A stretch of DNA of 64,000 nucleotides, taken from positions 6,882,001 through 6,946,000 of the forward strand of contig NZ_JAPEOZ010000001.1 in assembly GCF_026340655.1 (NCBI RefSeq), in the 5' to 3' direction. The stretch comes from Streptomyces sp. NBC_01275. GTDB taxonomy: Bacteria; Actinomycetota; Actinomycetes; Streptomycetales; Streptomycetaceae. The position numbers and the translations under genes are program-made. Shown one piece after another: positions 1 through 64,000 of the stretch. The notes below the pieces were generated by a model that did no database searches, was not told where the DNA came from, and saw only the letters and a program-made list of their open reading frames with translations. How positions within the stretch are numbered: position 1 is the first letter of the stretch; each line of letters opens with the position of its first letter.

Positions 1-45
1 CTGGGTGCCGGTCATGCGCTCAGGGTACGTGAAGGCAGCGCCAAC

Positions 46-80
46 CAAAAGATTGCGCTAACCAGGGGTTAGCGCAATCT
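46..80 (-). terminator. Intrinsic terminator of the CAP-domain gene
   Basis: Perfect 13-bp inverted repeat (agattgcgctaac at 50-62, gttagcgcaatct at 68-80) with a 5-nt loop. Read on the minus strand it is followed by a T run (46-50). It starts 14 nt beyond the stop codon of the minus-strand CAP gene. Bases 1-45 hold nothing I can identify. Confidence 0.85.
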
Positions 81-93
81 TCGTCGTTGCGGT

Positions 94-1269
94 CTAGTAG
101 CCGAAGTCCTGCGTCCACCAGGGTCCGCCGGACCCCAGGTGCACGCCGACGCCCAGCGTCTTGAAGTCGCAGTTCAGTATGTTCGCCTTGTGGCCGGGGC
201 TGTTCATCCAGGCCTCCATGACGGCGGCCGCGTCGGCCTGACCGCGGGCTATGTTCTCGCCGCCGAGGTCGGATATGCCGGCCTTCGCCGCCCGGTCCCA
301 CGGGGTCGCCCCATCGGGGTCGGTGTGGTCGAAGAAGCCCCGCGCGGCCATGTCGTCGCTGAACTTCTCGGCGAGGTCGGCGAGCGAGCTGTTCGCGGAC
401 ACCGCGCTGCAGCCCACCTTGGCCCGCTCCTCGTTGACGAGCTTCAGCACCTCCGCCGCGGCCTGCGCCTCGGCCGAGACCGTCACCGGGGACTCCGACT
501 CCGCGGCCGGCGCCTTGGCGGCCGTCTTCGACGCGGCCGGCGTGGTCTCCGGCTCCTTCGACGGCGTGGCCTCGGGCTTCTCGGTCTCGGTCTCCGTCTC
601 GGTCGGCGACGCCGACGCGGTGGAGGCCGAGGGCGACGGCGAGGCGGACGGCGAGGTCGACCGGCCGGCGTCGCGGCTGGTCGACGTACCGCCGCGCTCG
701 GCGTCGGCGGAGCCGGACGTGCCGCCCTGCTCGGAGGCCGAGTTGGTCGGCGAGCCGGCGGCCTGCACATTGTCGCCGGCGTTTCCGCCGCCGAGCTTGT
801 AGCTGTCGAGGCCGGGCACCACACCGGTGGCCACCGCGACCGTGCCGAGGGCGACCGCCGCGGAGACCCCGAGCAGCCCGGTCTTGACCGGCGTCACGCC
901 CTTCTTCTTACGACGGCGACGGCCCGCGCCGGGCCCGTCCGGGCCGTCGCGCCGGGTGCCGCCGTCGGGTGCGAAGCCGTCGGACGCGAACATCACGGTG
1001 TCGGCGCGGGCGTAGTCCTCGTCCGCGGCGAACCCCGCGGTGGACGACGACGTGGCGAACTCCGTCGCGTAGAGGTAATCCTGGCTTCTGGCCACGGAGT
1101 CGGCGTACGCCTCCTGGTGGAGGTAGGGCGCGATGCCCATCGTCTCCGGGCCGTCCGGGTGCGAGTCCTGCGGGGTGTGGCGTTCCGCGTACGAGCCGTG
1201 CGTCTGTGTGACCCCCGTGGCGCGGCTTGTGGCGGCGCGGCCGGCGGCGGAGCGTCGGTGGCGTCCCAT
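94..1269 (-). CDS. Membrane-anchored or secreted CAP/SCP-domain protein
   Basis: 391 aa. The N-terminal ~140 residues are hydrophilic and end in a basic patch (GRRRRKKKG). One hydrophobic segment follows (VSAAVALGTVAVATGVVPGL), then a long Ser/Thr/Glu/Pro/Ala-rich linker, then a C-terminal CAP (SCP/PR-1) domain of about 120 residues. The CAP domain shows the family hallmarks LVNEERAKVGC, FFDHTDPDG, GENIARG, WMNSPGHKANIL and a final WWTQDFGY. Bacterial CAP proteins are extracytoplasmic; their biochemical role is mostly unknown. Start chosen at 1269 because AGGAAGG lies just upstream; an ATG at 1290 is the alternative. The gene is divergent from acyP, with a palindrome midway between the two starts. 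Confidence 0.85.
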   Translation of the reverse strand: MGRHRRSAAGRAATSRATGVTQTHGSYAERHTPQDSHPDGPETMGIAPYLHQEAYADSVARSQDYLYATEFATSSSTAGFAADEDYARADTVMFASDGFAPDGGTRRDGPDGPGAGRRRRKKKGVTPVKTGLLGVSAAVALGTVAVATGVVPGLDSYKLGGGNAGDNVQAAGSPTNSASEQGGTSGSADAERGGTSTSRDAGRSTSPSASPSPSASTASASPTETETETEKPEATPSKEPETTPAASKTAAKAPAAESESPVTVSAEAQAAAEVLKLVNEERAKVGCSAVSANSSLADLAEKFSDDMAARGFFDHTDPDGATPWDRAAKAGISDLGGENIARGQADAAAVMEAWMNSPGHKANILNCDFKTLGVGVHLGSGGPWWTQDFGY

Positions 1270-1357
1270 GTCCTTGCCTTCCTCGTCCATGCGGTGTCCC
1301 AGCGGCCGCCCCGGGCTTCTGGGGCGACGGTCCCCTCGTGCTGCGTCTGGGCGACCT

Positions 1358-1379
1358 AACTCACTCGATCGAGTGAGTT
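1358..1379. promoter_or_regulatory. 22-bp perfect palindrome, probable operator
   Basis: Perfect palindrome built from the half-site AACTCACTCGA and its reverse complement. It lies about 90 bp upstream of both divergent starts (1269 minus, 1468 plus), as expected for an operator of a dimeric repressor. The cognate regulator is not identifiable in this window. Confidence 0.6.
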
Positions 1380-1467
1380 TCATATGAGAATCATTGGGTG
1401 GGGACGGTACCGCATGCCGTCCGAGGAGGAAGTGTCCCGAGAGACATTGCCCGGTTAGGTTGCACCC

Positions 1468-1749
1468 ATGAGCGAGGATGTACGGCTGGTCGCCTGGGTG
1501 CGCGGACACGTCCAGGGCGTGGGATTCCGCTGGTTCACGCGGGCCAAGGCGCTGGAGATCGGCGGCCTGAGTGGTTTTGCTCTCAATTTGGCCGACGGCC
1601 GGGTCCAGGTGGTCGCGGAAGGGGCCCGCGCGGGCTGTGAGGGACTGCTCGACTGGCTGACGGGTGACGACACGCCCGGGCGCGTGGATGGAGTCACCGA
1701 GATCTGGGACACACCGCGCGGCGGTTACGACGGTTTCGCGATTCGCTGA
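1468..1749 (+). CDS. acyP: Acylphosphatase
   Basis: 93 aa, normal family length. Acylphosphatases hydrolyse carboxyl-phosphate bonds in small metabolites and are cytoplasmic. The motif [12 protein letters not shown] carries the phosphate-binding loop and conserved Arg, and [17 protein letters not shown] carries the catalytic Asn. The C-terminal YDGFAIR fits the family. A TAGGTT hexamer (1456-1461) lies 6 nt before the ATG and no ribosome-binding site is visible, so the transcript is probably leaderless. In Streptomyces this gene habitually lies upstream of smc. Confidence 0.93.
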
Positions 1750-2129
1750 GGACCCTCCCCGAGGAGTCCCCGCACAAGCGGAGGGACATGCCACCGGCAC
1801 CTGCCCGCAGCGGAAATGAGCAGGTGGTTGCCAAGAATCGCTTGCAGTGGGAGGCTCCGCACGTAAAGATGATCGCCACGTCCCGAGGGTCCCGCAGGAG
1901 TCGCAGCGTCGCCGTTTCGGCCGCGCGCAGCAGGGTTGCCCGCCAATACGGGGCGTGATCGTGTTGACCGTCAAACTTTTTGGTGAGACGCTGATAGCAC
2001 CCCGCGCACCTTAGCTGTTTGGCATGGATGAACGGCAGTACGAACAAGATCCTGCCAGGCACCGCGGGTGCGAATCCCTCACGACCCACACCGCTTCGGT
2101 CGGTCACTCAGTGTGGAGGACCATCCATC
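1750..2129. other. Intergenic region without a recognisable gene
   Basis: 380 bases. There is a short inverted repeat near 1798-1825 (cacctgc/gcaggtg) and a TTGACC hexamer at 1964-1969 that could be a -35 element for the small downstream gene, although I see no well-spaced -10. No convincing coding frame or RNA gene. Confidence 0.4.
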
Positions 2130-2333
2130 ATGGCAAAGGCGCTTCTCGGTTACGTCGGCGGCTCCGACCCGCGACTCCTCGCCGAGATGCGACGGCTCCA
2201 GCAGCGCGTCCAGGACCTGGAATCCGAGCTCGGACGGATCCAGGCCGAGAACGACGCTCTCTCGGCTGCCGCTTCTCACGACAGGTTCATGGAGAGCATC
2301 GACGCACACCAGGCGGAGCCTGCGCTCACCTGA
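2130..2333 (+). CDS. Small coiled-coil protein of unknown function
   Basis: 67 aa, start MAKALLGYVGG. A GGAGGA ribosome-binding site 9 nt before the ATG fixes the start; the longer open frame upstream is ignored. The middle (LLAEMRRLQQRVQDLESELG, then RIQAENDALS) has a leucine-heptad pattern and should form a short coiled coil. I recognise it as a conserved hypothetical of streptomycetes lying between acyP and smc, but know no function. Its neighbour smc and the coiled coil invite a chromosome-related role, which is only a guess. Confidence 0.75.
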   Translation: MAKALLGYVGGSDPRLLAEMRRLQQRVQDLESELGRIQAENDALSAAASHDRFMESIDAHQAEPALT

Positions 2334-2418
2334 TCACTGCACCGCTCCACAACAGCGCACGCAGCGATTGGGAGGCACATTCCATCCGCGTCGGACCGCT
2401 TAGTTGTCAAAGGTTTGC

Positions 2419-2450
2419 AAGGGACGCCTCGGCGTCCCTTCTTTCTTTCC
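2419..2450 (+). terminator. Intrinsic terminator upstream of smc
   Basis: Stem aagggacgc/gcgtccctt (2419-2427, 2432-2440) with loop ctcg, followed by the T-rich ctttctttc. It separates the small coiled-coil gene from smc. Confidence 0.85.
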
Positions 2451-2591
2451 GCCTCTTTCCCCCGCCGACTCGCCCCGCCCGCCCTCTCAGTCTTCTTAAC
2501 GTGTGGTGTGCCCTGCGCGTTCATGGGTGAAACCGCGGGGTCGCCAGGCGTTCACCGTGTGAGACAACTGCGGAAGGTAGAGTCCGGCGGC

Positions 2592-5500
2592 GTGCACCTC
2601 AAGGCCCTGACCCTCCGAGGGTTCAAGTCGTTCGCGTCGGCGACCACACTCCGGTTCGAGCCGGGGATCACGTGTGTCGTCGGACCCAACGGCTCGGGCA
2701 AGTCCAACGTCGTGGACGCGCTCAGCTGGGTCATGGGCGAGCAGGGCGCCAAGTCGCTGCGCGGCGGCAAGATGGAGGACGTCATCTTCGCCGGCACCAC
2801 CGGGCGTCCCCCGCTGGGCCGCGCCGAGGTGTCCCTGACCATCGACAACTCCGACGGGGCGCTGCCCATCGAGTACGCCGAGGTCACCATCACGCGGATC
2901 ATGTTCCGCAACGGCGGCAGCGAGTACCAGATCAACGGCGACACCTGCCGGCTGCTCGACATCCAGGACCTCCTCTCCGACTCCGGCATCGGCCGCGAGA
3001 TGCACGTCATCGTCGGCCAGGGCCAGCTCGACTCCGTCCTGCACGCCGATCCGATGGGCCGCCGCGCCTTCATCGAGGAGGCCGCGGGCGTCCTCAAGCA
3101 CCGCAAGCGCAAGGAGAAGGCGCTCAGGAAACTGGACGCGATGCAGGCCAACCTCGCGCGCGTGCAGGACCTGACGGACGAGCTCCGGCGTCAGCTCAAG
3201 CCGCTCGGCCGGCAGGCCGCCGTCGCCCGCAGGGCCGCCGTCATCCAGGCCGACCTGCGCGACGCCCGGCTGCGCCTGCTCGCCGACGACCTTCTGCGGC
3301 TGCGCGAGGCGCTCCAGACCGAGGTCGCCGACGAGGCCGCCCTCAAGGAACGCAAGGAGGCCGCCGAGCAGGAACTGCGCAAGGCCCTCCAGCGGGAGGC
3401 GCTCCTGGAGGAAGAGGTCCGTCGGCTCTCCCCGCGCCTCCAGCGCGCCCAGCAGACCTGGTACGAGCTCTCCCAGCTCGCCGAACGCGTCCGCGGCACG
3501 ATCTCCCTCGCCGACGCCCGCGTGAAGAGCGCCACCTCCGCGCCCCCCGAGGAGCGGCGCGGCCGCGACCCCGAGGACATGGAGCGCGAGGCCGCCCGGG
3601 TCCGGGAGCAGGAGGCCGAGCTGGAGGCCGCCCTGGAAGCGGCCCGGCACGCGCTGGACGACACCGTCTCCCACCGCGCCGACCTGGAACGGGAACTGGC
3701 CGTCGAGGAACGGCGGCTGAAGGACGTCGCCCGCGCCATCGCCGACCGTCGGGAGGGTCTCGCCCGGCTGAACGGCCAGGTCAACGCGGCCCGTTCACGC
3801 GCCGCCTCCGCCCAGGCCGAGATCGACCGGCTGGCCGCCGCCCGAGACGAGGCCCAGGAGCGGGCCGTCGCCGCCCAGGAGGAGTACGAGGCGCTGCAGA
3901 CGGAGGTCGACGGCCTCGACGCGGGGGACCAGGAGCTGGGCGAACGGCATGAGGCGGCCAGGCGTCGGCTCGCCGAGGCGGAGACCGCCCTCACCACGGC
4001 CCGCGAGGCGGCCACGGCCGCGGAGCGCAGCCGTGCCGCGACCCGGGCCCGCCACGAGGCGCTGGCCCTGGGCCTGCGCCGCAAGGACGGCACGGGCGCG
4101 CTCCTCGACGCCAAGGACCGGCTCGGCGGACTGCTGGGCCCGGCGGCGGAACTGCTGACGGTGACGCCGGGGTACGAGGTCGCGCTGGCGGCGGCCTTCG
4201 GTGCGGCGGCCGACGCCCTCGCCGTGACCACGCCGTCCGCCGCCGCCGACGCGATCCGCCTGCTGCGCAAGCAGGACGGCGGCCGGGCGGCCCTGCTGCT
4301 GGCCGGCGCGCCGGAGGAGGCGACGCCCTCGGTGACGGGCGCGGCGGGAGGCGATCAGCGGACGGCGGCCCTCGACGCCGGGTCCGGGGTGGACCGTACG
4401 GAATCCGCGGTGGAGGGCGGGGGCGGGGCGGCTGACCAGGACCGCGACCGCGACGGCGACAGTGACAGCGGCTCCGTGGCGCCGCCCTTCGCCGCCGATC
4501 TCGTCCGTGGACCGTCCGAGCTGATGCCCGCCGTACGACGGCTGTTGCGCGGGATCGTCGTCGTGGAGGGGCTGGAGGACGCCGAGGCGCTTGTCTACGC
4601 GCGGCCGGAGTCGACCGCTGTCACCGCCGAGGGTGATCTCCTCGGCGCGTACTTCGCGCACGGCGGGTCTGCGGGTGCGCCCAGTCTGCTGGAGGTGCAG
4701 GCGTCCGTCGACGAGGCCGCCGCCGAGCTGGAGGAGCTGGCCGTGCGGTGCGCGGAGCTGGCCGAGGCGCAGGCCGCGGCGGGGGAGCTGCGCAAGGAGT
4801 GCGTCGCGCTAGTCGAGGAGCTGGGGGAGCGGCGGCGGGCCGCCGACCGGGAGAAGTCGTCGGTGGCCCAGCAGCTGGGGCGGCTCGCGGGTCAGGCCCG
4901 GGGCGCGGCGGGCGAGGCCGAGCGGTCCGCGGCGGCCGCGGCCCGGGCGCAGGACGCGCTCGAGCGGGCCGTCTCGGAGGCGGAGGAGCTGGCCGAACGG
5001 CTGGCCGTCGCTGAGGAGATGCCGGTCGAGGACGAGCCCGACACGTCCGTGCGGGACCGGCTGGCCGCCGACGGGGCCAATGCCCGGCAGACCGAGATGG
5101 AGGCGCGGCTCCAGGTCCGTACGCACGAGGAGCGGGTCAAGGGGCTGGCCGGGCGGGCCGACTCGCTGGACCGCGCAGCGCGGGCGGAACGCGAGGCACG
5201 CGCGCGTGCCGAGGAGCGGCGGGCGCGGCTGCGGCACGAGGCCGCCGTCGCGGAGGCCGTCGCCTCCGGGGCGCGGCAGCTGCTCGCGCACGTCGAGGTG
5301 TCGCTCGGGCGGGCCGAGCGGGAGCGGGTCGCCGCCGACGCGGCCAAGGCGCGGCGGGAGCAGGAGCTGGCCGCGGCCCGCACCGCCGGGCGGGATCTCA
5401 AGGCCGAGCTGGACAAGCTGACGGACTCGGTGCACCGGGGCGAGGTGCTCGGCGCGGAGAAGCGGCTGCGGATCGAGCAGTTGGAGACGAAGGCGCTGGA

Positions 5501-6281
5501 GGAGCTGGGCGTCGAGCCGGCGGGGCTGATGTCCGAGTACGGGCCGCATCAGCTCGTGCCGCCCTCGCTCGCCGCCGAGGGCGAGGTGCTGCCGGAGGAC
5601 CCCGAGGACCCCCGCAACCAGCCGAGGCCGTATCTGCGGTCCGAGCAGGAGAAGCGGCTGAAGGCGGCCGAGCGGGCGTATCAGCAGCTCGGCAAGGTGA
5701 ACCCGCTCGCCCTGGAGGAGTTCGCCGCGCTGGAGGAGCGCCACAAGTTCCTCAGCGAGCAGCTGGAGGACCTGAAGAAGACCCGTGCCGACCTGCTTCA
5801 GGTGGTGAAGGAGGTCGACGAGCGCGTCGAGCAGGTCTTCGCGGAGGCGTTCCGGGACACCGCCCGGCAGTTCGAGGGCGTGTTCGGCCGGCTGTTCCCG
5901 GGCGGGGAGGGGCGGCTGATCCTGACCGACCCCGACAACATGCTCACCTCGGGCGTGGACGTCGAGGCGCGGCCGCCGGGCAAGAAGGTCAAGCGGCTCA
6001 GCCTGCTCTCCGGCGGCGAACGGTCGCTGACCGCGGTCGCCATGCTGGTGTCGATCTTCAAGGCGCGGCCCAGCCCGTTCTATGTCATGGACGAGGTCGA
6101 GGCCGCCCTCGACGACACCAACCTGCAGCGGCTGATCCGGATCATGCAGGAGCTGCAGGAGTCCTCGCAGCTGATCGTGATCACACACCAGAAGCGCACC
6201 ATGGAGGTCGCCGACGCGCTCTACGGCGTGTCCATGCAGGGCGACGGTGTGTCGAAGGTCATCTCGCAGCGTCTGCGCTAG
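2592..6281 (+). CDS. smc: Chromosome segregation/condensation ATPase SMC
   Basis: 1229 aa. GTG start chosen because the product then begins VHLKALTLRGFKSF, the usual SMC N-terminus; the open frame extends upstream without similarity. Walker A GPNGSGKSN at residues 31-39, long coiled coils rich in Glu/Arg/Ala, a central hinge, then the ABC signature LSGGERSL and Walker B YVMDEVEAALDD near the C-terminus. Works with ScpA/ScpB to compact and segregate chromosomes, which matters during sporulation septation. The hinge carries a roughly 55-residue low-complexity insert (about residues 580-633, rich in Gly/Asp/Arg) that looks disordered. Confidence 0.97.
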   Translation: MHLKALTLRGFKSFASATTLRFEPGITCVVGPNGSGKSNVVDALSWVMGEQGAKSLRGGKMEDVIFAGTTGRPPLGRAEVSLTIDNSDGALPIEYAEVTITRIMFRNGGSEYQINGDTCRLLDIQDLLSDSGIGREMHVIVGQGQLDSVLHADPMGRRAFIEEAAGVLKHRKRKEKALRKLDAMQANLARVQDLTDELRRQLKPLGRQAAVARRAAVIQADLRDARLRLLADDLLRLREALQTEVADEAALKERKEAAEQELRKALQREALLEEEVRRLSPRLQRAQQTWYELSQLAERVRGTISLADARVKSATSAPPEERRGRDPEDMEREAARVREQEAELEAALEAARHALDDTVSHRADLERELAVEERRLKDVARAIADRREGLARLNGQVNAARSRAASAQAEIDRLAAARDEAQERAVAAQEEYEALQTEVDGLDAGDQELGERHEAARRRLAEAETALTTAREAATAAERSRAATRARHEALALGLRRKDGTGALLDAKDRLGGLLGPAAELLTVTPGYEVALAAAFGAAADALAVTTPSAAADAIRLLRKQDGGRAALLLAGAPEEATPSVTGAAGGDQRTAALDAGSGVDRTESAVEGGGGAADQDRDRDGDSDSGSVAPPFAADLVRGPSELMPAVRRLLRGIVVVEGLEDAEALVYARPESTAVTAEGDLLGAYFAHGGSAGAPSLLEVQASVDEAAAELEELAVRCAELAEAQAAAGELRKECVALVEELGERRRAADREKSSVAQQLGRLAGQARGAAGEAERSAAAAARAQDALERAVSEAEELAERLAVAEEMPVEDEPDTSVRDRLAADGANARQTEMEARLQVRTHEERVKGLAGRADSLDRAARAEREARARAEERRARLRHEAAVAEAVASGARQLLAHVEVSLGRAERERVAADAAKARREQELAAARTAGRDLKAELDKLTDSVHRGEVLGAEKRLRIEQLETKALEELGVEPAGLMSEYGPHQLVPPSLAAEGEVLPEDPEDPRNQPRPYLRSEQEKRLKAAERAYQQLGKVNPLALEEFAALEERHKFLSEQLEDLKKTRADLLQVVKEVDERVEQVFAEAFRDTARQFEGVFGRLFPGGEGRLILTDPDNMLTSGVDVEARPPGKKVKRLSLLSGGERSLTAVAMLVSIFKARPSPFYVMDEVEAALDDTNLQRLIRIMQELQESSQLIVITHQKRTMEVADALYGVSMQGDGVSKVISQRLR

Positions 6282-6410
6282 ACGTCCGCACCGGACGCAT
6301 GGTGTCTACACCTATCCCGACCTGGGCTCTCTTTGGAGTCTTCAACTCTTGAACGCGAGGCGGGGGCGCTGTGGGGCTGTCGTGGCCCGAAATTCACACG
6401 ACGGCGACTA

Positions 6411-6450
6411 TTGACTTCGATACTTGAAGGCATAGTCTCTGCAACGTTGC
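6411..6450 (+). promoter_or_regulatory. Probable glcP promoter with LacI-type palindrome
   Basis: TTGACT (6411-6416) and TAGTCT (6433-6438) are spaced by 16 bp. Directly downstream is the 10-bp palindrome GCAACGTTGC (6441-6450), whose central CG is typical of LacI/GalR-family operators. Inferred sugar-responsive repression of glcP. Confidence 0.5.
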
Positions 6451-6555
6451 TTTTACCTTCAGGTGTGAGTGACGTGGACTTGTGCGCCACTGGAACCACA
6501 TCTGACAGGGCTCGCCCCCACCCCGGCAGCGCTGCCGGTGGCCCGAGGAGAACAC

Positions 6556-7974
6556 GTGACCAGCACAGCGCAGGCACCTCAGTCAGGAGCCGGGACGGCT
6601 CACCCCGATCATCTCGGGCATGTCATCTTCATCGCGGCCGCCGCCGCGATGGGCGGCTTCCTCTTCGGCTACGACAGCTCCGTGATCAACGGCGCCGTCG
6701 AGGCCATCCGAAGCCGCTACGACATCGGCTCCGTCGCTCTGGCGCAGGTCATCGCCATCGCCCTGATCGGCTGCGCCATCGGCGCCGCGACCGCCGGCCG
6801 CATAGCCGACCGCATCGGCCGCATCCGGGTCATGCAGATCTCCGCCGCGCTGTTCACGATCAGTGCCATCGGCTCGGCGCTGCCCTTCTCGCTGTGGGAC
6901 TTCGCCTTCTGGCGGATCGTCGGCGGCTTCGCCATCGGCATGGCCTCCGTCATCGGCCCCGCCTACATCGCGGAGGTCGCCCCTCCGGCCTACCGCGGTC
7001 GCCTCGGCTCCTTCCAGCAGGCCGCGATCGTCATCGGCATCGCCATCTCGCAGCTGGTCAACTGGGGTCTGCTGAACGCCGCCGACGGCGACCAGCGCGG
7101 CGAGCTCATGGGCCTGGAGGCCTGGCAGGTCATGCTGGGCGTCATGGTGATCCCGGCCGTCCTCTACGGCCTGCTCTCCTTCGCCATCCCCGAGTCCCCG
7201 CGCTTCCTGATCTCCGTCGGCAAGCACGAGCGGGCCCGCGAGATCCTCGAAGAGGTCGAGGGCGACAAGATCGATCTGGACGCTCGCGTCGCCGAGATCG
7301 AGCACGCCATGAAGAGCGAGCACAAGTCCACCTTCAAGGACCTGCTCGGCGGCTCCTTCTTCTTCCGGCCGATCGTCTGGGTCGGCATCGGACTGTCGGT
7401 CTTCCAGCAGTTCGTCGGCATCAACGTCGCGTTCTACTACTCCTCGACGCTGTGGCAGTCGGTCGGCGTCGACCCGACGGAGTCGTTCTTCTACTCCTTC
7501 ACCACGTCGATCATCAACATCGTCGGCACCGTGATCGCGATGATCTTCGTGGACCGGATCGGCCGCAAGCCGCTGGCCCTGATCGGCTCCGTCGGCATGG
7601 TGATCGGCCTCGGCCTCGAGGCCTGGGCGTTCTCCTACGACCTGGTCGACGGCAAGCTCCCGGCCACCCAGGGCTGGGTCGCCCTGATCGCCGCCCATGT
7701 CTTCGTCCTCTTCTTCGCCCTGTCGTGGGGCGTGGTCGTCTGGGTCTTCCTCGGCGAGATGTTCCCCAACCGGATCCGCGCCGCCGCCCTGGGCGTCGCC
7801 GCCTCCGCACAGTGGCTCGCCAACTGGGCCATCACCGCGAGCTTCCCGTCGCTGGCCGACTGGAACCTCTCCGCGACCTACGCGATCTACACCGTCTTCG
7901 CCGCGCTCTCCATCCCGTTCGTCCTGAAGTTCGTCAAGGAGACGAAGGGCAAGGCGCTGGAGGAGATGGGCTGA
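6556..7974 (+). CDS. glcP: Major facilitator sugar/H+ symporter, glucose permease
   Basis: 472 aa, about 12 membrane helices. Sugar-porter signatures: GYDSSVINGAV in TM1, ADRIGRIRV after TM2, PESPRFLI before the central loop, VFQQFVGINVAFYYSS (substrate-binding QQ and N), DRIGRKPL, and a C-terminal VKETKGKALEEM. Imports glucose with protons; Streptomyces takes up glucose by GlcP rather than a PTS. GTG start preceded by GAGGAG. From memory, the S. coelicolor gene at this position (SCO5578) is one of two glcP copies, so the specific substrate call follows synteny. Confidence 0.85.
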   Translation: MTSTAQAPQSGAGTAHPDHLGHVIFIAAAAAMGGFLFGYDSSVINGAVEAIRSRYDIGSVALAQVIAIALIGCAIGAATAGRIADRIGRIRVMQISAALFTISAIGSALPFSLWDFAFWRIVGGFAIGMASVIGPAYIAEVAPPAYRGRLGSFQQAAIVIGIAISQLVNWGLLNAADGDQRGELMGLEAWQVMLGVMVIPAVLYGLLSFAIPESPRFLISVGKHERAREILEEVEGDKIDLDARVAEIEHAMKSEHKSTFKDLLGGSFFFRPIVWVGIGLSVFQQFVGINVAFYYSSTLWQSVGVDPTESFFYSFTTSIINIVGTVIAMIFVDRIGRKPLALIGSVGMVIGLGLEAWAFSYDLVDGKLPATQGWVALIAAHVFVLFFALSWGVVVWVFLGEMFPNRIRAAALGVAASAQWLANWAITASFPSLADWNLSATYAIYTVFAALSIPFVLKFVKETKGKALEEMG

Positions 7975-8080
7975 GCCTCCTGAAGAGGCTTTGAGGCCCC
8001 TGGGACCCCTGAGATCCCTGGGCCCCCTGAGCTCGAGGAGCCGGGCCAAGTCCCCGCTGCCCGCTCCTCGATACCCGTAA

Positions 8081-8124
8081 GACGTTGCTGCCCCGGCTCA
8101 CTCGCTGAGCCGGGGCAGCACGTC
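8081..8124. terminator. Bidirectional terminator between glcP and oxidoreductase
   Basis: 15-bp perfect stem tgctgccccggctca (8086-8100) and tgagccggggcagca (8106-8120), 5-nt loop, with outer gacg/cgtc pairs. It overlaps the stop codon of the minus-strand gene, so the convergent units share it. Confidence 0.75.
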
Positions 8125-9069
8125 TTCGCAGAACAGCCGCAGACTCCGCCACCCCTCCTCCACCGGCATCCCGCCCACGAGCGGATGCAGTACGAGGTTG
8201 TCGAGCCCCTGCGCCACGCACGCGTCCGGCGTGAGAATCCGGTACACGCCCTCGTCCCGGAGCTCCTCGACCGTGCTCGCCCCCGACTTCACCGCCGAGC
8301 GGATCTCGCCGGACTGCCAGGAGGCGTACGTCCGCGCCTCGTGCAGAAAGTGCTCGCCGTAGGTCTCCCACACCCGGTCCGGGTCCTCGGCGACGTGCAG
8401 CAACGGGGTCTCGGCGGCCGGCATCAGCGTCCAGCCCTCCGTCCCGTACTCCACCAGCCGCTCCTTGTAGTACGCCTCCAGCTCCGGCAGATGCGCGCTG
8501 GGGAAGAACGGCAGCCCGAGCCGGGCGGCCCGGCGGGCGGCGGCCTTCGAGGAACCCCCGACCAGCAGCAGGGGGTGCGGCTCGGACGCGGGGCGCGGGG
8601 TGACCCGTACCGTACGGCCCCGGTACTCGAACTCCTCGCCGGTCCAGGCCTTGAGCAGGGTCTCCAGGGTCTCGTCCTGGAGACGGCCGCGCTCCTTCCA
8701 GTCCACGCCGAACTGGGCGTACTCCTCGGGCCGGTATCCGATCCCGGCGACCGTGACCAGCCGCCCGCCGCTCAGCAGATCCAGTACGGCGATGTCCTCG
8801 GCCAGCCGCAGCGGGTCGTGCAACGGGCCGATGATCGCCGAGACGGTGACCGCCAGCTGCCGGGTCGCGCCCAGCACCGCGCCCGCGAAGGCGAACGGCG
8901 ACGGCAGCCAGTTGTTCTCGGCCCCGTGGTGCTCCTCGGTCTGCACGGTCGTGACCCCGTGCTCGTCGGCGTACGCGGCCATCTCCAGGGCGGCCCGGTA
9001 GCGGGCGCCGAGCGCGGCGGGGGAGGCGCCGGGGGCGACGAGGTTGAAACGGACGACGGTGACGGGCAT
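8098..9069 (-). CDS. LLM-class flavin-dependent oxidoreductase (luciferase-like)
   Basis: 323 aa. Bacterial-luciferase-like TIM barrel: N-terminal MPVTVVRFNLVAPG, VQTEEHHGAENNWLPSP, TVSAIIGPLHDPLRLAEDIAVLD, LVTVAGIGYRPEEYAQFGVDW and LLVGGSSKAAARRAARLG are characteristic. Members use FMN or F420; the substrate cannot be read from sequence. ATG start; single-gene unit convergent with glcP. Confidence 0.88.
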   Translation of the reverse strand: MPVTVVRFNLVAPGASPAALGARYRAALEMAAYADEHGVTTVQTEEHHGAENNWLPSPFAFAGAVLGATRQLAVTVSAIIGPLHDPLRLAEDIAVLDLLSGGRLVTVAGIGYRPEEYAQFGVDWKERGRLQDETLETLLKAWTGEEFEYRGRTVRVTPRPASEPHPLLLVGGSSKAAARRAARLGLPFFPSAHLPELEAYYKERLVEYGTEGWTLMPAAETPLLHVAEDPDRVWETYGEHFLHEARTYASWQSGEIRSAVKSGASTVEELRDEGVYRILTPDACVAQGLDNLVLHPLVGGMPVEEGWRSLRLFCEDVLPRLSE

Positions 9070-9236
9070 GCGGGCCCCCTTGGGGCGCGGAAGGGGACAA
9101 GCCGGGAAGCCCCCTGCGGGTGTGGAGGGGGGACGGTAGCTGACGGCTCATCAGGTAACCAGGGGTACGGCATGCCGCCGTTCGGACGCGTGGGCGACGG
9201 CCCCGGCCGGAAGGGGTCACGCATACTGGACGCGTT

Positions 9237-10451
9237 ATGGAAACCGTCATCCTTGCTGTAGTCATCGCCGTGGTCGTGCTCGCTGTGCTCGGCGGGCTCG
9301 TCGTCGGCAGCCGACGGAAGAAGTCGCTGCCCCCGCCGCCCCCCGCCGCGCCCGACATCACCGCGCCCCCGGCCGAGCCGCACGTCGGCGACGAGGCCGA
9401 GACGCCGCGCGACGAACCGCGCCGCACGATAGAAGAGGTGGACCTTCCCGACGGCGGCCCGACCGGTGTCGCCGTCGAGGAGCCGCCCGCCGACCAGGCC
9501 GTCGAGGCTCCGCAGATCGAGATCCCGGAGCCCACCGAGGGACGTCTGGTGCGCCTGCGCGCCCGGCTCTCCCGCTCCCAGAACGCCCTCGGCAAGGGCC
9601 TGCTCACGCTGCTCTCGCGCGAGCACCTCGACGACGACACCTGGGAGGAGATCGAGGACACCCTGATCACCGCCGACGTCGGCGTGGCCCCCACCCAGGA
9701 GCTGGTGGAACGACTGCGCGAGCGCGTGCGGGTGCTCGGCACCCGCACCCCCGACGAGCTGCGCGCCCTGCTGCGCGAGGAGCTGCTCAAGCTGGTCGGC
9801 ACCGACGTCGACCGCAGGGTGAAGACCGAGCCCGAGGACCGCAAGCCGGGCATCGTGATGGTCGTCGGGGTCAACGGCACCGGCAAGACCACCACCACCG
9901 GCAAGCTCGCCCGGGTGCTCGTGGCCGACGGACGCACCGTCGTCCTCGGCGCCGCCGACACCTTCCGCGCCGCCGCCGCCGACCAGCTGCAGACCTGGGG
10001 CGAGCGGGTCGGCGCCCACACCGTGCGCGGGCCCGAGGCCGGCGACCCCGCCTCCGTCGCCTTCGACGCGGTGAAGGAGGGCAAGGAGATGGGGGTCGAC
10101 GTCGTCCTCATCGACACCGCCGGCCGGCTGCACACCAAGACCGGGCTCATGGACGAGCTCGGCAAGGTCAAGCGCGTCGTCGAGAAGCACGCCCCGCTGG
10201 ACGAGGTGCTGCTCGTCCTCGATGCCACGACCGGCCAGAACGGCCTGGTCCAGGCCCGGGTCTTCGCCGAGGTCGTCGACATCACCGGCATCGTCCTGAC
10301 CAAGCTGGACGGCACGGCCAAGGGCGGCATCGTCGTCGCGGTCCAGCGCGAGCTGGGCGTCCCGGTCAAGCTGGTCGGACTGGGCGAGGGCGCGGACGAC
10401 CTGGCGCCGTTCGTACCGGAGGCGTTCGTTGACGCCCTCATCGGGGACTGA
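9237..10451 (+). CDS. ftsY: Signal recognition particle receptor FtsY
   Basis: 404 aa. One N-terminal membrane helix (VILAVVIAVVVLAVLGGLVVG), an acidic/proline-rich A region (about residues 30-100), then the NG GTPase: G1 GVNGTGKTTTTGKLA, DTFRAAAADQL, DTAGRLHTK, and TKLDGTAKGG. Docks Ffh-ribosome complexes at the membrane for co-translational insertion; its partner ffh lies at 17859. The N-terminal anchor is an actinobacterial feature; E. coli FtsY lacks a true membrane segment. Confidence 0.96.
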   Translation: METVILAVVIAVVVLAVLGGLVVGSRRKKSLPPPPPAAPDITAPPAEPHVGDEAETPRDEPRRTIEEVDLPDGGPTGVAVEEPPADQAVEAPQIEIPEPTEGRLVRLRARLSRSQNALGKGLLTLLSREHLDDDTWEEIEDTLITADVGVAPTQELVERLRERVRVLGTRTPDELRALLREELLKLVGTDVDRRVKTEPEDRKPGIVMVVGVNGTGKTTTTGKLARVLVADGRTVVLGAADTFRAAAADQLQTWGERVGAHTVRGPEAGDPASVAFDAVKEGKEMGVDVVLIDTAGRLHTKTGLMDELGKVKRVVEKHAPLDEVLLVLDATTGQNGLVQARVFAEVVDITGIVLTKLDGTAKGGIVVAVQRELGVPVKLVGLGEGADDLAPFVPEAFVDALIGD

Positions 10452-10493
10452 CTTATCGGGGAGAGACCTGCTACCGAATTCGGCAGCAGCCGT

Positions 10494-10536
10494 GAGAAGC
10501 GCCCGCCCCCAGGTCCAGTGGGAGCGGGCGCTTCTC
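10494..10536 (+). terminator. Terminator after ftsY
   Basis: Stem gagaagcgcccgc (10494-10506) and gcgggcgcttctc (10524-10536), 13 bp perfect, with 17 nt between the arms. It lies between convergent ftsY and the Prim-Pol-like gene. Confidence 0.8.
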
Positions 10537-10557
10537 GTCGTACGGTCCGCCGCGGTC

Positions 10558-11214
10558 CTACGCCCGCGACCGGTGCGCCACATACGCCAGCGTCCCCAGC
10601 AGCAGCCGGGCCTGCGGCGGGCGGGTCGCGGAGTCCAGCGCGGGCGGGCGCAGCCAGTGCACCGGGCCGAGGCCGCCCCGGTCGGAGGGCGGGGCCGTGA
10701 CGTGCGTACCCGGGCCGAGTCCGTGCAGGTCGAGGGAGGTCGGGTCGTCCCAGCCCATGCGGTAGAGCAGGTCGGCCAGCTCGGCGGCGGCGCCGGGGGC
10801 GACGAAGAACTGGGCGCGGCCCTCGGGGGTGACGGTGACCGGGCCGAGGGGCAGGCCCATGCGCTCCAGTCGGACCAGCGCGCGACGCCCGGCGGCCTCG
10901 GCCACCTCGATCACGTCGAACGCGCGCCCGACCGGCAGCATCACCGCGGCGCCCGGGAACTCCGCCCAGGTCCTGCTCGCGTCGTCGAGCGTGGCGCCGG
11001 CCGGGACCTGCGGCGCGAACTCCAGGGGATGCGCGCCGGGTACGCGACAGTCGGAGCGGCCGCACGAGCAGACGCCCGCCGCGGCCCGCGCGCCCGGCGC
11101 CACGTCCCAGCCCCACAGCCCCGTGAACTCGGCGACGGCGGTGCACTCGGACGAGCGACCGCGCCTGCGCGCGCCGGAGCGGATCTCGCGAATGCCGCCG
11201 ATCGTGAAGCCCAT
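10558..11214 (-). CDS. Prim-Pol N-terminal-like protein, probably catalytically degenerate
   Basis: 218 aa; start at 11214 is supported by GGAGGGGG. The segment AGVCSCGRSDCRVPGAHPLEF follows the cysteine-rich C-x-C-x(4)-C...PG-x-HP pattern of bifunctional DNA primase/polymerase (AEP) proteins, and ALVRLERMGLPLGPVTVTPEGRAQFF resembles their later core. The position where the metal-binding Asp pair is expected reads FDVIEVAEAAG, so the acidic ligands seem lost. It is a streptomycete core gene next to nsdA rather than part of a replicon. Function unknown; polymerase activity is doubtful. Confidence 0.6.
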   Translation of the reverse strand: MGFTIGGIREIRSGARRRGRSSECTAVAEFTGLWGWDVAPGARAAAGVCSCGRSDCRVPGAHPLEFAPQVPAGATLDDASRTWAEFPGAAVMLPVGRAFDVIEVAEAAGRRALVRLERMGLPLGPVTVTPEGRAQFFVAPGAAAELADLLYRMGWDDPTSLDLHGLGPGTHVTAPPSDRGGLGPVHWLRPPALDSATRPPQARLLLGTLAYVAHRSRA

Positions 11215-11661
11215 GCCCCCTCCAACGGGTCCGACGCGCCCCTGGTTACGTAACGGACGCATGTCGTAACTGTGCGTGCTCACGCTTCCCCGTGCCCCCC
11301 TGCGTCAGGCGGCGTCCGGAAGCGCTCCGGGTGGTGTGCTCGGCGGCGTGCGCCCCTGAGTGCATCCCTCCACTCACTCCCGGCCGTCCGGTGTCAAGTG
11401 AATCGCGTGCGGGCCATCGGGAGTTCATTCGAAGGGGTGGCGAATGGTGGCGTTTCCGGGATCGCCGTGGCTGAGGGCGTGATCGTAGGATTACTTTGAG
11501 TGTGCGGGTCCTGGAGGCACATGCCTTTGTGGGTATGCCGGAGGCAAGTCGGCTTTCCGTTCGAAGGGTGACAACTACCGGACGGAGGGCCGTATTTACC
11601 GGCATTCTGATAAGGCTTGGCGCACTCAGTGACAAGTGGTCTCAGGGATGGGGGCGTTCCA
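11215..11661. other. Divergent intergenic region between Prim-Pol-like gene and nsdA
   Basis: 447 bases that should hold both promoters. I see several short inverted motifs (for example catgcctttgtgggtatg near 11519-11536) but no promoter with convincing spacing and no credible extra gene. Confidence 0.4.
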
Positions 11662-13149
11662 GTGAGCGGCAACGGCGGAAGTGGACACAACGCTGCGAGC
11701 GCGGACAAGCGCCCGAACGAGCTGCTCACCTCGTGGTTCGTGCGGAGCGGCTGGTCGAAGGGCGAACTGGCTCGTCAAGTCAACCGTCGCGCCCGTCAGT
11801 TGGGCGCCAACCACATCTCCACGGACACCTCGCGCGTGCGTCGCTGGCTGGACGGCGAGAACCCCCGTGAGCCCATCCCCAGGATCCTCTCGGAGCTGTT
11901 CTCCGAGCGCTTCGGCTGTGTCGTCTCCGTCGAGGACCTCGGGCTGCGGGCCGCGCGCCAGGCGCCCTCCGCGACCGGCGTCGACCTGCCCTGGACGGCC
12001 CCGCAGACAGTGGCCCTGCTCAGCGAGTTCTCGCGCAGCGACCTGATGCTGGCGCGGCGCGGCTTCCTCGGAACCTCGCTGGCCCTGTCCGCGGGGCCGA
12101 CCCTCATCGAGCCCATGCAGCGCTGGCTCGTCCCGTCCCCGCCCGCCCCGCAGGAGGACCCCGGCTCCGTCCCGACCAGCCGGGCCCGCGGCCGGCTCTC
12201 CCGGCCCGAGCTGGACCTGCTGGAGTCCACCACCACGATGTTCCGGCAGTGGGACGCCCAGTGCGGCGGAGGGCTGCGCCGCAAGGCGGTCGTCGGCCAG
12301 CTGCACGAGGTGACGGACCTCCTCCAGGAGCCCCAGCCCGACTCCACCGCGAAGAAGCTCTTCAAGGTCGCCGCCGAGCTGGCCGAGCTGGCCGGCTGGA
12401 TGTCGTACGACGTCGGGCTCCAGCCGACCGCGCAGAAGTACTTCGTGCTCGCCCTGCACGCGGCCAAGGAGGCCGGCGACCGGCCCCTGGGCTCCTATGT
12501 GCTGTCCAGCATGAGCCGCCAGATGATCCACCTCGGGCGGCCGGAGGACGCGCTGGAGCTGATCCACCTCGCGCAGTACGGCAGCCGGGACTGCGCGAGC
12601 CCGCGCACCCAGTCCATGCTGTATGCGATGGAGGCCCGCGCCTACGCCAACATGGGGCAGCCCGGGCGGTGCAAGCGGGCGGTGCGGATGGCCGAGGACA
12701 CCTTCGCCGAGGCCGACGAGTGGGACGAGCCGGACCCCGACTGGATCCGCTTCTTCTCCGCCGCCGAGCTCTACGGCGAGAACTCCCACTCCTTCCGCGA
12801 CCTCGCCTATGTCGCGGGCCGCAGCCCCACCTACGCCTCCCTCGCCGAACCCCTGATGAGCAAGGCCGTCCAGCTGTTCGCGGACGACGCCGACCACCAG
12901 CGGTCGTACGTGCTGAATCTCATCGGGATGGCCACGGTGCATCTGCTGCAGAGCGAGCCCGAGCAGAGCGCCGTACTCGCCGCGCAGGCCATGAAGGAGG
13001 CCAAGAAAGTGCGCTCCGAGCGTGTGAACACTCGTATTCGAAAGACGGTCGACAGCGCCGTACGCGATTTCGGGGATCTCTCCGAGGTCGTGGACCTGAC
13101 CGAGCGGCTCGCGATGGAGCTGCCGGAGACGGTGGCCGAGGCCGTCTGA
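11662..13149 (+). CDS. nsdA: NsdA, negative regulator of Streptomyces differentiation
   Basis: 495 aa. GTG start (VSGNGGSGHNAASADKRPNEL) chosen over the upstream ATG of the open frame because it matches NsdA as I remember it. The N-terminal region reads as a helix-turn-helix-like segment (WFVRSGWSKGELARQVNRRA, then DTSRVRRWLDGENPREPIP), followed by a long helical TPR-like region (about residues 200-480). In S. coelicolor nsdA disruption increases antibiotic production and sporulation; the mechanism is unsettled. Transcribed away from the Prim-Pol-like gene, and followed by its own terminator. Confidence 0.85.
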   Translation: MSGNGGSGHNAASADKRPNELLTSWFVRSGWSKGELARQVNRRARQLGANHISTDTSRVRRWLDGENPREPIPRILSELFSERFGCVVSVEDLGLRAARQAPSATGVDLPWTAPQTVALLSEFSRSDLMLARRGFLGTSLALSAGPTLIEPMQRWLVPSPPAPQEDPGSVPTSRARGRLSRPELDLLESTTTMFRQWDAQCGGGLRRKAVVGQLHEVTDLLQEPQPDSTAKKLFKVAAELAELAGWMSYDVGLQPTAQKYFVLALHAAKEAGDRPLGSYVLSSMSRQMIHLGRPEDALELIHLAQYGSRDCASPRTQSMLYAMEARAYANMGQPGRCKRAVRMAEDTFAEADEWDEPDPDWIRFFSAAELYGENSHSFRDLAYVAGRSPTYASLAEPLMSKAVQLFADDADHQRSYVLNLIGMATVHLLQSEPEQSAVLAAQAMKEAKKVRSERVNTRIRKTVDSAVRDFGDLSEVVDLTERLAMELPETVAEAV

Positions 13150-13160
13150 TCCCTTGAACC

Positions 13161-13240
13161 CCGGCCGCGGCGGCCCTCCCGAACTGCCCGACTCGGCTCC
13201 CCCATGCCAGGTCATCGGAAGGCCGCCGCGGCCGGTTTCT
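13161..13240 (+). terminator. Terminator after nsdA
   Basis: 15-bp perfect stem ccggccgcggcggcc (13161-13175) and ggccgccgcggccgg (13221-13235), then tttctcttcc. The loop is long (45 nt). Confidence 0.65.
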
Positions 13241-13325
13241 CTTCCCTGGTTTCACTTCCTCCAGTGAAGGTTGCGCCACGATAACGATCGATCCGGCGCG
13301 CATCCGGCAGTTCATCGAGGCGTAA

Positions 13326-15152
<1,827 letters not shown>

Positions 15153-15178
15153 CGGCAGAACAGAACAGGAGTCGCTGG

Positions 15179-17638
15179 GTGACGAGTACGGACGTGCGCA
15201 AGGATGCAGAGGACTCGGGACCCAGCGGCTACGCGGCGGCCCGGCTGCGCCTCCTCACCGAGGGGGTGCGGTCCGGGCCGCCGCGCCGTGCGGCCCTCGC
15301 CGAACTGACGGACGAATGGCTGGCGGGCCTGTTCACGGCGGGCGCCGAGGACCTCAAGGGCGTCTCCCTGGTCGCCGTCGGCGGCTACGGGCGCGGCGAG
15401 CTCTCCCCGCGCAGCGACCTCGACCTCCTGCTGCTGCACGACGGCGGCGACTCCAAGGCCGTGGCCGCCCTCGCCGACCGCCTCTGGTACCCCGTCTGGG
15501 ACCTCGGCCTCGCCCTCGACCACTCGGTCCGCACCCCGGCCGAGGCCCGCAAGACCGCCGGTGAGGACCTGAAGGTCCAACTCGGCCTCCTGGACGCCCG
15601 CCATCTCGCCGGGGACCTCGCGCTGACGGCGGGACTGCGTACGTCCGTCCTCGCCGACTGGCGCAACCAGGCGCCCAAGCGCCTCCCCGAACTCCAGGAA
15701 CTGTGCACCGAGCGCGCCGAACGCCAGGGCGAGCTGCAGTACCTGCTGGAACCGGACCTGAAGGAGGCGCGGGGCGGACTGAGAGACGCCACCGCCCTGC
15801 GCGCCGTCGCCGCCTCCTGGCTCGCCGACGCCCCGCGCGAGGGCCTCGACGACGCCCGCCGCCGCCTCCTCGACGTCCGCGACGCCCTCCACCTGGCCAC
15901 CGGCCGCGCCACCGACCGACTCGCCCTCCAGGAGCAGGACCAGGTCGCCGCCGAGCTCGGCCTCCTCGACGCGGACACACTCCTGCGGCAGGTGTACGAG
16001 GCGGCGCGCGTCATCTCGTACGCCAGTGACGTCACCTGGCGTGAAGTGGGGCGTGTGCTGCGGTCGCGCGCCGTCAGGCCCCGGCTGCGCGCCATGCTGG
16101 GCGGCGGCGCCAAGCCCGCCGGCGAGCGGTCCCCGCTGGCCGAAGGCGTGGTCGAGCAGGACGGCGAGGTGGTGCTCGCCCGCGCCGCCCGCCCCGAACG
16201 CGACCCCGTGCTCCCGCTGCGCGCCGCGGCCGCCGCCGCCCAGGCCGGCCTCCCGCTCTCCCTGCACGCGGTACGGCGGCTGGCGGCCACCGTGCGCCCG
16301 CTGCCCACCCCCTGGCCCGCCGAGGCCCGCGAACAGCTCGTGACCCTCCTCGGCTCGGGCCAGCCGACCATCGAGGTCTGGGAGGCGCTGGAGGCCGAAG
16401 GCCTGATCACCCGGCTGCTGCCCGACTGGGAGCGGGTGCGCTGCCGCCCGCAGCGCAACGCCGTGCACATCTGGACCGTGGACCGGCACCTCATCGAGAC
16501 CGCCGTCCGCGCCTCCGAGTTCACCCGTCGCGTCAGCCGCCCCGACCTCCTCCTCGTCGCCGCGCTGCTGCACGACATCGGCAAGGGCTGGCCCGGCGAC
16601 CACTCGGTGGCCGGCGAGATCATCGCCAAGGACGTCGCCGCCCGCATCGGCTTCGACCGCGCGGACGTCGCCGTCCTCGCCGCCCTCGTACGCCAGCACC
16701 TGCTGCTCATCGAGACCGCCACCCGGCGCGACCTGGAGGACCCGGCCACCGTGCGCGCGGTCGCCGAGGCCGTCGGGACACAGAGCACCCTGGAGCTGCT
16801 GCACGCGCTCACCGAGGCGGACGCGCTGGCCACCGGGCCCGCCGCCTGGTCCTCCTGGCGAGGTTCGCTCGTGGCGGACCTGGTCAGGCGGGTCGCGGCG
16901 GTCCTCGCCGGGAACGAACTCGACGAACCCGACGCCGCCGCGCCCACCGCCGAGCAGGAACGGCTCGCCATCGAGGCGATCGCCACCGGCAGCCCGGTGC
17001 TCGCCCTGCGCGCCCAGACCGAGCCGCCCGCCGACTCCGCGGGAGACCAGCCGCCCGGCGACCCCGAACCGCTCGGCGTGGAGCTGCTCATCGCCGTGCC
17101 CGACCAGGAGGGCGTGCTGCCCGCCGTGGCCGGCGTCCTCGCCATGCACCGCCTGACCGTCCGCACCGCCGAACTGCGCGCCCTGGACCTGCCGGACGGC
17201 GTCGAGGGCTCCGTCCTGCTGCTGAACTGGCGGGTCGCCGCGGAGTACGGCTCCCTGCCCCAGGCGGCCCGGCTGCGCGCCGACCTCGTACGGGCGCTGG
17301 ACGGCTCGCTGGACATCGCGGGCCGGCTCGCGGAACGCGACGCGGCCTACCCCCGTCGCCGTGGCGTGGTCGCGCCGCCGCCGCGCGTCACGGTCGCCTC
17401 CGCCGCCTCCCGGCACGCCACGGTGATCGAGGTGCGCGCCCAGGACGCCCCGGGACTGCTGTTCCGGCTCGGCCGCTCCCTGGAGGACGAGGGGCTGCGG
17501 GTGCGCAGCATGCACGTCTCCACCCTCGGCGCGAACGCCGTGGACGCCTTCTACGTCACAGGCGGCAAGGGCCTGCCCCTGCCGGGCGAGGAGGCGACGG
17601 CCGTGGCCCGCAAGCTGGAGGAGATCCTGCGGGGGTGA
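15179..17638 (+). CDS. glnD: PII nucleotidyltransferase/removing enzyme GlnD
   Basis: 819 aa. Order of domains: nucleotidyltransferase with GGYGRGELSPRSDLDLLLL (metal Asp pair), HD hydrolase with AALLHDIGKGWPGDHSVAGE at about residues 460-480, and two C-terminal ACT domains (starting GVELLIAVPDQEGVLPAVAG and TVIEVRAQDAPGLLFRLGR). Modifies and demodifies GlnK according to glutamine. GTG start with CAGGAG upstream, 26 nt after glnK; third gene of the GlnR-controlled operon. Confidence 0.96.
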   Translation: MTSTDVRKDAEDSGPSGYAAARLRLLTEGVRSGPPRRAALAELTDEWLAGLFTAGAEDLKGVSLVAVGGYGRGELSPRSDLDLLLLHDGGDSKAVAALADRLWYPVWDLGLALDHSVRTPAEARKTAGEDLKVQLGLLDARHLAGDLALTAGLRTSVLADWRNQAPKRLPELQELCTERAERQGELQYLLEPDLKEARGGLRDATALRAVAASWLADAPREGLDDARRRLLDVRDALHLATGRATDRLALQEQDQVAAELGLLDADTLLRQVYEAARVISYASDVTWREVGRVLRSRAVRPRLRAMLGGGAKPAGERSPLAEGVVEQDGEVVLARAARPERDPVLPLRAAAAAAQAGLPLSLHAVRRLAATVRPLPTPWPAEAREQLVTLLGSGQPTIEVWEALEAEGLITRLLPDWERVRCRPQRNAVHIWTVDRHLIETAVRASEFTRRVSRPDLLLVAALLHDIGKGWPGDHSVAGEIIAKDVAARIGFDRADVAVLAALVRQHLLLIETATRRDLEDPATVRAVAEAVGTQSTLELLHALTEADALATGPAAWSSWRGSLVADLVRRVAAVLAGNELDEPDAAAPTAEQERLAIEAIATGSPVLALRAQTEPPADSAGDQPPGDPEPLGVELLIAVPDQEGVLPAVAGVLAMHRLTVRTAELRALDLPDGVEGSVLLLNWRVAAEYGSLPQAARLRADLVRALDGSLDIAGRLAERDAAYPRRRGVVAPPPRVTVASAASRHATVIEVRAQDAPGLLFRLGRSLEDEGLRVRSMHVSTLGANAVDAFYVTGGKGLPLPGEEATAVARKLEEILRG

Positions 17639-17668
17639 CCTCGCGGTCGCGTCATGCGTCAAGCGGAT

Positions 17669-17758
17669 GTGCTCCCCGCCGCTGCGGGGGTGGTCCGCTG
17701 CGCGGCAATGGCCGGCTCCCCGAGGCCGAGTGCTCCCCGCCGACGCGGGGCTTCCGTC
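17669..17758 (+). CRISPR. Minimal type I-E-like CRISPR remnant: two repeats, one spacer
   Basis: Two 29-nt units start GTGCTCCCCGCCG at 17669-17697 and 17730-17758, separated by exactly 32 nt (17698-17729). This is the 29/32 geometry of type I-E arrays in actinobacteria, whose repeats from memory begin GTGCTCCCCGC and end GGGGATGGTCC. Unit 1 ends GCGGGGGTGGTCCG. Unit 2 keeps GCGGGG but its last 8 nt diverge, like a trailer-end repeat. Both contain the CCCCGC/GCGGGG hairpin. No cas genes are in the window. Coincidence cannot be excluded because the second unit runs into the glnD terminator. Confidence 0.5.
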
Positions 17759-17787
17759 CCCGCCCGCCGAGTACGGCGGGCGGGGAC
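17756..17787 (+). terminator. Terminator after glnD
   Basis: Perfect 14-bp stem gtccccgcccgccg (17756-17769) and cggcgggcggggac (17774-17787), loop agta. Its first bases overlap the end of the second CRISPR-like repeat. Confidence 0.8.
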
Positions 17788-17858
17788 GAATTACTTGTGG
17801 GGCCGGATACCCTGGAGGGCAGCCCAAACTGTCGCCGACTCCAAGGACCGACGCCGCC

Positions 17859-19409
17859 GTGTTCGATACTCTTTCCGACCGCCTGTCAGCCACTTTCAAG
17901 TCCCTGCGGGGCAAGGGTCGGCTGTCCGAGGCGGACATCGACGCCACGGCCCGTGAAATCCGCATCGCGCTCCTCGAAGCGGACGTGGCCCTGCCGGTCG
18001 TCCGGACCTTCATCAAGAACGTCAAGGACAGGGCGCTCGGCTCCGACGTCTCCAAGGCGCTGAACCCCGCCCAGCAGGTCCTCAAGATCGTCAACGAAGA
18101 GCTGGTCACGATCCTGGGCGGGGAGACCCGACGCCTGCGCTTCGCCAAGCAGCCGCCGACCGTGATCATGCTCGCCGGTCTCCAGGGCGCCGGTAAGACC
18201 ACCCTCGCGGGCAAGCTGGGCAAGTGGCTGAAGGACCAGGGCCACTCGCCGCTGCTGGTGGCCGCCGACCTCCAGCGCCCCAACGCCGTCAACCAGCTCA
18301 GCGTCGTGGCCGAGCGGGCCGGGGTGTCCGTCTACGCGCCGCAGCCGGGCAACGGCGTGGGCGACCCGGTGCAGGTCGCCAGGGACTCCATCGAGTACGC
18401 GAAGACCAAGGTCCACGACATCGTGATCGTGGACACCGCCGGCCGTCTCGGCATCGACCAGGAGCTGATGCAGCAGGCCGCGGACATCCGCGACGCGGTC
18501 AGCCCCGACGAGATCCTCTTCGTCGTCGACGCGATGATCGGCCAGGACGCGGTCAACACGGCCGAGTCCTTCCGGGACGGCGTCGGCTTCGACGGCGTGG
18601 TCCTTTCCAAGCTCGACGGCGACGCCCGTGGTGGCGCCGCCCTGTCGATCGCCTCGGTCACCGGCAAGCCGATCATGTTCGCGTCGAACGGCGAGAAGCT
18701 CGACGACTTCGACGCGTTCCACCCTGACCGGATGGCCTCCCGCATCCTCGACATGGGTGACCTGCTCACCCTGATCGAGCAGGCGGAGAAGACGTTCAGT
18801 CAGGAAGAGGCCGAGAAGATGGCCTCCAAGCTGGCGTCCAAGAAGGGCCAGGACTTCACGCTCGACGACTTCCTGTCCCAGATGGAGCAGGTCAGGAAGA
18901 TGGGCAGCATCAGCAAGCTGCTCGGCATGCTGCCCGGCATGGGCCAGATCAAGGACCAGATCAACAACCTCGACGAGCGGGACGTCGACCGCACGGCCGC
19001 CATCATCAAGTCGATGACCCCGGCCGAGCGCCAGGAGCCGACGATCATCAACGGCTCCCGCCGCGCCCGTATCGCCAAGGGCTCCGGTGTCGAGGTCAGC
19101 GCGGTGAAGGGCCTGGTCGAGCGGTTCTTCGAGGCGCGCAAGATGATGTCCCGCATGGCCCAGGGCGGCGGCATGCCCGGGATGCCCGGGATGCCGGGCA
19201 TGGGCGGCGGCCCCGGCCGGCAGAAGAAGCAGCCGAAGCAGGCCAAGGGCAAGCAGCGCTCCGGCAACCCGATGAAGCGCAGGCAGCAGGAGCTGGAGGA
19301 GGCCCAGCGCCGCGAGGCCCAGGCCCAGGGCGGCAACGCGTTCGGGCTGCCCCAGCAGGGCGCCCAGGACTTCGAGCTGCCGGACGAGTTCAAGAAGTTC
19401 ATGGGCTGA
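17859..19409 (+). CDS. ffh: Signal recognition particle protein Ffh
   Basis: 516 aa. GTG start (VFDTLSDRLSATFKSLRGKG) with AAGGA upstream. N domain, then GTPase motifs GLQGAGKTTLAGKL, DLQRPNAVNQL, DTAGRLGID, SKLDGDARGG; the methionine-rich M domain includes ISKLLGMLPGMGQIKDQ and TIINGSRRARIAKGSG (4.5S RNA binding). The C-terminus has an unusual GMPGMPGMPGMGGG run followed by a Lys/Gln-rich tail. Delivers nascent membrane proteins to FtsY. Confidence 0.97.
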   Translation: MFDTLSDRLSATFKSLRGKGRLSEADIDATAREIRIALLEADVALPVVRTFIKNVKDRALGSDVSKALNPAQQVLKIVNEELVTILGGETRRLRFAKQPPTVIMLAGLQGAGKTTLAGKLGKWLKDQGHSPLLVAADLQRPNAVNQLSVVAERAGVSVYAPQPGNGVGDPVQVARDSIEYAKTKVHDIVIVDTAGRLGIDQELMQQAADIRDAVSPDEILFVVDAMIGQDAVNTAESFRDGVGFDGVVLSKLDGDARGGAALSIASVTGKPIMFASNGEKLDDFDAFHPDRMASRILDMGDLLTLIEQAEKTFSQEEAEKMASKLASKKGQDFTLDDFLSQMEQVRKMGSISKLLGMLPGMGQIKDQINNLDERDVDRTAAIIKSMTPAERQEPTIINGSRRARIAKGSGVEVSAVKGLVERFFEARKMMSRMAQGGGMPGMPGMPGMGGGPGRQKKQPKQAKGKQRSGNPMKRRQQELEEAQRREAQAQGGNAFGLPQQGAQDFELPDEFKKFMG

Positions 19410-19449
19410 GTGCCCTGTCGGCTCGCCGACTACGTCGCCGAGTGCATCG

Positions 19450-19483
19450 CCGAGGGCGCCCTTCTCCGGAAGGGCGCCCTCGG
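19450..19483 (+). terminator. Terminator after ffh
   Basis: 14-bp perfect stem ccgagggcgccctt (19450-19463) and aagggcgccctcgg (19470-19483), 6-nt loop, followed by tgtctct. Confidence 0.85.
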
Positions 19484-19540
19484 TGTCTCTGCCGGTCTTC
19501 TGCGCGTGCCGGTGCCCGAAGGGTGTCGTAACGTCCCGAT

Positions 19541-21481
19541 ATGACCAACCCTGCGCCGCCACGGAAGTCGCCCGACCAGCCCTGGCGTACCGAGGGCGCC
19601 CCCGAGGAGCCGCCGAAGCCGCCGTCCGGCGGGCGGAGGATGCGCGGCGGCTGGTGGAGCCTGATCCTCGCCGCGCTGGTCGTGTACCTGATCGCGAACC
19701 TGGTGCTGTCGTTCTTCAACGAAGGCGACGAGCCGACGATCTCGTACACGGAGTTCAGCAAGCAGGTCGACGCGGGCAACGTCAGCAAGATCTACGCCAA
19801 GGGCGACGCGATCCAGGGGCAGCTGAAGAAGTCCGAGAAGAACCCCGACGGCGGCGGGTCGTACACCAAGTTCAACACCCAGCGGCCGTCCTTCGCGGAC
19901 GACCAGCTCTGGGAGGACCTGACCAAGAACAACGTCACGGTCACCGCGGAGCCGGTCGTCCAGCACCGCAGCTTTCTGGCCAATCTGCTGATCTCGTTGG
20001 CGCCGATGCTGGTGCTCATCGCGGTGTGGGTGTTCATCGCCCGGCGGATGCGCGCGGGCGGACTGGGCGGCGCGGGCGGCATGCTCGGCCGCAAGGCCCC
20101 GCCCAAGCCGGTCGAGCTGGAGCCGGGACAGCAGCGGACGACGTTCGAGGACGTGGCCGGCATCGACGAGGTCGAGGGCGAGCTGAACGACGTCGTCGAC
20201 TTCCTGAAGAACCCCGACGCCTATCGCAGGATGGGCGCCAAGATGCCCCGGGGCGTACTGCTCGCCGGGCCGCCCGGCACCGGCAAGACGCTGCTCGCAC
20301 GGGCCGTCGCGGGGGAGGCGGGGGTGCCCTTCTTCTCCGCCTCGGCGTCCGAGTTCATCGAGATGATCGTCGGCGTCGGCGCGTCCCGGGTGCGCGAGCT
20401 GTTCGCCGAGGCCCGCAAGGTGGCGCCGTCGATCATCTTCATCGACGAGATCGACACCATCGGGCGGGCCCGCGGCGGGGGCGGGAGCGTGGGCGGCCAT
20501 GACGAGCGCGAGCAGACCCTCAACCAGATCCTCACGGAGATGGACGGCTTCTCGGGCTCGGAGGGCGTCATCGTGATCGCCGCGACCAACCGCGCCGACG
20601 TCCTGGACCCGGCCCTGACCCGCCCCGGACGCTTCGACCGGGTGGTCATGGTCTCGCCCCCGGACCGCGGCGGCCGTGCGGCGATCCTGGAGATCCACAC
20701 CCGCGAGATCCCGCTCGCCGAGGGCGTCGACCTCGCCCGGGTCGCCCGCAGCACCCCCGGCATGACCGGCGCCGACCTGGCCAACCTCGCCAACGAGGCC
20801 GCCCTCCTCGCCGTCAAGCGCCAACAGGAGCAGGTGACCCAGGCCGACCTCTCGGAAGCCCTGGAGAAGGTCCAGCTCGGCGCGGAACGCCCGCTGGTGA
20901 TGCCCGAGGAGGAGCGGCGCAGGACCGCGTACCACGAGAGCGGTCACGCCCTGCTGGGGATGCTCCAGCCGGGCGCCGACCCCGTTCGCAAGATCACCAT
21001 CGTGCCGCGCGGGCGGGCGCTCGGGGTGACGCTGTCGACGCCGGACGCGGACCGCTACGCGTACACGGAGGAGTACCTGCGCGGCCGGATCATCGGGGCG
21101 CTCGGCGGGATGGCGGCCGAGCAGGTGGTCTACGGGGTCGTCACGACCGGCGCGGAGAACGACCTCGAACAGGTCACGTCGATCGTGCGCGGGATGGTCG
21201 CCCGCTGGGGCATGAGCGACCGCGTCGGCCGGCTCTCGGCGCTGCCGGAGGACTTCCAGCAGGCCTACGGACTCGCCGCCGCCCCGGCCACCCTCGACGC
21301 CATCGACCACGAGATGCGGCGCATCGTCGACGAGTGCTACGAGGAGGCGTGCCGCAAACTGGTCGATCACCGTGGGCAGCTGGACGCCCTGGCCGAGGCG
21401 CTGCTGGCGAACGAGACGCTGGAGGAGGCGGACGCGTACCGCATCGCGGGCGTCGCCCGGCTGACGAAGGAGGAGGCGTAG
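19541..21481 (+). CDS. FtsH-type ATP-dependent membrane metalloprotease (second paralogue)
   Basis: 646 aa. N-terminal membrane helix ([19 protein letters not shown]), periplasmic segment starting [15 protein letters not shown], second helix ([19 protein letters not shown]), AAA+ module with Walker A GPPGTGKT, Walker B IIFIDEID and [22 protein letters not shown], then the zinc protease site HESGH (HExxH) and a downstream ligand region. Degrades damaged or unassembled membrane proteins. Streptomycetes carry the canonical ftsH elsewhere; this shorter copy beside ffh is the usual second one. Confidence 0.92.
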
Positions 21482-21489
21482 CAGGCAGG

Positions 21490-22392
21490 TCAGGGGGTGC
21501 GCGCGATCAGATACCGGAACACGTTCGGCATCCAGACCGCCCCGTCCCGCCGCTGGTACGGGTGCAGCGCCTCCGTCAGCTCCTTGTCGACCTGTTCCTG
21601 GTCCGTCGCCGCGATCGCCGTGTCGAACAGGCCGGTGGACAGCAGGCCCTTGACGGCGCTGTCGACCCCGGCGTACCCGAACGGGCAGGCCACCCGGCCC
21701 GATCCGTCCGGCTTCAGCCCCGCCCGTCGGGCGATCTCCTCCAGGTCGTCGCGCAGGGGCGGCCTGGTCGCGACCCGCAGCACGGACGCCGTGGCGCAGC
21801 GCTCCGGGGGACCCCAGCCGGCGAGCACCACCGGCGCCCCGCGCTCGGCGAGCGGTGTCGCCTCGGCGAGCAGACCGAGCAGCCGGTCCGCGTCTCCCGC
21901 ACGGCACCCGACGGGCTCGAAGGCGGTCACCAGGGTGTACGCGGGCGTCTCCGCGTCGGCCGCGTCCTCGGGTGAGCCGTCGATGAGCCGGATACTCTTG
22001 CTGCTGTTCGCTCCGCTGTTCCCTCCGCTGTTCCCTCCTCCGCCCTTTGCGCCGTCACGCGTGCGTGCGCTTCCCGTCTCCGGGAGCAGTCGCTCGTGTG
22101 TCTCCGGCAGCAGGCGCTCGCGCGCGAGGGCCAGCCGTTCGGGGCAGGAGGGCTCGACGCCGGTGAGGGCGGCGCCTCTGGTGGCCGCCATCAGCAGGGC
22201 CAGCCCCGCGCCGCAGCCGAGGCCCAGCAGCCGGGTGCCCGGGCCCACTTCCAGTCGCTCGTAGACGGCCTCGTAGAGCGGTACCAGCATCCGCTCCTGG
22301 ATCTCCGACCAGTCACGCGCGCGTGCACCCCGGTCCACGTGGAGCGTCGGCCCCGCGTGAGGCAGGTGCTGCCGCACGAGCACAGGTGTCAT
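21490..22392 (-). CDS. Class I SAM-dependent methyltransferase-like protein
   Basis: 300 aa. Motif I LLGLGCGAGLALLMAA followed by LTGVEPSCPERLALARE is the SAM-binding signature. A Gly/Asn/Ser-rich low-complexity stretch (GGGNSGGNSGANSSKS) interrupts the fold. ATG at 22392 preferred to the upstream TTG. The C-terminal part (YQRRDGAVWMPNVFRYLIAR) looks like small-molecule methyltransferases. Substrate unknown. Convergent with ftsH; only 8 nt separate the two stops. Confidence 0.7.
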   Translation of the reverse strand: MTPVLVRQHLPHAGPTLHVDRGARARDWSEIQERMLVPLYEAVYERLEVGPGTRLLGLGCGAGLALLMAATRGAALTGVEPSCPERLALARERLLPETHERLLPETGSARTRDGAKGGGGNSGGNSGANSSKSIRLIDGSPEDAADAETPAYTLVTAFEPVGCRAGDADRLLGLLAEATPLAERGAPVVLAGWGPPERCATASVLRVATRPPLRDDLEEIARRAGLKPDGSGRVACPFGYAGVDSAVKGLLSTGLFDTAIAATDQEQVDKELTEALHPYQRRDGAVWMPNVFRYLIARTP

Positions 22393-22591
22393 GGATAAGC
22401 GCCCCAATCCGCCGAGAGTTGCCGCAGTAACCGATCAGGTGGCCCCCGTGCAGTGCGCTCGCACTTCCCCCGTATGTCAGGTAACTCCGCCTCCGCGACC
22501 GCGTCCAGGGGTTGTGGCGGCCGGTTTGTGGTCTGGCTGTGCGGGTGAAAAGAATTCACACCCCGGCAACGTGGGCCCGTACCATCGCGCC

Positions 22592-24007
22592 ATGGCAAAG
22601 GCTCCCGTTCTCACCCCGCGGGCGGACGACTTCCCCCGCTGGTACCAGGATCTGATCAACAAGGCGGAACTGGCCGACAACGGCCCGGTGCGCGGCACGA
22701 TGGTGATCCGACCGTACGGGTACGGGCTGTGGGAGCGGATGCAGGCGGAGATGGACGCCCGCATCAAGGAGACGGGCGCCGAGAACGCGTACTTCCCGCT
22801 GCTGATCCCGCAGTCGTACCTCACGCGCGAGGCGGACCACGTCGAGGGCTTCGCGCCCGAGCTGGCCGTGGTCACGCACGGCGGCGGCAAGGAGCTGGAG
22901 GAGCCGGCGGTCGTGCGGCCCACCTCCGAGACGATCGTCAACGAGTACTTCTCCAAGTGGGTGCAGAGCTACCGCGACCTGCCCCTGCTGATCAACCAGT
23001 GGGCCAACGTGGTCCGCTGGGAACTGCGGCCCCGCCTCTTCCTGCGGACGTCGGAGTTCCTGTGGCAGGAGGGCCACACCGCGCACGCCACCTACGAGGA
23101 GGCCCGCGACTTCGCCGCGCACATCCAGCGCGAGGTCTACGGCGACTTCCTGCGCAACGTCCTCGCGATCGACTTCGTCTCCGGCCGCAAGACCGTCAGG
23201 GAGCGCTTCGCGGGCGCGATCAACACGCTCACGCTCGAGAGCATGATGGGCGACGGCAAGGCCCTGCAGATGGTCACCAGCCATGAGCTGGGCCAGAACT
23301 TCGCCAAGGCCTTCAACACCCGGTACCTGTCGAAGGAGGGCGCTCAGGAGCTGGTGTGGCAGACCTCCTGGGGCTCGACGACCCGCATGATCGGCGCCCT
23401 GGTGATGACCCACGGCGACGACGACGGTCTGCGGGTGCCGCCGCGGCTGGCGCACATCCAGGTCGTCGTGCTGGCGATCAAGGGCGACGCGGCGGTTCTG
23501 GCCAAGGTCCGCGAGATCGGCGACCGGCTGAAGGCGGCCGGCGTCCGCGTCCGGGTCGACGACCGCACCGACGTCCCCTTCGGGCGGCGCGCGGTCGACT
23601 GGGAGCTCAAGGGCGTGCCGGTCCGCGTCGAGGTCGGGCCCCGCGACCTGGAGAACGGCACGGCGATGCTGGCCCGTCGCATCCCGGGAGGCAAGGAGCC
23701 GGTGGCGATCGACACGCTCGTCGAGCTGCTCCCCGGGATCTTCGAGGAGGACCAGGCGCTGCTGCTGAGGCAGTCCCGCGAGCGCCGCGAGTCCCGTACG
23801 ACGGACGTGTCCACCCTGGAGGAGGCGGCCGAGGCGGCTGCAGCCGGCGGCTGGGCGCGCGTCCCGTGGGCGACCCTCGGCGAGGAGGGCGAGGCCAGGC
23901 TGTCCGAGCAGTCGCTGACCGTACGGTGTCTGGTCGCCGAGGACGGGTCGGTGCCGGACGACGGGGACGCTCCCGGTAACGTCGCGATCGTCGCGCGCGC
24001 TTACTGA
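22592..24007 (+). CDS. proS: Prolyl-tRNA synthetase, archaeal/eukaryal-type (type 3)
   Basis: 471 aa. Class II core: motif 1 region MVIRPYGYGLWERMQAEMD, VVRPTSETIVNEYFSKWV, motif 2 LFLRTSEFLWQEGHTAHAT, and motif 3 near SWGSTTRMIGALVMTHGDDDG. It lacks the roughly 180-residue editing insertion of bacterial-type ProRS and ends in ARAY, the C-terminal tyrosine typical of the archaeal/eukaryal type. Start chosen at MAKAPVLTPRADDFP. Streptomycetes usually also carry a bacterial-type ProRS, so this is probably a second copy; extra ProRS genes are sometimes resistance or backup enzymes (inference). Confidence 0.9.
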   Translation: MAKAPVLTPRADDFPRWYQDLINKAELADNGPVRGTMVIRPYGYGLWERMQAEMDARIKETGAENAYFPLLIPQSYLTREADHVEGFAPELAVVTHGGGKELEEPAVVRPTSETIVNEYFSKWVQSYRDLPLLINQWANVVRWELRPRLFLRTSEFLWQEGHTAHATYEEARDFAAHIQREVYGDFLRNVLAIDFVSGRKTVRERFAGAINTLTLESMMGDGKALQMVTSHELGQNFAKAFNTRYLSKEGAQELVWQTSWGSTTRMIGALVMTHGDDDGLRVPPRLAHIQVVVLAIKGDAAVLAKVREIGDRLKAAGVRVRVDDRTDVPFGRRAVDWELKGVPVRVEVGPRDLENGTAMLARRIPGGKEPVAIDTLVELLPGIFEEDQALLLRQSRERRESRTTDVSTLEEAAEAAAAGGWARVPWATLGEEGEARLSEQSLTVRCLVAEDGSVPDDGDAPGNVAIVARAY

Positions 24008-24267
24008 GACGGCGCCCTCCGCCGCGAGAGCGACCGAAAGGCCTCTTGCGCATCCGCCGCAGTCACCCACCCCGGCGTGTGGACACCGTCTACGCGCCGG
24101 GTCGTACGGAGGACTACGCACCAGCTTGGTATGAGCTGTGAGGCTTCTCCGCAGATCAGCGCACCCGCCCTCGTCAGGACGCATCAGCGGCAACTGACGG
24201 GTACGTGCAAATTATTTGGGATGCCCCGGAATAGGAACACAGGGGCACCCCCGCTCGTTGTCATTAC

Positions 24268-24864
24268 GTGAGCACGACACAGACACCACCTGTTCTCGCC
24301 GCAGAGCTGGCAGAGGCGTGGGCCGACATTCAGCGGTACCACCCCGAACTGCCGGATCTTGCCGCGCCAGAGTCCCTGATCGGGGAGTCGTCGTCCGCCT
24401 GCGGTCACGAGCTCTCCTTCGAGCGACTGCTTCATGAGGCAGTCCATGGCATCGCCGCCGCCCGCGGCGTCCGCGACACGTCCCGGGCCGGCCGCTACCA
24501 CAACCGCAGATTCCTCGCGATCGCCGAGGAACTGGGCCTGGACCACCCAGAGGAGCCGCACCCCAGCAGCGGCTTCTCGCTCGTCACGCTCAACCCCGAG
24601 GCCAAGCGCCGCTACCGTCCGACGATCGAGCGTCTCCAGCGGGCCCTGAAGGCCCACACGGCGGCCACCTCCGCCGACACCGCCCGCACCTTCCGCGGCC
24701 CGGCCGCCCGCCACGGCTCCTCCGGCGGCGGCGTCCGAGTGAAGGCGGTCTGCGACTGCGGTCGCAATGTGCGCGTGGTGCCGTCGGTCCTGGCCCAGGC
24801 GCCGATCGTGTGCGGGGGCTGCGGCAAGCCGTTCCGGATCCCCGAGATCGCGGGCGCGGCCTAG
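24268..24864 (+). CDS. SprT-like zinc protein (putative metalloprotease) with C-terminal zinc ribbon
   Basis: 198 aa. HEAVH (HExxH) in SFERLLHEAVHGIAAARGV, followed by RDTSRAGRYHNRRFLAIAEE, whose RYHN supplies a probable third ligand as in SprT/Spartan-like proteins. The C-terminus has a four-cysteine ribbon: CDCG and, about 18 residues later, CGGCG. Similar proteins occur in actinobacteria and their phages; substrates are unknown. GTG start without an obvious ribosome-binding site. The upstream 260 bases hold no other gene. Confidence 0.65.
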   Translation: MSTTQTPPVLAAELAEAWADIQRYHPELPDLAAPESLIGESSSACGHELSFERLLHEAVHGIAAARGVRDTSRAGRYHNRRFLAIAEELGLDHPEEPHPSSGFSLVTLNPEAKRRYRPTIERLQRALKAHTAATSADTARTFRGPAARHGSSGGGVRVKAVCDCGRNVRVVPSVLAQAPIVCGGCGKPFRIPEIAGAA

Positions 24865-24918
24865 CAAGGGTGTGACGGTATTCATGCACCGGCATCTCGT
24901 GGCTGCCGGTTCAGCGTG

Positions 24919-24950
24919 GTGGGGGGCGCCGCCTTCGCGGCGGCCCCCCG
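24919..24950 (+). terminator. Probable terminator upstream of rpsP
   Basis: Near-perfect stem ggggggcgccgc and gcggcggcccccc (one bulged C) with a cttc loop, between the SprT-like gene and the ribosomal operon. Confidence 0.55.
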
Positions 24951-25159
24951 CCGGCGCCGGGCGCTTCTTACGCATGCCCGCGATTCCCCCTCGGTCGGAA
25001 GCGACCCGCAGGCTGTGGCACAATGACTAGCTGTACTCGACAGTCGCATAGGACCCCTCTCTCCTCCGGCTGACGCGTCCATCGGGCACTCGGGTACCGC
25101 AACCCCACGCGGCCATCTCGCCGTGCCCAACCACGTCAAAAACAGGAGAGTCCACTCCC

Positions 25160-25582
25160 GTGGCAGTCAAGATCAAGCTGAAGCGTCTGGGCAAGATCCG
25201 TTCGCCTCACTACCGCATCGTCATCGCCGACTCCCGCACCCGTCGTGACGGCCGTGCGATCGAGGAGATCGGCAAGTACCAGCCGACCTACCACCCGTCG
25301 ATCATCGAGGTGGACGCCGACCGCGTGGCGTACTGGCTGGGTGTCGGCGCGCAGCCGACCGAGCCCGTGCTCGCCATCCTGAAGAAGACCGGCGACTGGC
25401 AGAAGTTCAAGGGCGAGCCCGCCCCGGCTCCGCTGCTCGTCGCCGAGCCGAAGAAGGCGCGTCCGTCGTTCGAGGCCCTCGGTGGCGACGACTCGGGCAA
25501 GGGTGAGGCCATCACCCAGAAGAAGAAGGCCGAGAAGAAGGACGAGGCCGCCGCCGAGTCCTCTGAGTCGACCGAGGCCTGA
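25160..25582 (+). CDS. rpsP: 30S ribosomal protein S16
   Basis: 140 aa. Starts [22 protein letters not shown], the S16 signature; CAGGAGAG precedes the GTG. The body is followed by a 50-60 residue acidic/lysine-rich extension typical of actinobacterial S16. First gene of the rpsP-khpA-rimM-trmD-rplS group that links 30S assembly with rRNA and tRNA processing. Confidence 0.97.
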
Positions 25583-25587
25583 GCAGC

Positions 25588-25827
25588 ATGCTCGAAGAGG
25601 CGCTTGAGCACCTCGTGAAGGGCATCGTCGACAACCCCGACGATGTGCAGGTCGCCTCGCGCAACCTGCGTCGCGGGCGCGTGCTCGAGGTCCGGGTCCA
25701 CCCCGACGACCTCGGCAAGGTGATCGGCCGCAACGGCCGCACCGCGCGCGCTCTGCGCACCGTCGTGGGCGCCATCGGCGGCCGCGGTGTCCGGGTCGAC
25801 CTCGTCGACGTGGACCACGTTCGCTGA
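25588..25827 (+). CDS. khpA: KH-domain RNA-binding protein KhpA
   Basis: 79 aa, essentially a single KH domain with the GxxG loop in KVIGRNGRTARALRTVV. KhpA pairs with KhpB in other Gram-positives and binds many transcripts. Starts 5 nt after rpsP, so co-transcribed. Confidence 0.9.
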   Translation: MLEEALEHLVKGIVDNPDDVQVASRNLRRGRVLEVRVHPDDLGKVIGRNGRTARALRTVVGAIGGRGVRVDLVDVDHVR

Positions 25828-25846
25828 CGCTTTCGCAGCACCGGCT

Positions 25847-25882
25847 CGGGCCGGGGAGGGCCACTGGGCCGTCCCCGGCCCG
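25847..25882 (+). terminator. Hairpin between khpA and rimM (terminator or attenuator)
   Basis: Arms cgggccggggagggcc (25847-25862) and ggccgtccccggcccg (25867-25882) pair over 16 bp with one mismatch, loop actg. It could reduce readthrough into rimM-trmD. Confidence 0.6.
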
Positions 25883-25939
25883 TAGTCGTATGGCCTTCAC
25901 ATTCAGGGCCTTCGTATGCATGACAGGAGATCAAGCACC

Positions 25940-26524
25940 GTGCAGTTGGTAGTCGCTCGCATCGGCCGCGCCCACGGCATCAAGGGTGAGGTCACCGTCG
26001 AGGTCCGCACCGACGAGCCGGAACTCCGGCTCGCCCCCGGCGCCGTGCTGGCCACCGACCCGGCCGCCACCGGTCCGCTCACCATCGAGGCCGGCCGCGT
26101 CCACAGCGGCCGCCTCCTGCTGCGCTTCGAGGGCGTACGCGACCGCACCGCCGCCGAGGCCCTGCGCAACACCCTCCTGATCGCCGACGTCGATCCGGAG
26201 GAACTGCCGGAGGACGAGGACGAGTACTACGACCATCAGCTGATGGACCTGGACGTGGTCACCGAGGACGGCGTCGAGGTCGGCCGGATCACCGAGATCT
26301 CGCACCTGCCCTCCCAGGACCTCTTCATCGTCGAGCGGCCCGACGGCAGCGAGGTGATGATCCCCTTCGTCGAGGCGATCGTCACCGAGATCGACCTGGA
26401 GGCGCAGCGGGCCGTCATCGACCCCCCGCCCGGCCTGATCGACGACCGCGCCGAGATCGCCTCTGCCCGGGAGACGGCCGAGGGCGAGCAGGGCACGGCC
26501 CAGGACGAGCAGGGCGCGTCGTGA
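25940..26524 (+). CDS. rimM: 16S rRNA processing protein RimM
   Basis: 194 aa. GTG start ([22 protein letters not shown]) set by CAGGAGA nine nt upstream. N-terminal RimM barrel, then the PRC-like C-terminal domain ([20 protein letters not shown] and [11 protein letters not shown]). Assists maturation of the 30S head with S19. Its stop overlaps the trmD start. Confidence 0.95.
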
Positions 26525-27357
26525 TGCGCCTCGACGTCGTCACGATCTTCCCCGAGTACCTCGACCCGCTGAACGTCTCCCTCGTCGGCAAGGCACGCGC
26601 GCGTGGACAGCTGAACGTGCACGTCCACGACCTGCGCCAGTGGACGTACGACCGCCACAACACCGTCGACGACACGCCCTACGGCGGCGGCCCCGGCATG
26701 GTCATGAAGACCGGCCCCTGGGGCGACGCCCTGGACTCCGCCCTCGCCGACGGCTACGAGACCGGCTCGCACGCGCCCGCGCTCATCGTGCCGACCCCCA
26801 GCGGCCGCCCCTTCACCCAGGAACTCGCCGTAGAGCTCTCCGAGCGCCCCTGGCTGATCTTCACCCCAGCCCGCTACGAGGGCATCGACCGACGCGTCAT
26901 CGACGAGTACGCCACCCGGATCCCGGTCTACGAGGTCTCCATCGGCGACTACGTCCTGGCCGGCGGCGAGGCGGCCGTACTCGTCGTCACGGAGGCCGTG
27001 GCGCGACTGCTGCCCGGCGTGCTCGGCAACGCCGAGTCCCACCGCGACGACTCCTTCGCGCCCGGCGCCATGGCCAACCTCCTGGAAGGCCCCGTCTACA
27101 CCAAGCCGCCGGCCTGGCGCGGCCGGGAGATCCCCGACGTGCTGCTCAGCGGCCACCACGGGAAGATCGCCCGGTGGCGCCGCGACGAGGCCCTGCGCCG
27201 CACGACGGCCCACCGGCCCGACCTGATCGAGCGCTGCGACCCCAAGGCCTTCGACAAGAAGGACCGCGAGATGCTCTCCATCCTGGGCTGGGCGCCCGAC
27301 CCGGAGGGTGCGCCGTACGGTCGATTTTGGCGCAGGACCGAGAGCGTGGAAGAATAG
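26524..27357 (+). CDS. trmD: tRNA (guanine37-N1)-methyltransferase TrmD
   Basis: 277 aa. [17 protein letters not shown]-terminus, the SPOUT knot with VDDTPYGGGPGMVMK, ICYEG-like FTPARYEGIDRRVI, and SIGDYVLAGGEAAVLVV. Methylates G37 of tRNAs reading CCN/CUN/CGG, preventing +1 frameshifts. ATG overlaps the rimM stop (TGATG). Confidence 0.96.
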   Translation: MRLDVVTIFPEYLDPLNVSLVGKARARGQLNVHVHDLRQWTYDRHNTVDDTPYGGGPGMVMKTGPWGDALDSALADGYETGSHAPALIVPTPSGRPFTQELAVELSERPWLIFTPARYEGIDRRVIDEYATRIPVYEVSIGDYVLAGGEAAVLVVTEAVARLLPGVLGNAESHRDDSFAPGAMANLLEGPVYTKPPAWRGREIPDVLLSGHHGKIARWRRDEALRRTTAHRPDLIERCDPKAFDKKDREMLSILGWAPDPEGAPYGRFWRRTESVEE

Positions 27358-27494
27358 GCCGCTGTTGTGCGCCGTCCGGTGTGCGCCCCTGCCGCAGGGG
27401 GACACGACGCCCGCCCCGACGGGCACACGGCACTCAATCCTCGAACATCTAGTTCCGTTGATGACCTGTGGCATCAGCGAAGAAAGCAGACGAA

Positions 27495-27845
27495 ATGGCT
27501 CACCTGCTCGACTCCGTCGACGTTGCGTCGCTGCGCACCGACGTCCCGGCCTTCCGCCCGGGCGACACCGTCAACGTCCACGTCCGCGTCATCGAGGGCA
27601 ACCGCTCCCGTGTGCAGCAGTTCAAGGGCGTAGTCATCCGCCGCCAGGGCGCCGGTGTCCGCGAGACCTTCACGGTCCGCAAGGTCTCCTTCTCCGTGGG
27701 CGTGGAGCGCACCTTCCCGGTGCACACCCCGATCGTCGAGAAGATCGAGCTCGTCACCCGCGGTGACGTGCGTCGCGCCAAGCTGTACTACCTCCGTGAG
27801 CTGCGCGGCAAGGCCGCGAAGATCAAGGAGAAGCGCGACAACTGA
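27495..27845 (+). CDS. rplS: 50S ribosomal protein L19
   Basis: 116 aa. Start [26 protein letters not shown]; the open frame continues 9 codons upstream but the family begins here. [21 protein letters not shown] is the L19 core. Sits at the 30S-50S interface. A 137-base leader separates it from trmD. Confidence 0.96.
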
Positions 27846-27866
27846 GTGCTCTGCGGGGTTCATAGA

Positions 27867-27888
27867 GGGGCCGGATAGCATCTGGCCC
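27867..27888 (+). promoter_or_regulatory. Hairpin directly before the first signal peptidase start
   Basis: ggggcc (27867-27872) and ggcccc (27883-27888) flank gatagcat and end 2 nt before the ATG at 27891. It may end the rplS transcript, or the enclosed TAGCAT may be a -10 of a leaderless sip transcript. The two readings cannot be separated here. Confidence 0.35.
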
Positions 27889-27890
27889 CG

Positions 27891-28619
27891 ATGGACACCG
27901 AAGCACAGTCGACCGAGCGCGACCGCTCCTCCCGCCCTGCCGTCTCCGCGGACCCCTCACCAGAGGCCCCGGACACGGACGGACCGGAGGGACGGTCGCG
28001 TTTCGCGTTGGTGGCGTGGATCACGGACCGGATCCCGGGCGGCCGGTTCAGCCTGACCCTGCTGATCTGCCTGCTGTTTTTGCTGCTCCTCAACGCTTTC
28101 ATGGCGCAACCGTTCCAGATTCCCAGCGGATCCATGGAGAACGGATTGAGGATCGGTGACCGGGTTCTCGTAAATAAGTTGGCGTACCGTTTCGGAGCCC
28201 GGCCCCAGCGCGGTGACGTGGTTGTGTTCGACGGCACCGGGTATTTCGGGGACGCCGACTACATCAAGCGCGTTGTGGGTGTAGGGGGAGATCACGTGGT
28301 CTGCTGCGACAAGGAGGGAAGGATCGAGGTGAACGGCCGGTCGGTCGACGAGTCGACGTTCCTGTATCCCGGAGACAGTCCGTCCACGGTGGACTTCGAC
28401 GTCGTCGTGCCCGACGGCATGCTGTTCGTCCTCGGCGACCACCGCAGCCACTCCAGCGACTCCCGTGACCATCTGGGCTCGCCGGGCGGCGGCATGATCC
28501 CGGTCGACGACGTGATCGGGCGGGCGGACTGGATCGTCTGGCCCTTCGCGCATCTCACCCGCCTCGACCGCCCGAGCGTCTACGCGCGCGTGCCCGCCGC
28601 GGAGGGCGCCCATGGGTAA
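27891..28619 (+). CDS. sipW: Type I signal peptidase, first of four (SipW-like)
   Basis: 242 aa. Cytoplasmic N-terminus, one membrane helix (FSLTLLICLLFLLLLNAFM), then box B PSGSMENGL with the catalytic Ser and DYIKRVVGVGGD with the general-base Lys; GDHRSHSSDSRD is box E. Cleaves Sec and Tat signal peptides on the outer membrane face. S. lividans carries sipW-sipX-sipY in one operon and sipZ in the next (recalled); naming follows this order. Overlaps the next gene by 8 nt. Confidence 0.9.
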   Translation: MDTEAQSTERDRSSRPAVSADPSPEAPDTDGPEGRSRFALVAWITDRIPGGRFSLTLLICLLFLLLLNAFMAQPFQIPSGSMENGLRIGDRVLVNKLAYRFGARPQRGDVVVFDGTGYFGDADYIKRVVGVGGDHVVCCDKEGRIEVNGRSVDESTFLYPGDSPSTVDFDVVVPDGMLFVLGDHRSHSSDSRDHLGSPGGGMIPVDDVIGRADWIVWPFAHLTRLDRPSVYARVPAAEGAHG

Positions 28620-29712
28620 CCGCGGCAGGCCGCGCGGCGTTCCGGTCAGCGCGGCGGAAGGCCTTCTGCCCACCGGCGCACGGCGCACGTCCGGCTCGGC
28701 CGGCGGACGCTCGCGCGCGGAGCGGCGCAAGCTCCAGCGCAAGGTCAAGCGCAAGCGCAGGCGCTCGGCCGTCCGGGAGATACCGCTCCTGGTCGGGGTC
28801 GCGGTGCTGATAGCCCTGGTCCTGAAGACCTTCCTGGTGCAGGCCTTCGTGATCCCGTCCGGCTCCATGGAGCAGACGATCCGGATCGGCGACCGCGTCC
28901 TGGTCGACAAGTTCACCCCGTGGTTCGGCTCCGAGCCCGAGCGCGGTGACGTCGTCGTGTTCAAGGACCCCGGCGGCTGGCTCAAGGACGAGCAGACCAC
29001 CACGAAGAAGGACGACCCCATCGTCGTCAAGCAGATCAAGGAAGGGCTCACCTTCATCGGTCTGCTGCCGTCCGACGACGAGAAGGACCTCATCAAGCGG
29101 GTCGTCGGCGTGGGCGGCGACCACGTCGTGTGCTGTGACACGGAAGGGCGAGTCACGGTCAACGGCGTTCCCCTGAACGAGGGAAGCTATCTGTACCCCG
29201 GGAACGCCCCGTCCGACGCGGCGTTCGACATCACCGTCCCCGAGGGCCGGCTGTGGGTGATGGGCGACCACCGGGGCAACTCCGCGGACTCCCGCGCACA
29301 CCAGAACACCGACTACGGCGGCACGGTGGCCCTGAGTTCCGTGGTCGGGCGGGCCAAGGTCATCGCCTGGCCCTTCGGTCACTGGACGTCCCTCAAGGAA
29401 CCGCAAACCTTTTCCTCCGTGACCTCCGGCGCGGCCTCCACGGCGACCGGAGCCGCCCAGCAGTCGCATAGGGTTGCTCCTGACGATCCGAACGGAAGCG
29501 TCCGACAACTCCCGAGCCCTGCGGAACTCCCGCTCGTTATGGGAGTGGTGGGCCTGCGTCGTACATGGGGCAGGCAGCGGCACAGAGTGAGGAGTTGGCG
29601 TGGGGGATGTGGCGGTTGGCGCACGGTCCGGGCACGAGGGCGAGGAGCACGGCGGACGCCCCGTGGAAGCCGCCGACCCGGCTACGGACGGCGCCGTGAC
29701 CTCCGGGAGTGA
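28612..29712 (+). CDS. sipX: Type I signal peptidase, second of four (SipX-like)
   Basis: 366 aa as read. Very basic N-terminus (RRKLQRKVKRKRRR), membrane helix (IPLLVGVAVLIALVLKTFLV), catalytic PSGSMEQT, Lys in DLIKRVVGVGGD, GDHRGNSADSR. The last 40 or so residues are Arg/Gly-rich, overlap the start of sipY by 113 nt and read like out-of-frame sipY sequence. The functional protein probably ends earlier in evolutionary terms, or a stop has been lost. Confidence 0.88.
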   Translation: MGNRGRPRGVPVSAAEGLLPTGARRTSGSAGGRSRAERRKLQRKVKRKRRRSAVREIPLLVGVAVLIALVLKTFLVQAFVIPSGSMEQTIRIGDRVLVDKFTPWFGSEPERGDVVVFKDPGGWLKDEQTTTKKDDPIVVKQIKEGLTFIGLLPSDDEKDLIKRVVGVGGDHVVCCDTEGRVTVNGVPLNEGSYLYPGNAPSDAAFDITVPEGRLWVMGDHRGNSADSRAHQNTDYGGTVALSSVVGRAKVIAWPFGHWTSLKEPQTFSSVTSGAASTATGAAQQSHRVAPDDPNGSVRQLPSPAELPLVMGVVGLRRTWGRQRHRVRSWRGGCGGWRTVRARGRGARRTPRGSRRPGYGRRRDLRE

Positions 29713-30622
29713 CCCCGCGGCGGGCGGCGACGGCCCGCCCGCGGACGAGCCGCCCCGGGCCGAACGCGACGGGGAGGGGCCGGGCGGCCCGGCCCCCAAA
29801 CCGAAGAAGCCGCGCTCCTTCTGGAAGGAGCTGCCGATCCTGATCTTCATCGCGCTCATCCTCGCGCTGCTGATCAAGACGTTCCTGGTGCAGGCCTTCT
29901 CGATCCCGTCCGCCTCGATGGAGAACACCCTCAAGGAGGGCGACCGGGTCCTCGTCGACAAGCTGACCCCGTGGTTCGGCTCCGAGCCCGAGCGCGGCGA
30001 GGTCGTCGTCTTCCACGACCCGGACAACTGGCTGGCCGGCGAGGCGACGACTGACCCGAACGCCCTGCAGACCTTCCTCAGCTGGATCGGCCTGATGCCG
30101 TCCGCGGAGGAGAAGGACCTCATCAAGCGGGTCATCGGCGTCGGCGGCGACACCGTCGCCTGCAAGGGCACGGGCCCGCTCACGGTCAACGGCAAGGCGC
30201 TCAACGAGCCGTACGTGTACCCGGGCAACACCCCGTGCAGCCAGGACGACCAGGGCGGCCAGTTCTCGGTGAAGATCCCCAAGGGCTACCTCTGGGTGAT
30301 GGGCGACCACCGCCAGAACTCGCGCGACTCCCGCTACAACCAGTCGGACAAGAACCACGGCATGGTGCCCGTCGACCAGGTCGTCGGCCGCGCCATCGTC
30401 AAGGCCTGGCCGATCACCCGCTGGGGCACGCTGCCGGTGCCGGACACCTTCGACCAGACCGGCCTGAACACCCAGTCCTCGGCGTCCGCGGCCCTCACGG
30501 TCGCTCCCGAGGGCCTCGCCCTCGCCGGGGTCGTGCCGATCGCCCTGTGGCGCCGTCGGCGCGTGGGGGAGAGCGCGGGAGAGTCCGTGGCGGGGTCCGT
30601 GGGGGATTCCGCGACCCGCTGA
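29600..30622 (+). CDS. sipY: Type I signal peptidase, third of four (SipY-like)
   Basis: 340 aa. A long acidic/Pro/Gly-rich cytoplasmic N-terminus (about 75 residues), then the helix LPILIFIALILALLIKTFLV, catalytic PSASMENTL, DLIKRVIGVGGD and GDHRQNSRDSR. A C-terminal segment (GLALAGVVPIALWRRRRVGE) looks like a second membrane helix followed by a basic stop-transfer. GTG start supported by GAGGAG eight nt upstream, even though it lies inside sipX. Confidence 0.88.
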   Translation: MGDVAVGARSGHEGEEHGGRPVEAADPATDGAVTSGSDPAAGGDGPPADEPPRAERDGEGPGGPAPKPKKPRSFWKELPILIFIALILALLIKTFLVQAFSIPSASMENTLKEGDRVLVDKLTPWFGSEPERGEVVVFHDPDNWLAGEATTDPNALQTFLSWIGLMPSAEEKDLIKRVIGVGGDTVACKGTGPLTVNGKALNEPYVYPGNTPCSQDDQGGQFSVKIPKGYLWVMGDHRQNSRDSRYNQSDKNHGMVPVDQVVGRAIVKAWPITRWGTLPVPDTFDQTGLNTQSSASAALTVAPEGLALAGVVPIALWRRRRVGESAGESVAGSVGDSATR

Positions 30623-30701
30623 GCCCGTCGCACCCGCCGGGTCGGTCCGCCGACTCGGCAAACCCTTTCCCAAGCTTGTGACCGAGGCCCGGGGAGAAGG
30701 G

Positions 30702-30731
30702 CTGACCTGGTTCGGTACCGCCGGGTAGGGT
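30702..30731 (+). promoter_or_regulatory. Probable promoter of the sipZ unit
   Basis: CTGACC (30702-30707), an 18-bp spacer and TAGGGT (30726-30731), 8 nt before the ATG at 30740. No ribosome-binding site is visible, so the message may be leaderless. Agrees with sipZ beginning a separate operon in S. lividans. Confidence 0.55.
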
Positions 30732-30739
30732 GCGGATCC

Positions 30740-31522
30740 ATGGGTGGCGAGAGCACGACGCGTACGGCCCCGCGCAGTGGCGGTGGCAGCAGCAGTGGCC
30801 CGGTGGGCAGCCGGACCGGACAGCGCCTGTCCGGACTGGCCGTCGCGCTGGGCCTTGTGCTGTTCCTGGGCGGCTTCGTCTGGGGAGCGCTGATCTACCG
30901 GCCGTACACCGTGCCCACCAGCTCCATGACCCCGACCATCGACGCCGGCGACCGGGTCCTGGCCCAGCGGATCGACGGCGGCGAGGTGCGCCGCGGGGAC
31001 GTCGTCGTCTTCAGCGACAAGACCTGGGTGACCAACGCGCTCGTCGTCAAGCGCGTGGTCGCGGTCGGCGGCGACACGGTCTCCTGCTGCACGAACGGCA
31101 AGCTGACCGTCAACGGCAAGCAGATCGACGAACCGTATCTGCCCCAGGGGAGCCTGGCCGAGATCACGGACTTCCCGAGCGTGAAGGTCCCCGCGGGGCG
31201 GCTGTTCCTCCTCGGCGACGAACGCCAGGGCTCCCTGGACTCCACCGCCCACCTCACGGACGCGGCCCAGGGCACGGTCGCGCGCAGCGCCGTCACGGCC
31301 CGCGTGGACGCCGTCGTATGGCCCGCGAACGGCCTGCTCACGCGCCCCACGGGCTTCGAGGAGCTCGGCGCCCTCTCCCAGCCGGGACCGCTCCGTACGA
31401 TCGTCTGGCTGATCGTCGGCGGCGCGGTGCTGGTCCTGGGCGGCGGGGCGTACGGCCCGATCGCCAAGCGGACGTCCCGCAGCCGCACCCGTCCGCAGCC
31501 GGAGCCCGCCGGTGCCCGCTGA
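30740..31522 (+). CDS. sipZ: Type I signal peptidase, fourth of four (SipZ-like)
   Basis: 260 aa. Ser/Gly-rich N-terminus, membrane helix (LAVALGLVLFLGGFVWGALI), catalytic PTSSMTPT, Lys in ALVVKRVVAVGGD, GDERQGSLDSTAHL, and a C-terminal helix (TIVWLIVGGAVLVLGGGAYG) ending in a basic tail, giving two membrane anchors. Overlaps the Nudix gene by 11 nt. Confidence 0.9.
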   Translation: MGGESTTRTAPRSGGGSSSGPVGSRTGQRLSGLAVALGLVLFLGGFVWGALIYRPYTVPTSSMTPTIDAGDRVLAQRIDGGEVRRGDVVVFSDKTWVTNALVVKRVVAVGGDTVSCCTNGKLTVNGKQIDEPYLPQGSLAEITDFPSVKVPAGRLFLLGDERQGSLDSTAHLTDAAQGTVARSAVTARVDAVVWPANGLLTRPTGFEELGALSQPGPLRTIVWLIVGGAVLVLGGGAYGPIAKRTSRSRTRPQPEPAGAR

Positions 31523-32036
31523 GACGACGGACGCGAGCGTCGACTCCTACGAGGGCGGACTGCGCAAGGTGGCCCGGGTCGTCCTGCTCGACCCCGACGA
31601 CCGCATCCTGCTCCTGCACGGCCACGAACCGGACGACCCGGCCGACGACTGGTGGTTCACCCCCGGCGGCGGTCTGGAGGGCGACGAGACCCGGGAACAG
31701 GCCGCGCTGCGGGAACTCGCCGAGGAGACGGGCATCACCGAGGTCGAACTCGGCCCGGTGCTGTGGACGCGGATGTGCTCCTTCCCCTTCGCCGGCCGCC
31801 GCTGGGACCAGGACGAGTGGTACTACCTGGCCCGTACGACGGTGACGGCGACCCGGGCCACGGCCCTGACGGAGCTGGAGCGGCGCAGCGTCGCCGGAGC
31901 GCGTTGGTGGACCTGTCAGGAACTGACGCGGGCCCATGAGACGGTGTATCCGACCAGACTCGCCGAGCTGCTGGCCAGGCTGCTCGACGAAGGTCCCCCG
32001 GCCGGGCCCGTAACCCTGGACACGGAAATCGTCTAG
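31512..32036 (+). CDS. Nudix hydrolase
   Basis: 174 aa. Complete Nudix box: GGGLEGDETREQAALRELAE followed by ETGI (G-x5-E-x7-REUxEExGU). Hydrolyses a nucleoside-diphosphate-linked substrate that cannot be predicted. Translationally coupled to sipZ; this unrelated gene is known to share the operon in S. lividans. GTG start. Confidence 0.9.
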   Translation: MPAETTDASVDSYEGGLRKVARVVLLDPDDRILLLHGHEPDDPADDWWFTPGGGLEGDETREQAALRELAEETGITEVELGPVLWTRMCSFPFAGRRWDQDEWYYLARTTVTATRATALTELERRSVAGARWWTCQELTRAHETVYPTRLAELLARLLDEGPPAGPVTLDTEIV

Positions 32037-32092
32037 GGGCGCGCGGGACTGGCGCACAATGGGGTGACCGCACGGCTGAAGGGGAACATGCC

Positions 32093-32401
32093 ATGAGCGC
32101 CGAGGACCTCGAGAAGTACGAGACCGAGATGGAGCTGAAGCTCTACCGGGAGTACCGCGATGTCGTCGGTCTGTTCAAATACGTGATCGAGACCGAGCGG
32201 CGCTTCTACCTCACCAACGACTACGAGATGCAGGTGCACTCGGTCCAGGGCGAGGTGTTCTTCGAGGTGTCGATGGCGGACGCCTGGGTGTGGGACATGT
32301 ACCGGCCGGCCCGGTTCGTGAAGCAGGTGCGGGTGCTCACGTTCAAGGACGTGAACATCGAGGAGCTGAACAAGAGCGATCTGGAGCTTCCGGGGAGCTG
32401 A
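32093..32401 (+). CDS. DUF2469 family protein
   Basis: 102 aa, acidic. MSAEDLEKYETEMELKLYRE, DVVGLFKYVIETERRFYLTN and FFEVSMADAWVWDMYRPARF are the conserved features of this actinobacteria-specific family (DUF2469 from memory), which regularly lies between the signal peptidases and yraN. No function known. Confidence 0.85.
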   Translation: MSAEDLEKYETEMELKLYREYRDVVGLFKYVIETERRFYLTNDYEMQVHSVQGEVFFEVSMADAWVWDMYRPARFVKQVRVLTFKDVNIEELNKSDLELPGS

Positions 32402-32583
32402 TGGGTCGGCCTGTGCGGCTTGTGTGGCCAGTGGGGTGGCTTGTGCGGCTTGCGGGTCGGCCTGTGGGTCGGCCTGTGGGTCGGCTCGAGGCTGACGGAG
32501 TTATCCACAAGCGTTGACTTGTCCACCAAGATCCACTTCTTGGGGCCGGGTGCGTGAGCGTGGGTGCCGGAGGTGGTGCCGAC
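32402..32583. repeat. GT-rich direct repeats and DnaA-box-like sites upstream of yraN
   Basis: Tandem variants of gtcggcctgtgg fill about 32405-32490. They are followed by TTATCCACA (32501-32509), a consensus DnaA box, and TTGTCCACC (32519-32527), one mismatch from the Streptomyces-preferred TTGTCCACA. Function is inferred only; see findings. Confidence 0.4.
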
Positions 32584-32955
32584 ATGACCACGGATCTGGC
32601 ACGAGGTGCACTCGGCAAGTACGGCGAGGAACTGGCCGCGCGGCGGCTGGCCGACGCCGGGATGACGGTCCTGGAGCGCAACTGGCGCTGCGGCAGGACC
32701 GGTGAGATCGACATCGTCGCGAGGGACGGCGACGTCCTGGTCGTCTGCGAGGTCAAGACCCGCAGGGGCGGTGGTTTCCAGCACCCGATGGCGGCGGTGA
32801 CGCCGGAGAAGGCCGAACGGCTGCGCGGGCTCGCCGGGCGGTGGATCCACGCCCACGGAGGAGCTCCGCCGGGCGGCGTCCGCATCGACCTGATCGGCGT
32901 CGTCCTGCCTCGCCGCGGGGCCGCCGTGGTCGAGCACGTGCGGGGGGTGGCCTGA
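32584..32955 (+). CDS. yraN: YraN family (UPF0102) endonuclease-like protein
   Basis: 123 aa. Restriction-endonuclease-like fold motif: [20 protein letters not shown] and [10 protein letters not shown] give the E...D...E-x-K active-site pattern. Start at the ATG after GGAGGTGG; a GTG 30 nt upstream is possible. Conserved neighbour of comM-dprA; suggested role in DNA processing. Confidence 0.9.
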
Positions 32956-32956
32956 G

Positions 32957-34582
32957 ATGGGGTTCGCGCGGACGTGCTCGGTGGCCCTGGTGGGCGTGGA
33001 GGGGGTCGTCGTCGAGGTCCAGGCCGACCTGGAGCCCGGGGTGGCGGCGTTCACCCTGGTGGGGCTGCCGGACAAAAGCCTGACCGAGAGCCGGGACCGG
33101 GTACGGGCGGCGGTGGTGAACTCCGGCGGGGAGTGGCCGCAGAAGAAGCTCACCGTCGGACTCAGCCCGGCGTCGGTGCCGAAGGCCGGCAGCGGCTTCG
33201 ACCTGGCCGTCGCCTGCGCGGTGCTCGGCGCGGCGGAACGCATCGACCCACGGGTGCTCGCCGACATCGTGATGATCGGGGAGCTCGGCCTGGACGGACG
33301 GGTGCGCCCGGTACGGGGGATCCTGCCGGCGGTGCTCGCCGCGGCGGACGCCGGCTACGAACAGGTGGTCGTGCCGGAGTGCGCCGCCGCCGAGGCTTCG
33401 CTGGTGCCCGGCGTCTCCGTGCTCGGGGTGCGCAGCCTGCGCCAGCTGATCGCCGTCCTCGCCGACGAGCCCGTGCCCGAGGAGGAGCCCGACGACCTGG
33501 GCCGGCCGGATCCGCTCCTCGCCGGGCTGCGGATGCCCGGCACGGGCGCGGCCACCGGCATGCACAGCATGGGCGCAGCCCAGCACGACCTCGGACACGA
33601 CCTCGCGGACGTGGTGGGGCAGCGCTCGGCGCGGACCGCGGTGGAGGTCTCCGCCGCGGGCGGACACCATCTGTTCCTGGAGGGGCCGCCGGGCGCGGGC
33701 AAGACCATGCTCGCGGAGCGACTGCCGGCCGTCCTGCCCCGCCTGAGCAGGGAGGAGTCGCTGGAGGTCACCGCCGTGCACTCGGTGTCCGGGCTGCTGC
33801 CGCCGGGCAAGCCGCTGATCGACGTCGCCCCCTACTGCGCCCCGCACCACTCGGCCACCATGCAGTCGCTGGTCGGGGGCGGCCCGGGTATCGCGCGCCC
33901 CGGCGCCGTCTCCCTGGCCCACCGGGGCGTGCTCTTCCTCGACGAGACCCCGGAGTTCAGCAGCCACGCCCTCGACGCCCTGCGGCAGCCGCTGGAGGCC
34001 GGACACGTCGTGATCGCACGCAGCTCGGGCGTCGTGCGCTTCCCGGCACGGTTCCTGATGGTGCTCGCGGCCAACCCGTGCCCCTGCGGCCGCTTCTCGC
34101 AGCGGGACGCCCTGTGCGACTGCTCGCCCGCGGTGATCCGCCGCTACCAGGGGCGGCTCTCCGGTCCCCTGCTCGACCGGGTCGACCTGCGGGTCGAGGT
34201 GGACCCGGTGAGCAGGGCCGAGCTCGCCCACCGCGGTCCCGGAGGCGAGTCCACCCAGACGGTCGCCGACCGGGTCCGGGCGGCCCGGGAACGCGCGGCG
34301 GCCAGGCTGGCCGGCACCCCGTGGCGGACCAACAGCGAGGTGCCGGGCCGGGAGCTGCGCAGCCGCTGGCATGCCGCGACCGGCGCGATGGACGAGGCCG
34401 AGCGGAACCTGGAGCGGGGGGTGCTGACCGCCCGCGGGCTCGATCGCGTCCTGCGGGTCGCCTGGACCGTCGCCGACCTCGTCGGACACGACCGGCCCGG
34501 CGCGAGCGACGTCGCCCTGGCGCTGCAACTGCGCACGGGGGTGCCGCGCGGGGTGCCGATGGCCCTCGGGGCCCTGACGTGA
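32957..34582 (+). CDS. comM: ComM/YifB-type AAA+ ATPase (Mg-chelatase-like)
   Basis: 541 aa. Lon-protease-like N-terminal domain ([31 protein letters not shown]), then AAA+ Walker [10 protein letters not shown] and Walker [12 protein letters not shown], and the C-terminal Mg-chelatase domain. The [20 protein letters not shown] segment gives the family's cysteine cluster. In naturally competent bacteria ComM is a branch-migration helicase; in Streptomyces its role is unproven. GTGA overlap with dprA. Confidence 0.9.
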
Positions 34583-35739
34583 ACAGCGCCGGCGAGCCGG
34601 ACCGCGACCGGCTCGCCCGGGTCTTCCTCGCCCGGGTCATCGAGCCCGGCGACGAGGTCGGCGGGCAGTGGGTGCGCGAGCGCGGGGTCCTGGAGGTGGT
34701 GCGGCGGCTGCGGGGCGACGGGGAGATGCTCCCCGGGGTGAGCGCGCGGCGCTGGGCCGGGCTCAGGGCGCGGGCCGGGCGGGCCGAGCCGGAGCGGGAC
34801 CTCCGGGTCGCGCGGGAGGCCGGGGTGCGGTTCGTGTGCCCGGGGGACGCCGAGTGGCCGGGGCCGCTGGACGACCTCGGGGACGGCCGGCCCCTGGGTC
34901 TGTGGATCCGGGGGCGGCCCAGCCTGCGGATGTGGGCGCTGCGCTCGGTGGCGGTCGTCGGCGCCCGAGCCTGCACCGAGTACGGCGCCCACATGGCCGT
35001 CACCCTCGCGGCCGGCCTCGCCGAACGGGGGTGGGTGGTGGTGTCCGGCGGCGCCTACGGCGTGGACGGCGCCGCCCACCGGGGCGCCCTCGGCGCGGGC
35101 GGCGCCACGGTCGCCGTCCTCGCCTGCGGGGTCGACCGGCCCTACCCGCCCGGCCACACGGAGTTGATCAACAGGATCGCGGAACAGGGGCTGGTCGTCG
35201 GGGAGTTGCCGCCGGGGGACCATCCGACGCAGAGCCGGTTCGTCCTGCGCAACCGGGTGATCGCCGCGCTCACCCGGGGCACGGTGGTCGTCGAGGCCGC
35301 CCACCGCAGCGGCTCGCTGGTCACCGCACTGTCGGCGCAGCGGCTGGGCCGACACACGATGGGCGTGCCCGGCCCGGCCACCAGCGGTCTCTCCGCCGGG
35401 GTGCACGAACTCCTGCGCGGCGAGGCGGTGCTGGTCACCGACGCGGCGGAAGTCGTGGAGCTGGTCGGCGACATGGGCGAGCTGGCCCCGGAGCGGCGCG
35501 GCCCGGTGCTCCCGCGCGACCTGCTGGAACCGGGCGCCCGGCGTGTTCTGGCGGCACTGCCGTCCCGTCGGCCCGCGGCCGCCGACGAGATCGCCCGGGA
35601 GGCCCGGACCACGCCGGACGACGCGATCGCGAGGCTGTACGAGCTCAGGGCGCTCGGTTACGTCGAACGACACGGCGACGGCTGGAAGTTGACACGCCAG
35701 GCGGTGGTCTCCGTTGGAGGAGGTCGACGCCCGTGTTGA
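34579..35739 (+). CDS. dprA: DNA-processing protein DprA/Smf
   Basis: 386 aa. GTG start overlapping the comM stop; a much longer open frame upstream is antisense-type shadow. Rossmann core: [32 protein letters not shown], PPGTHPxQSRFxxRNR-like [20 protein letters not shown], and [15 protein letters not shown]. The C-terminus is a winged helix ([20 protein letters not shown]). Loads RecA on single-stranded DNA. Confidence 0.94.
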
Positions 35740-36041
35740 CCGAGCCTGTTCGGCCGTCCGGGGGAACGCCGAACCCCTTGGGAATTCCCGCAGTTGACCA
35801 TTGCGGCGGTCACCCGGAGCGACCGCCGTCGCCTCGCGCGGCGTCCAGCGGAACGTATCTGCGCACAGGTCGGGGGCCGCTCTTCGCGCACCGCGACACC
35901 CCAGTCACGCTACGCTCACGGGATTCCGACACAGAACGGCACCTCTGCACCGATCAGCATCACTCGGCACCACTTCGCATTACTTGGCACCACTTGGCAC
36001 CGACTCCCCGCACTTCACGGCAGAACGGCACAAGGCGACGA
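35740..36041. other. whiG upstream region
   Basis: 302 bases without a gene. The notable content is a fourfold 10-bp tandem repeat described separately. No clear -10/-35 pair stands out. Confidence 0.5.
35961..36000 (+). repeat. Four in-phase 10-bp tandem repeats before whiG
   Basis: Consecutive decamers CACTCGGCAC, CACTTCGCAT, TACTTGGCAC and CACTTGGCAC fill 35961-36000, ending 41 nt before the whiG start. The period is about one helical turn, which would place repeated sites on one face of the DNA. Confidence 0.65.
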
Positions 36042-36884
36042 ATGCCCCAGCACACCTCCGGGTCCGACCGGGCGGCGCTCCCCCCAGCCGCCCGTGACGG
36101 TGGCAGCGTGCGACCGCCCGCTCCCTCGACGCTCGACGAGCTGTGGCGGTCGTACAAGGCGACGGGGGACGAGCGCCTCCGGGAGCAGCTGATCCTGCAC
36201 TACTCGCCGCTGGTGAAGTACGTGGCGGGCCGGGTCAGCGTGGGGCTGCCGCCCAACGTGGAGCAGGCGGACTTCGTGTCGTCGGGGGTGTTCGGGCTGA
36301 TCGACGCGATCGAGAAGTTCGACATCGACCGGGAGATCAAGTTCGAGACGTACGCGATCACCCGGATCCGGGGCGCGATGATCGACGAGCTGCGGGCGCT
36401 GGACTGGATTCCGAGGTCGGTGCGGCAGAAGGCGCGCAACGTGGAGCGGGCGTACGCGACGCTGGAGGCGCGGCTCAGACGTACCCCGTCGGAGGCGGAG
36501 GTGGCCGCCGAGCTGGGCATCGCGGTGGACGAACTGCACGCGGTGTTCAGCCAGTTGTCCCTGGCGAACGTGGTGGCGCTGGAGGAGCTGCTGCACGTCG
36601 GGGGCGAGGGCGGCGACGGGCTGAGCGTCATGGACACGCTGGAGGACACCGCCGCGGACAACCCCGTGGAGGTGGCCGAGGACCGGGAGCTGCGACGGTT
36701 CTTGGCGCGGGCGATCAACACGCTGCCCGAACGGGAGAAGACCGTCGTCACGCTGTACTACTACGAGGGACTGACCCTGGCCGAGATCGGGAACGTGCTG
36801 GGCGTGACCGAGAGCCGGGTCAGCCAGATCCACACCAAGTCCGTGCTCCAGCTGCGCGCGAAGCTGGCGAGCTTCGGTCGATGA
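36042..36884 (+). CDS. whiG: Sporulation sigma factor WhiG (FliA family)
   Basis: 280 aa, exactly the known WhiG length. Region 2 includes [18 protein letters not shown] and [20 protein letters not shown], region 3 starts [12 protein letters not shown], and region 4 reads [20 protein letters not shown]. Directs RNA polymerase to whiH and whiI promoters and commits aerial hyphae to sporulation; held inactive by the RsiG/c-di-GMP anti-sigma (established). Start [15 protein letters not shown]; the preceding 300 bases are a long leader. Confidence 0.97.
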
Positions 36885-36914
36885 CCCTCCCGCTCGGGGT
36901 GGAGCATCCGTAAA

Positions 36915-37505
36915 GTGGCCGATGTGCCAAGGATTCGAGCGGCCTCCGTGGCCGAGCACCGGTCGATGCAGCGTGCCGCCCTGCTGGACGCGGCACGCTC
37001 CCTGCTGTCCGAGGGCGGGACGGAGGCGCTGACCTTCCCGGCCCTCGCCGAGCGGACGGGCCTCGCGCGTTCGTCCGTCTACGAGTACTTCCGGTCGCGA
37101 GCGGCCGTGGTCGAGGAGCTGTGCGAGGTCGACTTCCCCGTGTGGGCGGCGGAGGTCGAGGCGGGGATGGCCTCGGCCGAGGGGGCCGAGGCCAAGGTCG
37201 AGGCCTATGTGCGGCGACAGCTGGCGCTGGTGGGCGACCGCCGGCACCGGGCGGTCGTGGCGATCTCGGCGAGCGAGCTGGACGCGGGGGCCCGGGAGAA
37301 GATCCGCGCGGCGCACGGCGGACTCGTCGCGATGATCGTCGACGCACTGCGCGACATGGGCCACGCGGAGCCCCGGCTGGCGGCGATGCTGGTGCAGGGC
37401 GTGGTCGACGCGGCCGTCCGCAGAATCGAACTGGGTGCGGCGGAGGACCCCGCCGCGATCACCGACGCCACGGTGTCGATGGTCCTACGGGGTGTTCTGG
37501 GCTGA
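36915..37505 (+). CDS. TetR family transcriptional regulator
   Basis: 196 aa. N-terminal HTH: ALLDAARSLLSEGGTEALTF, then PALAERTGLARSSVYEYFRS. The C-terminal helical domain is specific to this orthologue group. GTG start 30 nt after whiG, so it may be co-transcribed. Ligand unknown. Confidence 0.88.
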   Translation: MADVPRIRAASVAEHRSMQRAALLDAARSLLSEGGTEALTFPALAERTGLARSSVYEYFRSRAAVVEELCEVDFPVWAAEVEAGMASAEGAEAKVEAYVRRQLALVGDRRHRAVVAISASELDAGAREKIRAAHGGLVAMIVDALRDMGHAEPRLAAMLVQGVVDAAVRRIELGAAEDPAAITDATVSMVLRGVLG

Positions 37506-37533
37506 GCCCTGAGCCCTGAGCCTTGATCCCGGG

Positions 37534-38112
37534 CTACGGCAGGGGTACGCCCAGTACCGGCAGCAGTCGTGACGGGGCCCTGTGCAAGAGGACCGGGGGC
37601 AGCAGGGCGAGTGGGTTCAGGTAGGCGTCGGCGTGCAGCAGGCCCCAGTGGACGCACGTCGCCGTGCAGTGGGAGCCCGTCGGCTCCACCGCGCCGATCA
37701 CCTCGCCCGGGGTGACCCGCTGCCCCTTCTCCACCGACGCCCGTACCGGCTCGTACGTCGTTCGCAGAGGTGGTTCGCCGGTGCCCGACAGCTCCACCGC
37801 GACGACTCCGCGGCCCGCCACCCGGCCGGCGTAGGACACCCGGCCCGCCGCCACCGTGCGCACCGCAGCGCCGGGCGCGGCCGCCAGGTCCACTCCGCGG
37901 TGGCCGCGGGCGTACGCGGTCGCCGGGGGCTCCCAGGTGCGGAGCACCGGAGGGTGGACGCCCACCGGCCAGGTCCGGGCGATGGCGGGGACCGGCGGGG
38001 GCAGGGGTGGGACGGGCGGTGGCGTCGGGTCCGCCCAGGCCAGGGTCGCCGCCGCCGTCATGACCGACAGGAACAGCAGCAGGCCCAGGCAGCGCTTCGG
38101 ATAGAGGTGCAT
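37534..38112 (-). CDS. Secreted M23-family peptidase (LytM-like)
   Basis: 192 aa. Signal peptide (LYPKRCLGLLLFLSVMTAAA ending near WADP), a Pro-rich linker, and an M23 domain with HRGVDLAAAPG (HxxxD) and CVHWGLLH (HxH-like, with W for the middle residue). These cleave or bind peptidoglycan cross-links. ATG at 38112 puts the signal peptide at the N-terminus; an upstream start at 38151 is possible. Divergent from rpsB. Confidence 0.85.
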   Translation of the reverse strand: MHLYPKRCLGLLLFLSVMTAAATLAWADPTPPPVPPLPPPVPAIARTWPVGVHPPVLRTWEPPATAYARGHRGVDLAAAPGAAVRTVAAGRVSYAGRVAGRGVVAVELSGTGEPPLRTTYEPVRASVEKGQRVTPGEVIGAVEPTGSHCTATCVHWGLLHADAYLNPLALLPPVLLHRAPSRLLPVLGVPLP

Positions 38113-38392
38113 GGGGTGAGCGTGCCGTGGGCCGACGGTCACCGCCGGCACCTGTGGACGACCTCCCGCCTGTGGACATCGGCGTCACCCGGTACCTCGC
38201 CGGTCCCGTACACTTCTTCTGGCGATCCGGGTCACCGGGTCGACTTCGCACGCCCCGGTATCGGGGGCCGGCCACGGTCGGTCTCCCGGTATCCGCGCCC
38301 CTCGGTCCTTCGTGGCTCGGCGCACCGCGGGCGTCAGGCGCGGGAGCCGTCCGGCATCCGCGGCACAACCGAGAACACCAAGGAGAACGGCC

Positions 38393-39340
38393 ATGGCCGT
38401 CGTCACGATGCGGGAGCTGCTGGAAAGCGGCGTCCACTTCGGTCACCAGACCCGTCGCTGGAACCCGAAGATGAAGCGCTTCATCTTCACCGAGCGCAAC
38501 GGCATCTACATCATCGACCTGCTCCAGTCGCTGTCGTACATCGACCGCGCCTACGAGTTCGTCAAGGAGACCGTCGCCCACGGCGGCACGGTCATGTTCG
38601 TCGGCACGAAGAAGCAGGCGCAGGAGGCCATTGCCGAGCAGGCCACCCGCGTCGGCATGCCCTACGTCAACCAGCGCTGGCTGGGCGGCATGCTCACCAA
38701 CTTCTCCACCGTCTACAAGCGTCTGCAGCGCCTCAAGGAGCTCGAGCTCATCGACTTCGAGGACGTCGCCGCCTCGGGTCTGACGAAGAAGGAGCTCCTG
38801 GTCCTCTCCCGCGAGAAGGCCAAGCTGGAGAAGACGCTCGGCGGTATCCGCGAGATGTCCAAGGTTCCCAGCGCCGTCTGGATCGTGGACACCAAGAAGG
38901 AGCACATCGCGGTCGGCGAGGCCCGGAAGCTCAACATCCCGGTCGTCGCCATCCTCGACACCAACTGCGACCCCGACGAGGTCGACTACAAGATCCCGGG
39001 CAACGACGACGCGATCCGCTCCGTCACCCTGCTCACCCGTGTGATCGCCGACGCGGTCGCCGAGGGTCTCATCTCCCGTTCCCGCGTCGCCACCGGCGAC
39101 AAGGGCGAGAAGGCCGCGGCCGAGCCGCTCGCCGAGTGGGAGCGCGACCTGCTCGAGGGCGAGAAGAAGGCTGACGAGGCTCCGGCCGCCGACGCTCCGG
39201 CCGTCGCCGAGGCCCCCGCTGCCGAGGCCCCCGCTGCCGAGGCCGAGGTCGTCGCCGAGGCTCCGGCCGCCGCCGAGGCCCCGGTCGCCGACGAGGCGCC
39301 CGCCGTCGAGGCTCCGGCCGCCGAGGGCGAGCAGGCCTGA
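38393..39340 (+). CDS. rpsB: 30S ribosomal protein S2
   Basis: 315 aa. [40 protein letters not shown] and [14 protein letters not shown] are S2 signatures. The body ends near residue 250; the rest is a roughly 50-residue Ala/Pro/Glu-rich tail of APAAEA-type repeats, longer than in most bacteria. AAGGAG precedes the ATG. Confidence 0.97.
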
Positions 39341-39355
39341 CCCTTCGGTCAGCGT

Positions 39356-39394
39356 GACGGCGGGAGTGGGGACATGAAGTCCGCTCCCGCCGTT
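39356..39394 (+). terminator. Hairpin between rpsB and tsf
   Basis: acggcgggag (39357-39366) pairs with ctcccgccgt (39384-39393), with an inner ggac/gtcc. It probably acts as a partial terminator or processing hairpin in the rpsB-tsf operon. Confidence 0.6.
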
Positions 39395-39431
39395 CACCCG
39401 TAGGTCAGCGCAGAGTCTGCGATCCACATCT

Positions 39432-39459
39432 CCATGGAGATCATGGAGTCATGGAGATC
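39432..39459 (+). repeat. Short direct repeats in the tsf leader
   Basis: Three adjacent copies of a catggag core (ccatggaga, tcatggag, tcatggaga), followed further on by two copies of agactca before the tsf ATG at 39513. Several in-frame ATGs result, but the EF-Ts N-terminus fixes the true start. Confidence 0.4.
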
Positions 39460-39512
39460 GCGGACTCAGCAGATCTCCGATCTTCCAGACTTCGAGAAAG
39501 ACTCACAGACTC

Positions 39513-40349
39513 ATGGCGAACTACACCGCCGCCGACGTCAAGAAGCTCCGCGAGCTCACCGGCGCCGGCATGATGGACTGCAAGAAGGCGCTGGACGAGG
39601 CCGAGGGCGACGTCGACAAGGCTGTCGAAGAGCTCCGGATCAAGGGCCAGAAGGGCGTCGCCAAGCGCGAGGGCCGCTCCGCCGAGAACGGCGCGGTGGT
39701 CTCGATCATCGCCGACGACAACTCCTCCGGCGTCCTCGTCGAGCTGAAGTGCGAGACGGACTTCGTCGCCAAGGGCGACAAGTTCCAGGCCGTCGCCACC
39801 ACGATCGCCACGCACGTCGCGAAGACCTCCCCGGCCGACCTCGAGGCGCTGCTCGCCTCCGAGATCGAGGCCGGCAAGACGGTCCAGGCCTACGTCGACG
39901 AGGCCAACGCCACCCTCGGCGAGAAGATCGTGCTGGACCGCTTCGCGCAGTTCGCCGACGGCTACGTGAGCGCGTACATGCACCGCACGATGCCCGACCT
40001 GCCCCCGCAGATCGGTGTCCTCGTCGAGCTGGACAAGCCCAACGCCGAGGTCGCCAAGGGCATCGCCCAGCACATCGCCGCCTTCGCGCCGAAGTACCTC
40101 TCCAAGGAGGACGTGCCGGCCGAGGTCGTCGAGTCCGAGCGCCGTATCGCCGAGGAGACCACCCGCGCCGAGGGCAAGCCCGAGGCCGCGATCGCCAAGA
40201 TCGTCGAGGGTCGTCTCAACGGCTTCTTCAAGGACGCCACGGTCCTCGGCCAGCCGTACGCGCTGGACAACAAGAAGTCCGTCCAGAAGGTCCTGGACGA
40301 GGCCGGTGTCACCCTGAAGCGCTTCTCGCGCATCAAGGTCGGCATCTGA
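39513..40349 (+). CDS. tsf: Translation elongation factor EF-Ts
   Basis: 278 aa. MANYTAADVKKLRELTGAGM and MDCKKALDEAEGDVDKAVEE are the EF-Ts N-terminal module; ELKCETDFVAKGDKFQ is the core signature. Exchanges GDP for GTP on EF-Tu. Confidence 0.97.
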   Translation: MANYTAADVKKLRELTGAGMMDCKKALDEAEGDVDKAVEELRIKGQKGVAKREGRSAENGAVVSIIADDNSSGVLVELKCETDFVAKGDKFQAVATTIATHVAKTSPADLEALLASEIEAGKTVQAYVDEANATLGEKIVLDRFAQFADGYVSAYMHRTMPDLPPQIGVLVELDKPNAEVAKGIAQHIAAFAPKYLSKEDVPAEVVESERRIAEETTRAEGKPEAAIAKIVEGRLNGFFKDATVLGQPYALDNKKSVQKVLDEAGVTLKRFSRIKVGI

Positions 40350-40449
40350 GTCCGTACCGCGACGGACGCCCGGCCCCGGTAGGGTCGGCAGCAGTCGTTC
40401 GCGTACGCCGTCACATGGACGTGTGACGGACGACAGCAGATCTGACGAG

Positions 40450-40506
40450 GAGGCCATTGCCGAGCATGGGATGCCAACGACACCCCATCGGCAGTGGCCT
40501 CTTTCG
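40450..40506 (+). terminator. Terminator between tsf and pyrH
   Basis: 14-bp stem gaggccattgccga (40450-40463) and tcggcagtggcctc (40488-40501) with one G-U pair and an inner atggg/cccat, followed by tttcg. A strong intrinsic terminator 33 nt before the pyrH ATG, so pyrH needs its own promoter or regulated readthrough. Confidence 0.75.
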
Positions 40507-40538
40507 TATGTGCGACATGTGAAAGAAGCGAGAACGCC

Positions 40539-41297
40539 ATGACCACCAAGGCCCAGAAGAGCGAAGACGGCAAAGTGAGCGGCCGGTTCATGCTGAAGCT
40601 GTCCGGAGAGGCCTTCGCCGGTGGCGGGGGCCTGGGCGTCGATCCCGACGTGGTGCACAAGATCGCCCGTGAGATCGCGGCCGTCGTCCGCGACGGCGCC
40701 CAGATCGCGGTCGTCATCGGCGGCGGCAACTTCTTCCGCGGCGCGGAACTCCAGCAGCGCGGCATGGACCGCGCCCGCTCGGACTACATGGGCATGCTCG
40801 GCACGGTCATGAACTGCCTCGCCCTCCAGGACTTCCTGGAGAAGGAAGGCATCGACAGCCGGGTGCAGACCGCCATCACCATGGGCCAGGTCGCCGAGCC
40901 GTACATCCCGCTGCGCGCCGTGCGGCACCTGGAGAAGGGCCGTGTGGTCATCTTCGGCGCCGGCATGGGCATGCCGTACTTCTCGACCGACACCACCGCC
41001 GCGCAGCGCGCCCTGGAGATCGACGCCGAGGCGCTGCTGATGGGCAAGAACGGCGTGGACGGCGTCTACGACTCCGACCCCAAGACCAACCCGGAGGCCG
41101 TCAAGTTCGACGCCCTCGGCTACGGCGAGGTCATCACGCGCGAGCTGAAGGTCGCCGACGCCACCGCCGTCACGCTGTGCCGCGACAACAAGCTCCCGAT
41201 CCTCGTCTTCGAGCTTCTGGCCGAGGGCAATATCGCTCGCGCCGTCAAGGGTGAGAAGATCGGCACGCTTGTGGGTGAGCAGGGCAGCCGGTCCTGA
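40539..41297 (+). CDS. pyrH: Uridylate kinase
   Basis: 252 aa. [53 protein letters not shown] and [16 protein letters not shown] are UMP-kinase signatures. Makes UDP for pyrimidine nucleotide synthesis; usually feedback-inhibited by UTP. ATG start [15 protein letters not shown]. Confidence 0.96.
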
Positions 41298-41302
41298 CCG
41301 CT

Positions 41303-41371
41303 GAACCTCCGGATTCGTACGACATGAACTCCCGCGTTCGTACGACATGAACCTCCGGGTTCGTACGACAA
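41303..41371 (+). repeat. Three 23-bp tandem repeats between pyrH and frr
   Basis: Units at 41303-41325, 41326-41348 and 41349-41371 share GAAC at the start and TTCGTACGACA at the end. Each can form a small hairpin (gaacc/ggttc in unit 3), and each contains the palindrome cgtacg. Confidence 0.8.
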
Positions 41372-41516
41372 CACCTGACCGGCGGACGGACCCTGGTCGG
41401 GGGATGGACAATGTTCTGCCGGTCGGGAACCGTGCAGGAAGAAGACGCGACGCAGCCGGCCGCCGCCCCCGCAAGGAACCGCAGCCGGGCCTACTCAAGA
41501 CACGCAGGAGCAAGTG

Positions 41517-42074
41517 GTGATCGAAGAGACCCTCCTCGAGGCCGAGGAGAAGATGGAGAAGGCCGTCGTGGTCGCCAAGGAGGACTTCGCCGCGATCCGC
41601 ACCGGCCGTGCGCACCCGGCGATGTTCAACAAGATCGTGGCCGACTACTACGGTGCGCCGACGCCGATCAACCAGCTGGCTTCGTTCTCGGTGCCGGAAC
41701 CGCGCATGGCCGTCGTGACCCCGTTCGACAAGACCGCGCTGCGCAACATCGAGCAGGCGATCCGCGACTCCGACCTGGGAGTCAACCCGAGCAACGACGG
41801 CAACATCATCCGGGTGGTGTTCCCCGAGCTCACCGAGGAGCGCCGACGCGACTACATCAAGGTCGCCAAGGGCAAGGGCGAGGACGCCAAGGTGTCCATC
41901 CGCGCGGTCCGTCGCAAGGCCAAGGACGCGATCGACAAGCTCGTCAAGGACGGCGAGGTCGGCGAGGACGAGGGCCGCCGTGCGGAGAAGGAGCTCGACG
42001 ACACCACCGCGAAGTACGTCGCCCAGGTGGACGAGCTCCTGAAGCACAAGGAATCGGAGCTGCTCGAGGTCTGA
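41517..42074 (+). CDS. frr: Ribosome recycling factor
   Basis: 185 aa. [50 protein letters not shown] and [19 protein letters not shown] are the RRF features. Second of two tandem GTG codons chosen to match the family length; AGGAG is upstream. Splits post-termination ribosomes with EF-G. Its stop overlaps the cdsA start by one base. Confidence 0.96.
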
Positions 42075-43288
42075 TGAACGACTCTTCCTGGGGCTCACCG
42101 CCGCAATCCGGGTCACGGGCCGGGTACTGGGGGCCCGTCGACCAGGGGCCTGTCCAAGGGGCCGCTCCGGCGGGTCCCGCGTACGATGCGCCTGAGGCGC
42201 AGCAGACTCGCCCCATGCCCATCGTCCCCGACGTACCCGCTCACGGCGGAAACCAGGATGACGACCGGGGGGCCGCTCGGCTGGGCGGCCCCTTGTTCCG
42301 AGACGAGGCGTTCCGCGACGAGACGCACCAAGACGTGCACCCCACGCACCGTGGCGCGTCCGGTGACGGGACGTTCCGCCACGAGACCCCGTCGGCACAG
42401 CCCCTTGCGGCGGTGCCGCAGAATCCGGAGCCCATGCCCGACGTCCCTCAGCCCGCGCCCGCACCGCAGAAGAAGAGTGCGGGCCGAGACCTGGGCGCGG
42501 CCATAGGAGTCGGGGTCGGGCTCGGCGTGGTGATCGTCGCGTCGCTGTTCGTCGTCAAGGCCGTGTTCATCGGAGTGATAGCAGTCGCCGTCGTGGTCGG
42601 CCTGTGGGAGCTGACCAGTCGGCTGCAGGAGCGCAAGGGGATCAAGGCGCCCCTGGTGCCGCTGGCGCTCGGCGGGGCCGCGATGGTCGTCGCCGGGTAC
42701 GTCCGGGGTCCCGAGGGCGCCTGGGTCGCCATGGCCCTGACCGCGCTGGCGGTCCTGGTCTGGCGGATGACCGAGCCGCCCGAGGGCTACCTCAAGGACG
42801 TCACGGCCGGTGTCTTCGCCGCGTTCTACGTACCCTTCCTGGCCACCTTCGTCGCCCTGATGCTCACGGCGGAGGACGGCGCGTTCCGCGTCATGACGTT
42901 CCTGGTCCTGACGGTCGTCAGCGACACGGGCGCGTACGCCGTCGGCTGGCGCTTCGGCAAGACCAAGCTCGCTCCGCGCATCAGCCCCGGCAAGACCCGC
43001 GAGGGACTGTTGGGCGCGGTGTCGTTCGCGATGGTCGCGGGTGCGCTGTTGATGCAGTTCCTGATCGACGACGGCACCTGGTGGCAGGGTCTGCTGCTCG
43101 GCCTCGCGGTCGCGGCCAGCGCCACACTCGGCGACCTGGGCGAGTCCATGATCAAGCGGGACCTCGGCATCAAGGACATGGGCACGCTGCTCCCCGGCCA
43201 CGGCGGCATCATGGACCGGCTGGACTCGCTGCTGCCCACGGCGCCCGTCGTGTGGCTGCTGCTGGTGCTGTTCGTGGGATCCGGCTGA
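42074..43288 (+). CDS. cdsA: Phosphatidate cytidylyltransferase
   Basis: 404 aa. The first ~135 residues are hydrophilic, Pro/Asp/Gln-rich and probably cytoplasmic; about eight membrane helices follow. CDP-diglyceride synthase signature SMIKRDLGIKDMGTLLPGHG, then GIMDRLD, near the C-terminus. Makes CDP-diacylglycerol for phospholipid synthesis. The long N-terminal extension is an actinobacterial trait. Confidence 0.95.
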   Translation: MNDSSWGSPPQSGSRAGYWGPVDQGPVQGAAPAGPAYDAPEAQQTRPMPIVPDVPAHGGNQDDDRGAARLGGPLFRDEAFRDETHQDVHPTHRGASGDGTFRHETPSAQPLAAVPQNPEPMPDVPQPAPAPQKKSAGRDLGAAIGVGVGLGVVIVASLFVVKAVFIGVIAVAVVVGLWELTSRLQERKGIKAPLVPLALGGAAMVVAGYVRGPEGAWVAMALTALAVLVWRMTEPPEGYLKDVTAGVFAAFYVPFLATFVALMLTAEDGAFRVMTFLVLTVVSDTGAYAVGWRFGKTKLAPRISPGKTREGLLGAVSFAMVAGALLMQFLIDDGTWWQGLLLGLAVAASATLGDLGESMIKRDLGIKDMGTLLPGHGGIMDRLDSLLPTAPVVWLLLVLFVGSG

Positions 43289-43403
43289 CCGGCCCGCACA
43301 TGCGGTGCGACGGGCCTTCGTCCTTCCAGGGCGGGGGCCCGTCGCCGTATGGTGAAAGAGCGGACAATCCATTCAGGGGGACCCCTGGAAGGGGGCGGGC
43401 GCC

Positions 43404-43853
43404 ATGTCCGACTTTCATGAATCGATCGACGTCGACCGCAGCCCCGAGGACGTCTGGGCCTACGTCATCGACCCCTCCCACCTGTCGGAATGGCAGGCCA
43501 GCGCGGTGGCGGCCGAACCGCTCGACGAAGGCCCCGTCGGCGTCGGCTCCCGGCTGCGGATCACCCGGCACGTGGGGCGTCGGGACATGCCGATGACGAT
43601 GGAGTACACCCAGTACGACCCACCGCGCGCCTGGGGCCTGCAGGGCGTCGACGGTCCCGTCCGCGGTCACTTCCACGGCGAGATCACCCCGCTCGACGGC
43701 GGCCGCCGAGCCCGAGTGACCATGGACCTCGCCTTCGAGGGCCACGGCATCGGCAAGGTCCTGCTGCCCCTCGTCGTCCGGCCCCAGGTCCGCAAGGAGC
43801 TGCCGCTGAACGAGCGGCTGCTGAAGCAGCGGCTGGAGCACGAGACGGCGTAG
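43404..43853 (+). CDS. SRPBCC/START-fold protein
   Basis: 149 aa. MSDFHESIDVDRSPEDVWAY, IDPSHLSEWQ and the long C-terminal helix (LLPLVVRPQVRKELPLNERL) fit a polyketide-cyclase-like SRPBCC barrel that binds a hydrophobic ligand. Function unknown. Last complete chromosomal gene before the integrated element; originally upstream of rlmN. Confidence 0.82.
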   Translation: MSDFHESIDVDRSPEDVWAYVIDPSHLSEWQASAVAAEPLDEGPVGVGSRLRITRHVGRRDMPMTMEYTQYDPPRAWGLQGVDGPVRGHFHGEITPLDGGRRARVTMDLAFEGHGIGKVLLPLVVRPQVRKELPLNERLLKQRLEHETA

Positions 43854-43989
43854 ACCCGCTGGTGGGCGGGTCGACAGGGTCCGCCCAGGCCGCGGCCGTA
43901 CTGCCGACCCTGGCACCGCACGAAGACGTATGTCAGCCGGGTCTTCCTCGGTATCGCCTCCCTCTTCTGAGGCGACCGGGGCACCGGAG

Positions 43990-44033
43990 TCGATCTGCGA
44001 CACTGGTATGGCTATGCCTAAGCCCGGAGAACT
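43990..44033 (+). repeat. attL: left copy of the 44-bp att repeat
   Basis: Matches 62602-62645 at 42 of 44 positions; mismatches at 44008 (A/G) and 44013 (T/C). The right half is the 20-bp perfect core ATGCCTAAGCCCGGAGAACT (44014-44033), which encodes the first residues of RlmN (MPKPGE). Left of it lies the native rlmN upstream DNA; right of it, element DNA. Confidence 0.92.
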
Positions 44034-44415
44034 GGCAGTGATCCGGCAAGAACGGCCCCTGACCAGCGCCTTTGGTGCTGGGCAGGGGCCATTTGGCGTT
44101 CCTGGGCCGTCTACGGGCCGTCAGGGCTCTTCCATAACGATGTCGATGCCCTTTTGCAAGAGTGCGCCAGCCAGAACCAGTACGGCTCCACCAGCAGCCA
44201 CCCCAACGGGGCCGCCACACACGGCCATGGCGACAGAACCAGCCAGCATCGCAAACCCCGCGATCACAGCGATGTGTCCCCAAGTCTTCCGTTTGAGGTC
44301 CCCCACAGGGACGCCACCTTCGATAGACGTGAGTTCGTGTGCCTTGTTTTGTAGCTCCACGATCTCTGCAGGCCCATGCGTGGCCAGGTGGTCCAGTGCC
44401 TGGTTCACCAGATGA
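44014..44415 (+). pseudogene. Displaced rlmN start reading into the element
   Basis: The native rlmN start codon and first seven codons (MPKPGEL) remain here, then the frame runs into element DNA for 134 codons in total, antisense to the minus-strand gene at 44121-44723. A remnant, not a functional gene; it marks where rlmN began before integration. Confidence 0.75.
44054..44090 (-). terminator. Terminator at the left inner edge of the element
   Basis: ggcccctg (44054-44061) and caggggcc (44083-44090) with inner ccagc/gctgg and one mismatch. On the minus strand it follows the 200-aa gene. It may also insulate the element from the stranded rlmN promoter. Confidence 0.65.
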
Positions 44416-44723
44416 GCTACGCCTTCCGTATCATCCATGATGACCGATGCGTATTTGGACACTTTTTCCAGGGCATACCGCTCTTTTTCCGATGCTTGTT
44501 TGTAGGTGTCCAGCAGCCGAAGCACGAGGTCGGAGTGATCGTGAATGGCAGCGATGCCATCGGCCATGTCGCGCGCGAGTCCGGCTAGGTAAAGCCTGTC
44601 CCAGTCGCTAAGGGCAGGCTTCTCTGCCAAGCGCCGGGACCACACCTCGTCAGTCGCGAGCACGCGATTGCACTGTTCGAACAGGTGCAACGACTTGATC
44701 TGGTCCCGCAGCGCGCCATCCAT
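44121..44723 (-). CDS. Cargo protein with C-terminal membrane hairpin, unknown function
   Basis: 200 aa. The first ~145 residues are soluble and helical (MDGALRDQIKSLHLFEQCNR, then LHLFEQCNRVLATDEVWSRR), with a putative coiled region near DTYKQASEKERYALEKVSKY. Two adjacent hydrophobic helices follow (HIAVIAGFAMLAGSVAMAV and VGVAAGGAVLVLAGALLQ) before a short acidic end. I do not recognise the family. GGAG precedes the ATG. Lower GC than its neighbours and its position next to int mark it as cargo. A soluble domain plus membrane hairpin is seen in some membrane-acting defence effectors, but there is no direct evidence for that here. Confidence 0.7.
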   Translation of the reverse strand: MDGALRDQIKSLHLFEQCNRVLATDEVWSRRLAEKPALSDWDRLYLAGLARDMADGIAAIHDHSDLVLRLLDTYKQASEKERYALEKVSKYASVIMDDTEGVAHLVNQALDHLATHGPAEIVELQNKAHELTSIEGGVPVGDLKRKTWGHIAVIAGFAMLAGSVAMAVCGGPVGVAAGGAVLVLAGALLQKGIDIVMEEP

Positions 44724-44852
44724 TGAGTGCTCCGCTCTTTCGCCTGGCTTCGCAACTCACCCTAGGTACTCGTATGGGGACTCGCCTCTAGACGAGAGCC
44801 AGATGAATGACTGCCAGCATCGTTGCGCCTCTGCCCCGAGTGGAGACATCGG

Positions 44853-46091
44853 TTATCGGTGATCCCTCGCTGTAAACATTGCGTCGATTGCCTTTCCCGT
44901 CCGCTCTTGGCTGGATGGCATGAGGTGGGCGTACACCCGCAGCGTCAGCCCCGGGTCCGTGTGTCCCAGGTACTGGCTCACGGCCTTGATGCTCTCTCCG
45001 GCGTCCAGCAACACGGACGCGTAGAAGTGCCTCAGCGCGTGCATGCCGTGCTCGCGGGCGGACTCGTACTTGCCGTCGTCCCCGGCGTCCGGGATGAGGC
45101 CGGCCACGGAGAGCGCGGGCTTCCACTCCTGGATGTTGAAGTTGCTGCGCCACACGATCCCGCTCGAGGTGTTCGTGAACAGGAGTCGGACCGAGACTTT
45201 CGGCCCGTCGGGCTTCCGCCACGGCAGGGTGACGTCGACCGACTTGCAGGCGTCCATGTGGGCACGCAGGGCCTCAGCCACTGACGACGGCAAAGGCACG
45301 TCCCGTTCCTTGCCGCACTTCGGCGGGGCGAACACGGCCTTTCCCCGGATGAGCTTTACCTGTCGGACTACCCGCAGGATGCCGCCCTCGAAGTCGAGCG
45401 CGTCCTCAGCGAGTCCCACGATCTCGCCCTGACGGAGTCCGCATCCCGCGCCGACGTCCACCATGGTCCGGTACCGCTCGGGGAGTGCGCCACGGACCTC
45501 AAGCACCTGGGCGGGCAACCAGGGGACGACGCGCCGTCGTTCAGCGGCCGGCGGGCGGACGGACTTCGCGGAGCACGGGTTGCGAGGCAACAGGCCGTCG
45601 TCCACGGCCGCGCTGAGTACGGCTCGAACGTCGCCGTATATGTTGCGCGCGTACGCGCCGCTGACGGCGGGGTTGGCCTCCAACGCGCTCGTGAGTTCGC
45701 GGATGTGCTCGGGACGGAAGGAGTCGAGCGGGCGTGTGCCGAGGACGGGGAACGCGTGCAGGCGCAGGCGCTGTTCGGTGACGATCTGGCTGGACAGGTC
45801 CGCGCTGTGAGCCTTGAGCCACTTCTCGGCGTAGCCCTTGAAGGTGACCCTGGCCGCGCGAGGGTCTATGTACTGGCCGCGCGACATGTCGGAAGCGATG
45901 TTGGTCAGCCACTTCTCCGCGAGGCGCTTCTGTCCGTCGGGGAAGCTCTTGGACTTCTCGGTACCGTCGGGCCCGACGTACCGGGCCCGGTAGCGCATGC
46001 CCGTGCCGTGGCGGTCGGTCTTGATGCGGAGGGTCTTGCCGTCGGCGTCGGTCTCGCTCTTGAACCAGCGGTCTTGGATGTGGCCTGCCAT
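44853..46091 (-). CDS. int: Tyrosine recombinase (integrase)
   Basis: 412 aa. N-terminal AP2-like arm-binding and SAM-like core-binding domains, then the catalytic domain with Arg220 (GCGLRQGEI), His351-x-x-Arg354 (HALRHFYAS), His377 (YLGHTDP) and nucleophile Tyr387 (VYAHLM). Catalyses att-site recombination; the target here is the rlmN start. Start chosen at MAGHIQDRWF with GAGAGGA upstream. It lies next to attL, with only the 200-aa cargo gene between. A hairpin separates it from xis. Confidence 0.95.
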   Translation of the reverse strand: MAGHIQDRWFKSETDADGKTLRIKTDRHGTGMRYRARYVGPDGTEKSKSFPDGQKRLAEKWLTNIASDMSRGQYIDPRAARVTFKGYAEKWLKAHSADLSSQIVTEQRLRLHAFPVLGTRPLDSFRPEHIRELTSALEANPAVSGAYARNIYGDVRAVLSAAVDDGLLPRNPCSAKSVRPPAAERRRVVPWLPAQVLEVRGALPERYRTMVDVGAGCGLRQGEIVGLAEDALDFEGGILRVVRQVKLIRGKAVFAPPKCGKERDVPLPSSVAEALRAHMDACKSVDVTLPWRKPDGPKVSVRLLFTNTSSGIVWRSNFNIQEWKPALSVAGLIPDAGDDGKYESAREHGMHALRHFYASVLLDAGESIKAVSQYLGHTDPGLTLRVYAHLMPSSQERTGKAIDAMFTARDHR

Positions 46092-46116
46092 CGGGCAGTG
46101 GTCCTCTCTGGACATG

Positions 46117-46152
46117 CAGCAGGGAGAGCCGCGGGGGCGGCTCTCCCTGCTG
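46117..46152 (-). terminator. Hairpin between xis and int
   Basis: 16-bp perfect stem cagcagggagagccgc (46117-46132) and gcggctctccctgctg (46137-46152) with a 4-nt G loop. It probably attenuates transcription from xis into int, giving different levels of the two proteins. Confidence 0.75.
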
Positions 46153-46168
46153 TGTGGTGTGCGTTTGG

Positions 46169-46417
46169 TTAGGCGGCGGCGGTGTCGGCGTGCTTGCGCT
46201 GGTCGACGTAGGCGCGTACGTCGGCGGGGTCGTAGCGGAGGTGTTTGCCGATGCGGAAGCCGGGCGGGCCGATCCGCTTCTTGCGCCACTGGTAGACGGT
46301 CTCTTTCGGCACGTCGAAGATCTCGGCGATGTCGTCGGGCGTGAGGTATCGATCCGGGATGCCGCGCCACAGGACAACGCGGGGGTCGATCTCTTCGGGC
46401 AGGCGGTGCGGCTTCAC
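46169..46417 (-). CDS. xis: Excisionase / winged-helix DNA-binding protein
   Basis: 82 aa. MerR/Xis-type HTH: RYLTPDDIAEIFDVPKETVY, then QWRKKRIGPPGFRIGKHLRY. Same size and place (directly before int) as Xis in pSAM2-like elements, so a directionality factor for excision is the best reading. The upstream region is the GACAGAAC array. Confidence 0.88.
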   Translation of the reverse strand: MKPHRLPEEIDPRVVLWRGIPDRYLTPDDIAEIFDVPKETVYQWRKKRIGPPGFRIGKHLRYDPADVRAYVDQRKHADTAAA

Positions 46418-46496
46418 TGCGTCCTCCGAACGTGGGTGACCTTGCGCTGAGCCGTCACTCAGCGCGGGTTGGAGGGTGCTTGAGTCGGGATCCGCT

Positions 46497-46723
46497 GACA
46501 GAACTGACAGAACCTCGCTGCTAGGCCGCTGACCTGCTGCTTTACGGGGTTCGCGATCTTTGACAGAACTGAGTTAAAACCTGACAGAACCTCGGCGGGC
46601 GGGGTTCTGTCACGGAGGCTCCCGGCGCGGGGCGGGGAGTTCTGTCGAGTTTTAACCAGGTTCTGTCACAAGCGCGATGATGCGTGTTTATGCAGGTCAG
46701 CGAGTCACGGTGGGGGTTCTGTC
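46497..46723. repeat. Array of eight GACAGAAC boxes (four direct, four inverted), candidate oriV
   Basis: GACAGAAC at 46497-46504, 46506-46513, 46562-46569, 46583-46590; its complement GTTCTGTC at 46604-46611, 46639-46646, 46660-46667, 46716-46723. The array is symmetrical around ~46597. Two copies extend into 19-bp arms (46562-46580 and 46649-46667) matching at 16 of 19. It lies between the 3' end of the replication gene and xis; the surrounding 333 bases hold no gene. Iterons for replication or a regulatory region for xis-int are the likely roles. Confidence 0.75.
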
Positions 46724-46750
46724 AGTTGTGTCGGCGGGTTGGGGGTTGTG

Positions 46751-48295
46751 TCAGGGGCTGCGGGTGATGCGGGGGTGGGTTTCGTAGCGGGGCGAGGGCG
46801 GCCGGCCGCCGCGGCCGGTGCGCGGCGGCGGGGGGATCTGCCGGATCCAGCCGTGCTCTTCGAGCAGGGCCAGGGCGGGGTCGAGGTCGCCGATGGCGGG
46901 GAAGTCCGCCCGCCGCAGGGCCCGGAAGAGCTCCCGTTTGGTGAACTGCGTGAGAGCGCCGGTGACGAGCTGGGCGAGGACGGTGAGGGCGGCGTCGTGG
47001 GCGGGGTCGGCGCTCATGGTGTCGAACACGTCCAGGGCATGCGCGGTGAAGTAGTCGCCCAGCTCGGTCGCGGCGGCCATGGTGGCGGCCTCGATCGGCT
47101 TGTGCCAGCCGTCCTCGGGGTGGGCGGCCAGGTGCAGCAGGCCGGCGATGCGGGCGACGGCTCCGTCGCGCTTGGAGGCCCATTTCACGATCGGGGCGTA
47201 GCTTCCGTCCGGGCCGAGACGCGACTCGGTGACTTTCTGGAAGGCGAGCAGGACCGCGTCGGCCTCGGGGGTGAGCTGGAGCAGGGCGGGGTCGGTCCAG
47301 TCGGCCAGGGCGAGGGTGAGGCCGCTCAGGCTCCTGCTGTAGGCGGCGGTCACCTGCTCGTCGAGCAGGTCGGGTGTGAGGTTGCGACGCCCGACCAGGG
47401 AGAGGGGCTTGGAGTAGAGGAAGCGGGCGAGCAGACCGCGGCCGTCGGCTCCGTCGATGCGGGAGAGCGCGTCGAGGACTTCCGGCTGGACGGCGAGGCC
47501 GACGGTGACGGCGGGGGCGTCGATGTGCTGGGCTTCGCGGCCCTGGCGGTTGACGCGGATCATGTCGCCGGCGTGGCCTTTGAGGAACATGCCCATGTTG
47601 GGCTTGCCGCTGTAGCGGCCGGCGATGATGTCGAACAGCTCGCCCTCGGCGCTCAGGCAGGCGATCCGCCCGCCCTGCTGGTCCAGCAGGGTCCCGATGT
47701 TCTCCGGGGTCACGTCGTCCGCGACGAGCTGCGGCACGGCCGGAACGCTCATCTCGTCCACGGCCTGGGCCAGTTCGACGGCTTCGGCGGTCAGTCCGGC
47801 GCGCTGGTCCGGCTCTGCGTCCGAGGCTTTGCCGGCGGCCTTGTCGGCGGCCGTCTTGGCCAGACGGAGCGTCGTCTCCGCCTCCGCCCGCACGGGCCCG
47901 GACAGCTCGATCAGGGCTTTCTCCGCGGCGAGCAGGGGGCGGACCATGAGGTCGAACACGGCGCTCTTGCGGTTGCCGGGGTCCAGGGCGACGGCGGTGT
48001 AGATGTTGACCGGCTCGCGCCAGTGCCCGCGCACGCACACCTTCACCCGGCCGCCGGCCGCGGTGGCAAGGACGGCGAGGGCGAGGCACCCGGCGAGGTC
48101 CGCCGGGGTCTGCGTCTCCTCGGCCACCCCGCGCACCATGCCGGCGAGCCAGCCGGGCAGGGCGTCGACGGGGAAAGCCGGGAGCGGGGGCCGGGACTTG
48201 AGGGGTACCGGCTCGTCCCATACGGGTCCGGCGATGTCCTCGGCGGTCAGGTCGAACCCTTCCCACAGATCAGGGCTCACGTCGTTCGCGGTCAT
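46751..48295 (-). CDS. DUF3987/YfjI-type replication-associated protein
   Basis: 514 aa. Start MTANDVSPDLWEGFDLTAED fixed by AAGGAGG. Recognisable DUF3987 blocks: GCLALAVLATAAGGRVKVCV, NIYTAVALDPGNRKSAVFDL (a P-loop-like position with GNRKS), LVADDVTPENIGTLLDQQGG, and EGELFDIIAGRYSG. Such proteins pair with Prim-Pol proteins on phages and integrative elements as helicase or initiator partners. A C-terminal winged helix is likely (ALRRADFPAIGDLDPALALL). Last gene of the four-gene minus-strand cluster; it overlaps the preceding gene (ATGA). Confidence 0.75.
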   Translation of the reverse strand: MTANDVSPDLWEGFDLTAEDIAGPVWDEPVPLKSRPPLPAFPVDALPGWLAGMVRGVAEETQTPADLAGCLALAVLATAAGGRVKVCVRGHWREPVNIYTAVALDPGNRKSAVFDLMVRPLLAAEKALIELSGPVRAEAETTLRLAKTAADKAAGKASDAEPDQRAGLTAEAVELAQAVDEMSVPAVPQLVADDVTPENIGTLLDQQGGRIACLSAEGELFDIIAGRYSGKPNMGMFLKGHAGDMIRVNRQGREAQHIDAPAVTVGLAVQPEVLDALSRIDGADGRGLLARFLYSKPLSLVGRRNLTPDLLDEQVTAAYSRSLSGLTLALADWTDPALLQLTPEADAVLLAFQKVTESRLGPDGSYAPIVKWASKRDGAVARIAGLLHLAAHPEDGWHKPIEAATMAAATELGDYFTAHALDVFDTMSADPAHDAALTVLAQLVTGALTQFTKRELFRALRRADFPAIGDLDPALALLEEHGWIRQIPPPPRTGRGGRPPSPRYETHPRITRSP

Positions 48296-48651
48296 GCGGC
48301 CGTACCTCCTTCCAGGGTGCGGGGGATGCGGGGGCAGGCGGTGCGGTGCCGGGTGTGGTCTTCCACGAGCCGGGCGACCGCGGCGCGCCCTACGGCGTGG
48401 CGGTCGTAGCCGCACGAGCACCAGGAACGTCCGGACGGCGTCACGCTCCAGTCCGGTGGTGCCGTGATGTGCAGCCACACCACGGGGCGACGCCCGTCGT
48501 CCGGGCACAGCTCCGAGCGACGTGCAGAAGGGACGCCCTTGCGGGCGGCGACCTTCGGCTCGCATGCGCCCGCCGGGTCCACAGGCTGTGGAGCGGCCTG
48601 CAGATGGCGGGTTGTGGCGGGAAGGCTCTTAGTAGGCGGGGGGTTGGTCAT
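48292..48651 (-). CDS. Small cysteine/histidine-rich element protein
   Basis: 119 aa. SWCSCGYDRHAVG followed by VEDHTRHRTACP gives a C-x-C...H-x-x-H...C set that could bind zinc. Coupled by ATGA overlaps on both sides, between the Prim-Pol and DUF3987 genes, so probably a replication accessory. Family not recognised. Confidence 0.65.
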   Translation of the reverse strand: MTNPPPTKSLPATTRHLQAAPQPVDPAGACEPKVAARKGVPSARRSELCPDDGRRPVVWLHITAPPDWSVTPSGRSWCSCGYDRHAVGRAAVARLVEDHTRHRTACPRIPRTLEGGTAA

Positions 48652-49568
48652 GCCGTTCGCCTGCCGGCCGGGTTGTGGGCGATGGACCAGTCCAGCCCGC
48701 GGGTGATGACGTCGTCGTAGTAGCGCTGCGACCGGGTGGCGTTGCCCGCCGCCGCCTTGCTAAGAGCCTCCTCGACCTCCCCGCGGTCGAGGTCGCCGGA
48801 CGCGATCAGCCGACCGAGCGCCCGTGCGGCCTTGAGCAGCGTGGCGTTGCGGGTTCCGTCCGCGGCGCACGCGACGTTGTCGACCTCGCCGCGCAGCGCT
48901 GCCGCGGCGTACCCCCTCGCGCTCTTCATGGAGTTCGGGATGGCGTACGTGGGGCGTTGAGGGCGTTTGAGGGCGTCGTGCAGCCAGCCGGGCAGCGGGG
49001 CGGGCGGGCGGTCGTCGAGGACGGTGTACGTGCCGTCCGGGGTGGTGCTGCCGGGGGCGACGACGTATCCGCCCCAGCCGCGGGTGTCGATCTTCTTGGC
49101 GAGGCGTCCGGCGGTGCTGTGCAGGCGGGCACCGGGGGGCTGGGTGAAGTACAGGTGTTCCCCGCCGCGCGCGGTCCGCACCCGGTAGGTGTCGGGGACG
49201 GTCTGTCCGGCGCGCTCGCAGAGCGCTGCGAAGTTGGCGACGCCGTCAGGCGTTCCTTTCGGCTCCTGGGGCTTGAGGGTGTCGAGGTCGACTACCAGGA
49301 GCCCGGAGGGGCCGGTGGCGATGCCGACGTTGTAGGGCTGCTGCGTCCACGCCGCGGTCAACAGGCCCTTGTCGGTGGTGGCGCGCTCCTCTGGGGTCTT
49401 GTGCCCGTCGGCGCAACGGCCCGTGTGGGGGCAGTACTTTTCGGCGTGGCCGGCCGGGCGCTTGTCCATGGGCCGCAGGGGAATGACCGGCCAGTCCCGC
49501 CGTGAGGCTTCGAGAGCCCAGGCGAGCAGCCCCAGCCGGGAGAGGTCCGTGTTCAGGGAGATGGTCAT
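48648..49568 (-). CDS. Bifunctional DNA primase/polymerase (Prim-Pol, AEP superfamily)
   Basis: 306 aa. N-terminal WPVIPLRPMDKRPAGHAEKY and CPHTGRCADGHKTP, metal-binding LLVVDLDTLK (D-x-D), TARGGEHLYF with the conserved His, and KIDTRGWGGYVVAPGSTTPD are Prim-Pol signatures. Primes or copies DNA during element replication. Unlike the chromosomal homologue at 10558, the catalytic Asp pair is intact. Overlaps both neighbours by 4 nt. Confidence 0.88.
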   Translation of the reverse strand: MTISLNTDLSRLGLLAWALEASRRDWPVIPLRPMDKRPAGHAEKYCPHTGRCADGHKTPEERATTDKGLLTAAWTQQPYNVGIATGPSGLLVVDLDTLKPQEPKGTPDGVANFAALCERAGQTVPDTYRVRTARGGEHLYFTQPPGARLHSTAGRLAKKIDTRGWGGYVVAPGSTTPDGTYTVLDDRPPAPLPGWLHDALKRPQRPTYAIPNSMKSARGYAAAALRGEVDNVACAADGTRNATLLKAARALGRLIASGDLDRGEVEEALSKAAAGNATRSQRYYDDVITRGLDWSIAHNPAGRRTA

Positions 49569-49912
49569 GCGGCCGCGTTCCCGTCTGCCCACAGGCTGAG
49601 GACGCGGTCGTTGAGGCCGTCTCCGGCGGAGGCGATGGCGGTTTGGTCGTCGGTGCGGACGGCGTCGAGCAGGGCGGCGGCCTCCGGGGTGGGGCCGGGG
49701 TCCTCGATGCCGTCTAGTTCGCGGGCCAGGGTGCGCAGCAGGGACCAGGTCACGTACCGGTCGAGGAACATGCGGTACTCGATCAGGGTGAGCGTCGGGC
49801 CGACGGTGACCAGGGTGAGGATCACGCTCCCGTCGGAGCTCGGCTCAATGCCGGTGCTGACGACACGTTCGGTGCCCTCGGGCAGTCGCGGATGGATGCT
49901 GTGGTCGGGCAT
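49565..49912 (-). CDS. Hypothetical element protein
   Basis: 115 aa, acidic: MPDHSIHPRLPEGTERVVST start, a beta-rich first half (ILTLVTVGPTLTLIEYRMFL) and a helical second half. Family not recognised. First gene of the replication cluster, coupled by ATGA to Prim-Pol. CTGGAG lies before the start. Confidence 0.6.
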   Translation of the reverse strand: MPDHSIHPRLPEGTERVVSTGIEPSSDGSVILTLVTVGPTLTLIEYRMFLDRYVTWSLLRTLARELDGIEDPGPTPEAAALLDAVRTDDQTAIASAGDGLNDRVLSLWADGNAAA

Positions 49913-49950
49913 GCTGAATGTCTCCAGTTCCTTGATGGGTGACTGGCTGG

Positions 49951-49993
49951 CAAGGGCGGCCCCGGACTTTGGCGAGAACGGGGGCCGCCCTTG
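49951..49993 (-). terminator. Terminator between Spd-like and replication units
   Basis: 13-bp stem caagggcggcccc (49951-49963) and ggggccgcccttg (49981-49993), 17-nt loop. On the minus strand it follows the 48-aa gene and precedes the replication cluster. Confidence 0.75.
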
Positions 49994-49999
49994 GCATAG

Positions 50000-50146
50000 C
50001 TAGTGGTCGGCGTTGGCCATGTCGTCGATCTGCAAGAGCAGGTCGGCGAGCTGGCGGCGGGTGATATCGCGGCTCCAGGCTGTCGGGAACCCGTCGTTGT
50101 CCCAGCCGAGTTCGACCGTGACGATCTCGTCGGGGTCGAGTTCCAT
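50000..50146 (-). CDS. 48-aa acidic element protein
   Basis: MELDPDEIVTVELGWDNDGF start, then WSRDITRRQLADLLLQIDDM. AAGGAG precedes the ATG with normal spacing, which argues it is real despite its size. Function unknown; encoded between the small membrane protein and a terminator. Confidence 0.6.
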   Translation of the reverse strand: MELDPDEIVTVELGWDNDGFPTAWSRDITRRQLADLLLQIDDMANADH

Positions 50147-50166
50147 GCGGTGCTCCTTCGGCGAGA

Positions 50167-50475
50167 TCACTTCTTGGAGTGGGCGAGCTTGAGGGTGAGC
50201 CCGCCGACGCCGATGGGGCCGGCTGCGCCGGCGATGACGGTGAAGGTGTGGGCGGCGGCGTCGAGCAGGTAGCAGATGGCGGCGACCAGTCCCCAGCCGC
50301 CGGCGACGGTCGCGCCGGCGATGGCGAACGGCATCAGCAACCGCCGCCACTCGGTGTGGGCCGGGCGGGTGTCGTTGACGACGATGACGACCGGCTGTCC
50401 GGTGGCTTGTGCGCGGTTGTAGGCGTCGGCGGGGATGTGCGGGGCGATGTTTCCGTGCGGTTCGCGGTGGTGCAT
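50167..50475 (-). CDS. Small two-helix membrane protein (Spd-like)
   Basis: 102 aa. A soluble N-terminus (PVVIVVNDTRPAHTEWRR), then two hydrophobic helices (LLMPFAIAGATVAGGWGLVA and HTFTVIAGAAGPIGVGGLTL) and a basic end. GGAAGGAGCACC precedes the start, the same leader type as the 48-aa gene. Position after the translocase gene suggests a spread (Spd) protein for intramycelial transfer, inferred from context. Confidence 0.6.
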   Translation of the reverse strand: MHHREPHGNIAPHIPADAYNRAQATGQPVVIVVNDTRPAHTEWRRLLMPFAIAGATVAGGWGLVAAICYLLDAAAHTFTVIAGAAGPIGVGGLTLKLAHSKK

Positions 50476-50509
50476 GTGGTGCTCCTTCCGGCGAGCCGAG
50501 GACGTGCGG

Positions 50510-50540
50510 GAGCCCGCCCGGAACGGTTCCGGGCGGGCTC
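50510..50540 (-). terminator. Hairpin between candidate clt and Spd-like genes
   Basis: gagcccgcccgga and tccgggcgggctc pair over 13 bp around a 5-nt centre (extendable to 15). Lies downstream of the translocase gene on the minus strand. Confidence 0.65.
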
Positions 50541-50564
50541 CTGCTGGTCACGGTGTGTGGTTTT

Positions 50565-50687
50565 AGTGGTCACTGGCTAGTGGCTACTGGCAAGCGGAAA
50601 ATGCCTGCCAGGGGCCCCTGTTGGTCAGTAGAGGGGTGTTCTAGTGGCTAGTGGCAAGTTTCCGGTAGCCACTAGCCGGTAGCCGTC
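50565..50687. repeat. In-phase 7-bp repeat array, candidate clt (transfer locus)
   Basis: AGTGGTC, ACTGGCT, AGTGGCT, ACTGGCA run end to end at 50565-50592; AGTGGCT and AGTGGCA at 50643-50656; three inverted copies (AGCCACT, AGCCGGT, AGCCGTC) at 50667-50687. The array lies 11 nt beyond the 3' end of the FtsK/TraB-type gene, where clt loci lie in Streptomyces plasmids. TraB recognises repeated short sequences (TRS, 8 bp in studied plasmids) through its C-terminal winged helix; the same use is inferred here. Confidence 0.65.
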
Positions 50688-50697
50688 TGTGAGCGGT

Positions 50698-52902
50698 TCA
50701 GGCGTGGTCGGGGTGGACGTAGACCGAGTGCGGTCCGTTGTCCCGGTAGACCAGCTCGCCCCGCTCGGCGGCGGCCTTGAGCGCGTCGCGCACGCCCTGC
50801 CGGCTGCGGTTGACGCGGTCGGCGACGGCGGACGGCTTCATGCCCGCCGGTCCTGCTTCGGCGATCGCGGCGATCGCGCCCGCCAGCCAGTCCGGCCCGC
50901 CGTCCCGCCCCGCCGTCGTTCCCGGCTCCGGGGTGGTGCCGTGGTCGTCGCGCAGGGCGGACAGGTTCAGTCCCGGACGCTGCGGCCGCTCCCGCTCCCG
51001 TTCCGGCTGGGGTTGGGCGTGGTCGGGTTCGGTGGTGGTGCCGAAGTGTTCGTCGATCTCGCGCATGAACGCGTCCGCGAGCCGGTCGACGTCCGACCCC
51101 GCCTCCTGCTCCGGTGTCGGCGGCGGGGCGGGCTGGTCGCGCAGGGCCGAGAGGTTCAGTCCGCGCCGCGGCTCCCCGCCCGCCCCGCCGTCGGCGGGGG
51201 TGAGGGGTGTGGGCTGGGGGCTGTGCATCCAGTCGATCCGGTCGGCGTCCCACCTCCGCGCGTACGTCTCCCCGGCCGCTTTGGCGGAGACGTCGTCGAG
51301 GGCGGGGTGGCGTTCGCTGGTGGCGGCGACGATCTCGCGGATCTGGCTGGGCAGGATCCGCCAGCACTTGAACAGCGCGGCCGGCGACTCCGGGGTGCCC
51401 ATGAACCCGGCTCCCTTGTAGGGGGCCTGGTCGACCTTGAGGCCGCGGGTGCCGGGGAACAGCTTGGACAGGTCCATGCCCTCCTTCTCCCCGCCGGTCA
51501 GGGCGACCCTGACCTTCGCCTCGCGGCGGATCATGAGGTTGCCGAGGACGGAGCCGGTGGAGCCGAGGGCGGTCAGGACGGTGCGCACGCCCATGGCGCG
51601 CAGCATCCGGATGACTTCGAGGATCTTCTTCGCGAGTTCCTTCAGGGTCTTGTCGGTGCTGGTGAGGATCTCGGCTCCCTCGTCGACGACCAGCATGATC
51701 TGCGGGATCGACGGCCCGACCGGCAACAGGTCGGTGTCCTCCCGCGCCATGAGGGCCTGGTAGGAGATCTTGCGCTGCTTCCCGATCCGCAGCACCGCGT
51801 CCAGCATCAGGTGGGCTTCCTCGACCGTGCCCGCCAGCCAGTCGATCCCCGGCCGCATCGGACGCTCACCGGGCGCGGGCTGATGCCCGAGAGCGGGAAG
51901 CACCCAGGACAGGCCGGCCGATCCGGCGTTCAGGTCGATCACGAACGTGAGCACGTCGACCGCGCGGGCGAACCCGGCCAGGATCACGTGGACCATGTTC
52001 GTCTTGCCCGACCCGGTCGGCCCGACGACCAGCGCGCACTGTTCCCGCAAGTACGTGAGGATCTGTTCGGCGTTGGAGCGGTAGCCCCACGGGATCCCGG
52101 TGTGCAGGGAGAGCGGGGCGTAATCGGAGGGGTAGGGGGTTTCGGTCTCCAGGGCGTTGACGGTGGCTACGTCGATGAGGGTGCGGCCCTGGTGGACGCC
52201 CGGTCCCGCGGTGGCCGTGCAGCCGTGCGGGAGGTGAGCGTCCGCCGACAGAGCGGCCGCCCGCACGGCGATCTGGTCATACGTGGTGGCACCGGGGAGT
52301 TCCGCGTCGATCGTGAACCCGGTCCCCGTCGGCCAGCGCTCCACCGCCAACACTCGCACGCTCACCCCGCACACCCGCCGGATCCGGTCGATCCATTCCT
52401 CGGCGATCGCCCGCCGCTCCTGCGACAGCTCCAGCGCCACCGCCCGCTCCTCCGCGGCCAGCGCCTCTTCCTCACGGGCCTCTTCATAGAGGTCGGTCGA
52501 GCGGGTGACGGTGGCCGTTGCGACGCCGATGACGGCGAGGGAGCCGAGCGCCTGCCAGGTGAGCGGGCCGTTGGTCATGGCCCAGGTGGTCCAGCCCGCG
52601 CCGACGAGCCAGGACGCGGCGCGGGCGGCGACGGTACGGCCGGCGTTGCTCAGCCGGATGCCGGCGGCGGTGTGGCCGATCGCGCCGGCCGCGCCGACGG
52701 CGAGCGCCCAGCCCGGGGGCATGCCGGTCGCCGCGCCGGTGGTGGCGACGGCGAACGCGCCGGTGGTGGCGGACAGGGCACCGGTCACGGGTCCGTGACC
52801 GGCCGCCCAGTCCCACACCGGACCACCGCCGCTCCCGGCCTCCTGCTTCGGCTTGCTGCTGTTCTTGCTGCTGGTCACGGCCGTCTCGGTGGTGGTGGTC
52901 AT
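50698..52902 (-). CDS. FtsK/SpoIIIE-type conjugative DNA translocase (TraB/TraSA-like)
   Basis: 734 aa. Membrane helices near residues 42-130, a coiled stretch, the motor with Walker A VGPTGSGKT (293-301) and Walker B IMLVVDEGAE (Asp407, Glu408). A Pro/Glu-rich linker follows, with GLNLSALRD occurring twice, then a C-terminal winged helix (about 672-734: MKPSAVADRVNRSRQGVRDA) like FtsK gamma. Actinomycete TraB moves double-stranded plasmid DNA between hyphae as a hexameric pore, without relaxase. Start MTTTTETAV sits 2 nt after the upstream gene. Confidence 0.92.
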   Translation of the reverse strand: MTTTTETAVTSSKNSSKPKQEAGSGGGPVWDWAAGHGPVTGALSATTGAFAVATTGAATGMPPGWALAVGAAGAIGHTAAGIRLSNAGRTVAARAASWLVGAGWTTWAMTNGPLTWQALGSLAVIGVATATVTRSTDLYEEAREEEALAAEERAVALELSQERRAIAEEWIDRIRRVCGVSVRVLAVERWPTGTGFTIDAELPGATTYDQIAVRAAALSADAHLPHGCTATAGPGVHQGRTLIDVATVNALETETPYPSDYAPLSLHTGIPWGYRSNAEQILTYLREQCALVVGPTGSGKTNMVHVILAGFARAVDVLTFVIDLNAGSAGLSWVLPALGHQPAPGERPMRPGIDWLAGTVEEAHLMLDAVLRIGKQRKISYQALMAREDTDLLPVGPSIPQIMLVVDEGAEILTSTDKTLKELAKKILEVIRMLRAMGVRTVLTALGSTGSVLGNLMIRREAKVRVALTGGEKEGMDLSKLFPGTRGLKVDQAPYKGAGFMGTPESPAALFKCWRILPSQIREIVAATSERHPALDDVSAKAAGETYARRWDADRIDWMHSPQPTPLTPADGGAGGEPRRGLNLSALRDQPAPPPTPEQEAGSDVDRLADAFMREIDEHFGTTTEPDHAQPQPERERERPQRPGLNLSALRDDHGTTPEPGTTAGRDGGPDWLAGAIAAIAEAGPAGMKPSAVADRVNRSRQGVRDALKAAAERGELVYRDNGPHSVYVHPDHA

Positions 52903-52904
52903 GG

Positions 52905-54458
52905 CTAGACGTTCCAGCCCTTCTCGGCCTCGGTGCCGTTGCGGGGGTCCTCGTGGCGGGCGATGTCCTGCTCGTGGACGCGGCGGAACAGCGGCACGAG
53001 GGTCTCGGCCGCGTCGACGGCGTTGAGGAGGGTCTGGTGGATGTCGTCGAAGCCGGTGGCCACGTCCTTCTCGAAGGCGAACTCCTGGTCGGAGCGCTCG
53101 GCCAGGACGCGGAAGGTGTTCGCGACCGACAGCAGCGCCGTGGGCAGGTCGTCGACCATCGCGAGAACTTCCATGTTCCCGTCGGGCTCGTAGGTGCGCG
53201 CCGCGTTCTCCATCTCGGCCGCGGCCTCGTCGAACTTGAAACCAGACACGTGAATCTCCTGACCGGCCCCGGGGGCCGTGGGGATGAGGCGGGCGGGACG
53301 CGCGACGCGGTCCCCGATCTCGTCCGGGCTCTCCTCGACGGCGGCTTCTTCCGCGGCCCGCCGCGCCCGGATTGCCGCGTCGCGGGCGGCGCGCTGGGCG
53401 TGGGCGGCGGTCATGAGCCGCCGGTACAGCCGCTGGCCGGGGTGCATCAGCCACCGCCAGCCGAGCTTGCGCCCCAGCGGAGTGGTCAGGCACCCCAGCG
53501 CCCCGGCCGTCCCGGAGACGAGCGCGGCCAGCAGACGGCGGCCCTGGAAGCGGGCCGCGGACTTCGCAAGGCCCCAACGGGCCTTGCGGCGGGCGGGTGC
53601 CTTGCGCACCTGCGACCGCTTCGCGTCGACCTGCGCGTCCGTGCTCCGGTCCCGCGCCTGGCGGGCCTTGCCGACCAGGGCCCGGGTGCCGGACGCCGTC
53701 TTGCCGCCGGCCCATCCGGCCGCGCGGCCCGCCCACCCCTTCCCGCCGGGGGCGGTCTTGCCGGCGCGGGCTGCGGCGCGGGCGTCGCGGCGCGCGTCCC
53801 CGACGGCGCGGCGGGCGGCGGTGGCCTGCTTGCGGGCCGCCGCGCGGGTCGGTGCCTGCTCCTTGCGCTCCCGGCGCAGCGCCCGCACCTGACCGACACG
53901 CCCCCCACCACCAGCCGTACGGCCGGTGCTCGCCGCGCCCGCGGCGCGTGCCTTGGTGAGGGGTGACGTGGGACGGGCGGCGTGACGCCCGGCGGTGGCA
54001 GCCAGGCTGCGCAGCGAGCCGGACTTACCCGCCCCGCTGCGCGGCTTGGAACCGGAACCGCGTCCCCTGCCGCCCGCCAGCGCGCCGCCCTTCGGCGAAC
54101 CAGCGCTGCGGGACGGGGAGGGGCTGCGGCGGGCGGACTTGCCGGTGTTGGTCTTGCTGCGACGCTCACGGTTGTCGCGGCGGGCGCGGACGGCGGCGGC
54201 CGTGCCCAGGACCGCGGCACCGCCCACGGCCGCCGCCAGCGCGACCGGCCCGCCGCCCACCAGAGTGAGGGCGCTCACCGCGCCGACGCCGGCGTTGGTG
54301 CCGGACAGGGCCAGCGGCAGCACCGGGATGCCACCCGGTGTATGGACCGGGGCGGACTGCACGGCAGGCACCGGGGGCGTCACGCGGGGCGGGGTGGGGG
54401 TGGGAGGGGGTGCGGTGGCTGGCGGGGGCACTACCGGGTCGGTGGTGGTCTCGGTCAT
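52905..54458 (-). CDS. Large basic Ala/Arg-rich protein, conjugation-associated
   Basis: 517 aa. Pro/Thr-rich N-terminus, hydrophobic stretch (about residues 55-90: VGAVSALTLVGGGPVALAAA), a long Arg/Ala/Gly/Ser-rich basic middle, then a second hydrophobic patch (LLAALVSGTAGALGCLTTPL) and an acidic helical C-terminus (from FKFDEAAAEMENAARTYEPD). The basic middle suggests nucleic-acid contact. Family not recognised. Immediately upstream of the translocase, so a transfer partner is the best guess. Confidence 0.65.
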   Translation of the reverse strand: MTETTTDPVVPPPATAPPPTPTPPRVTPPVPAVQSAPVHTPGGIPVLPLALSGTNAGVGAVSALTLVGGGPVALAAAVGGAAVLGTAAAVRARRDNRERRSKTNTGKSARRSPSPSRSAGSPKGGALAGGRGRGSGSKPRSGAGKSGSLRSLAATAGRHAARPTSPLTKARAAGAASTGRTAGGGGRVGQVRALRRERKEQAPTRAAARKQATAARRAVGDARRDARAAARAGKTAPGGKGWAGRAAGWAGGKTASGTRALVGKARQARDRSTDAQVDAKRSQVRKAPARRKARWGLAKSAARFQGRRLLAALVSGTAGALGCLTTPLGRKLGWRWLMHPGQRLYRRLMTAAHAQRAARDAAIRARRAAEEAAVEESPDEIGDRVARPARLIPTAPGAGQEIHVSGFKFDEAAAEMENAARTYEPDGNMEVLAMVDDLPTALLSVANTFRVLAERSDQEFAFEKDVATGFDDIHQTLLNAVDAAETLVPLFRRVHEQDIARHEDPRNGTEAEKGWNV

Positions 54459-54546
54459 GCTGAGGGTCACTCCTTCATGGAGGAGAGCAGGACCCGGACG
54501 CACTGCTTTCCAGGGCGCGGCGTCCGGGTCTCTGTGTTGACGGGGT

Positions 54547-55629
54547 TCAGGCGGCGCGCTGTTCGTCGGTGCGGGTGAAGGCGTCGAACTGGGCGGGAGT
54601 GATCAGCCCGGACTCTCGCCATTCGGCGAGCAGATCGGCTTGCCCCTCGACGTCGTCGCACTTGGAGCACAGCCGTCCGGCCGGGCGGCGGGAGCGCGGG
54701 CCCGGCGGGCGCTGCCCCCACTTGCACGCGGGCAGGCCCGCGGCTTCCGTCTCGCGCTCCAGCTCCCGCAAGGGCTTGGTGGCGTGGGGGTAGAAGTACT
54801 CGATCTCGTCGAGTTCGCCGGGCTTGGCGAACGCTCCGCACAGGCACTCCCCGGACATGTGCAGGTGAGCGGTGACCTCGTTCAGGGGCAGTGCGTCCGG
54901 GGTGCACATCTGGTGTTCGGCGTGCTCGTGCGGGAGGGTGCAGCGGTGCCGGGCCCGGTATTCGCGCATGTGGGCGTCGGTCCAGTGCACGATCGGGGAC
55001 ACCCAGATCAGCGCGCCCTCACGGTCGACCTCTTCGGCGTTGCGGAATCGCCGGTGGGTCTCCGCCCACCGCATGCCGCCCAGGTAGACGACGTTGCGGG
55101 AACGCCCGCGCGAGCCGATGATCTGCCCGCGCAATCGCTGAAGGGGTTCGTCCTTGAGTCGGCGGTACATGACGGAGTGCCCGGCCGGGCCGGGGAAGCC
55201 CTTCCACACCGGGCGGCCGATGCTCTTGCCGCGGGTGGCGAGCACGTTGCCGAGCACGAGATCCCGATAGGAGTGCTTGGGGTGCAGCTCGTGCAGGGGC
55301 AGGCCCCAGGAGGCGACCACGTCGCGAACGTGCTGGGTGGTCTCCGGGATGCCGGTCCCGGTGTTGACGTGCGCGACCGCGTCCACCCGGCGGCGGAAGA
55401 GGTGGTTGACCACCACGGAGTCGTTGCCGCCGGAGAACAGCCCGACCGTGGCGACGACGGGGAAGGCGGCCAGGACGCGGTCGAGGATCGCGACCGAGCG
55501 GGCGATCGCCTCATCCAGCGTCATCGCTTCCGGCTCCGTCTCCGCTTTCGGAGGGCGGCCGGCGATCCGGTCGGCCATGCCCGGGAACATGTCCCCGACC
55601 GGTTGCCGGCGCTTGTTGCGAGAGGTCAT
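54547..55629 (-). CDS. PAPS-reductase-like ATP-pyrophosphatase with cysteine cluster
   Basis: 360 aa. PP-loop SGGNDS at 66-71 inside ATVGLFSGGNDSVVVNHLF; NTGTGIPET and YRDLVLGN follow the PAPS reductase/DndC pattern. GRSRNVVYLGGMRWAETHRR adds the usual substrate region. Seven cysteines (230, 242, 262, 264, 302, 321, 324) in the C-terminal half could hold an Fe-S cluster. Homologues adenylate or reduce sulfur substrates, and DndC/SspD-type members thiolate DNA. No dndB/D/E or sulfurtransferase genes are nearby. It lies in the transfer operon, 9 nt after the DUF2637 gene. Confidence 0.8.
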   Translation of the reverse strand: MTSRNKRRQPVGDMFPGMADRIAGRPPKAETEPEAMTLDEAIARSVAILDRVLAAFPVVATVGLFSGGNDSVVVNHLFRRRVDAVAHVNTGTGIPETTQHVRDVVASWGLPLHELHPKHSYRDLVLGNVLATRGKSIGRPVWKGFPGPAGHSVMYRRLKDEPLQRLRGQIIGSRGRSRNVVYLGGMRWAETHRRFRNAEEVDREGALIWVSPIVHWTDAHMREYRARHRCTLPHEHAEHQMCTPDALPLNEVTAHLHMSGECLCGAFAKPGELDEIEYFYPHATKPLRELERETEAAGLPACKWGQRPPGPRSRRPAGRLCSKCDDVEGQADLLAEWRESGLITPAQFDAFTRTDEQRAA

Positions 55630-55638
55630 GGCGTCTCC

Positions 55639-56508
55639 TCAACCGGCGATCGCGGCGGGGAAGTCGGCCAGGTACGGCTCACGCGCCTTGACCCGGCCCC
55701 GCGCCGTGCGCGCCGTCGACTCCGACCCGCCCAGCCCGACGGCGGTCATGGCCTGCGTCATCCGCGCCGAGCTCGGCTGCGTGAAATCCGACCCGTACAG
55801 CGCCCGCACCAACTGATCGACCCGGTTGGCGTAGACGACCGGCGTGCACAGATCGACGGCCGTCGACCGGGCGTCGACAGCGGCCGGTCCGGCGGTGACG
55901 GGCGTCGAACCCGCCTCGACGCCGACCGGCAGCGCGGCGAGCTCCGGCACCGGGTCCGGCTCGATCGCCGGGGGTGCGGGCGGTGCGGCGGGCAGGCGGT
56001 CGACGCTCACGTCGACGGGCGTCGAAGCCACGTCGACGCCCGGGGGCGGGAGGGTGACGGGCGTCGACGCGCGGCGTGCGAGGTAGGCGTGCACCTGACG
56101 CATCAACGCCCCGAACGCCAGCAGCGCGGCCACCGGAGGCACCGCGGCCACCACGTAGTCCAGAGCGTTGGCGTCCTTGCCGACCCCGGCGACGTTCAGC
56201 GCGATGGAAGCGCCGTCGCCCGCGGCGACCAGGCCGATCGCCCACCCGTCGACCTTGTGGGCGAGGGAGGCGCGCAGAATCAGCAGCTCGCCGATCACGA
56301 TGAACAGATCCACCGTGGCCGGCCACGCCCACGACCGCGCGACCGCTTCGGCCATGCCGTGGGCGGCGGCCACCTCCTGCAAGTGCTCATACGACAGCCA
56401 GAAGGCGACCGCGGTCAGCAGCACCGTGAGCACGGCCGCGATCGCGGTGATGGCCTTTTCCACGTCGACGGGCGTCGACGACGCGTCGACGTAGGCGGGC
56501 GCGCTCAT
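55639..56508 (-). CDS. DUF2637 family membrane protein (Spd-like)
   Basis: 289 aa. Four N-terminal membrane helices; HLQEVAAAHGMAEAVARSWA and WPATVDLFIVIGELLIL are DUF2637 hallmarks. The cytoplasmic linker repeats the peptide (A/G/S)STPV several times (about residues 10-15, 147-167, 203-222) and ends in a helical domain (VYANRVDQLVRALYGSDFTQ). DUF2637 proteins are routine next to AICE transfer genes; function unproven. ATGA overlap with the preceding gene. Confidence 0.8.
   Translation of the reverse strand: MSAPAYVDASSTPVDVEKAITAIAAVLTVLLTAVAFWLSYEHLQEVAAAHGMAEAVARSWAWPATVDLFIVIGELLILRASLAHKVDGWAIGLVAAGDGASIALNVAGVGKDANALDYVVAAVPPVAALLAFGALMRQVHAYLARRASTPVTLPPPGVDVASTPVDVSVDRLPAAPPAPPAIEPDPVPELAALPVGVEAGSTPVTAGPAAVDARSTAVDLCTPVVYANRVDQLVRALYGSDFTQPSSARMTQAMTAVGLGGSESTARTARGRVKAREPYLADFPAAIAG
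55855..56478. repeat. Dispersed GACGGGCGTCGA repeats inside the DUF2637 gene
   Basis: Exact copies at 55897-55908, 56014-56025, 56056-56067 and 56467-56478, plus the variant GACGGCCGTCGA at 55855-55866, often flanked by further GTCGAC palindromes. They encode the recurring STPV-type peptide. Confidence 0.6.
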
Positions 56509-56816
56509 GCCGCACCCGCTTGCGCCGTCGCCTGCTCGTAGGCGGCGAAGACGTGGAAGTCGACGCCGTGCACGGTCGCGTCGAACTCCAGCGACGACCG
56601 GTGACCGAATGCCTCGACGCGCATCAGGTCCACGTCGACGCCCAGCGCCTCACGCCACGCCTCCACCTTGACGGGACTGTCGAGCTGCACGCCCAACTCA
56701 CCCGCCGTGTGCCGGCTGACGGTGAAGTAGGCGGCGGGCAGATCCGGGTGACGGGCCAGGAGACCGGCCAGAGACGTGATGACGGCCCCCTGCCCGGCGA
56801 GGTCCTCGGCGCTCAT
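56505..56816 (-). CDS. Hypothetical element protein
   Basis: 103 aa. MSAEDLAGQGAVITSLAGLL start, a beta-rich middle (YFTVSRHTAGELGVQLDSPV) and EFDATVHGVDFHVFAAYEQA near the end. Family not recognised. Coupled by ATGA overlaps to both the 85-aa gene and the DUF2637 gene. Confidence 0.62.
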   Translation of the reverse strand: MSAEDLAGQGAVITSLAGLLARHPDLPAAYFTVSRHTAGELGVQLDSPVKVEAWREALGVDVDLMRVEAFGHRSSLEFDATVHGVDFHVFAAYEQATAQAGAA

Positions 56817-57070
56817 GCCGCCTCCCCCGCCACGACGCGGTTGGCGAGGGCCGCCCGCTCCGCCAGCACCCGGTGCCGGCCGCGGCGCACCCGCCGCTCG
56901 TCCAGCTCGCTCGGCGTCCGCTCGAGCAGGGCGATCTGAACGTCCAGAGCCTCGATGTCCGCGACGATCAGCGGCATCTCAGCCTCGATCGCGTCCAGCT
57001 CGGCGTCCGTCGGCTCCATCCAGTCGGCGAACGCCGTAACAGCTTCCTGAACAGTCACGATGTGATCCAT
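56813..57070 (-). CDS. Small helical element protein (DUF6284-like)
   Basis: 85 aa. MDHIVTVQEAVTAFADWMEP, then TDAELDAIEAEMPLIVADIE and SELDERRVRRGRHRVLAERA; mostly helical, acidic first half and basic second half. It resembles a small family common in streptomycete integrative elements (DUF6284 from memory). First gene after a terminator, so it opens the transfer operon. Confidence 0.65.
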   Translation of the reverse strand: MDHIVTVQEAVTAFADWMEPTDAELDAIEAEMPLIVADIEALDVQIALLERTPSELDERRVRRGRHRVLAERAALANRVVAGEAA

Positions 57071-57110
57071 TGGGTCGTGCTTCCTCTCTCAGGGGTGAAC
57101 GGCCCGAACA

Positions 57111-57142
57111 GCGGGCCCCGGAGTTGCACCTCCGGGGCCCGC
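57111..57142 (-). terminator. Terminator after the 59-aa gene
   Basis: 13-bp perfect stem gcgggccccggag (57111-57123) and ctccggggcccgc (57130-57142), 6-nt loop. Confidence 0.78.
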
Positions 57143-57238
57143 GCCGTTTATGGGGTTCAGCCGCACGCGACGTGCGGCACGGCCGCAGCAGCGGCCGAAG
57201 CGCCCCGGCCGAAGCGGCGGGGCGGACATGCGGGTTGG

Positions 57239-57418
57239 TCAGTGACGGAACGCGAAGCGCACCAGGGCGCTCGCGGCGTCGGTGCGGTCGACGACCTTGC
57301 CGGACTCCAGCTCTCCGGCGCGGGCCTCAAGGCGGTCCGCAGCCTGCTCGCGGCCGGCGTCACGCTGCACCTGAGCAGCGGCACGGTTCGAGGCGGCGGC
57401 ATTCTTCAAGCGGCTCAT
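57239..57418 (-). CDS. 59-aa helical element protein
   Basis: MSRLKNAAASNRAAAQVQRD, then REQAADRLEARAGELESGKV and a final RFAFRH. Predicted helical. GAAGGA lies 8 nt before the ATG at 57418, and a terminator follows the stop, which supports an independent small gene. Codon third positions are GC-rich like its neighbours. Function unknown. Confidence 0.6.
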   Translation of the reverse strand: MSRLKNAAASNRAAAQVQRDAGREQAADRLEARAGELESGKVVDRTDAASALVRFAFRH

Positions 57419-57886
57419 GAACAGTCCTTCGGCCGACGGATGAAGCTCGCGTGCGCGGCTCCCCTCAGCGCTGCTCGTACGCGACGAGCAGCGGAGGCAA
57501 CCGGCCCACAGCGCGCATCCGAACGCGCTGCGGTATCCCCGTGCGCGACGCCCGCCAGCCGAAGCTGGGGTCCGTCGTGCTCAGGAGGGGCTGTAGAAGG
57601 ACTCAGCGGGCGATGCTGTCCGTGTCGGTCCCACACGGCAGCGCCGAACGATGTCGTCGAAGCATCGGAACTCCTCGGTCGAAGGGAGGAAGGGAAAACA
57701 CTGCAAGGGGGACCGAGTCCCCACTCTCCGGCCGTTGCTCGCGGTCGCCGGGCCACCTCGCCAGTACGGGCCGAAACCCTGTTCTGCCTGGCCTTTAGCG
57801 GGATTGCAGCGTCCCCGCCCTCTGCTCGCGGAACGGCCTGCAAAGGGACGTTCCTTCGCACCGCTAACCGGAGTCAGCTCCGTGAG
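57419..57886. other. Long untranslated region between divergent element units
   Basis: About 470 bases without a convincing gene; the open frames on both strands are low-complexity shadows. A 20-codon minus-strand frame (57603-57665) preceded by GAGGAG could be a leader peptide but is weakly supported. This region should contain the promoter for the minus-strand transfer genes. Confidence 0.4.
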
Positions 57887-57934
57887 CTGGTGCGCACCAG
57901 AAGGTTTGCATCTGGTGCGCACCAGAGTCAAGGT
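57887..57934 (+). promoter_or_regulatory. Two identical 14-bp operators overlapping the XRE-TPR promoter
   Basis: CTGGTGCGCACCAG occurs at 57887-57900 and 57912-57925, 25 bp centre to centre. A promoter TTGCAT (57906-57911), 17-bp spacer, CAAGGT (57929-57934) has the second palindrome filling its spacer, so a bound repressor would block RNA polymerase. A related site lies before the GntR-Nudix gene. Confidence 0.7.
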
Positions 57935-58110
57935 GGTTCACTGATTCAGGTGGCGATCCGCCTTGCGGTGCACCTCAAGAAGACAGGTCGAGACGGGGGT
58001 CTCGGTACCTCACAGGACTTAACCCCCGTCCTGTTAACCCCTGTTGACCTGCAACAACGCGAGCCATGCTGGGATGGTGGGTGTATGGAGCTATCGCCGG
58101 ACGGTGGTCC

Positions 58111-59241
58111 GTGAGCACAGGACTTCGAAGCGCGCGAACGGCGCGGGGCTGGTCCCAGGAGCGACTGGTCCGAGAGATCGAGCAGTACGCCCGACGACAC
58201 GTCACTGACGTTGCTTCGACGGCGAGTCTGCGGGTGTACGTGTCCGAGTGGGAGAACGGCAAGCGCACCATCTCGGACCGCTATGCGGCCATCCTGCGCA
58301 GCCTTCTGGGAACCACGGACGCAGAGCTGAGGGGTGACGCATCGCAGGTCGCTGTGCCCGTGGTGGACGGCTATGACGAGTTGCTGAGCAGGATCGATTC
58401 AGCCAGCAGCATCAGCGGGTCCATGGTGCAAGCCTTCGAGGCGCAGACGGAGTTGCTCCGCACCATGGACCGTGAGCGCGGCGCTGCCAGCCTTGTGGAC
58501 CAGGTGACGGGGCATCTCTCCGCTCTTGAGGACGCGCTCAACTTCGCGGTGCTGCCGGGCGCGCGCCGCCCGATCGCGCTCGCGCTCGCGGGCGCGTCGA
58601 CCATGGCCGCGTGGCAGGCGATCGACTCGGGTGCGGTCGAACGAGCCTGGAGAAACTACGAGTTGGCGAAGCGCGCGGCGCGCGACGCTGAGGCTCCGAT
58701 GTATCTGGCTCACGCCATGGCGGAGCAGGCGTACGTACTGTGCGAGGCGGGCCGGCCAGCACTGGGGGTCGACCTGGTCCGCGATGCTCAACGCGTTCTC
58801 GGCGGGGACGGTTCGCCACGTCTTCGGGCGTGGCTGTTCGGCGCAGAAGCTGAGCTGTGCGCCCGCGCGGGGATGGACGACGACTGCCGGCGCGCCCTCG
58901 ATGCCGCTACGGAGTGCATCCCGGCGGGGTCGGGGGACCGTGACCCGGACATGCTGAGCATCTTCTTGAACGGTGCGCATCTGGCCCGTTGGCGTGGCAG
59001 CGTGCTTGCCCTGCTCGGTGACGGTGACGCCGTGAGTAGCCTCTACAGCGCCCTTGAGGTGGCAGACCCGACCTTCGTGCGGGCGCGCGCGGGACTGCAC
59101 ACCGATCTCGCGCAAGCCCATCTGGCACGAGCCGAGTACGACGACGCGCGCACCCACCTGAGGGAGGCTCGACTACTGGCGAACCGCACCAGCTCGGTGC
59201 GACAGCGCCGACGGGTGGACATGCTCAGTGCGCGGCTGTAA
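58111..59241 (+). CDS. XRE-family regulator with TPR-like C-terminus
   Basis: 376 aa from the GTG at 58111; starts at 58066 or 58081 are possible. HTH: LRSARTARGWSQERLVREIE and VYVSEWENGKRTISDRYAAI. The remainder is helical, TPR-like (AWRNYELAKRAARDAEAPMY, DARTHLREARLLANRTSSVR). Such proteins often bind a signal and switch element genes. In pSAM2 the KorSA target is the activator pra; this gene holds the equivalent regulatory position but is not homologous as far as I can tell. Overlaps the convergent GntR-Nudix gene by 17 nt. Confidence 0.8.
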   Translation: MSTGLRSARTARGWSQERLVREIEQYARRHVTDVASTASLRVYVSEWENGKRTISDRYAAILRSLLGTTDAELRGDASQVAVPVVDGYDELLSRIDSASSISGSMVQAFEAQTELLRTMDRERGAASLVDQVTGHLSALEDALNFAVLPGARRPIALALAGASTMAAWQAIDSGAVERAWRNYELAKRAARDAEAPMYLAHAMAEQAYVLCEAGRPALGVDLVRDAQRVLGGDGSPRLRAWLFGAEAELCARAGMDDDCRRALDAATECIPAGSGDRDPDMLSIFLNGAHLARWRGSVLALLGDGDAVSSLYSALEVADPTFVRARAGLHTDLAQAHLARAEYDDARTHLREARLLANRTSSVRQRRRVDMLSARL

Positions 59242-60013
59242 GCCCCTGCTTGCCACGGCTGGCCAAGATGTGAAGCAGGGCGACCAGCGTTCCGGAGCCC
59301 ATCAGCTCACCACGAGCCATGAGTCCTGGAATGTCGGCGAGCGGAACCCACTCGATGTGGCCCGCCTCTTCGAGATCCGTCGGAGAGCCGACCTGTTCAG
59401 CCCCGTGGCCCACGAAGATCTCGTGTGGCGAGTCCACCATGCCAATCATCGGCTGATAGGTGACCACATGCTCGAGTGACTTCGGTCGCCAACCGGTCTC
59501 CTCGACGACTTCCCGGAGCGCAGTCTCCGCCGCATCCTCCCCTTCGTCCACGATCCCGCCGGGGAGCTCCCAGCCGAATTGCTGCGGGACGAAGCGGTAC
59601 CGCCACAGCATGAGGACGCGGTCCTGGTCGTCGACCACGGCCGTGACGGCGACGTGGTGCAGCTTCACGACGTGGTGCTCGAACCGCTCGACGCCGGGGG
59701 GCTCCACATCCCAGACCTGAAGCTTGACCCAACGGTTGTCGTAGACGTCGCGCTCGCCATGGATGCGCCACGGCTCCAGACCCTCCGGGGTCCTCACGCT
59801 CACCAGTCCCGGAACGCGGTAGGCGCTCCGGCCCCGAACTTCCAGTGCACCCTCGGACACGAGACGGGCAAGCACCTGTCGCAGCGCCGTCCGGCCGATG
59901 CCGAGTTCCTCGGTCAGGGTGCGTTCGGACGGGAGCTTGGTGCCGGGGGCGTACTCGCCTGACGCGAGCCGTTCGTGGAGCGTCTCGTAGACCTTGGTCG
60001 TCTTCGGGCCCAT
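59225..60013 (-). CDS. GntR repressor fused to a Nudix hydrolase (KorSA-Pif-like fusion)
   Basis: 262 aa. Residues 1-69: GntR winged helix (SGEYAPGTKLPSERTLTEEL, then GIGRTALRQVLARLVSEGAL). Residues 80-250: Nudix fold of the ADP-ribose-pyrophosphatase type, with WRYRFVPQQFGWELPGG and the complete Nudix box at 152-175 (GGIVDEGEDAAETALREVVE, then ETGW). pSAM2 encodes these as separate proteins: KorSA, which represses transfer and replication, and Pif, which gives immunity against redundant transfer. One protein probably does both here. ATG at 60013 chosen because the GntR domain starts there. Confidence 0.9.
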   Translation of the reverse strand: MGPKTTKVYETLHERLASGEYAPGTKLPSERTLTEELGIGRTALRQVLARLVSEGALEVRGRSAYRVPGLVSVRTPEGLEPWRIHGERDVYDNRWVKLQVWDVEPPGVERFEHHVVKLHHVAVTAVVDDQDRVLMLWRYRFVPQQFGWELPGGIVDEGEDAAETALREVVEETGWRPKSLEHVVTYQPMIGMVDSPHEIFVGHGAEQVGSPTDLEEAGHIEWVPLADIPGLMARGELMGSGTLVALLHILASRGKQGLTAAH

Positions 60014-60037
60014 GCGCGGAACACTCTCCGTTCTGCC

Positions 60038-60051
60038 GTGGTGCGTACCAG
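60038..60051. promoter_or_regulatory. Operator variant upstream of the GntR-Nudix gene
   Basis: GTGGTGCGTACCAG matches the 57887/57912 palindrome at 12 of 14 positions. It lies 25 nt before the gene start, with a possible minus-strand -10 (TACGCT) beside it, fitting autorepression. Confidence 0.6.
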
Positions 60052-60061
60052 CGTAGCGGCC

Positions 60062-60235
60062 ATGGGGGCACGCACCCTCCAGCTGGCAACTCGGCGTCGG
60101 GTCATTGACTGGTTGTCCCGTCTTGCAGCACTTGAGGGACGCACGTGGGTGCGCATCGACATATGGCGCACGAAAACGAACCTGCACGCCTACTACGAGC
60201 GGCGAGCGGATGGGGTTCCAGCGCGTTCGCACTGA
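60062..60235 (+). CDS. Possible 57-aa protein divergent from the regulator
   Basis: Frame MGARTLQLATRRRVIDWLSR, then RIDIWRTKTNLHAYYERRAD. No ribosome-binding site stands out. The amino-acid composition is plausible for a small DNA-binding protein, but no family is recognised. Confidence 0.3.
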   Translation: MGARTLQLATRRRVIDWLSRLAALEGRTWVRIDIWRTKTNLHAYYERRADGVPARSH

Positions 60236-60582
60236 GGCTTCGGATGATCAGCGCTCAGGCTGGCTCGCCCAACGATCTGCTTGAGAGTTGGCCATGCCTC
60301 AGACCTCCTGCCCGTATCCGCGGAGGACGTAAGGGCGCGCAGCGTCACACCTTGTGTCGAAGGCGTACCAGGTCAGAGGTAGGCATCGGCCGCGTGAGCC
60401 CATCGAGTAGGGCGAATCCACGTGTTCACTGTTTTCCTTTTCAAGGAGTGGCAGCCAACTCGGCGTGCGAGCTCGGGAAACCTCCATTAACGTGGAGGGA
60501 TAAGCGACCGCGCGATCGAAGAGACATTCTCGAGGTACCGCCAAGCAGTAGTTGGCAGGCAAATGACTTGAGGCATCCTGCT
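60236..60582. other. Non-coding stretch before the subtilase gene
   Basis: About 350 bases with lower GC than the element backbone. One small hairpin, cctcca/tggagg (60481-60498), and no credible gene. It presumably holds the protease promoter. Confidence 0.4.
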
Positions 60583-61965
60583 ATGAACACAGAACGCGCG
60601 CTTCCGGAAGAGAGCTCCGGGCAAATACCTGGGGAAGTACTCATCGAGCTGGCTCCCTGGCTGGCGGGCATGGTTAATCCCTTCATTCCGGATCCTTCCG
60701 GCTCTGCGTCTCCCGTGACAACCCTAGGCGACCCAGAGATAGACAGCGTTCTGGGTGAGATAGGCGTGTGGTCGATCACGCGCTTGTTCTTCAGGGGGCC
60801 GCCTAAGTGGGATGGGGCCAGGTTTAAATCCGACCCTGATGAGGATCACGTTAGCTATAGACTGCGGTTCGATCCGGAAGTGCCTGTCGACGAGGCGGTA
60901 GCGCGCTTGCTAGATACGAAAGGCAAGCGCATTGAGTTGGCTACGTCGAATGACTGGTATGTGAGCCTGGCTGTGGACCGGTCAGCACATGAAACTTTCC
61001 CAACCCAGTGGAACCTAGAGGCAATTGACTGCCCGAGAGCGTGGAGGCGCACTTACGGTGAACCTCACGTCGTGGTTGCTGTTATCGACTCAGGTGTCGA
61101 CTTCAACCATGCAGACCTGCAATCCAACCTGCTGCAGGGTAAGAACTGTGTGGACTTCACGGGGAAGCAGTATCCAGCAGGTAGAGAGCTTATAGGCAAC
61201 TACCTGCGGGCCAGTGATCGTCCAGATGACGAAGTCGGGCACGGTACGCATGTCGCTGGCACGATCTCTTGCGAATGTAGCCATCTTGGTGGGGTGACGG
61301 GGATGACGCGACGCTGTCGGATACTGCCGGTACGCGTCCTCGCCACGGCATACGAGCCAGTCAGGCGTGAATATGAAACCGTCGGCAACATGGCTAACCT
61401 GGCAGCAGGAATTCGATGGTCAGTGGACTGCGGCGGGGCCAGCATTTTGAATATGAGCTTGGGTAGGGCGAAGAACAACGAATTCGTACTCCGGGCCATC
61501 CATCACGCTCAAGACCGCGGAAAGATTCTGGTCGCTGCTGCTGGAAACGAAGGTCACGCGAAGAATAGGAAGATGTATCCAGCGGGATACTCTGGAGTTA
61601 TTGCCGTCGGTGCGACTGACCTTGATAATCAGCGTGCCTACTTCTCGAACAGTGGAGACCACATCGTTGTGTGTGCTCCAGGTGTGGGAATTAGTTCCAC
61701 GCATCTCAGTAATGGGCATGACACGCACAGTGGAACTAGTTTTGCGGCCCCTCACGTGAGCGGTCTTGCTGCCCTGATGATCTCCATTGCGCCCGACTTG
61801 ACGGCGGAGGAAGTCTCGACAATCATCCGAGAGACGGCTACGCCATTGCGTCAAGACCAGGCAGACCCCCATCCGAATCAAAATTTCGGCTGGGGGCTGA
61901 TCAATGCTGAAGCGGCCCTGTCCCGAGTGATGGAGCACGGAAGCGTATCTGGCGGGCACTCGTGA
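60583..61965 (+). CDS. Cytoplasmic subtilisin-like (S8) serine protease, cargo
   Basis: 460 aa. No signal peptide. An N-terminal ~150-residue region includes a possible inhibitor/propeptide-like piece (residues 88-131: YRLRFDPEVPVDEAVARLLD). The S8 domain has Asp169 (VVAVIDSGVDFNH), His220 (DEVGHGTHVAG), oxyanion Asn322 (AAAGNEG) and Ser386 (HSGTSFAAPHVSG), all intact. GAGG precedes the ATG. GC and codon use are visibly lower than in neighbours, marking recent acquisition. A small gene follows 68 nt downstream. Intracellular subtilases in such positions are sometimes parts of defence or toxin systems; no direct evidence here. Confidence 0.88.
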   Translation: MNTERALPEESSGQIPGEVLIELAPWLAGMVNPFIPDPSGSASPVTTLGDPEIDSVLGEIGVWSITRLFFRGPPKWDGARFKSDPDEDHVSYRLRFDPEVPVDEAVARLLDTKGKRIELATSNDWYVSLAVDRSAHETFPTQWNLEAIDCPRAWRRTYGEPHVVVAVIDSGVDFNHADLQSNLLQGKNCVDFTGKQYPAGRELIGNYLRASDRPDDEVGHGTHVAGTISCECSHLGGVTGMTRRCRILPVRVLATAYEPVRREYETVGNMANLAAGIRWSVDCGGASILNMSLGRAKNNEFVLRAIHHAQDRGKILVAAAGNEGHAKNRKMYPAGYSGVIAVGATDLDNQRAYFSNSGDHIVVCAPGVGISSTHLSNGHDTHSGTSFAAPHVSGLAALMISIAPDLTAEEVSTIIRETATPLRQDQADPHPNQNFGWGLINAEAALSRVMEHGSVSGGHS

Positions 61966-62033
61966 CTGGACTGGTTCGTTGTCTGGTCGCAGAGGTGTAC
62001 GGCGAGGGCGTCGGATAGAAGGAGTAGGAGTCC

Positions 62034-62276
62034 ATGGCAGTTCGCGTGATCGTGGAACTGGATTCTAAGTCGGACTGGCGGAGAGTAGTCCCGCAATTGC
62101 AGACGGTATTCGGTGCCGAGGGTGCTGTGCCGCCAGTGGAGGGGTGGCCAGACCACATGGTGGTTCTCTTCCCGGATGGCACCCCCGACGCTATTTGCGA
62201 TGACCTGACGACGGACGTGCCGGAGATCTTGCGAGCGCATCCTGACGAGTATTTTGTCGGGGATCCCAGTATGTGA
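62034..62276 (+). CDS. Small partner protein downstream of the subtilase
   Basis: 80 aa: MAVRVIVELDSKSDWRRVVP, then HMVVLFPDGTPDAICDDLTT. AAGGAG precedes the ATG. The alternation of beta strand, helix and beta strand, with an acidic end, would suit an I9-propeptide-like inhibitor or chaperone acting in trans, but this is only a shape argument. Same lower GC as the protease, so probably acquired together. Confidence 0.65.
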   Translation: MAVRVIVELDSKSDWRRVVPQLQTVFGAEGAVPPVEGWPDHMVVLFPDGTPDAICDDLTTDVPEILRAHPDEYFVGDPSM

Positions 62277-62601
62277 TCGAAGGCATCGAGGCGCAGAGCT
62301 GCTCAAACCTCGGCGTCTCCGCACCTTCCCTGCCCTGCGCCTCGACGTCTCCCCCTGCTGGCGCATGCGTTACGTGCGTTCACGCGTTCGATTCTAGTTT
62401 CGGGTGTGAGGGTGAGCACCACCGGCCCCAGCAAAGTCTCGCTCCGGGCCCAGGTGTCACGGTGAGGCAGCTTCACCTGCGCAGACACCCCGCTGGCCCC
62501 CGTGGGCCGGGCCGTCTGTGGGCCGTCCGAGGGGGGCCCAGGACGACCAGGGATGACCAACAACGACTACCCCGCAGGACTTCCGGCCCAGGCCACGAGA
62601 T
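62277..62601. other. Right inner end of the element, no gene
   Basis: 325 bases between the small cargo gene and attR. Repeats of a gcgtt-type pentamer occur near 62368-62390, which might be integrase arm sites, and it should supply the promoter now driving rlmN. No coding frame convinces. Confidence 0.4.
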
Positions 62602-62645
62602 TCGATCTGCGACACTGGTGTGGCCATGCCTAAGCCCGGAGAACT
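62602..62645 (+). repeat. attR: right copy of the 44-bp att repeat
   Basis: Direct repeat of 43990-44033 (42/44). Contains GACACT (62611-62616), a possible -10 about 10 nt before the rlmN ATG, and the 20-bp perfect core that encodes the first RlmN residues. Confidence 0.92.
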
Positions 62646-63732
62646 CACTTTCGTCGCCCCCCGCGGAGCCAAGAAGCCGCCGCGGCACCTCGCCGACCTC
62701 TCGCCCGCCGAGCGGAAGGAGGTCGTGGCGGAGATCGGTGAGAAGCCGTTTCGTGCCAAGCAGTTGTCGCAGCACTACTTCGCGCGCTACGCCCACGACC
62801 CGGCGGAGTGGACCGACATCCCCGCCGGATCGCGCGAGAAGCTGCGCGAGGCGCTGCTGCCGGACCTGATGTCCGTCGTCCGGCATCTGTCGACCGACGA
62901 GGGCACCACCCGCAAGACGCTGTGGCGGCTGTTCGACGGCACGCTCGTGGAGTCGGTGCTCATGCGTTACCCGGACCGGGTGACGATGTGCATCAGCTCG
63001 CAGGCCGGCTGCGGGATGAACTGCCCGTTCTGCGCGACCGGGCAGGCCGGTCTGGACCGGAACCTGTCGACCGCCGAGATCGTGCACCAGATCGTGGACG
63101 GGATGCGGGCGCTGCGCGACGGCGAGGTCCCGGGCGGTCCCGCGCGGCTGTCCAACATCGTCTTCATGGGCATGGGCGAGCCCCTCGCCAACTACAAGCG
63201 GGTCGTCGGCGCCGTCCGGGCGCTCACCGACCCGGCACCGGACGGGCTCGGGCTGTCGCAGCGGGGCATCACCGTGTCGACGGTCGGGCTGGTGCCCGCC
63301 ATCCACCGGTTCGCCGACGAGGGCTTCAAGTGCCGGCTCGCGATCTCCCTGCACGCCCCTGACGACGAGCTGCGCGACACCCTCGTCCCCGTGAACACGC
63401 GGTGGAAGGTGCGCGAGGTGCTCGACGCCGGCCTCGAGTACGCGGCGAGGTCCGGGCGCCGGCTCTCCATCGAGTACGCGCTGATCCGGGACATCAACGA
63501 CCAGGCGTGGCGTGGCGACCGGCTCGGCCGGCTGCTCAAGGGCAAGCCGGTGCACGTCAACCTGATCCCGCTCAACCCGACCCCGGGCTCGAAGTGGACG
63601 GCCTCCCGGCCCGAGGACGAGAAGGCGTTCGTCCAGGCCATCGCGGCGCACGGGGTGCCGGTCACCGTCCGGGACACCCGAGGCCAGGAGATCGACGGGG
63701 CCTGTGGACAGCTGGCGGCCACCGAGAGGTAA
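62626..63732 (+). CDS. rlmN: Dual-specificity RNA methyltransferase RlmN
   Basis: 368 aa. Radical-SAM motif CX3CX2C in [52 protein letters not shown] and the conserved C-terminal cysteine in [11 protein letters not shown] (methyl carrier) are all present. Adds C2-methyl to A2503 of 23S rRNA and A37 of some tRNAs. The ATG at 62626 is used; a GTG two codons upstream also reads in frame. The start codon lies inside attR, so the complete gene depends on element-supplied sequence for its 5' end and promoter. Confidence 0.95.
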
Positions 63733-63771
63733 TCTGGCCAGGTCACATCGTCTTATCACAACTTCAGCATC

Positions 63772-63860
63772 CGACAGGGGAGCGCCACAGCGCTGAGAGT
63801 GCGGCAACCAGGCCGCAGACCCTCTGAACCTCGCCCAGGTCATTCTGGGTAGGGAGTTCG
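63772..63860 (+). promoter_or_regulatory. TPP riboswitch (THI element)
   Basis: Conserved THI-box blocks in order: gacaggggagc, CTGAGAGTGCGG, CAGACCCTCTGAACC, GTAGGGAG. A hairpin (gccctgcccgg at 63881-63891 with ccgggcggggc at 63897-63907) then a T-rich stretch lies before the RBS, as a possible expression platform. Thiamine pyrophosphate would repress the downstream gene. Confidence 0.92.
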
Positions 63861-63943
63861 GTGACTACTCAAGCTGTTGCGCCCTGCCCGGACACTCCGG
63901 GCGGGGCCGCGTCTCTTCCTGGCCACCCCCAGGAGGAAATCAA

Positions 63944-64000
63944 GTGCACACCAAAACGTTCGTGGCCGTGGCCGTCGGCCTCGGGCTGGTCACACTGTCC
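63944..64000 (+). CDS. Start of a secreted or lipoprotein gene, probably a thiamine-transport substrate-binding protein (partial)
   Basis: Only 19 codons are in the window: VHTKTFVAVAVGLGLVTLS, a signal-peptide start with a Lys then a hydrophobic core. AGGAGG lies 7 nt before the GTG. Control by the TPP riboswitch suggests thiamine or HMP import; the product itself cannot be verified from this fragment. Confidence 0.6.
   Translation, partial: MHTKTFVAVAVGLGLVTLS

Follow-up and report, generated by a model that had tools for sequence, protein, structure and literature searches.

An AICE at rlmN has already been published as one element, AICE03 of Streptomyces RLB3-6, which has an 11-nt direct repeat and whose int and xis differ from those of same-backbone siblings at tRNA-Val (PMC9513070). 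The words 'promoter' and 'restore' do not occur in the main text of that report, and passages of it on the element make no mention of a 5' end, frame restoration or rlmN remnants. Insertion in the 5' end of a gene with replacement of its promoter is already known for dusA and prfC; elements of the dusA type are described as giving their target a new promoter and N-terminus, with reporter expression shown at a reduced level (PMC8409611). For SpyCI, rescue by an element-encoded promoter is named in the title of PMC3430984.

Gene content of the element at the rlmN locus

The window (the whole 64,000-nucleotide stretch of DNA that was analysed) was found to contain, between the copies of a 44-bp repeat, an 18.6-kb Streptomyces element with an integrase, a primase-polymerase (Prim-Pol), a DUF3987 protein and a divergent FtsK-like Tra. 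The genes are listed below; cdsA (CTP_transf_1, 227 bits) lies upstream of the first.

43404..43853, +, SRPBCC-type gene of the chromosomal flank, a label that we presume from its Pfam family (Polyketide_cyc2, 65 bits; same order in empty relatives)
44121..44723, -, left-end protein of the element with no assigned function (profile searches against Pfam and PADLOC; no family at E ≤ 0.001)
44853..46091, -, tyrosine integrase (PF00589, 56 bits on a frame extended upstream, cut-off 27; relatives)
46169..46417, -, excisionase-like HTH_17 protein, Xis (profile search; excise model below cut-off)
46751..48565, -, DUF3987 protein, probably replication (PF13148, 330 bits; true start probably near 48295)
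48648..49592, -, bifunctional Prim-Pol (PF09250, 154 bits, cut-off 22.8)
50698..52902, -, Tra, divergent FtsK/SpoIIIE-type translocase (PF01580, 18.5 bits, below the cut-off of 24)
52905..54458, -, protein adjoining tra with no assigned function (profile searches)
54547..55629, -, PAPS-reductase-domain protein (PF01507, 36 bits)
55639..56508, -, DUF2637 protein (profile search)
58066..59241, +, NsdA-family regulator (NF053720, 148 bits, cut-off 75)
59225..60232, -, GntR and NUDIX protein (PF00392, 67 bits; PF00293, 67 bits)
60145..61965, +, subtilase (S8) cargo (PF00082, 166 bits; start uncertain)
62034..62276, +, small protein (ORF; family search without match)
62626..63732, +, rlmN (TIGR00048, 320 bits, cut-off 290)

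AICE replication modules comprise RepSA, RepAM or Prim-Pol (PMC3218068), and the present element carries the last of these (PF09250). Its integrase scores above the PF00589 cut-off and is accompanied by an att pair and by empty relatives. These features agree with the assignment to the AICEs made in the initial annotation. The Tra match is below cut-off; among the Tra relatives listed, 2 of 120 carry PF01580, at 70-71% identity, several are named FtsK domain-containing, and a PDB sequence search with Tra gave no match. Judged from its genes, the element is an AICE for which excision, replication and mycelial transfer are predicted only. A tRNA gene as integration target was ruled out, as no tRNA lies within the window, and an Rfam scan of 40000-64000 gave no match.

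The direct repeat and the site of exchange

Re-measurement of the 44-bp direct repeat reported around the element gave the same result: 43990-44033 and 62602-62645 are identical at 42 of 44 positions (51/58 including flank), and the next 50 bp upstream of the two copies match at only 18. The att features are as follows.

43990..44033, +, attL with the native upstream box, ATG and initial codons of rlmN, all stranded (repeat comparison)
44023..44033, +, exchange interval CCCGGAGAACT at attL (18 two-ended elements)
62602..62645, +, attR with the element-supplied box, start codon and first rlmN codons (repeat comparison)
62635..62645, +, exchange interval CCCGGAGAACT at attR (18 two-ended elements)

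At up to 2 mismatches, the 10.4-Mb genome contains two copies of the 20-bp core ATGCCTAAGCCCGGAGAACT and none of a reversed control pattern. One of them, the second, forms the beginning of rlmN (TIGR00048). The first leads into a frame of 133 codons other than rlmN, in agreement with the earlier view that the native start is stranded at 44014. That the repeat is no att pair but an ancient duplication of the beginning of rlmN has next to no probability: the repeat itself and nothing more speaks for it, and against it stand a core next to the integrase in 35 of the 80 relatives kept, the existence of empty relatives and the matching arm repeats.

With the repeats taken as an att pair, attL/attR comparison in 18 two-ended elements placed the exchange within positions 10-19 of the core, CCCGGAGAAC(T). 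By this comparison, the full 20-bp core was ruled out as the exchange site; it does represent the first codons of rlmN, as had been proposed, but the exchange lies inside it. Since exchange occurs within CCCGGAGAAC(T), the whole sequence 5' of it on the attR side belongs to the element, and with it the rlmN ATG and the codons preceding the exchange interval. The exchange falls in codons 4-7, at the 5' coding end, and ATG CCT AAG in element DNA opens a frame that continues to the rlmN stop; entry at the 5' end and restoration of the frame by the element copy, both proposed in the initial annotation, are thus borne out. The start of rlmN is supplied by the element.

Upstream box, arm repeats and hairpin

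Five further features were located at the element ends.

43994..44006, +, native rlmN promoter-like box TCTGCGACACTGG (position; conservation at 84 core-bearing empty-like sites)
44054..44090, +, left-end hairpin, possible terminator (fold; covariation in 44 left ends)
44104..44122, +, paired repeat GGGCCGTC-N3-GGGCCGTC of the left arm, probably arm sites for the integrase (repeat search)
62509..62527, +, right arm repeats GGGCCGTC-N3-GGGCCGTC (other right ends of elements have them at the same position)
62606..62618, +, element copy of the promoter-like box TCTGCGACACTGG (position; conservation)

The box TCTGCGACACTGG is -10-like and was found 5' of rlmN at 84 empty-like sites, all of which were picked for carrying the core. 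Both there and in 18 right ends linked to an integrase, positions -20 to -8 are 94-100% identical per position, compared to 33 to 88% for positions -60 to -40 in the same 18 right ends; the exact 13-mer is present in 71/84 and 16/18, respectively. Judged with the core-less genomes described below, a near-invariant box 5' of rlmN is a property of core-bearing sites only and not of the genus. The exact box has only two copies in its own genome, and a regulon motif was ruled out, with 8 one-mismatch matches there versus 11 for a reversed control. The hexamer of the box, GACACT, is without the usual first T. GACAC within the box was also considered as a WhiA site; the WhiA motif is five bases with 15,116 copies in S. 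venezuelae, and neither 'radical SAM' nor 'methyltransferase' occurs in the main text of that report (PMC3781837).

Based on these results, we consider it quite probable that an AICE has integrated in CCCGGAGAACT and that its right end re-supplies the box, start and first codons of rlmN. Tyrosine recombination within CCCGGAGAACT, in rlmN codons 4-7, would insert the Streptomyces AICE and separate rlmN from its native upstream DNA and start. The right end would supply a near-copy consisting of TCTGCGACACTGG, a short spacer and ATG CCT AAG, such that rlmN would have its in-frame start in element DNA and, for the host, integration would probably be about neutral. Support for the promoter attributed to the element in the initial annotation is in silico: the -10-like box is copied, but a sigma-70 consensus scan detected no promoter at either element end, and we infer from the box that the element brings the rlmN promoter.

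Transcription of rlmN mainly by readthrough from the rightmost element genes, 62034-62276 and the subtilase, is quite unlikely in our view. Both genes face rlmN and no consensus terminator was found between them and rlmN, but between the last gene and rlmN lie approximately 350 bp in which no gene is called, and the same box is kept in other right ends. A switch tied to growth phase, as for SpyCI/mutL, in which the integrated element lowers RlmN and excision restores it, would be compatible with the 5'-end insertion, with the element's own replication genes and with the fact that the native and element copies differ in the DNA preceding the box. SpyCIM1, however, is described as blocking mutL transcription while integrated (PMC4689407), whereas here start, frame and box were found in silico to be all restored at attR, and such a switch is highly improbable. 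The altered RlmN level and A2503-linked antibiotic sensitivity suggested earlier appear less likely in strong form, as the two copies share one -10-like box and diverge only in the DNA that precedes it.

The host start stranded at the left end would face into the element and meet a conserved hairpin about 20 bp past the core, which may limit transcription toward the integrase region. Covariation in 44 left ends gave 53 both-side-changed cells versus 21.5 in shuffles; the hairpin is without a T tract and was not called by a terminator scan. Sister elements at other sites have a similar hairpin by eye, which weakens the claim that it is special to 5'-end insertion. The right arm repeats lie 117 and 106 bp 5' of the rlmN ATG, and arm repeats were detected in 15/15 integrase-linked right ends versus 0/26 short-gap empty sites (2/26 long-gap attL flanks also passed the arm test). 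Paired GGGCCGTC repeats on both sides are probably arm sites bound by the integrase.

Element family, empty sites and known systems

Of the integrase relatives kept, all 32 with ≥70% identity are located at rlmN, and all eight checked sister elements are at gene 3' ends. Two AICE backbones use the rlmN site. L015 at rlmN has RepSA (493 bits) and FtsK/SpoIIIE (160 bits). Among 392 Streptomyces genomes, 50 carry the right-end signature and 27 the left-end signature; one right-end signature (G064) is located away from rlmN. Some right ends without an element still form the rlmN start, and by this pattern some rlmN genes seem to keep the element's end after element loss.

Comparison with empty relatives of cdsA-SRPBCC-rlmN order, which had been proposed as a check of the SRPBCC-rlmN junction, revealed the site in four of five (L099, L107, L112, L251; the L099 box has TG in place of the last GG) but not in L250, in which SRPBCC directly precedes an rlmN with a different start and without box or core. 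The outcome of this check is thus mixed, though largely in favour of the initial annotation. The core is missing at up to 2 mismatches from 148/392 Streptomyces genomes. When 30 of these were read, 10 had a core variant keeping CCCGGAGAACT, and 19 lacked the box (≥5 mismatches) and had another rlmN start, nearly all with a GAGGAG- or AAGGAG-type ribosome site and a different rlmN N-terminus. In 9 of the 11 box-bearing genomes, arm scores were no better than 4 mismatches, so that nothing in them points to an element end.

Box and core co-occur across Streptomyces rlmN sites, for which an integrase requirement would also account. The box might accordingly be kept in element DNA for extended core binding by the integrase and not as an rlmN promoter, a reading that the 19/30 core-less genomes also without the box and an attL/attR identity of up to 46 bp in one element would fit. 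We consider it unlikely, as the box and the exchange interval are 16 bp apart, the 9/11 genomes above keep a box with no sign of an element end, and at least 7 of 26 non-Streptomyces actinomycete rlmN loci (some near-identical to each other, mostly without the exact core) have by eye the -10-like hexamers GAGAATGG, GACAATGG and GACACTGG at the same place.

With re-supply of the box and start by the element as the preferred reading, a wider proposal can be offered tentatively, although we hold it to be doubtful: ends at this site may mimic the host rlmN promoter and persist after decay, repeatedly overwriting the rlmN 5' control region, and some Streptomyces lineages may have escaped the site via a different rlmN start that has a ribosome-binding site but lacks attB. 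Two testable ideas are that mobile-element ends can become standing promoters of core genes, here in the form of the element-less right ends, and that a host altering the start of a gene may thereby lose the integration site. New here are the family-wide use of the rlmN site, the arm repeats, the covarying hairpin, the two backbones, the element-less right ends and the other rlmN starts. The locus shows how a conjugative element can persist at the very beginning of a conserved core gene, by carrying a near-copy of the upstream box and first codons beyond the att core. The defined att site, with its exchange interval, arm repeats and hairpin, is useful for an integration vector.

SXT is an ICE with type IV secretion from gammaproteobacteria and differs in this from the present AICE. 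Similarly to the present element, SXT in prfC is a conjugative element in a 5' end that gives promoter and N-terminus (cited in PMC8409611). IMEVchUSA3 and the dusA islands likewise enter a gene for RNA modification at its 5' end, but in Proteobacteria and with another integrase family (PMC8409611, PMC4482086); the new N-terminus of IMEVchUSA3/dusA is 61% identical over 35 residues, whereas here it is unchanged and the box is a near-copy of the host's. SpyCI in mutL shares the 5'-end insertion, and its excision restores the gene (PMC4689407, PMC3430984). The pSAM2-type AICEs resemble L015 at rlmN in RepSA and FtsK/SpoIIIE; the present element, with Prim-Pol and DUF3987, is unlike them, and pSAM2 itself is in a tRNA gene (PMC3218068). 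The 11-nt repeat of AICE03 equals the present exchange interval in length, the comparison being one of length and not of letters (PMC9513070).

An element inserted at the rlmN start

The initial annotation had placed an AICE, bounded by a 44-bp direct repeat, in the start of rlmN, and both claims were confirmed. The two repeat copies delimit 18,612 bp of the 10.4-Mb genome, with the integrase and transfer genes between them; the copy at attR starts rlmN and the frame opened by the attL copy is not rlmN. No third copy of the core (the 20-bp perfect part of the repeat) was found in this genome at ≤2 mismatches. The finding of an rlmN-start element is real.

Features at the element ends (window coordinates)
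43990-44033: attL repeat copy, 42/44 identical to the attR copy, after cdsA and an SRPBCC-type gene
44054-44090: left-end hairpin
44104-44122: left arm-repeat pair
62602-62645: attR repeat copy, 42/44 identical to the attL copy, forming the rlmN start

The element encodes a tyrosine integrase, an HTH_17 excisionase-like protein, DUF3987, Prim-Pol and an FtsK-like Tra, together with a PAPS-reductase-domain protein, DUF2637, an NsdA-family regulator, a GntR-NUDIX protein and a subtilase. This gene set matches the AICE anatomy in the available part of PMC3218068, and by predicted anatomy the element is an AICE. Its Tra is divergent, with a Pfam FtsK/SpoIIIE score under the cut-off; the FtsK/SpoIIIE domain was found in 2 of the 120 Tra relatives listed (70-71% identity). 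The subtilase gene near the rlmN end (60145-61965) matched the PADLOC 'subtilase' model at 106 bits and is a possible defence gene. The PADLOC search gave no match for the PAPS-reductase-domain protein (54547-55629) of the transfer region.

Exchange point and DNA upstream of rlmN

Recombination was mapped in 18 elements with both ends on one stretch, including that of the window. By this approach, the blocks of attL/attR identity were found to intersect at core positions 10-19 (CCCGGAGAAC), with extension to position 20 or further in 17 of the 18. Thus, element DNA at attR comprises the ATG with codons 2 and 3, plus everything upstream. The direct repeat reported in the available part of PMC9513070 for the published rlmN AICE is 11 nt, equal to this exchange interval when compared by length, not by letters.

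Core copies (188, duplicates included) were classified as 87 empty-like sites (core before rlmN, cdsA within 3.5 kb upstream and no integrase between), 45 attL, 18 attR with upstream integrase, 24 rlmN without cdsA in reach and 14 others. Across the 84 deduplicated empty-like sites and 18 integrase-linked right ends, a 13-nt box, TCTGCGACACTGG, at -20 to -8 displayed 94-100% per-position identity and was exact in 71/84 and 16/18, respectively; at positions -60 to -40 of the same right ends identity was only 33 to 88%. The motif TGC-GACACT may represent an extended -10; transcription could then start at a purine at -3 and give an almost leaderless mRNA. A sigma-70 scan found no match at either element end. 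Of the earlier proposal that the element supplies both start and promoter of rlmN, the start is thus borne out by the exchange map, and the promoter is one we infer. The main inference of that reading is probably right.

Eight loci, picked via the SRPBCC flank or core, were read for empty sites, and five had cdsA-SRPBCC-rlmN order with no intervening element. The box, ATG and CCCGGAGAACT ran continuously into rlmN in four of these (L099, with a box ending in TG rather than GG, L107, L112 and L251); the fifth, L250, had neither box nor core and a different rlmN start. The remaining loci had an SRPBCC-rlmN spacing of 1.2 kb (L249), an occupied site (L252) or SRPBCC only (L253). The cdsA-rlmN gap ranged from 38 to 2401 bp: it was <200 bp at 29/84 empty-like sites, 4 with GATCTG, and longer at 55/84, of which 43 had GATCTG, a hexamer shared by most element ends.

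Since the 84 sites were selected by core, rlmN was read as a control in 30 of 148 Streptomyces genomes without a core at ≤2 mismatches. The box was present in 11/30 (exact in 8, one mismatch in 3), where it usually preceded a variant start such as ATGCCTGCACCCGGAGAACT, and absent (≥5 mismatches) in 19/30. Nearly all of these 19 combined a ribosome site of the GAGGAG or AAGGAG type with an N-terminus like MARP; judged by eye, just 2 of the 19 kept the exact exchange sequence. Box-less rlmN with another start and such a ribosome site, often with a MARP-like N-terminus and mostly lacking the exchange sequence, was noted at L272, L276-L279, L281-L291, L293 and L294. The control revealed two kinds of rlmN start in the genus and co-occurrence of box and att site; box-less starts are possibly closed to element entry. 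RlmN was present in 58 of 60 genomes sampled across the class, 26 of the 30 loci returned being non-Streptomyces; -10-like hexamers were seen by eye at the box place in at least 7 of these 26 (L221, L222, L226-L230, some near-identical mutually), and none was visible by eye in most others. Because box-like hexamers occur in other actinomycetes, the box-type start may be the older. RlmN identity in the same-genus genomes read was 86-98%, with one exception at 68%; together with the mostly Streptomyces origin of the integrase relatives, this places the host genome in Streptomyces.

Arm repeats and orphan right ends

Right ends carry an arm pair, GGGCCGTC-N3-GGGCCGTC, usually 117 and 106 bp upstream of the ATG. 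At ≤3 mismatches, excluding duplicates and sites with <160 bp upstream, arm repeats were detected in 15/15 integrase-linked attR, 13/21 rlmN without cdsA in reach, 4/4 'other' core copies, and 12/52 empty-like sites with cdsA >200 bp away versus 0/26 with cdsA closer. Flanks of attL had them in 2/26 long-gap and 0/12 short-gap cases, and the shuffled control in 1/87. The left end has the same arm pair behind a hairpin, for which 44 left ends revealed both-side changes at 12/16 pairs (53 both-side-changed cells, compared to 21.5 in shuffles and ≤17 in slid controls). A like hairpin was seen by eye in sister elements at other sites, which makes it a feature of the family; it may act as a terminator.

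Right-end signatures (arms plus box) were found in 50/392 Streptomyces genomes and left-end signatures in 27/392 (both 22, right only 28, left only 5), with reversed patterns in 0/392; sensitivity was 16/18 known right ends and 37/42 known left ends. At 17 of 18 checkable places rlmN followed the right-end signature; for G081 this came from comparing the signature and rlmN positions. Among the 28 right-only genomes, seven were examined: L127, L148 and L212 had rlmN and a near cdsA with no integrase between, L199 a distant integrase (34% identity), L143 and L158 were ambiguous, and the seventh was G064. In G064 the signature (C1:5559376-5559484) lies away from rlmN (C1:6287836), a second site or moved end. 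The first three loci, two of them also among the 12/52 arm-bearing empty-like sites, together with those sites show that orphan right ends which still start rlmN exist; these may account for some of the 50-to-27 excess of right-end signatures. The best tblastn integrase piece in several two-ended elements spanned just part of the protein, which fits element decay. At L091, L109, L194 and L209, right ends with arm repeats and core precede something other than rlmN, perhaps at tandem-element junctions or other sites.

Integrase family and known elements

Among the best 80 of 108 integrase relatives, nearly all from Streptomyces, the core (≤3 mismatches) lay beside 35: 32/32 at ≥70% identity and 3/48 below. 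In a 79-row tree (the partial L029 and L031 left out, window added), with supported (starred) branches requiring ≥2 changes, 33 rlmN rows fell in one supported set with 5 non-rlmN rows, and L058 stood apart. Integrases of L032, L033, L034, L036 and L038 (near 11330), 67-69% identical and nested near the rlmN set, share a different att-like sequence, GAAGTTCCTCAACT. Eight of 45 other-site relatives, selected for a visible gene end, were checked via Pfam, and the integrase end adjoined a gene 3' end in all eight (histidine-phosphatase 3, glutamine synthetase 4, EPSP-synthase-family 1); rlmN is thus the 5'-end exception among relatives checked. An rlmN-site element at L113 (G388, a genome with three forward core copies) has the same right-end design and an integrase just 47% identical.

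The 10.9-kb L015 element encodes RepSA and FtsK/SpoIIIE, as in pSAM2-type AICEs, and L117 has DUF3987 and Prim-Pol in common with the window element, but not Tra. As judged from gene content, the integrase/att module is combined with different backbones; such recombination is proposed for AICE03 in the available part of PMC9513070, which also reported rlmN as an AICE site for one element. We found neither the copied rlmN box nor orphan right ends nor arm repeats described in the literature surveyed, supplements and most subscription papers lying outside it. Insertion at a gene 5' end has precedents in the accessible portions of several papers: at mutL (PMC4689407, PMC3430984), at prfC by SXT with a new promoter (cited in PMC8409611), with a predicted new promoter (PMC4482086), and at dusA, where the new promoter has reporter evidence (PMC8409611).
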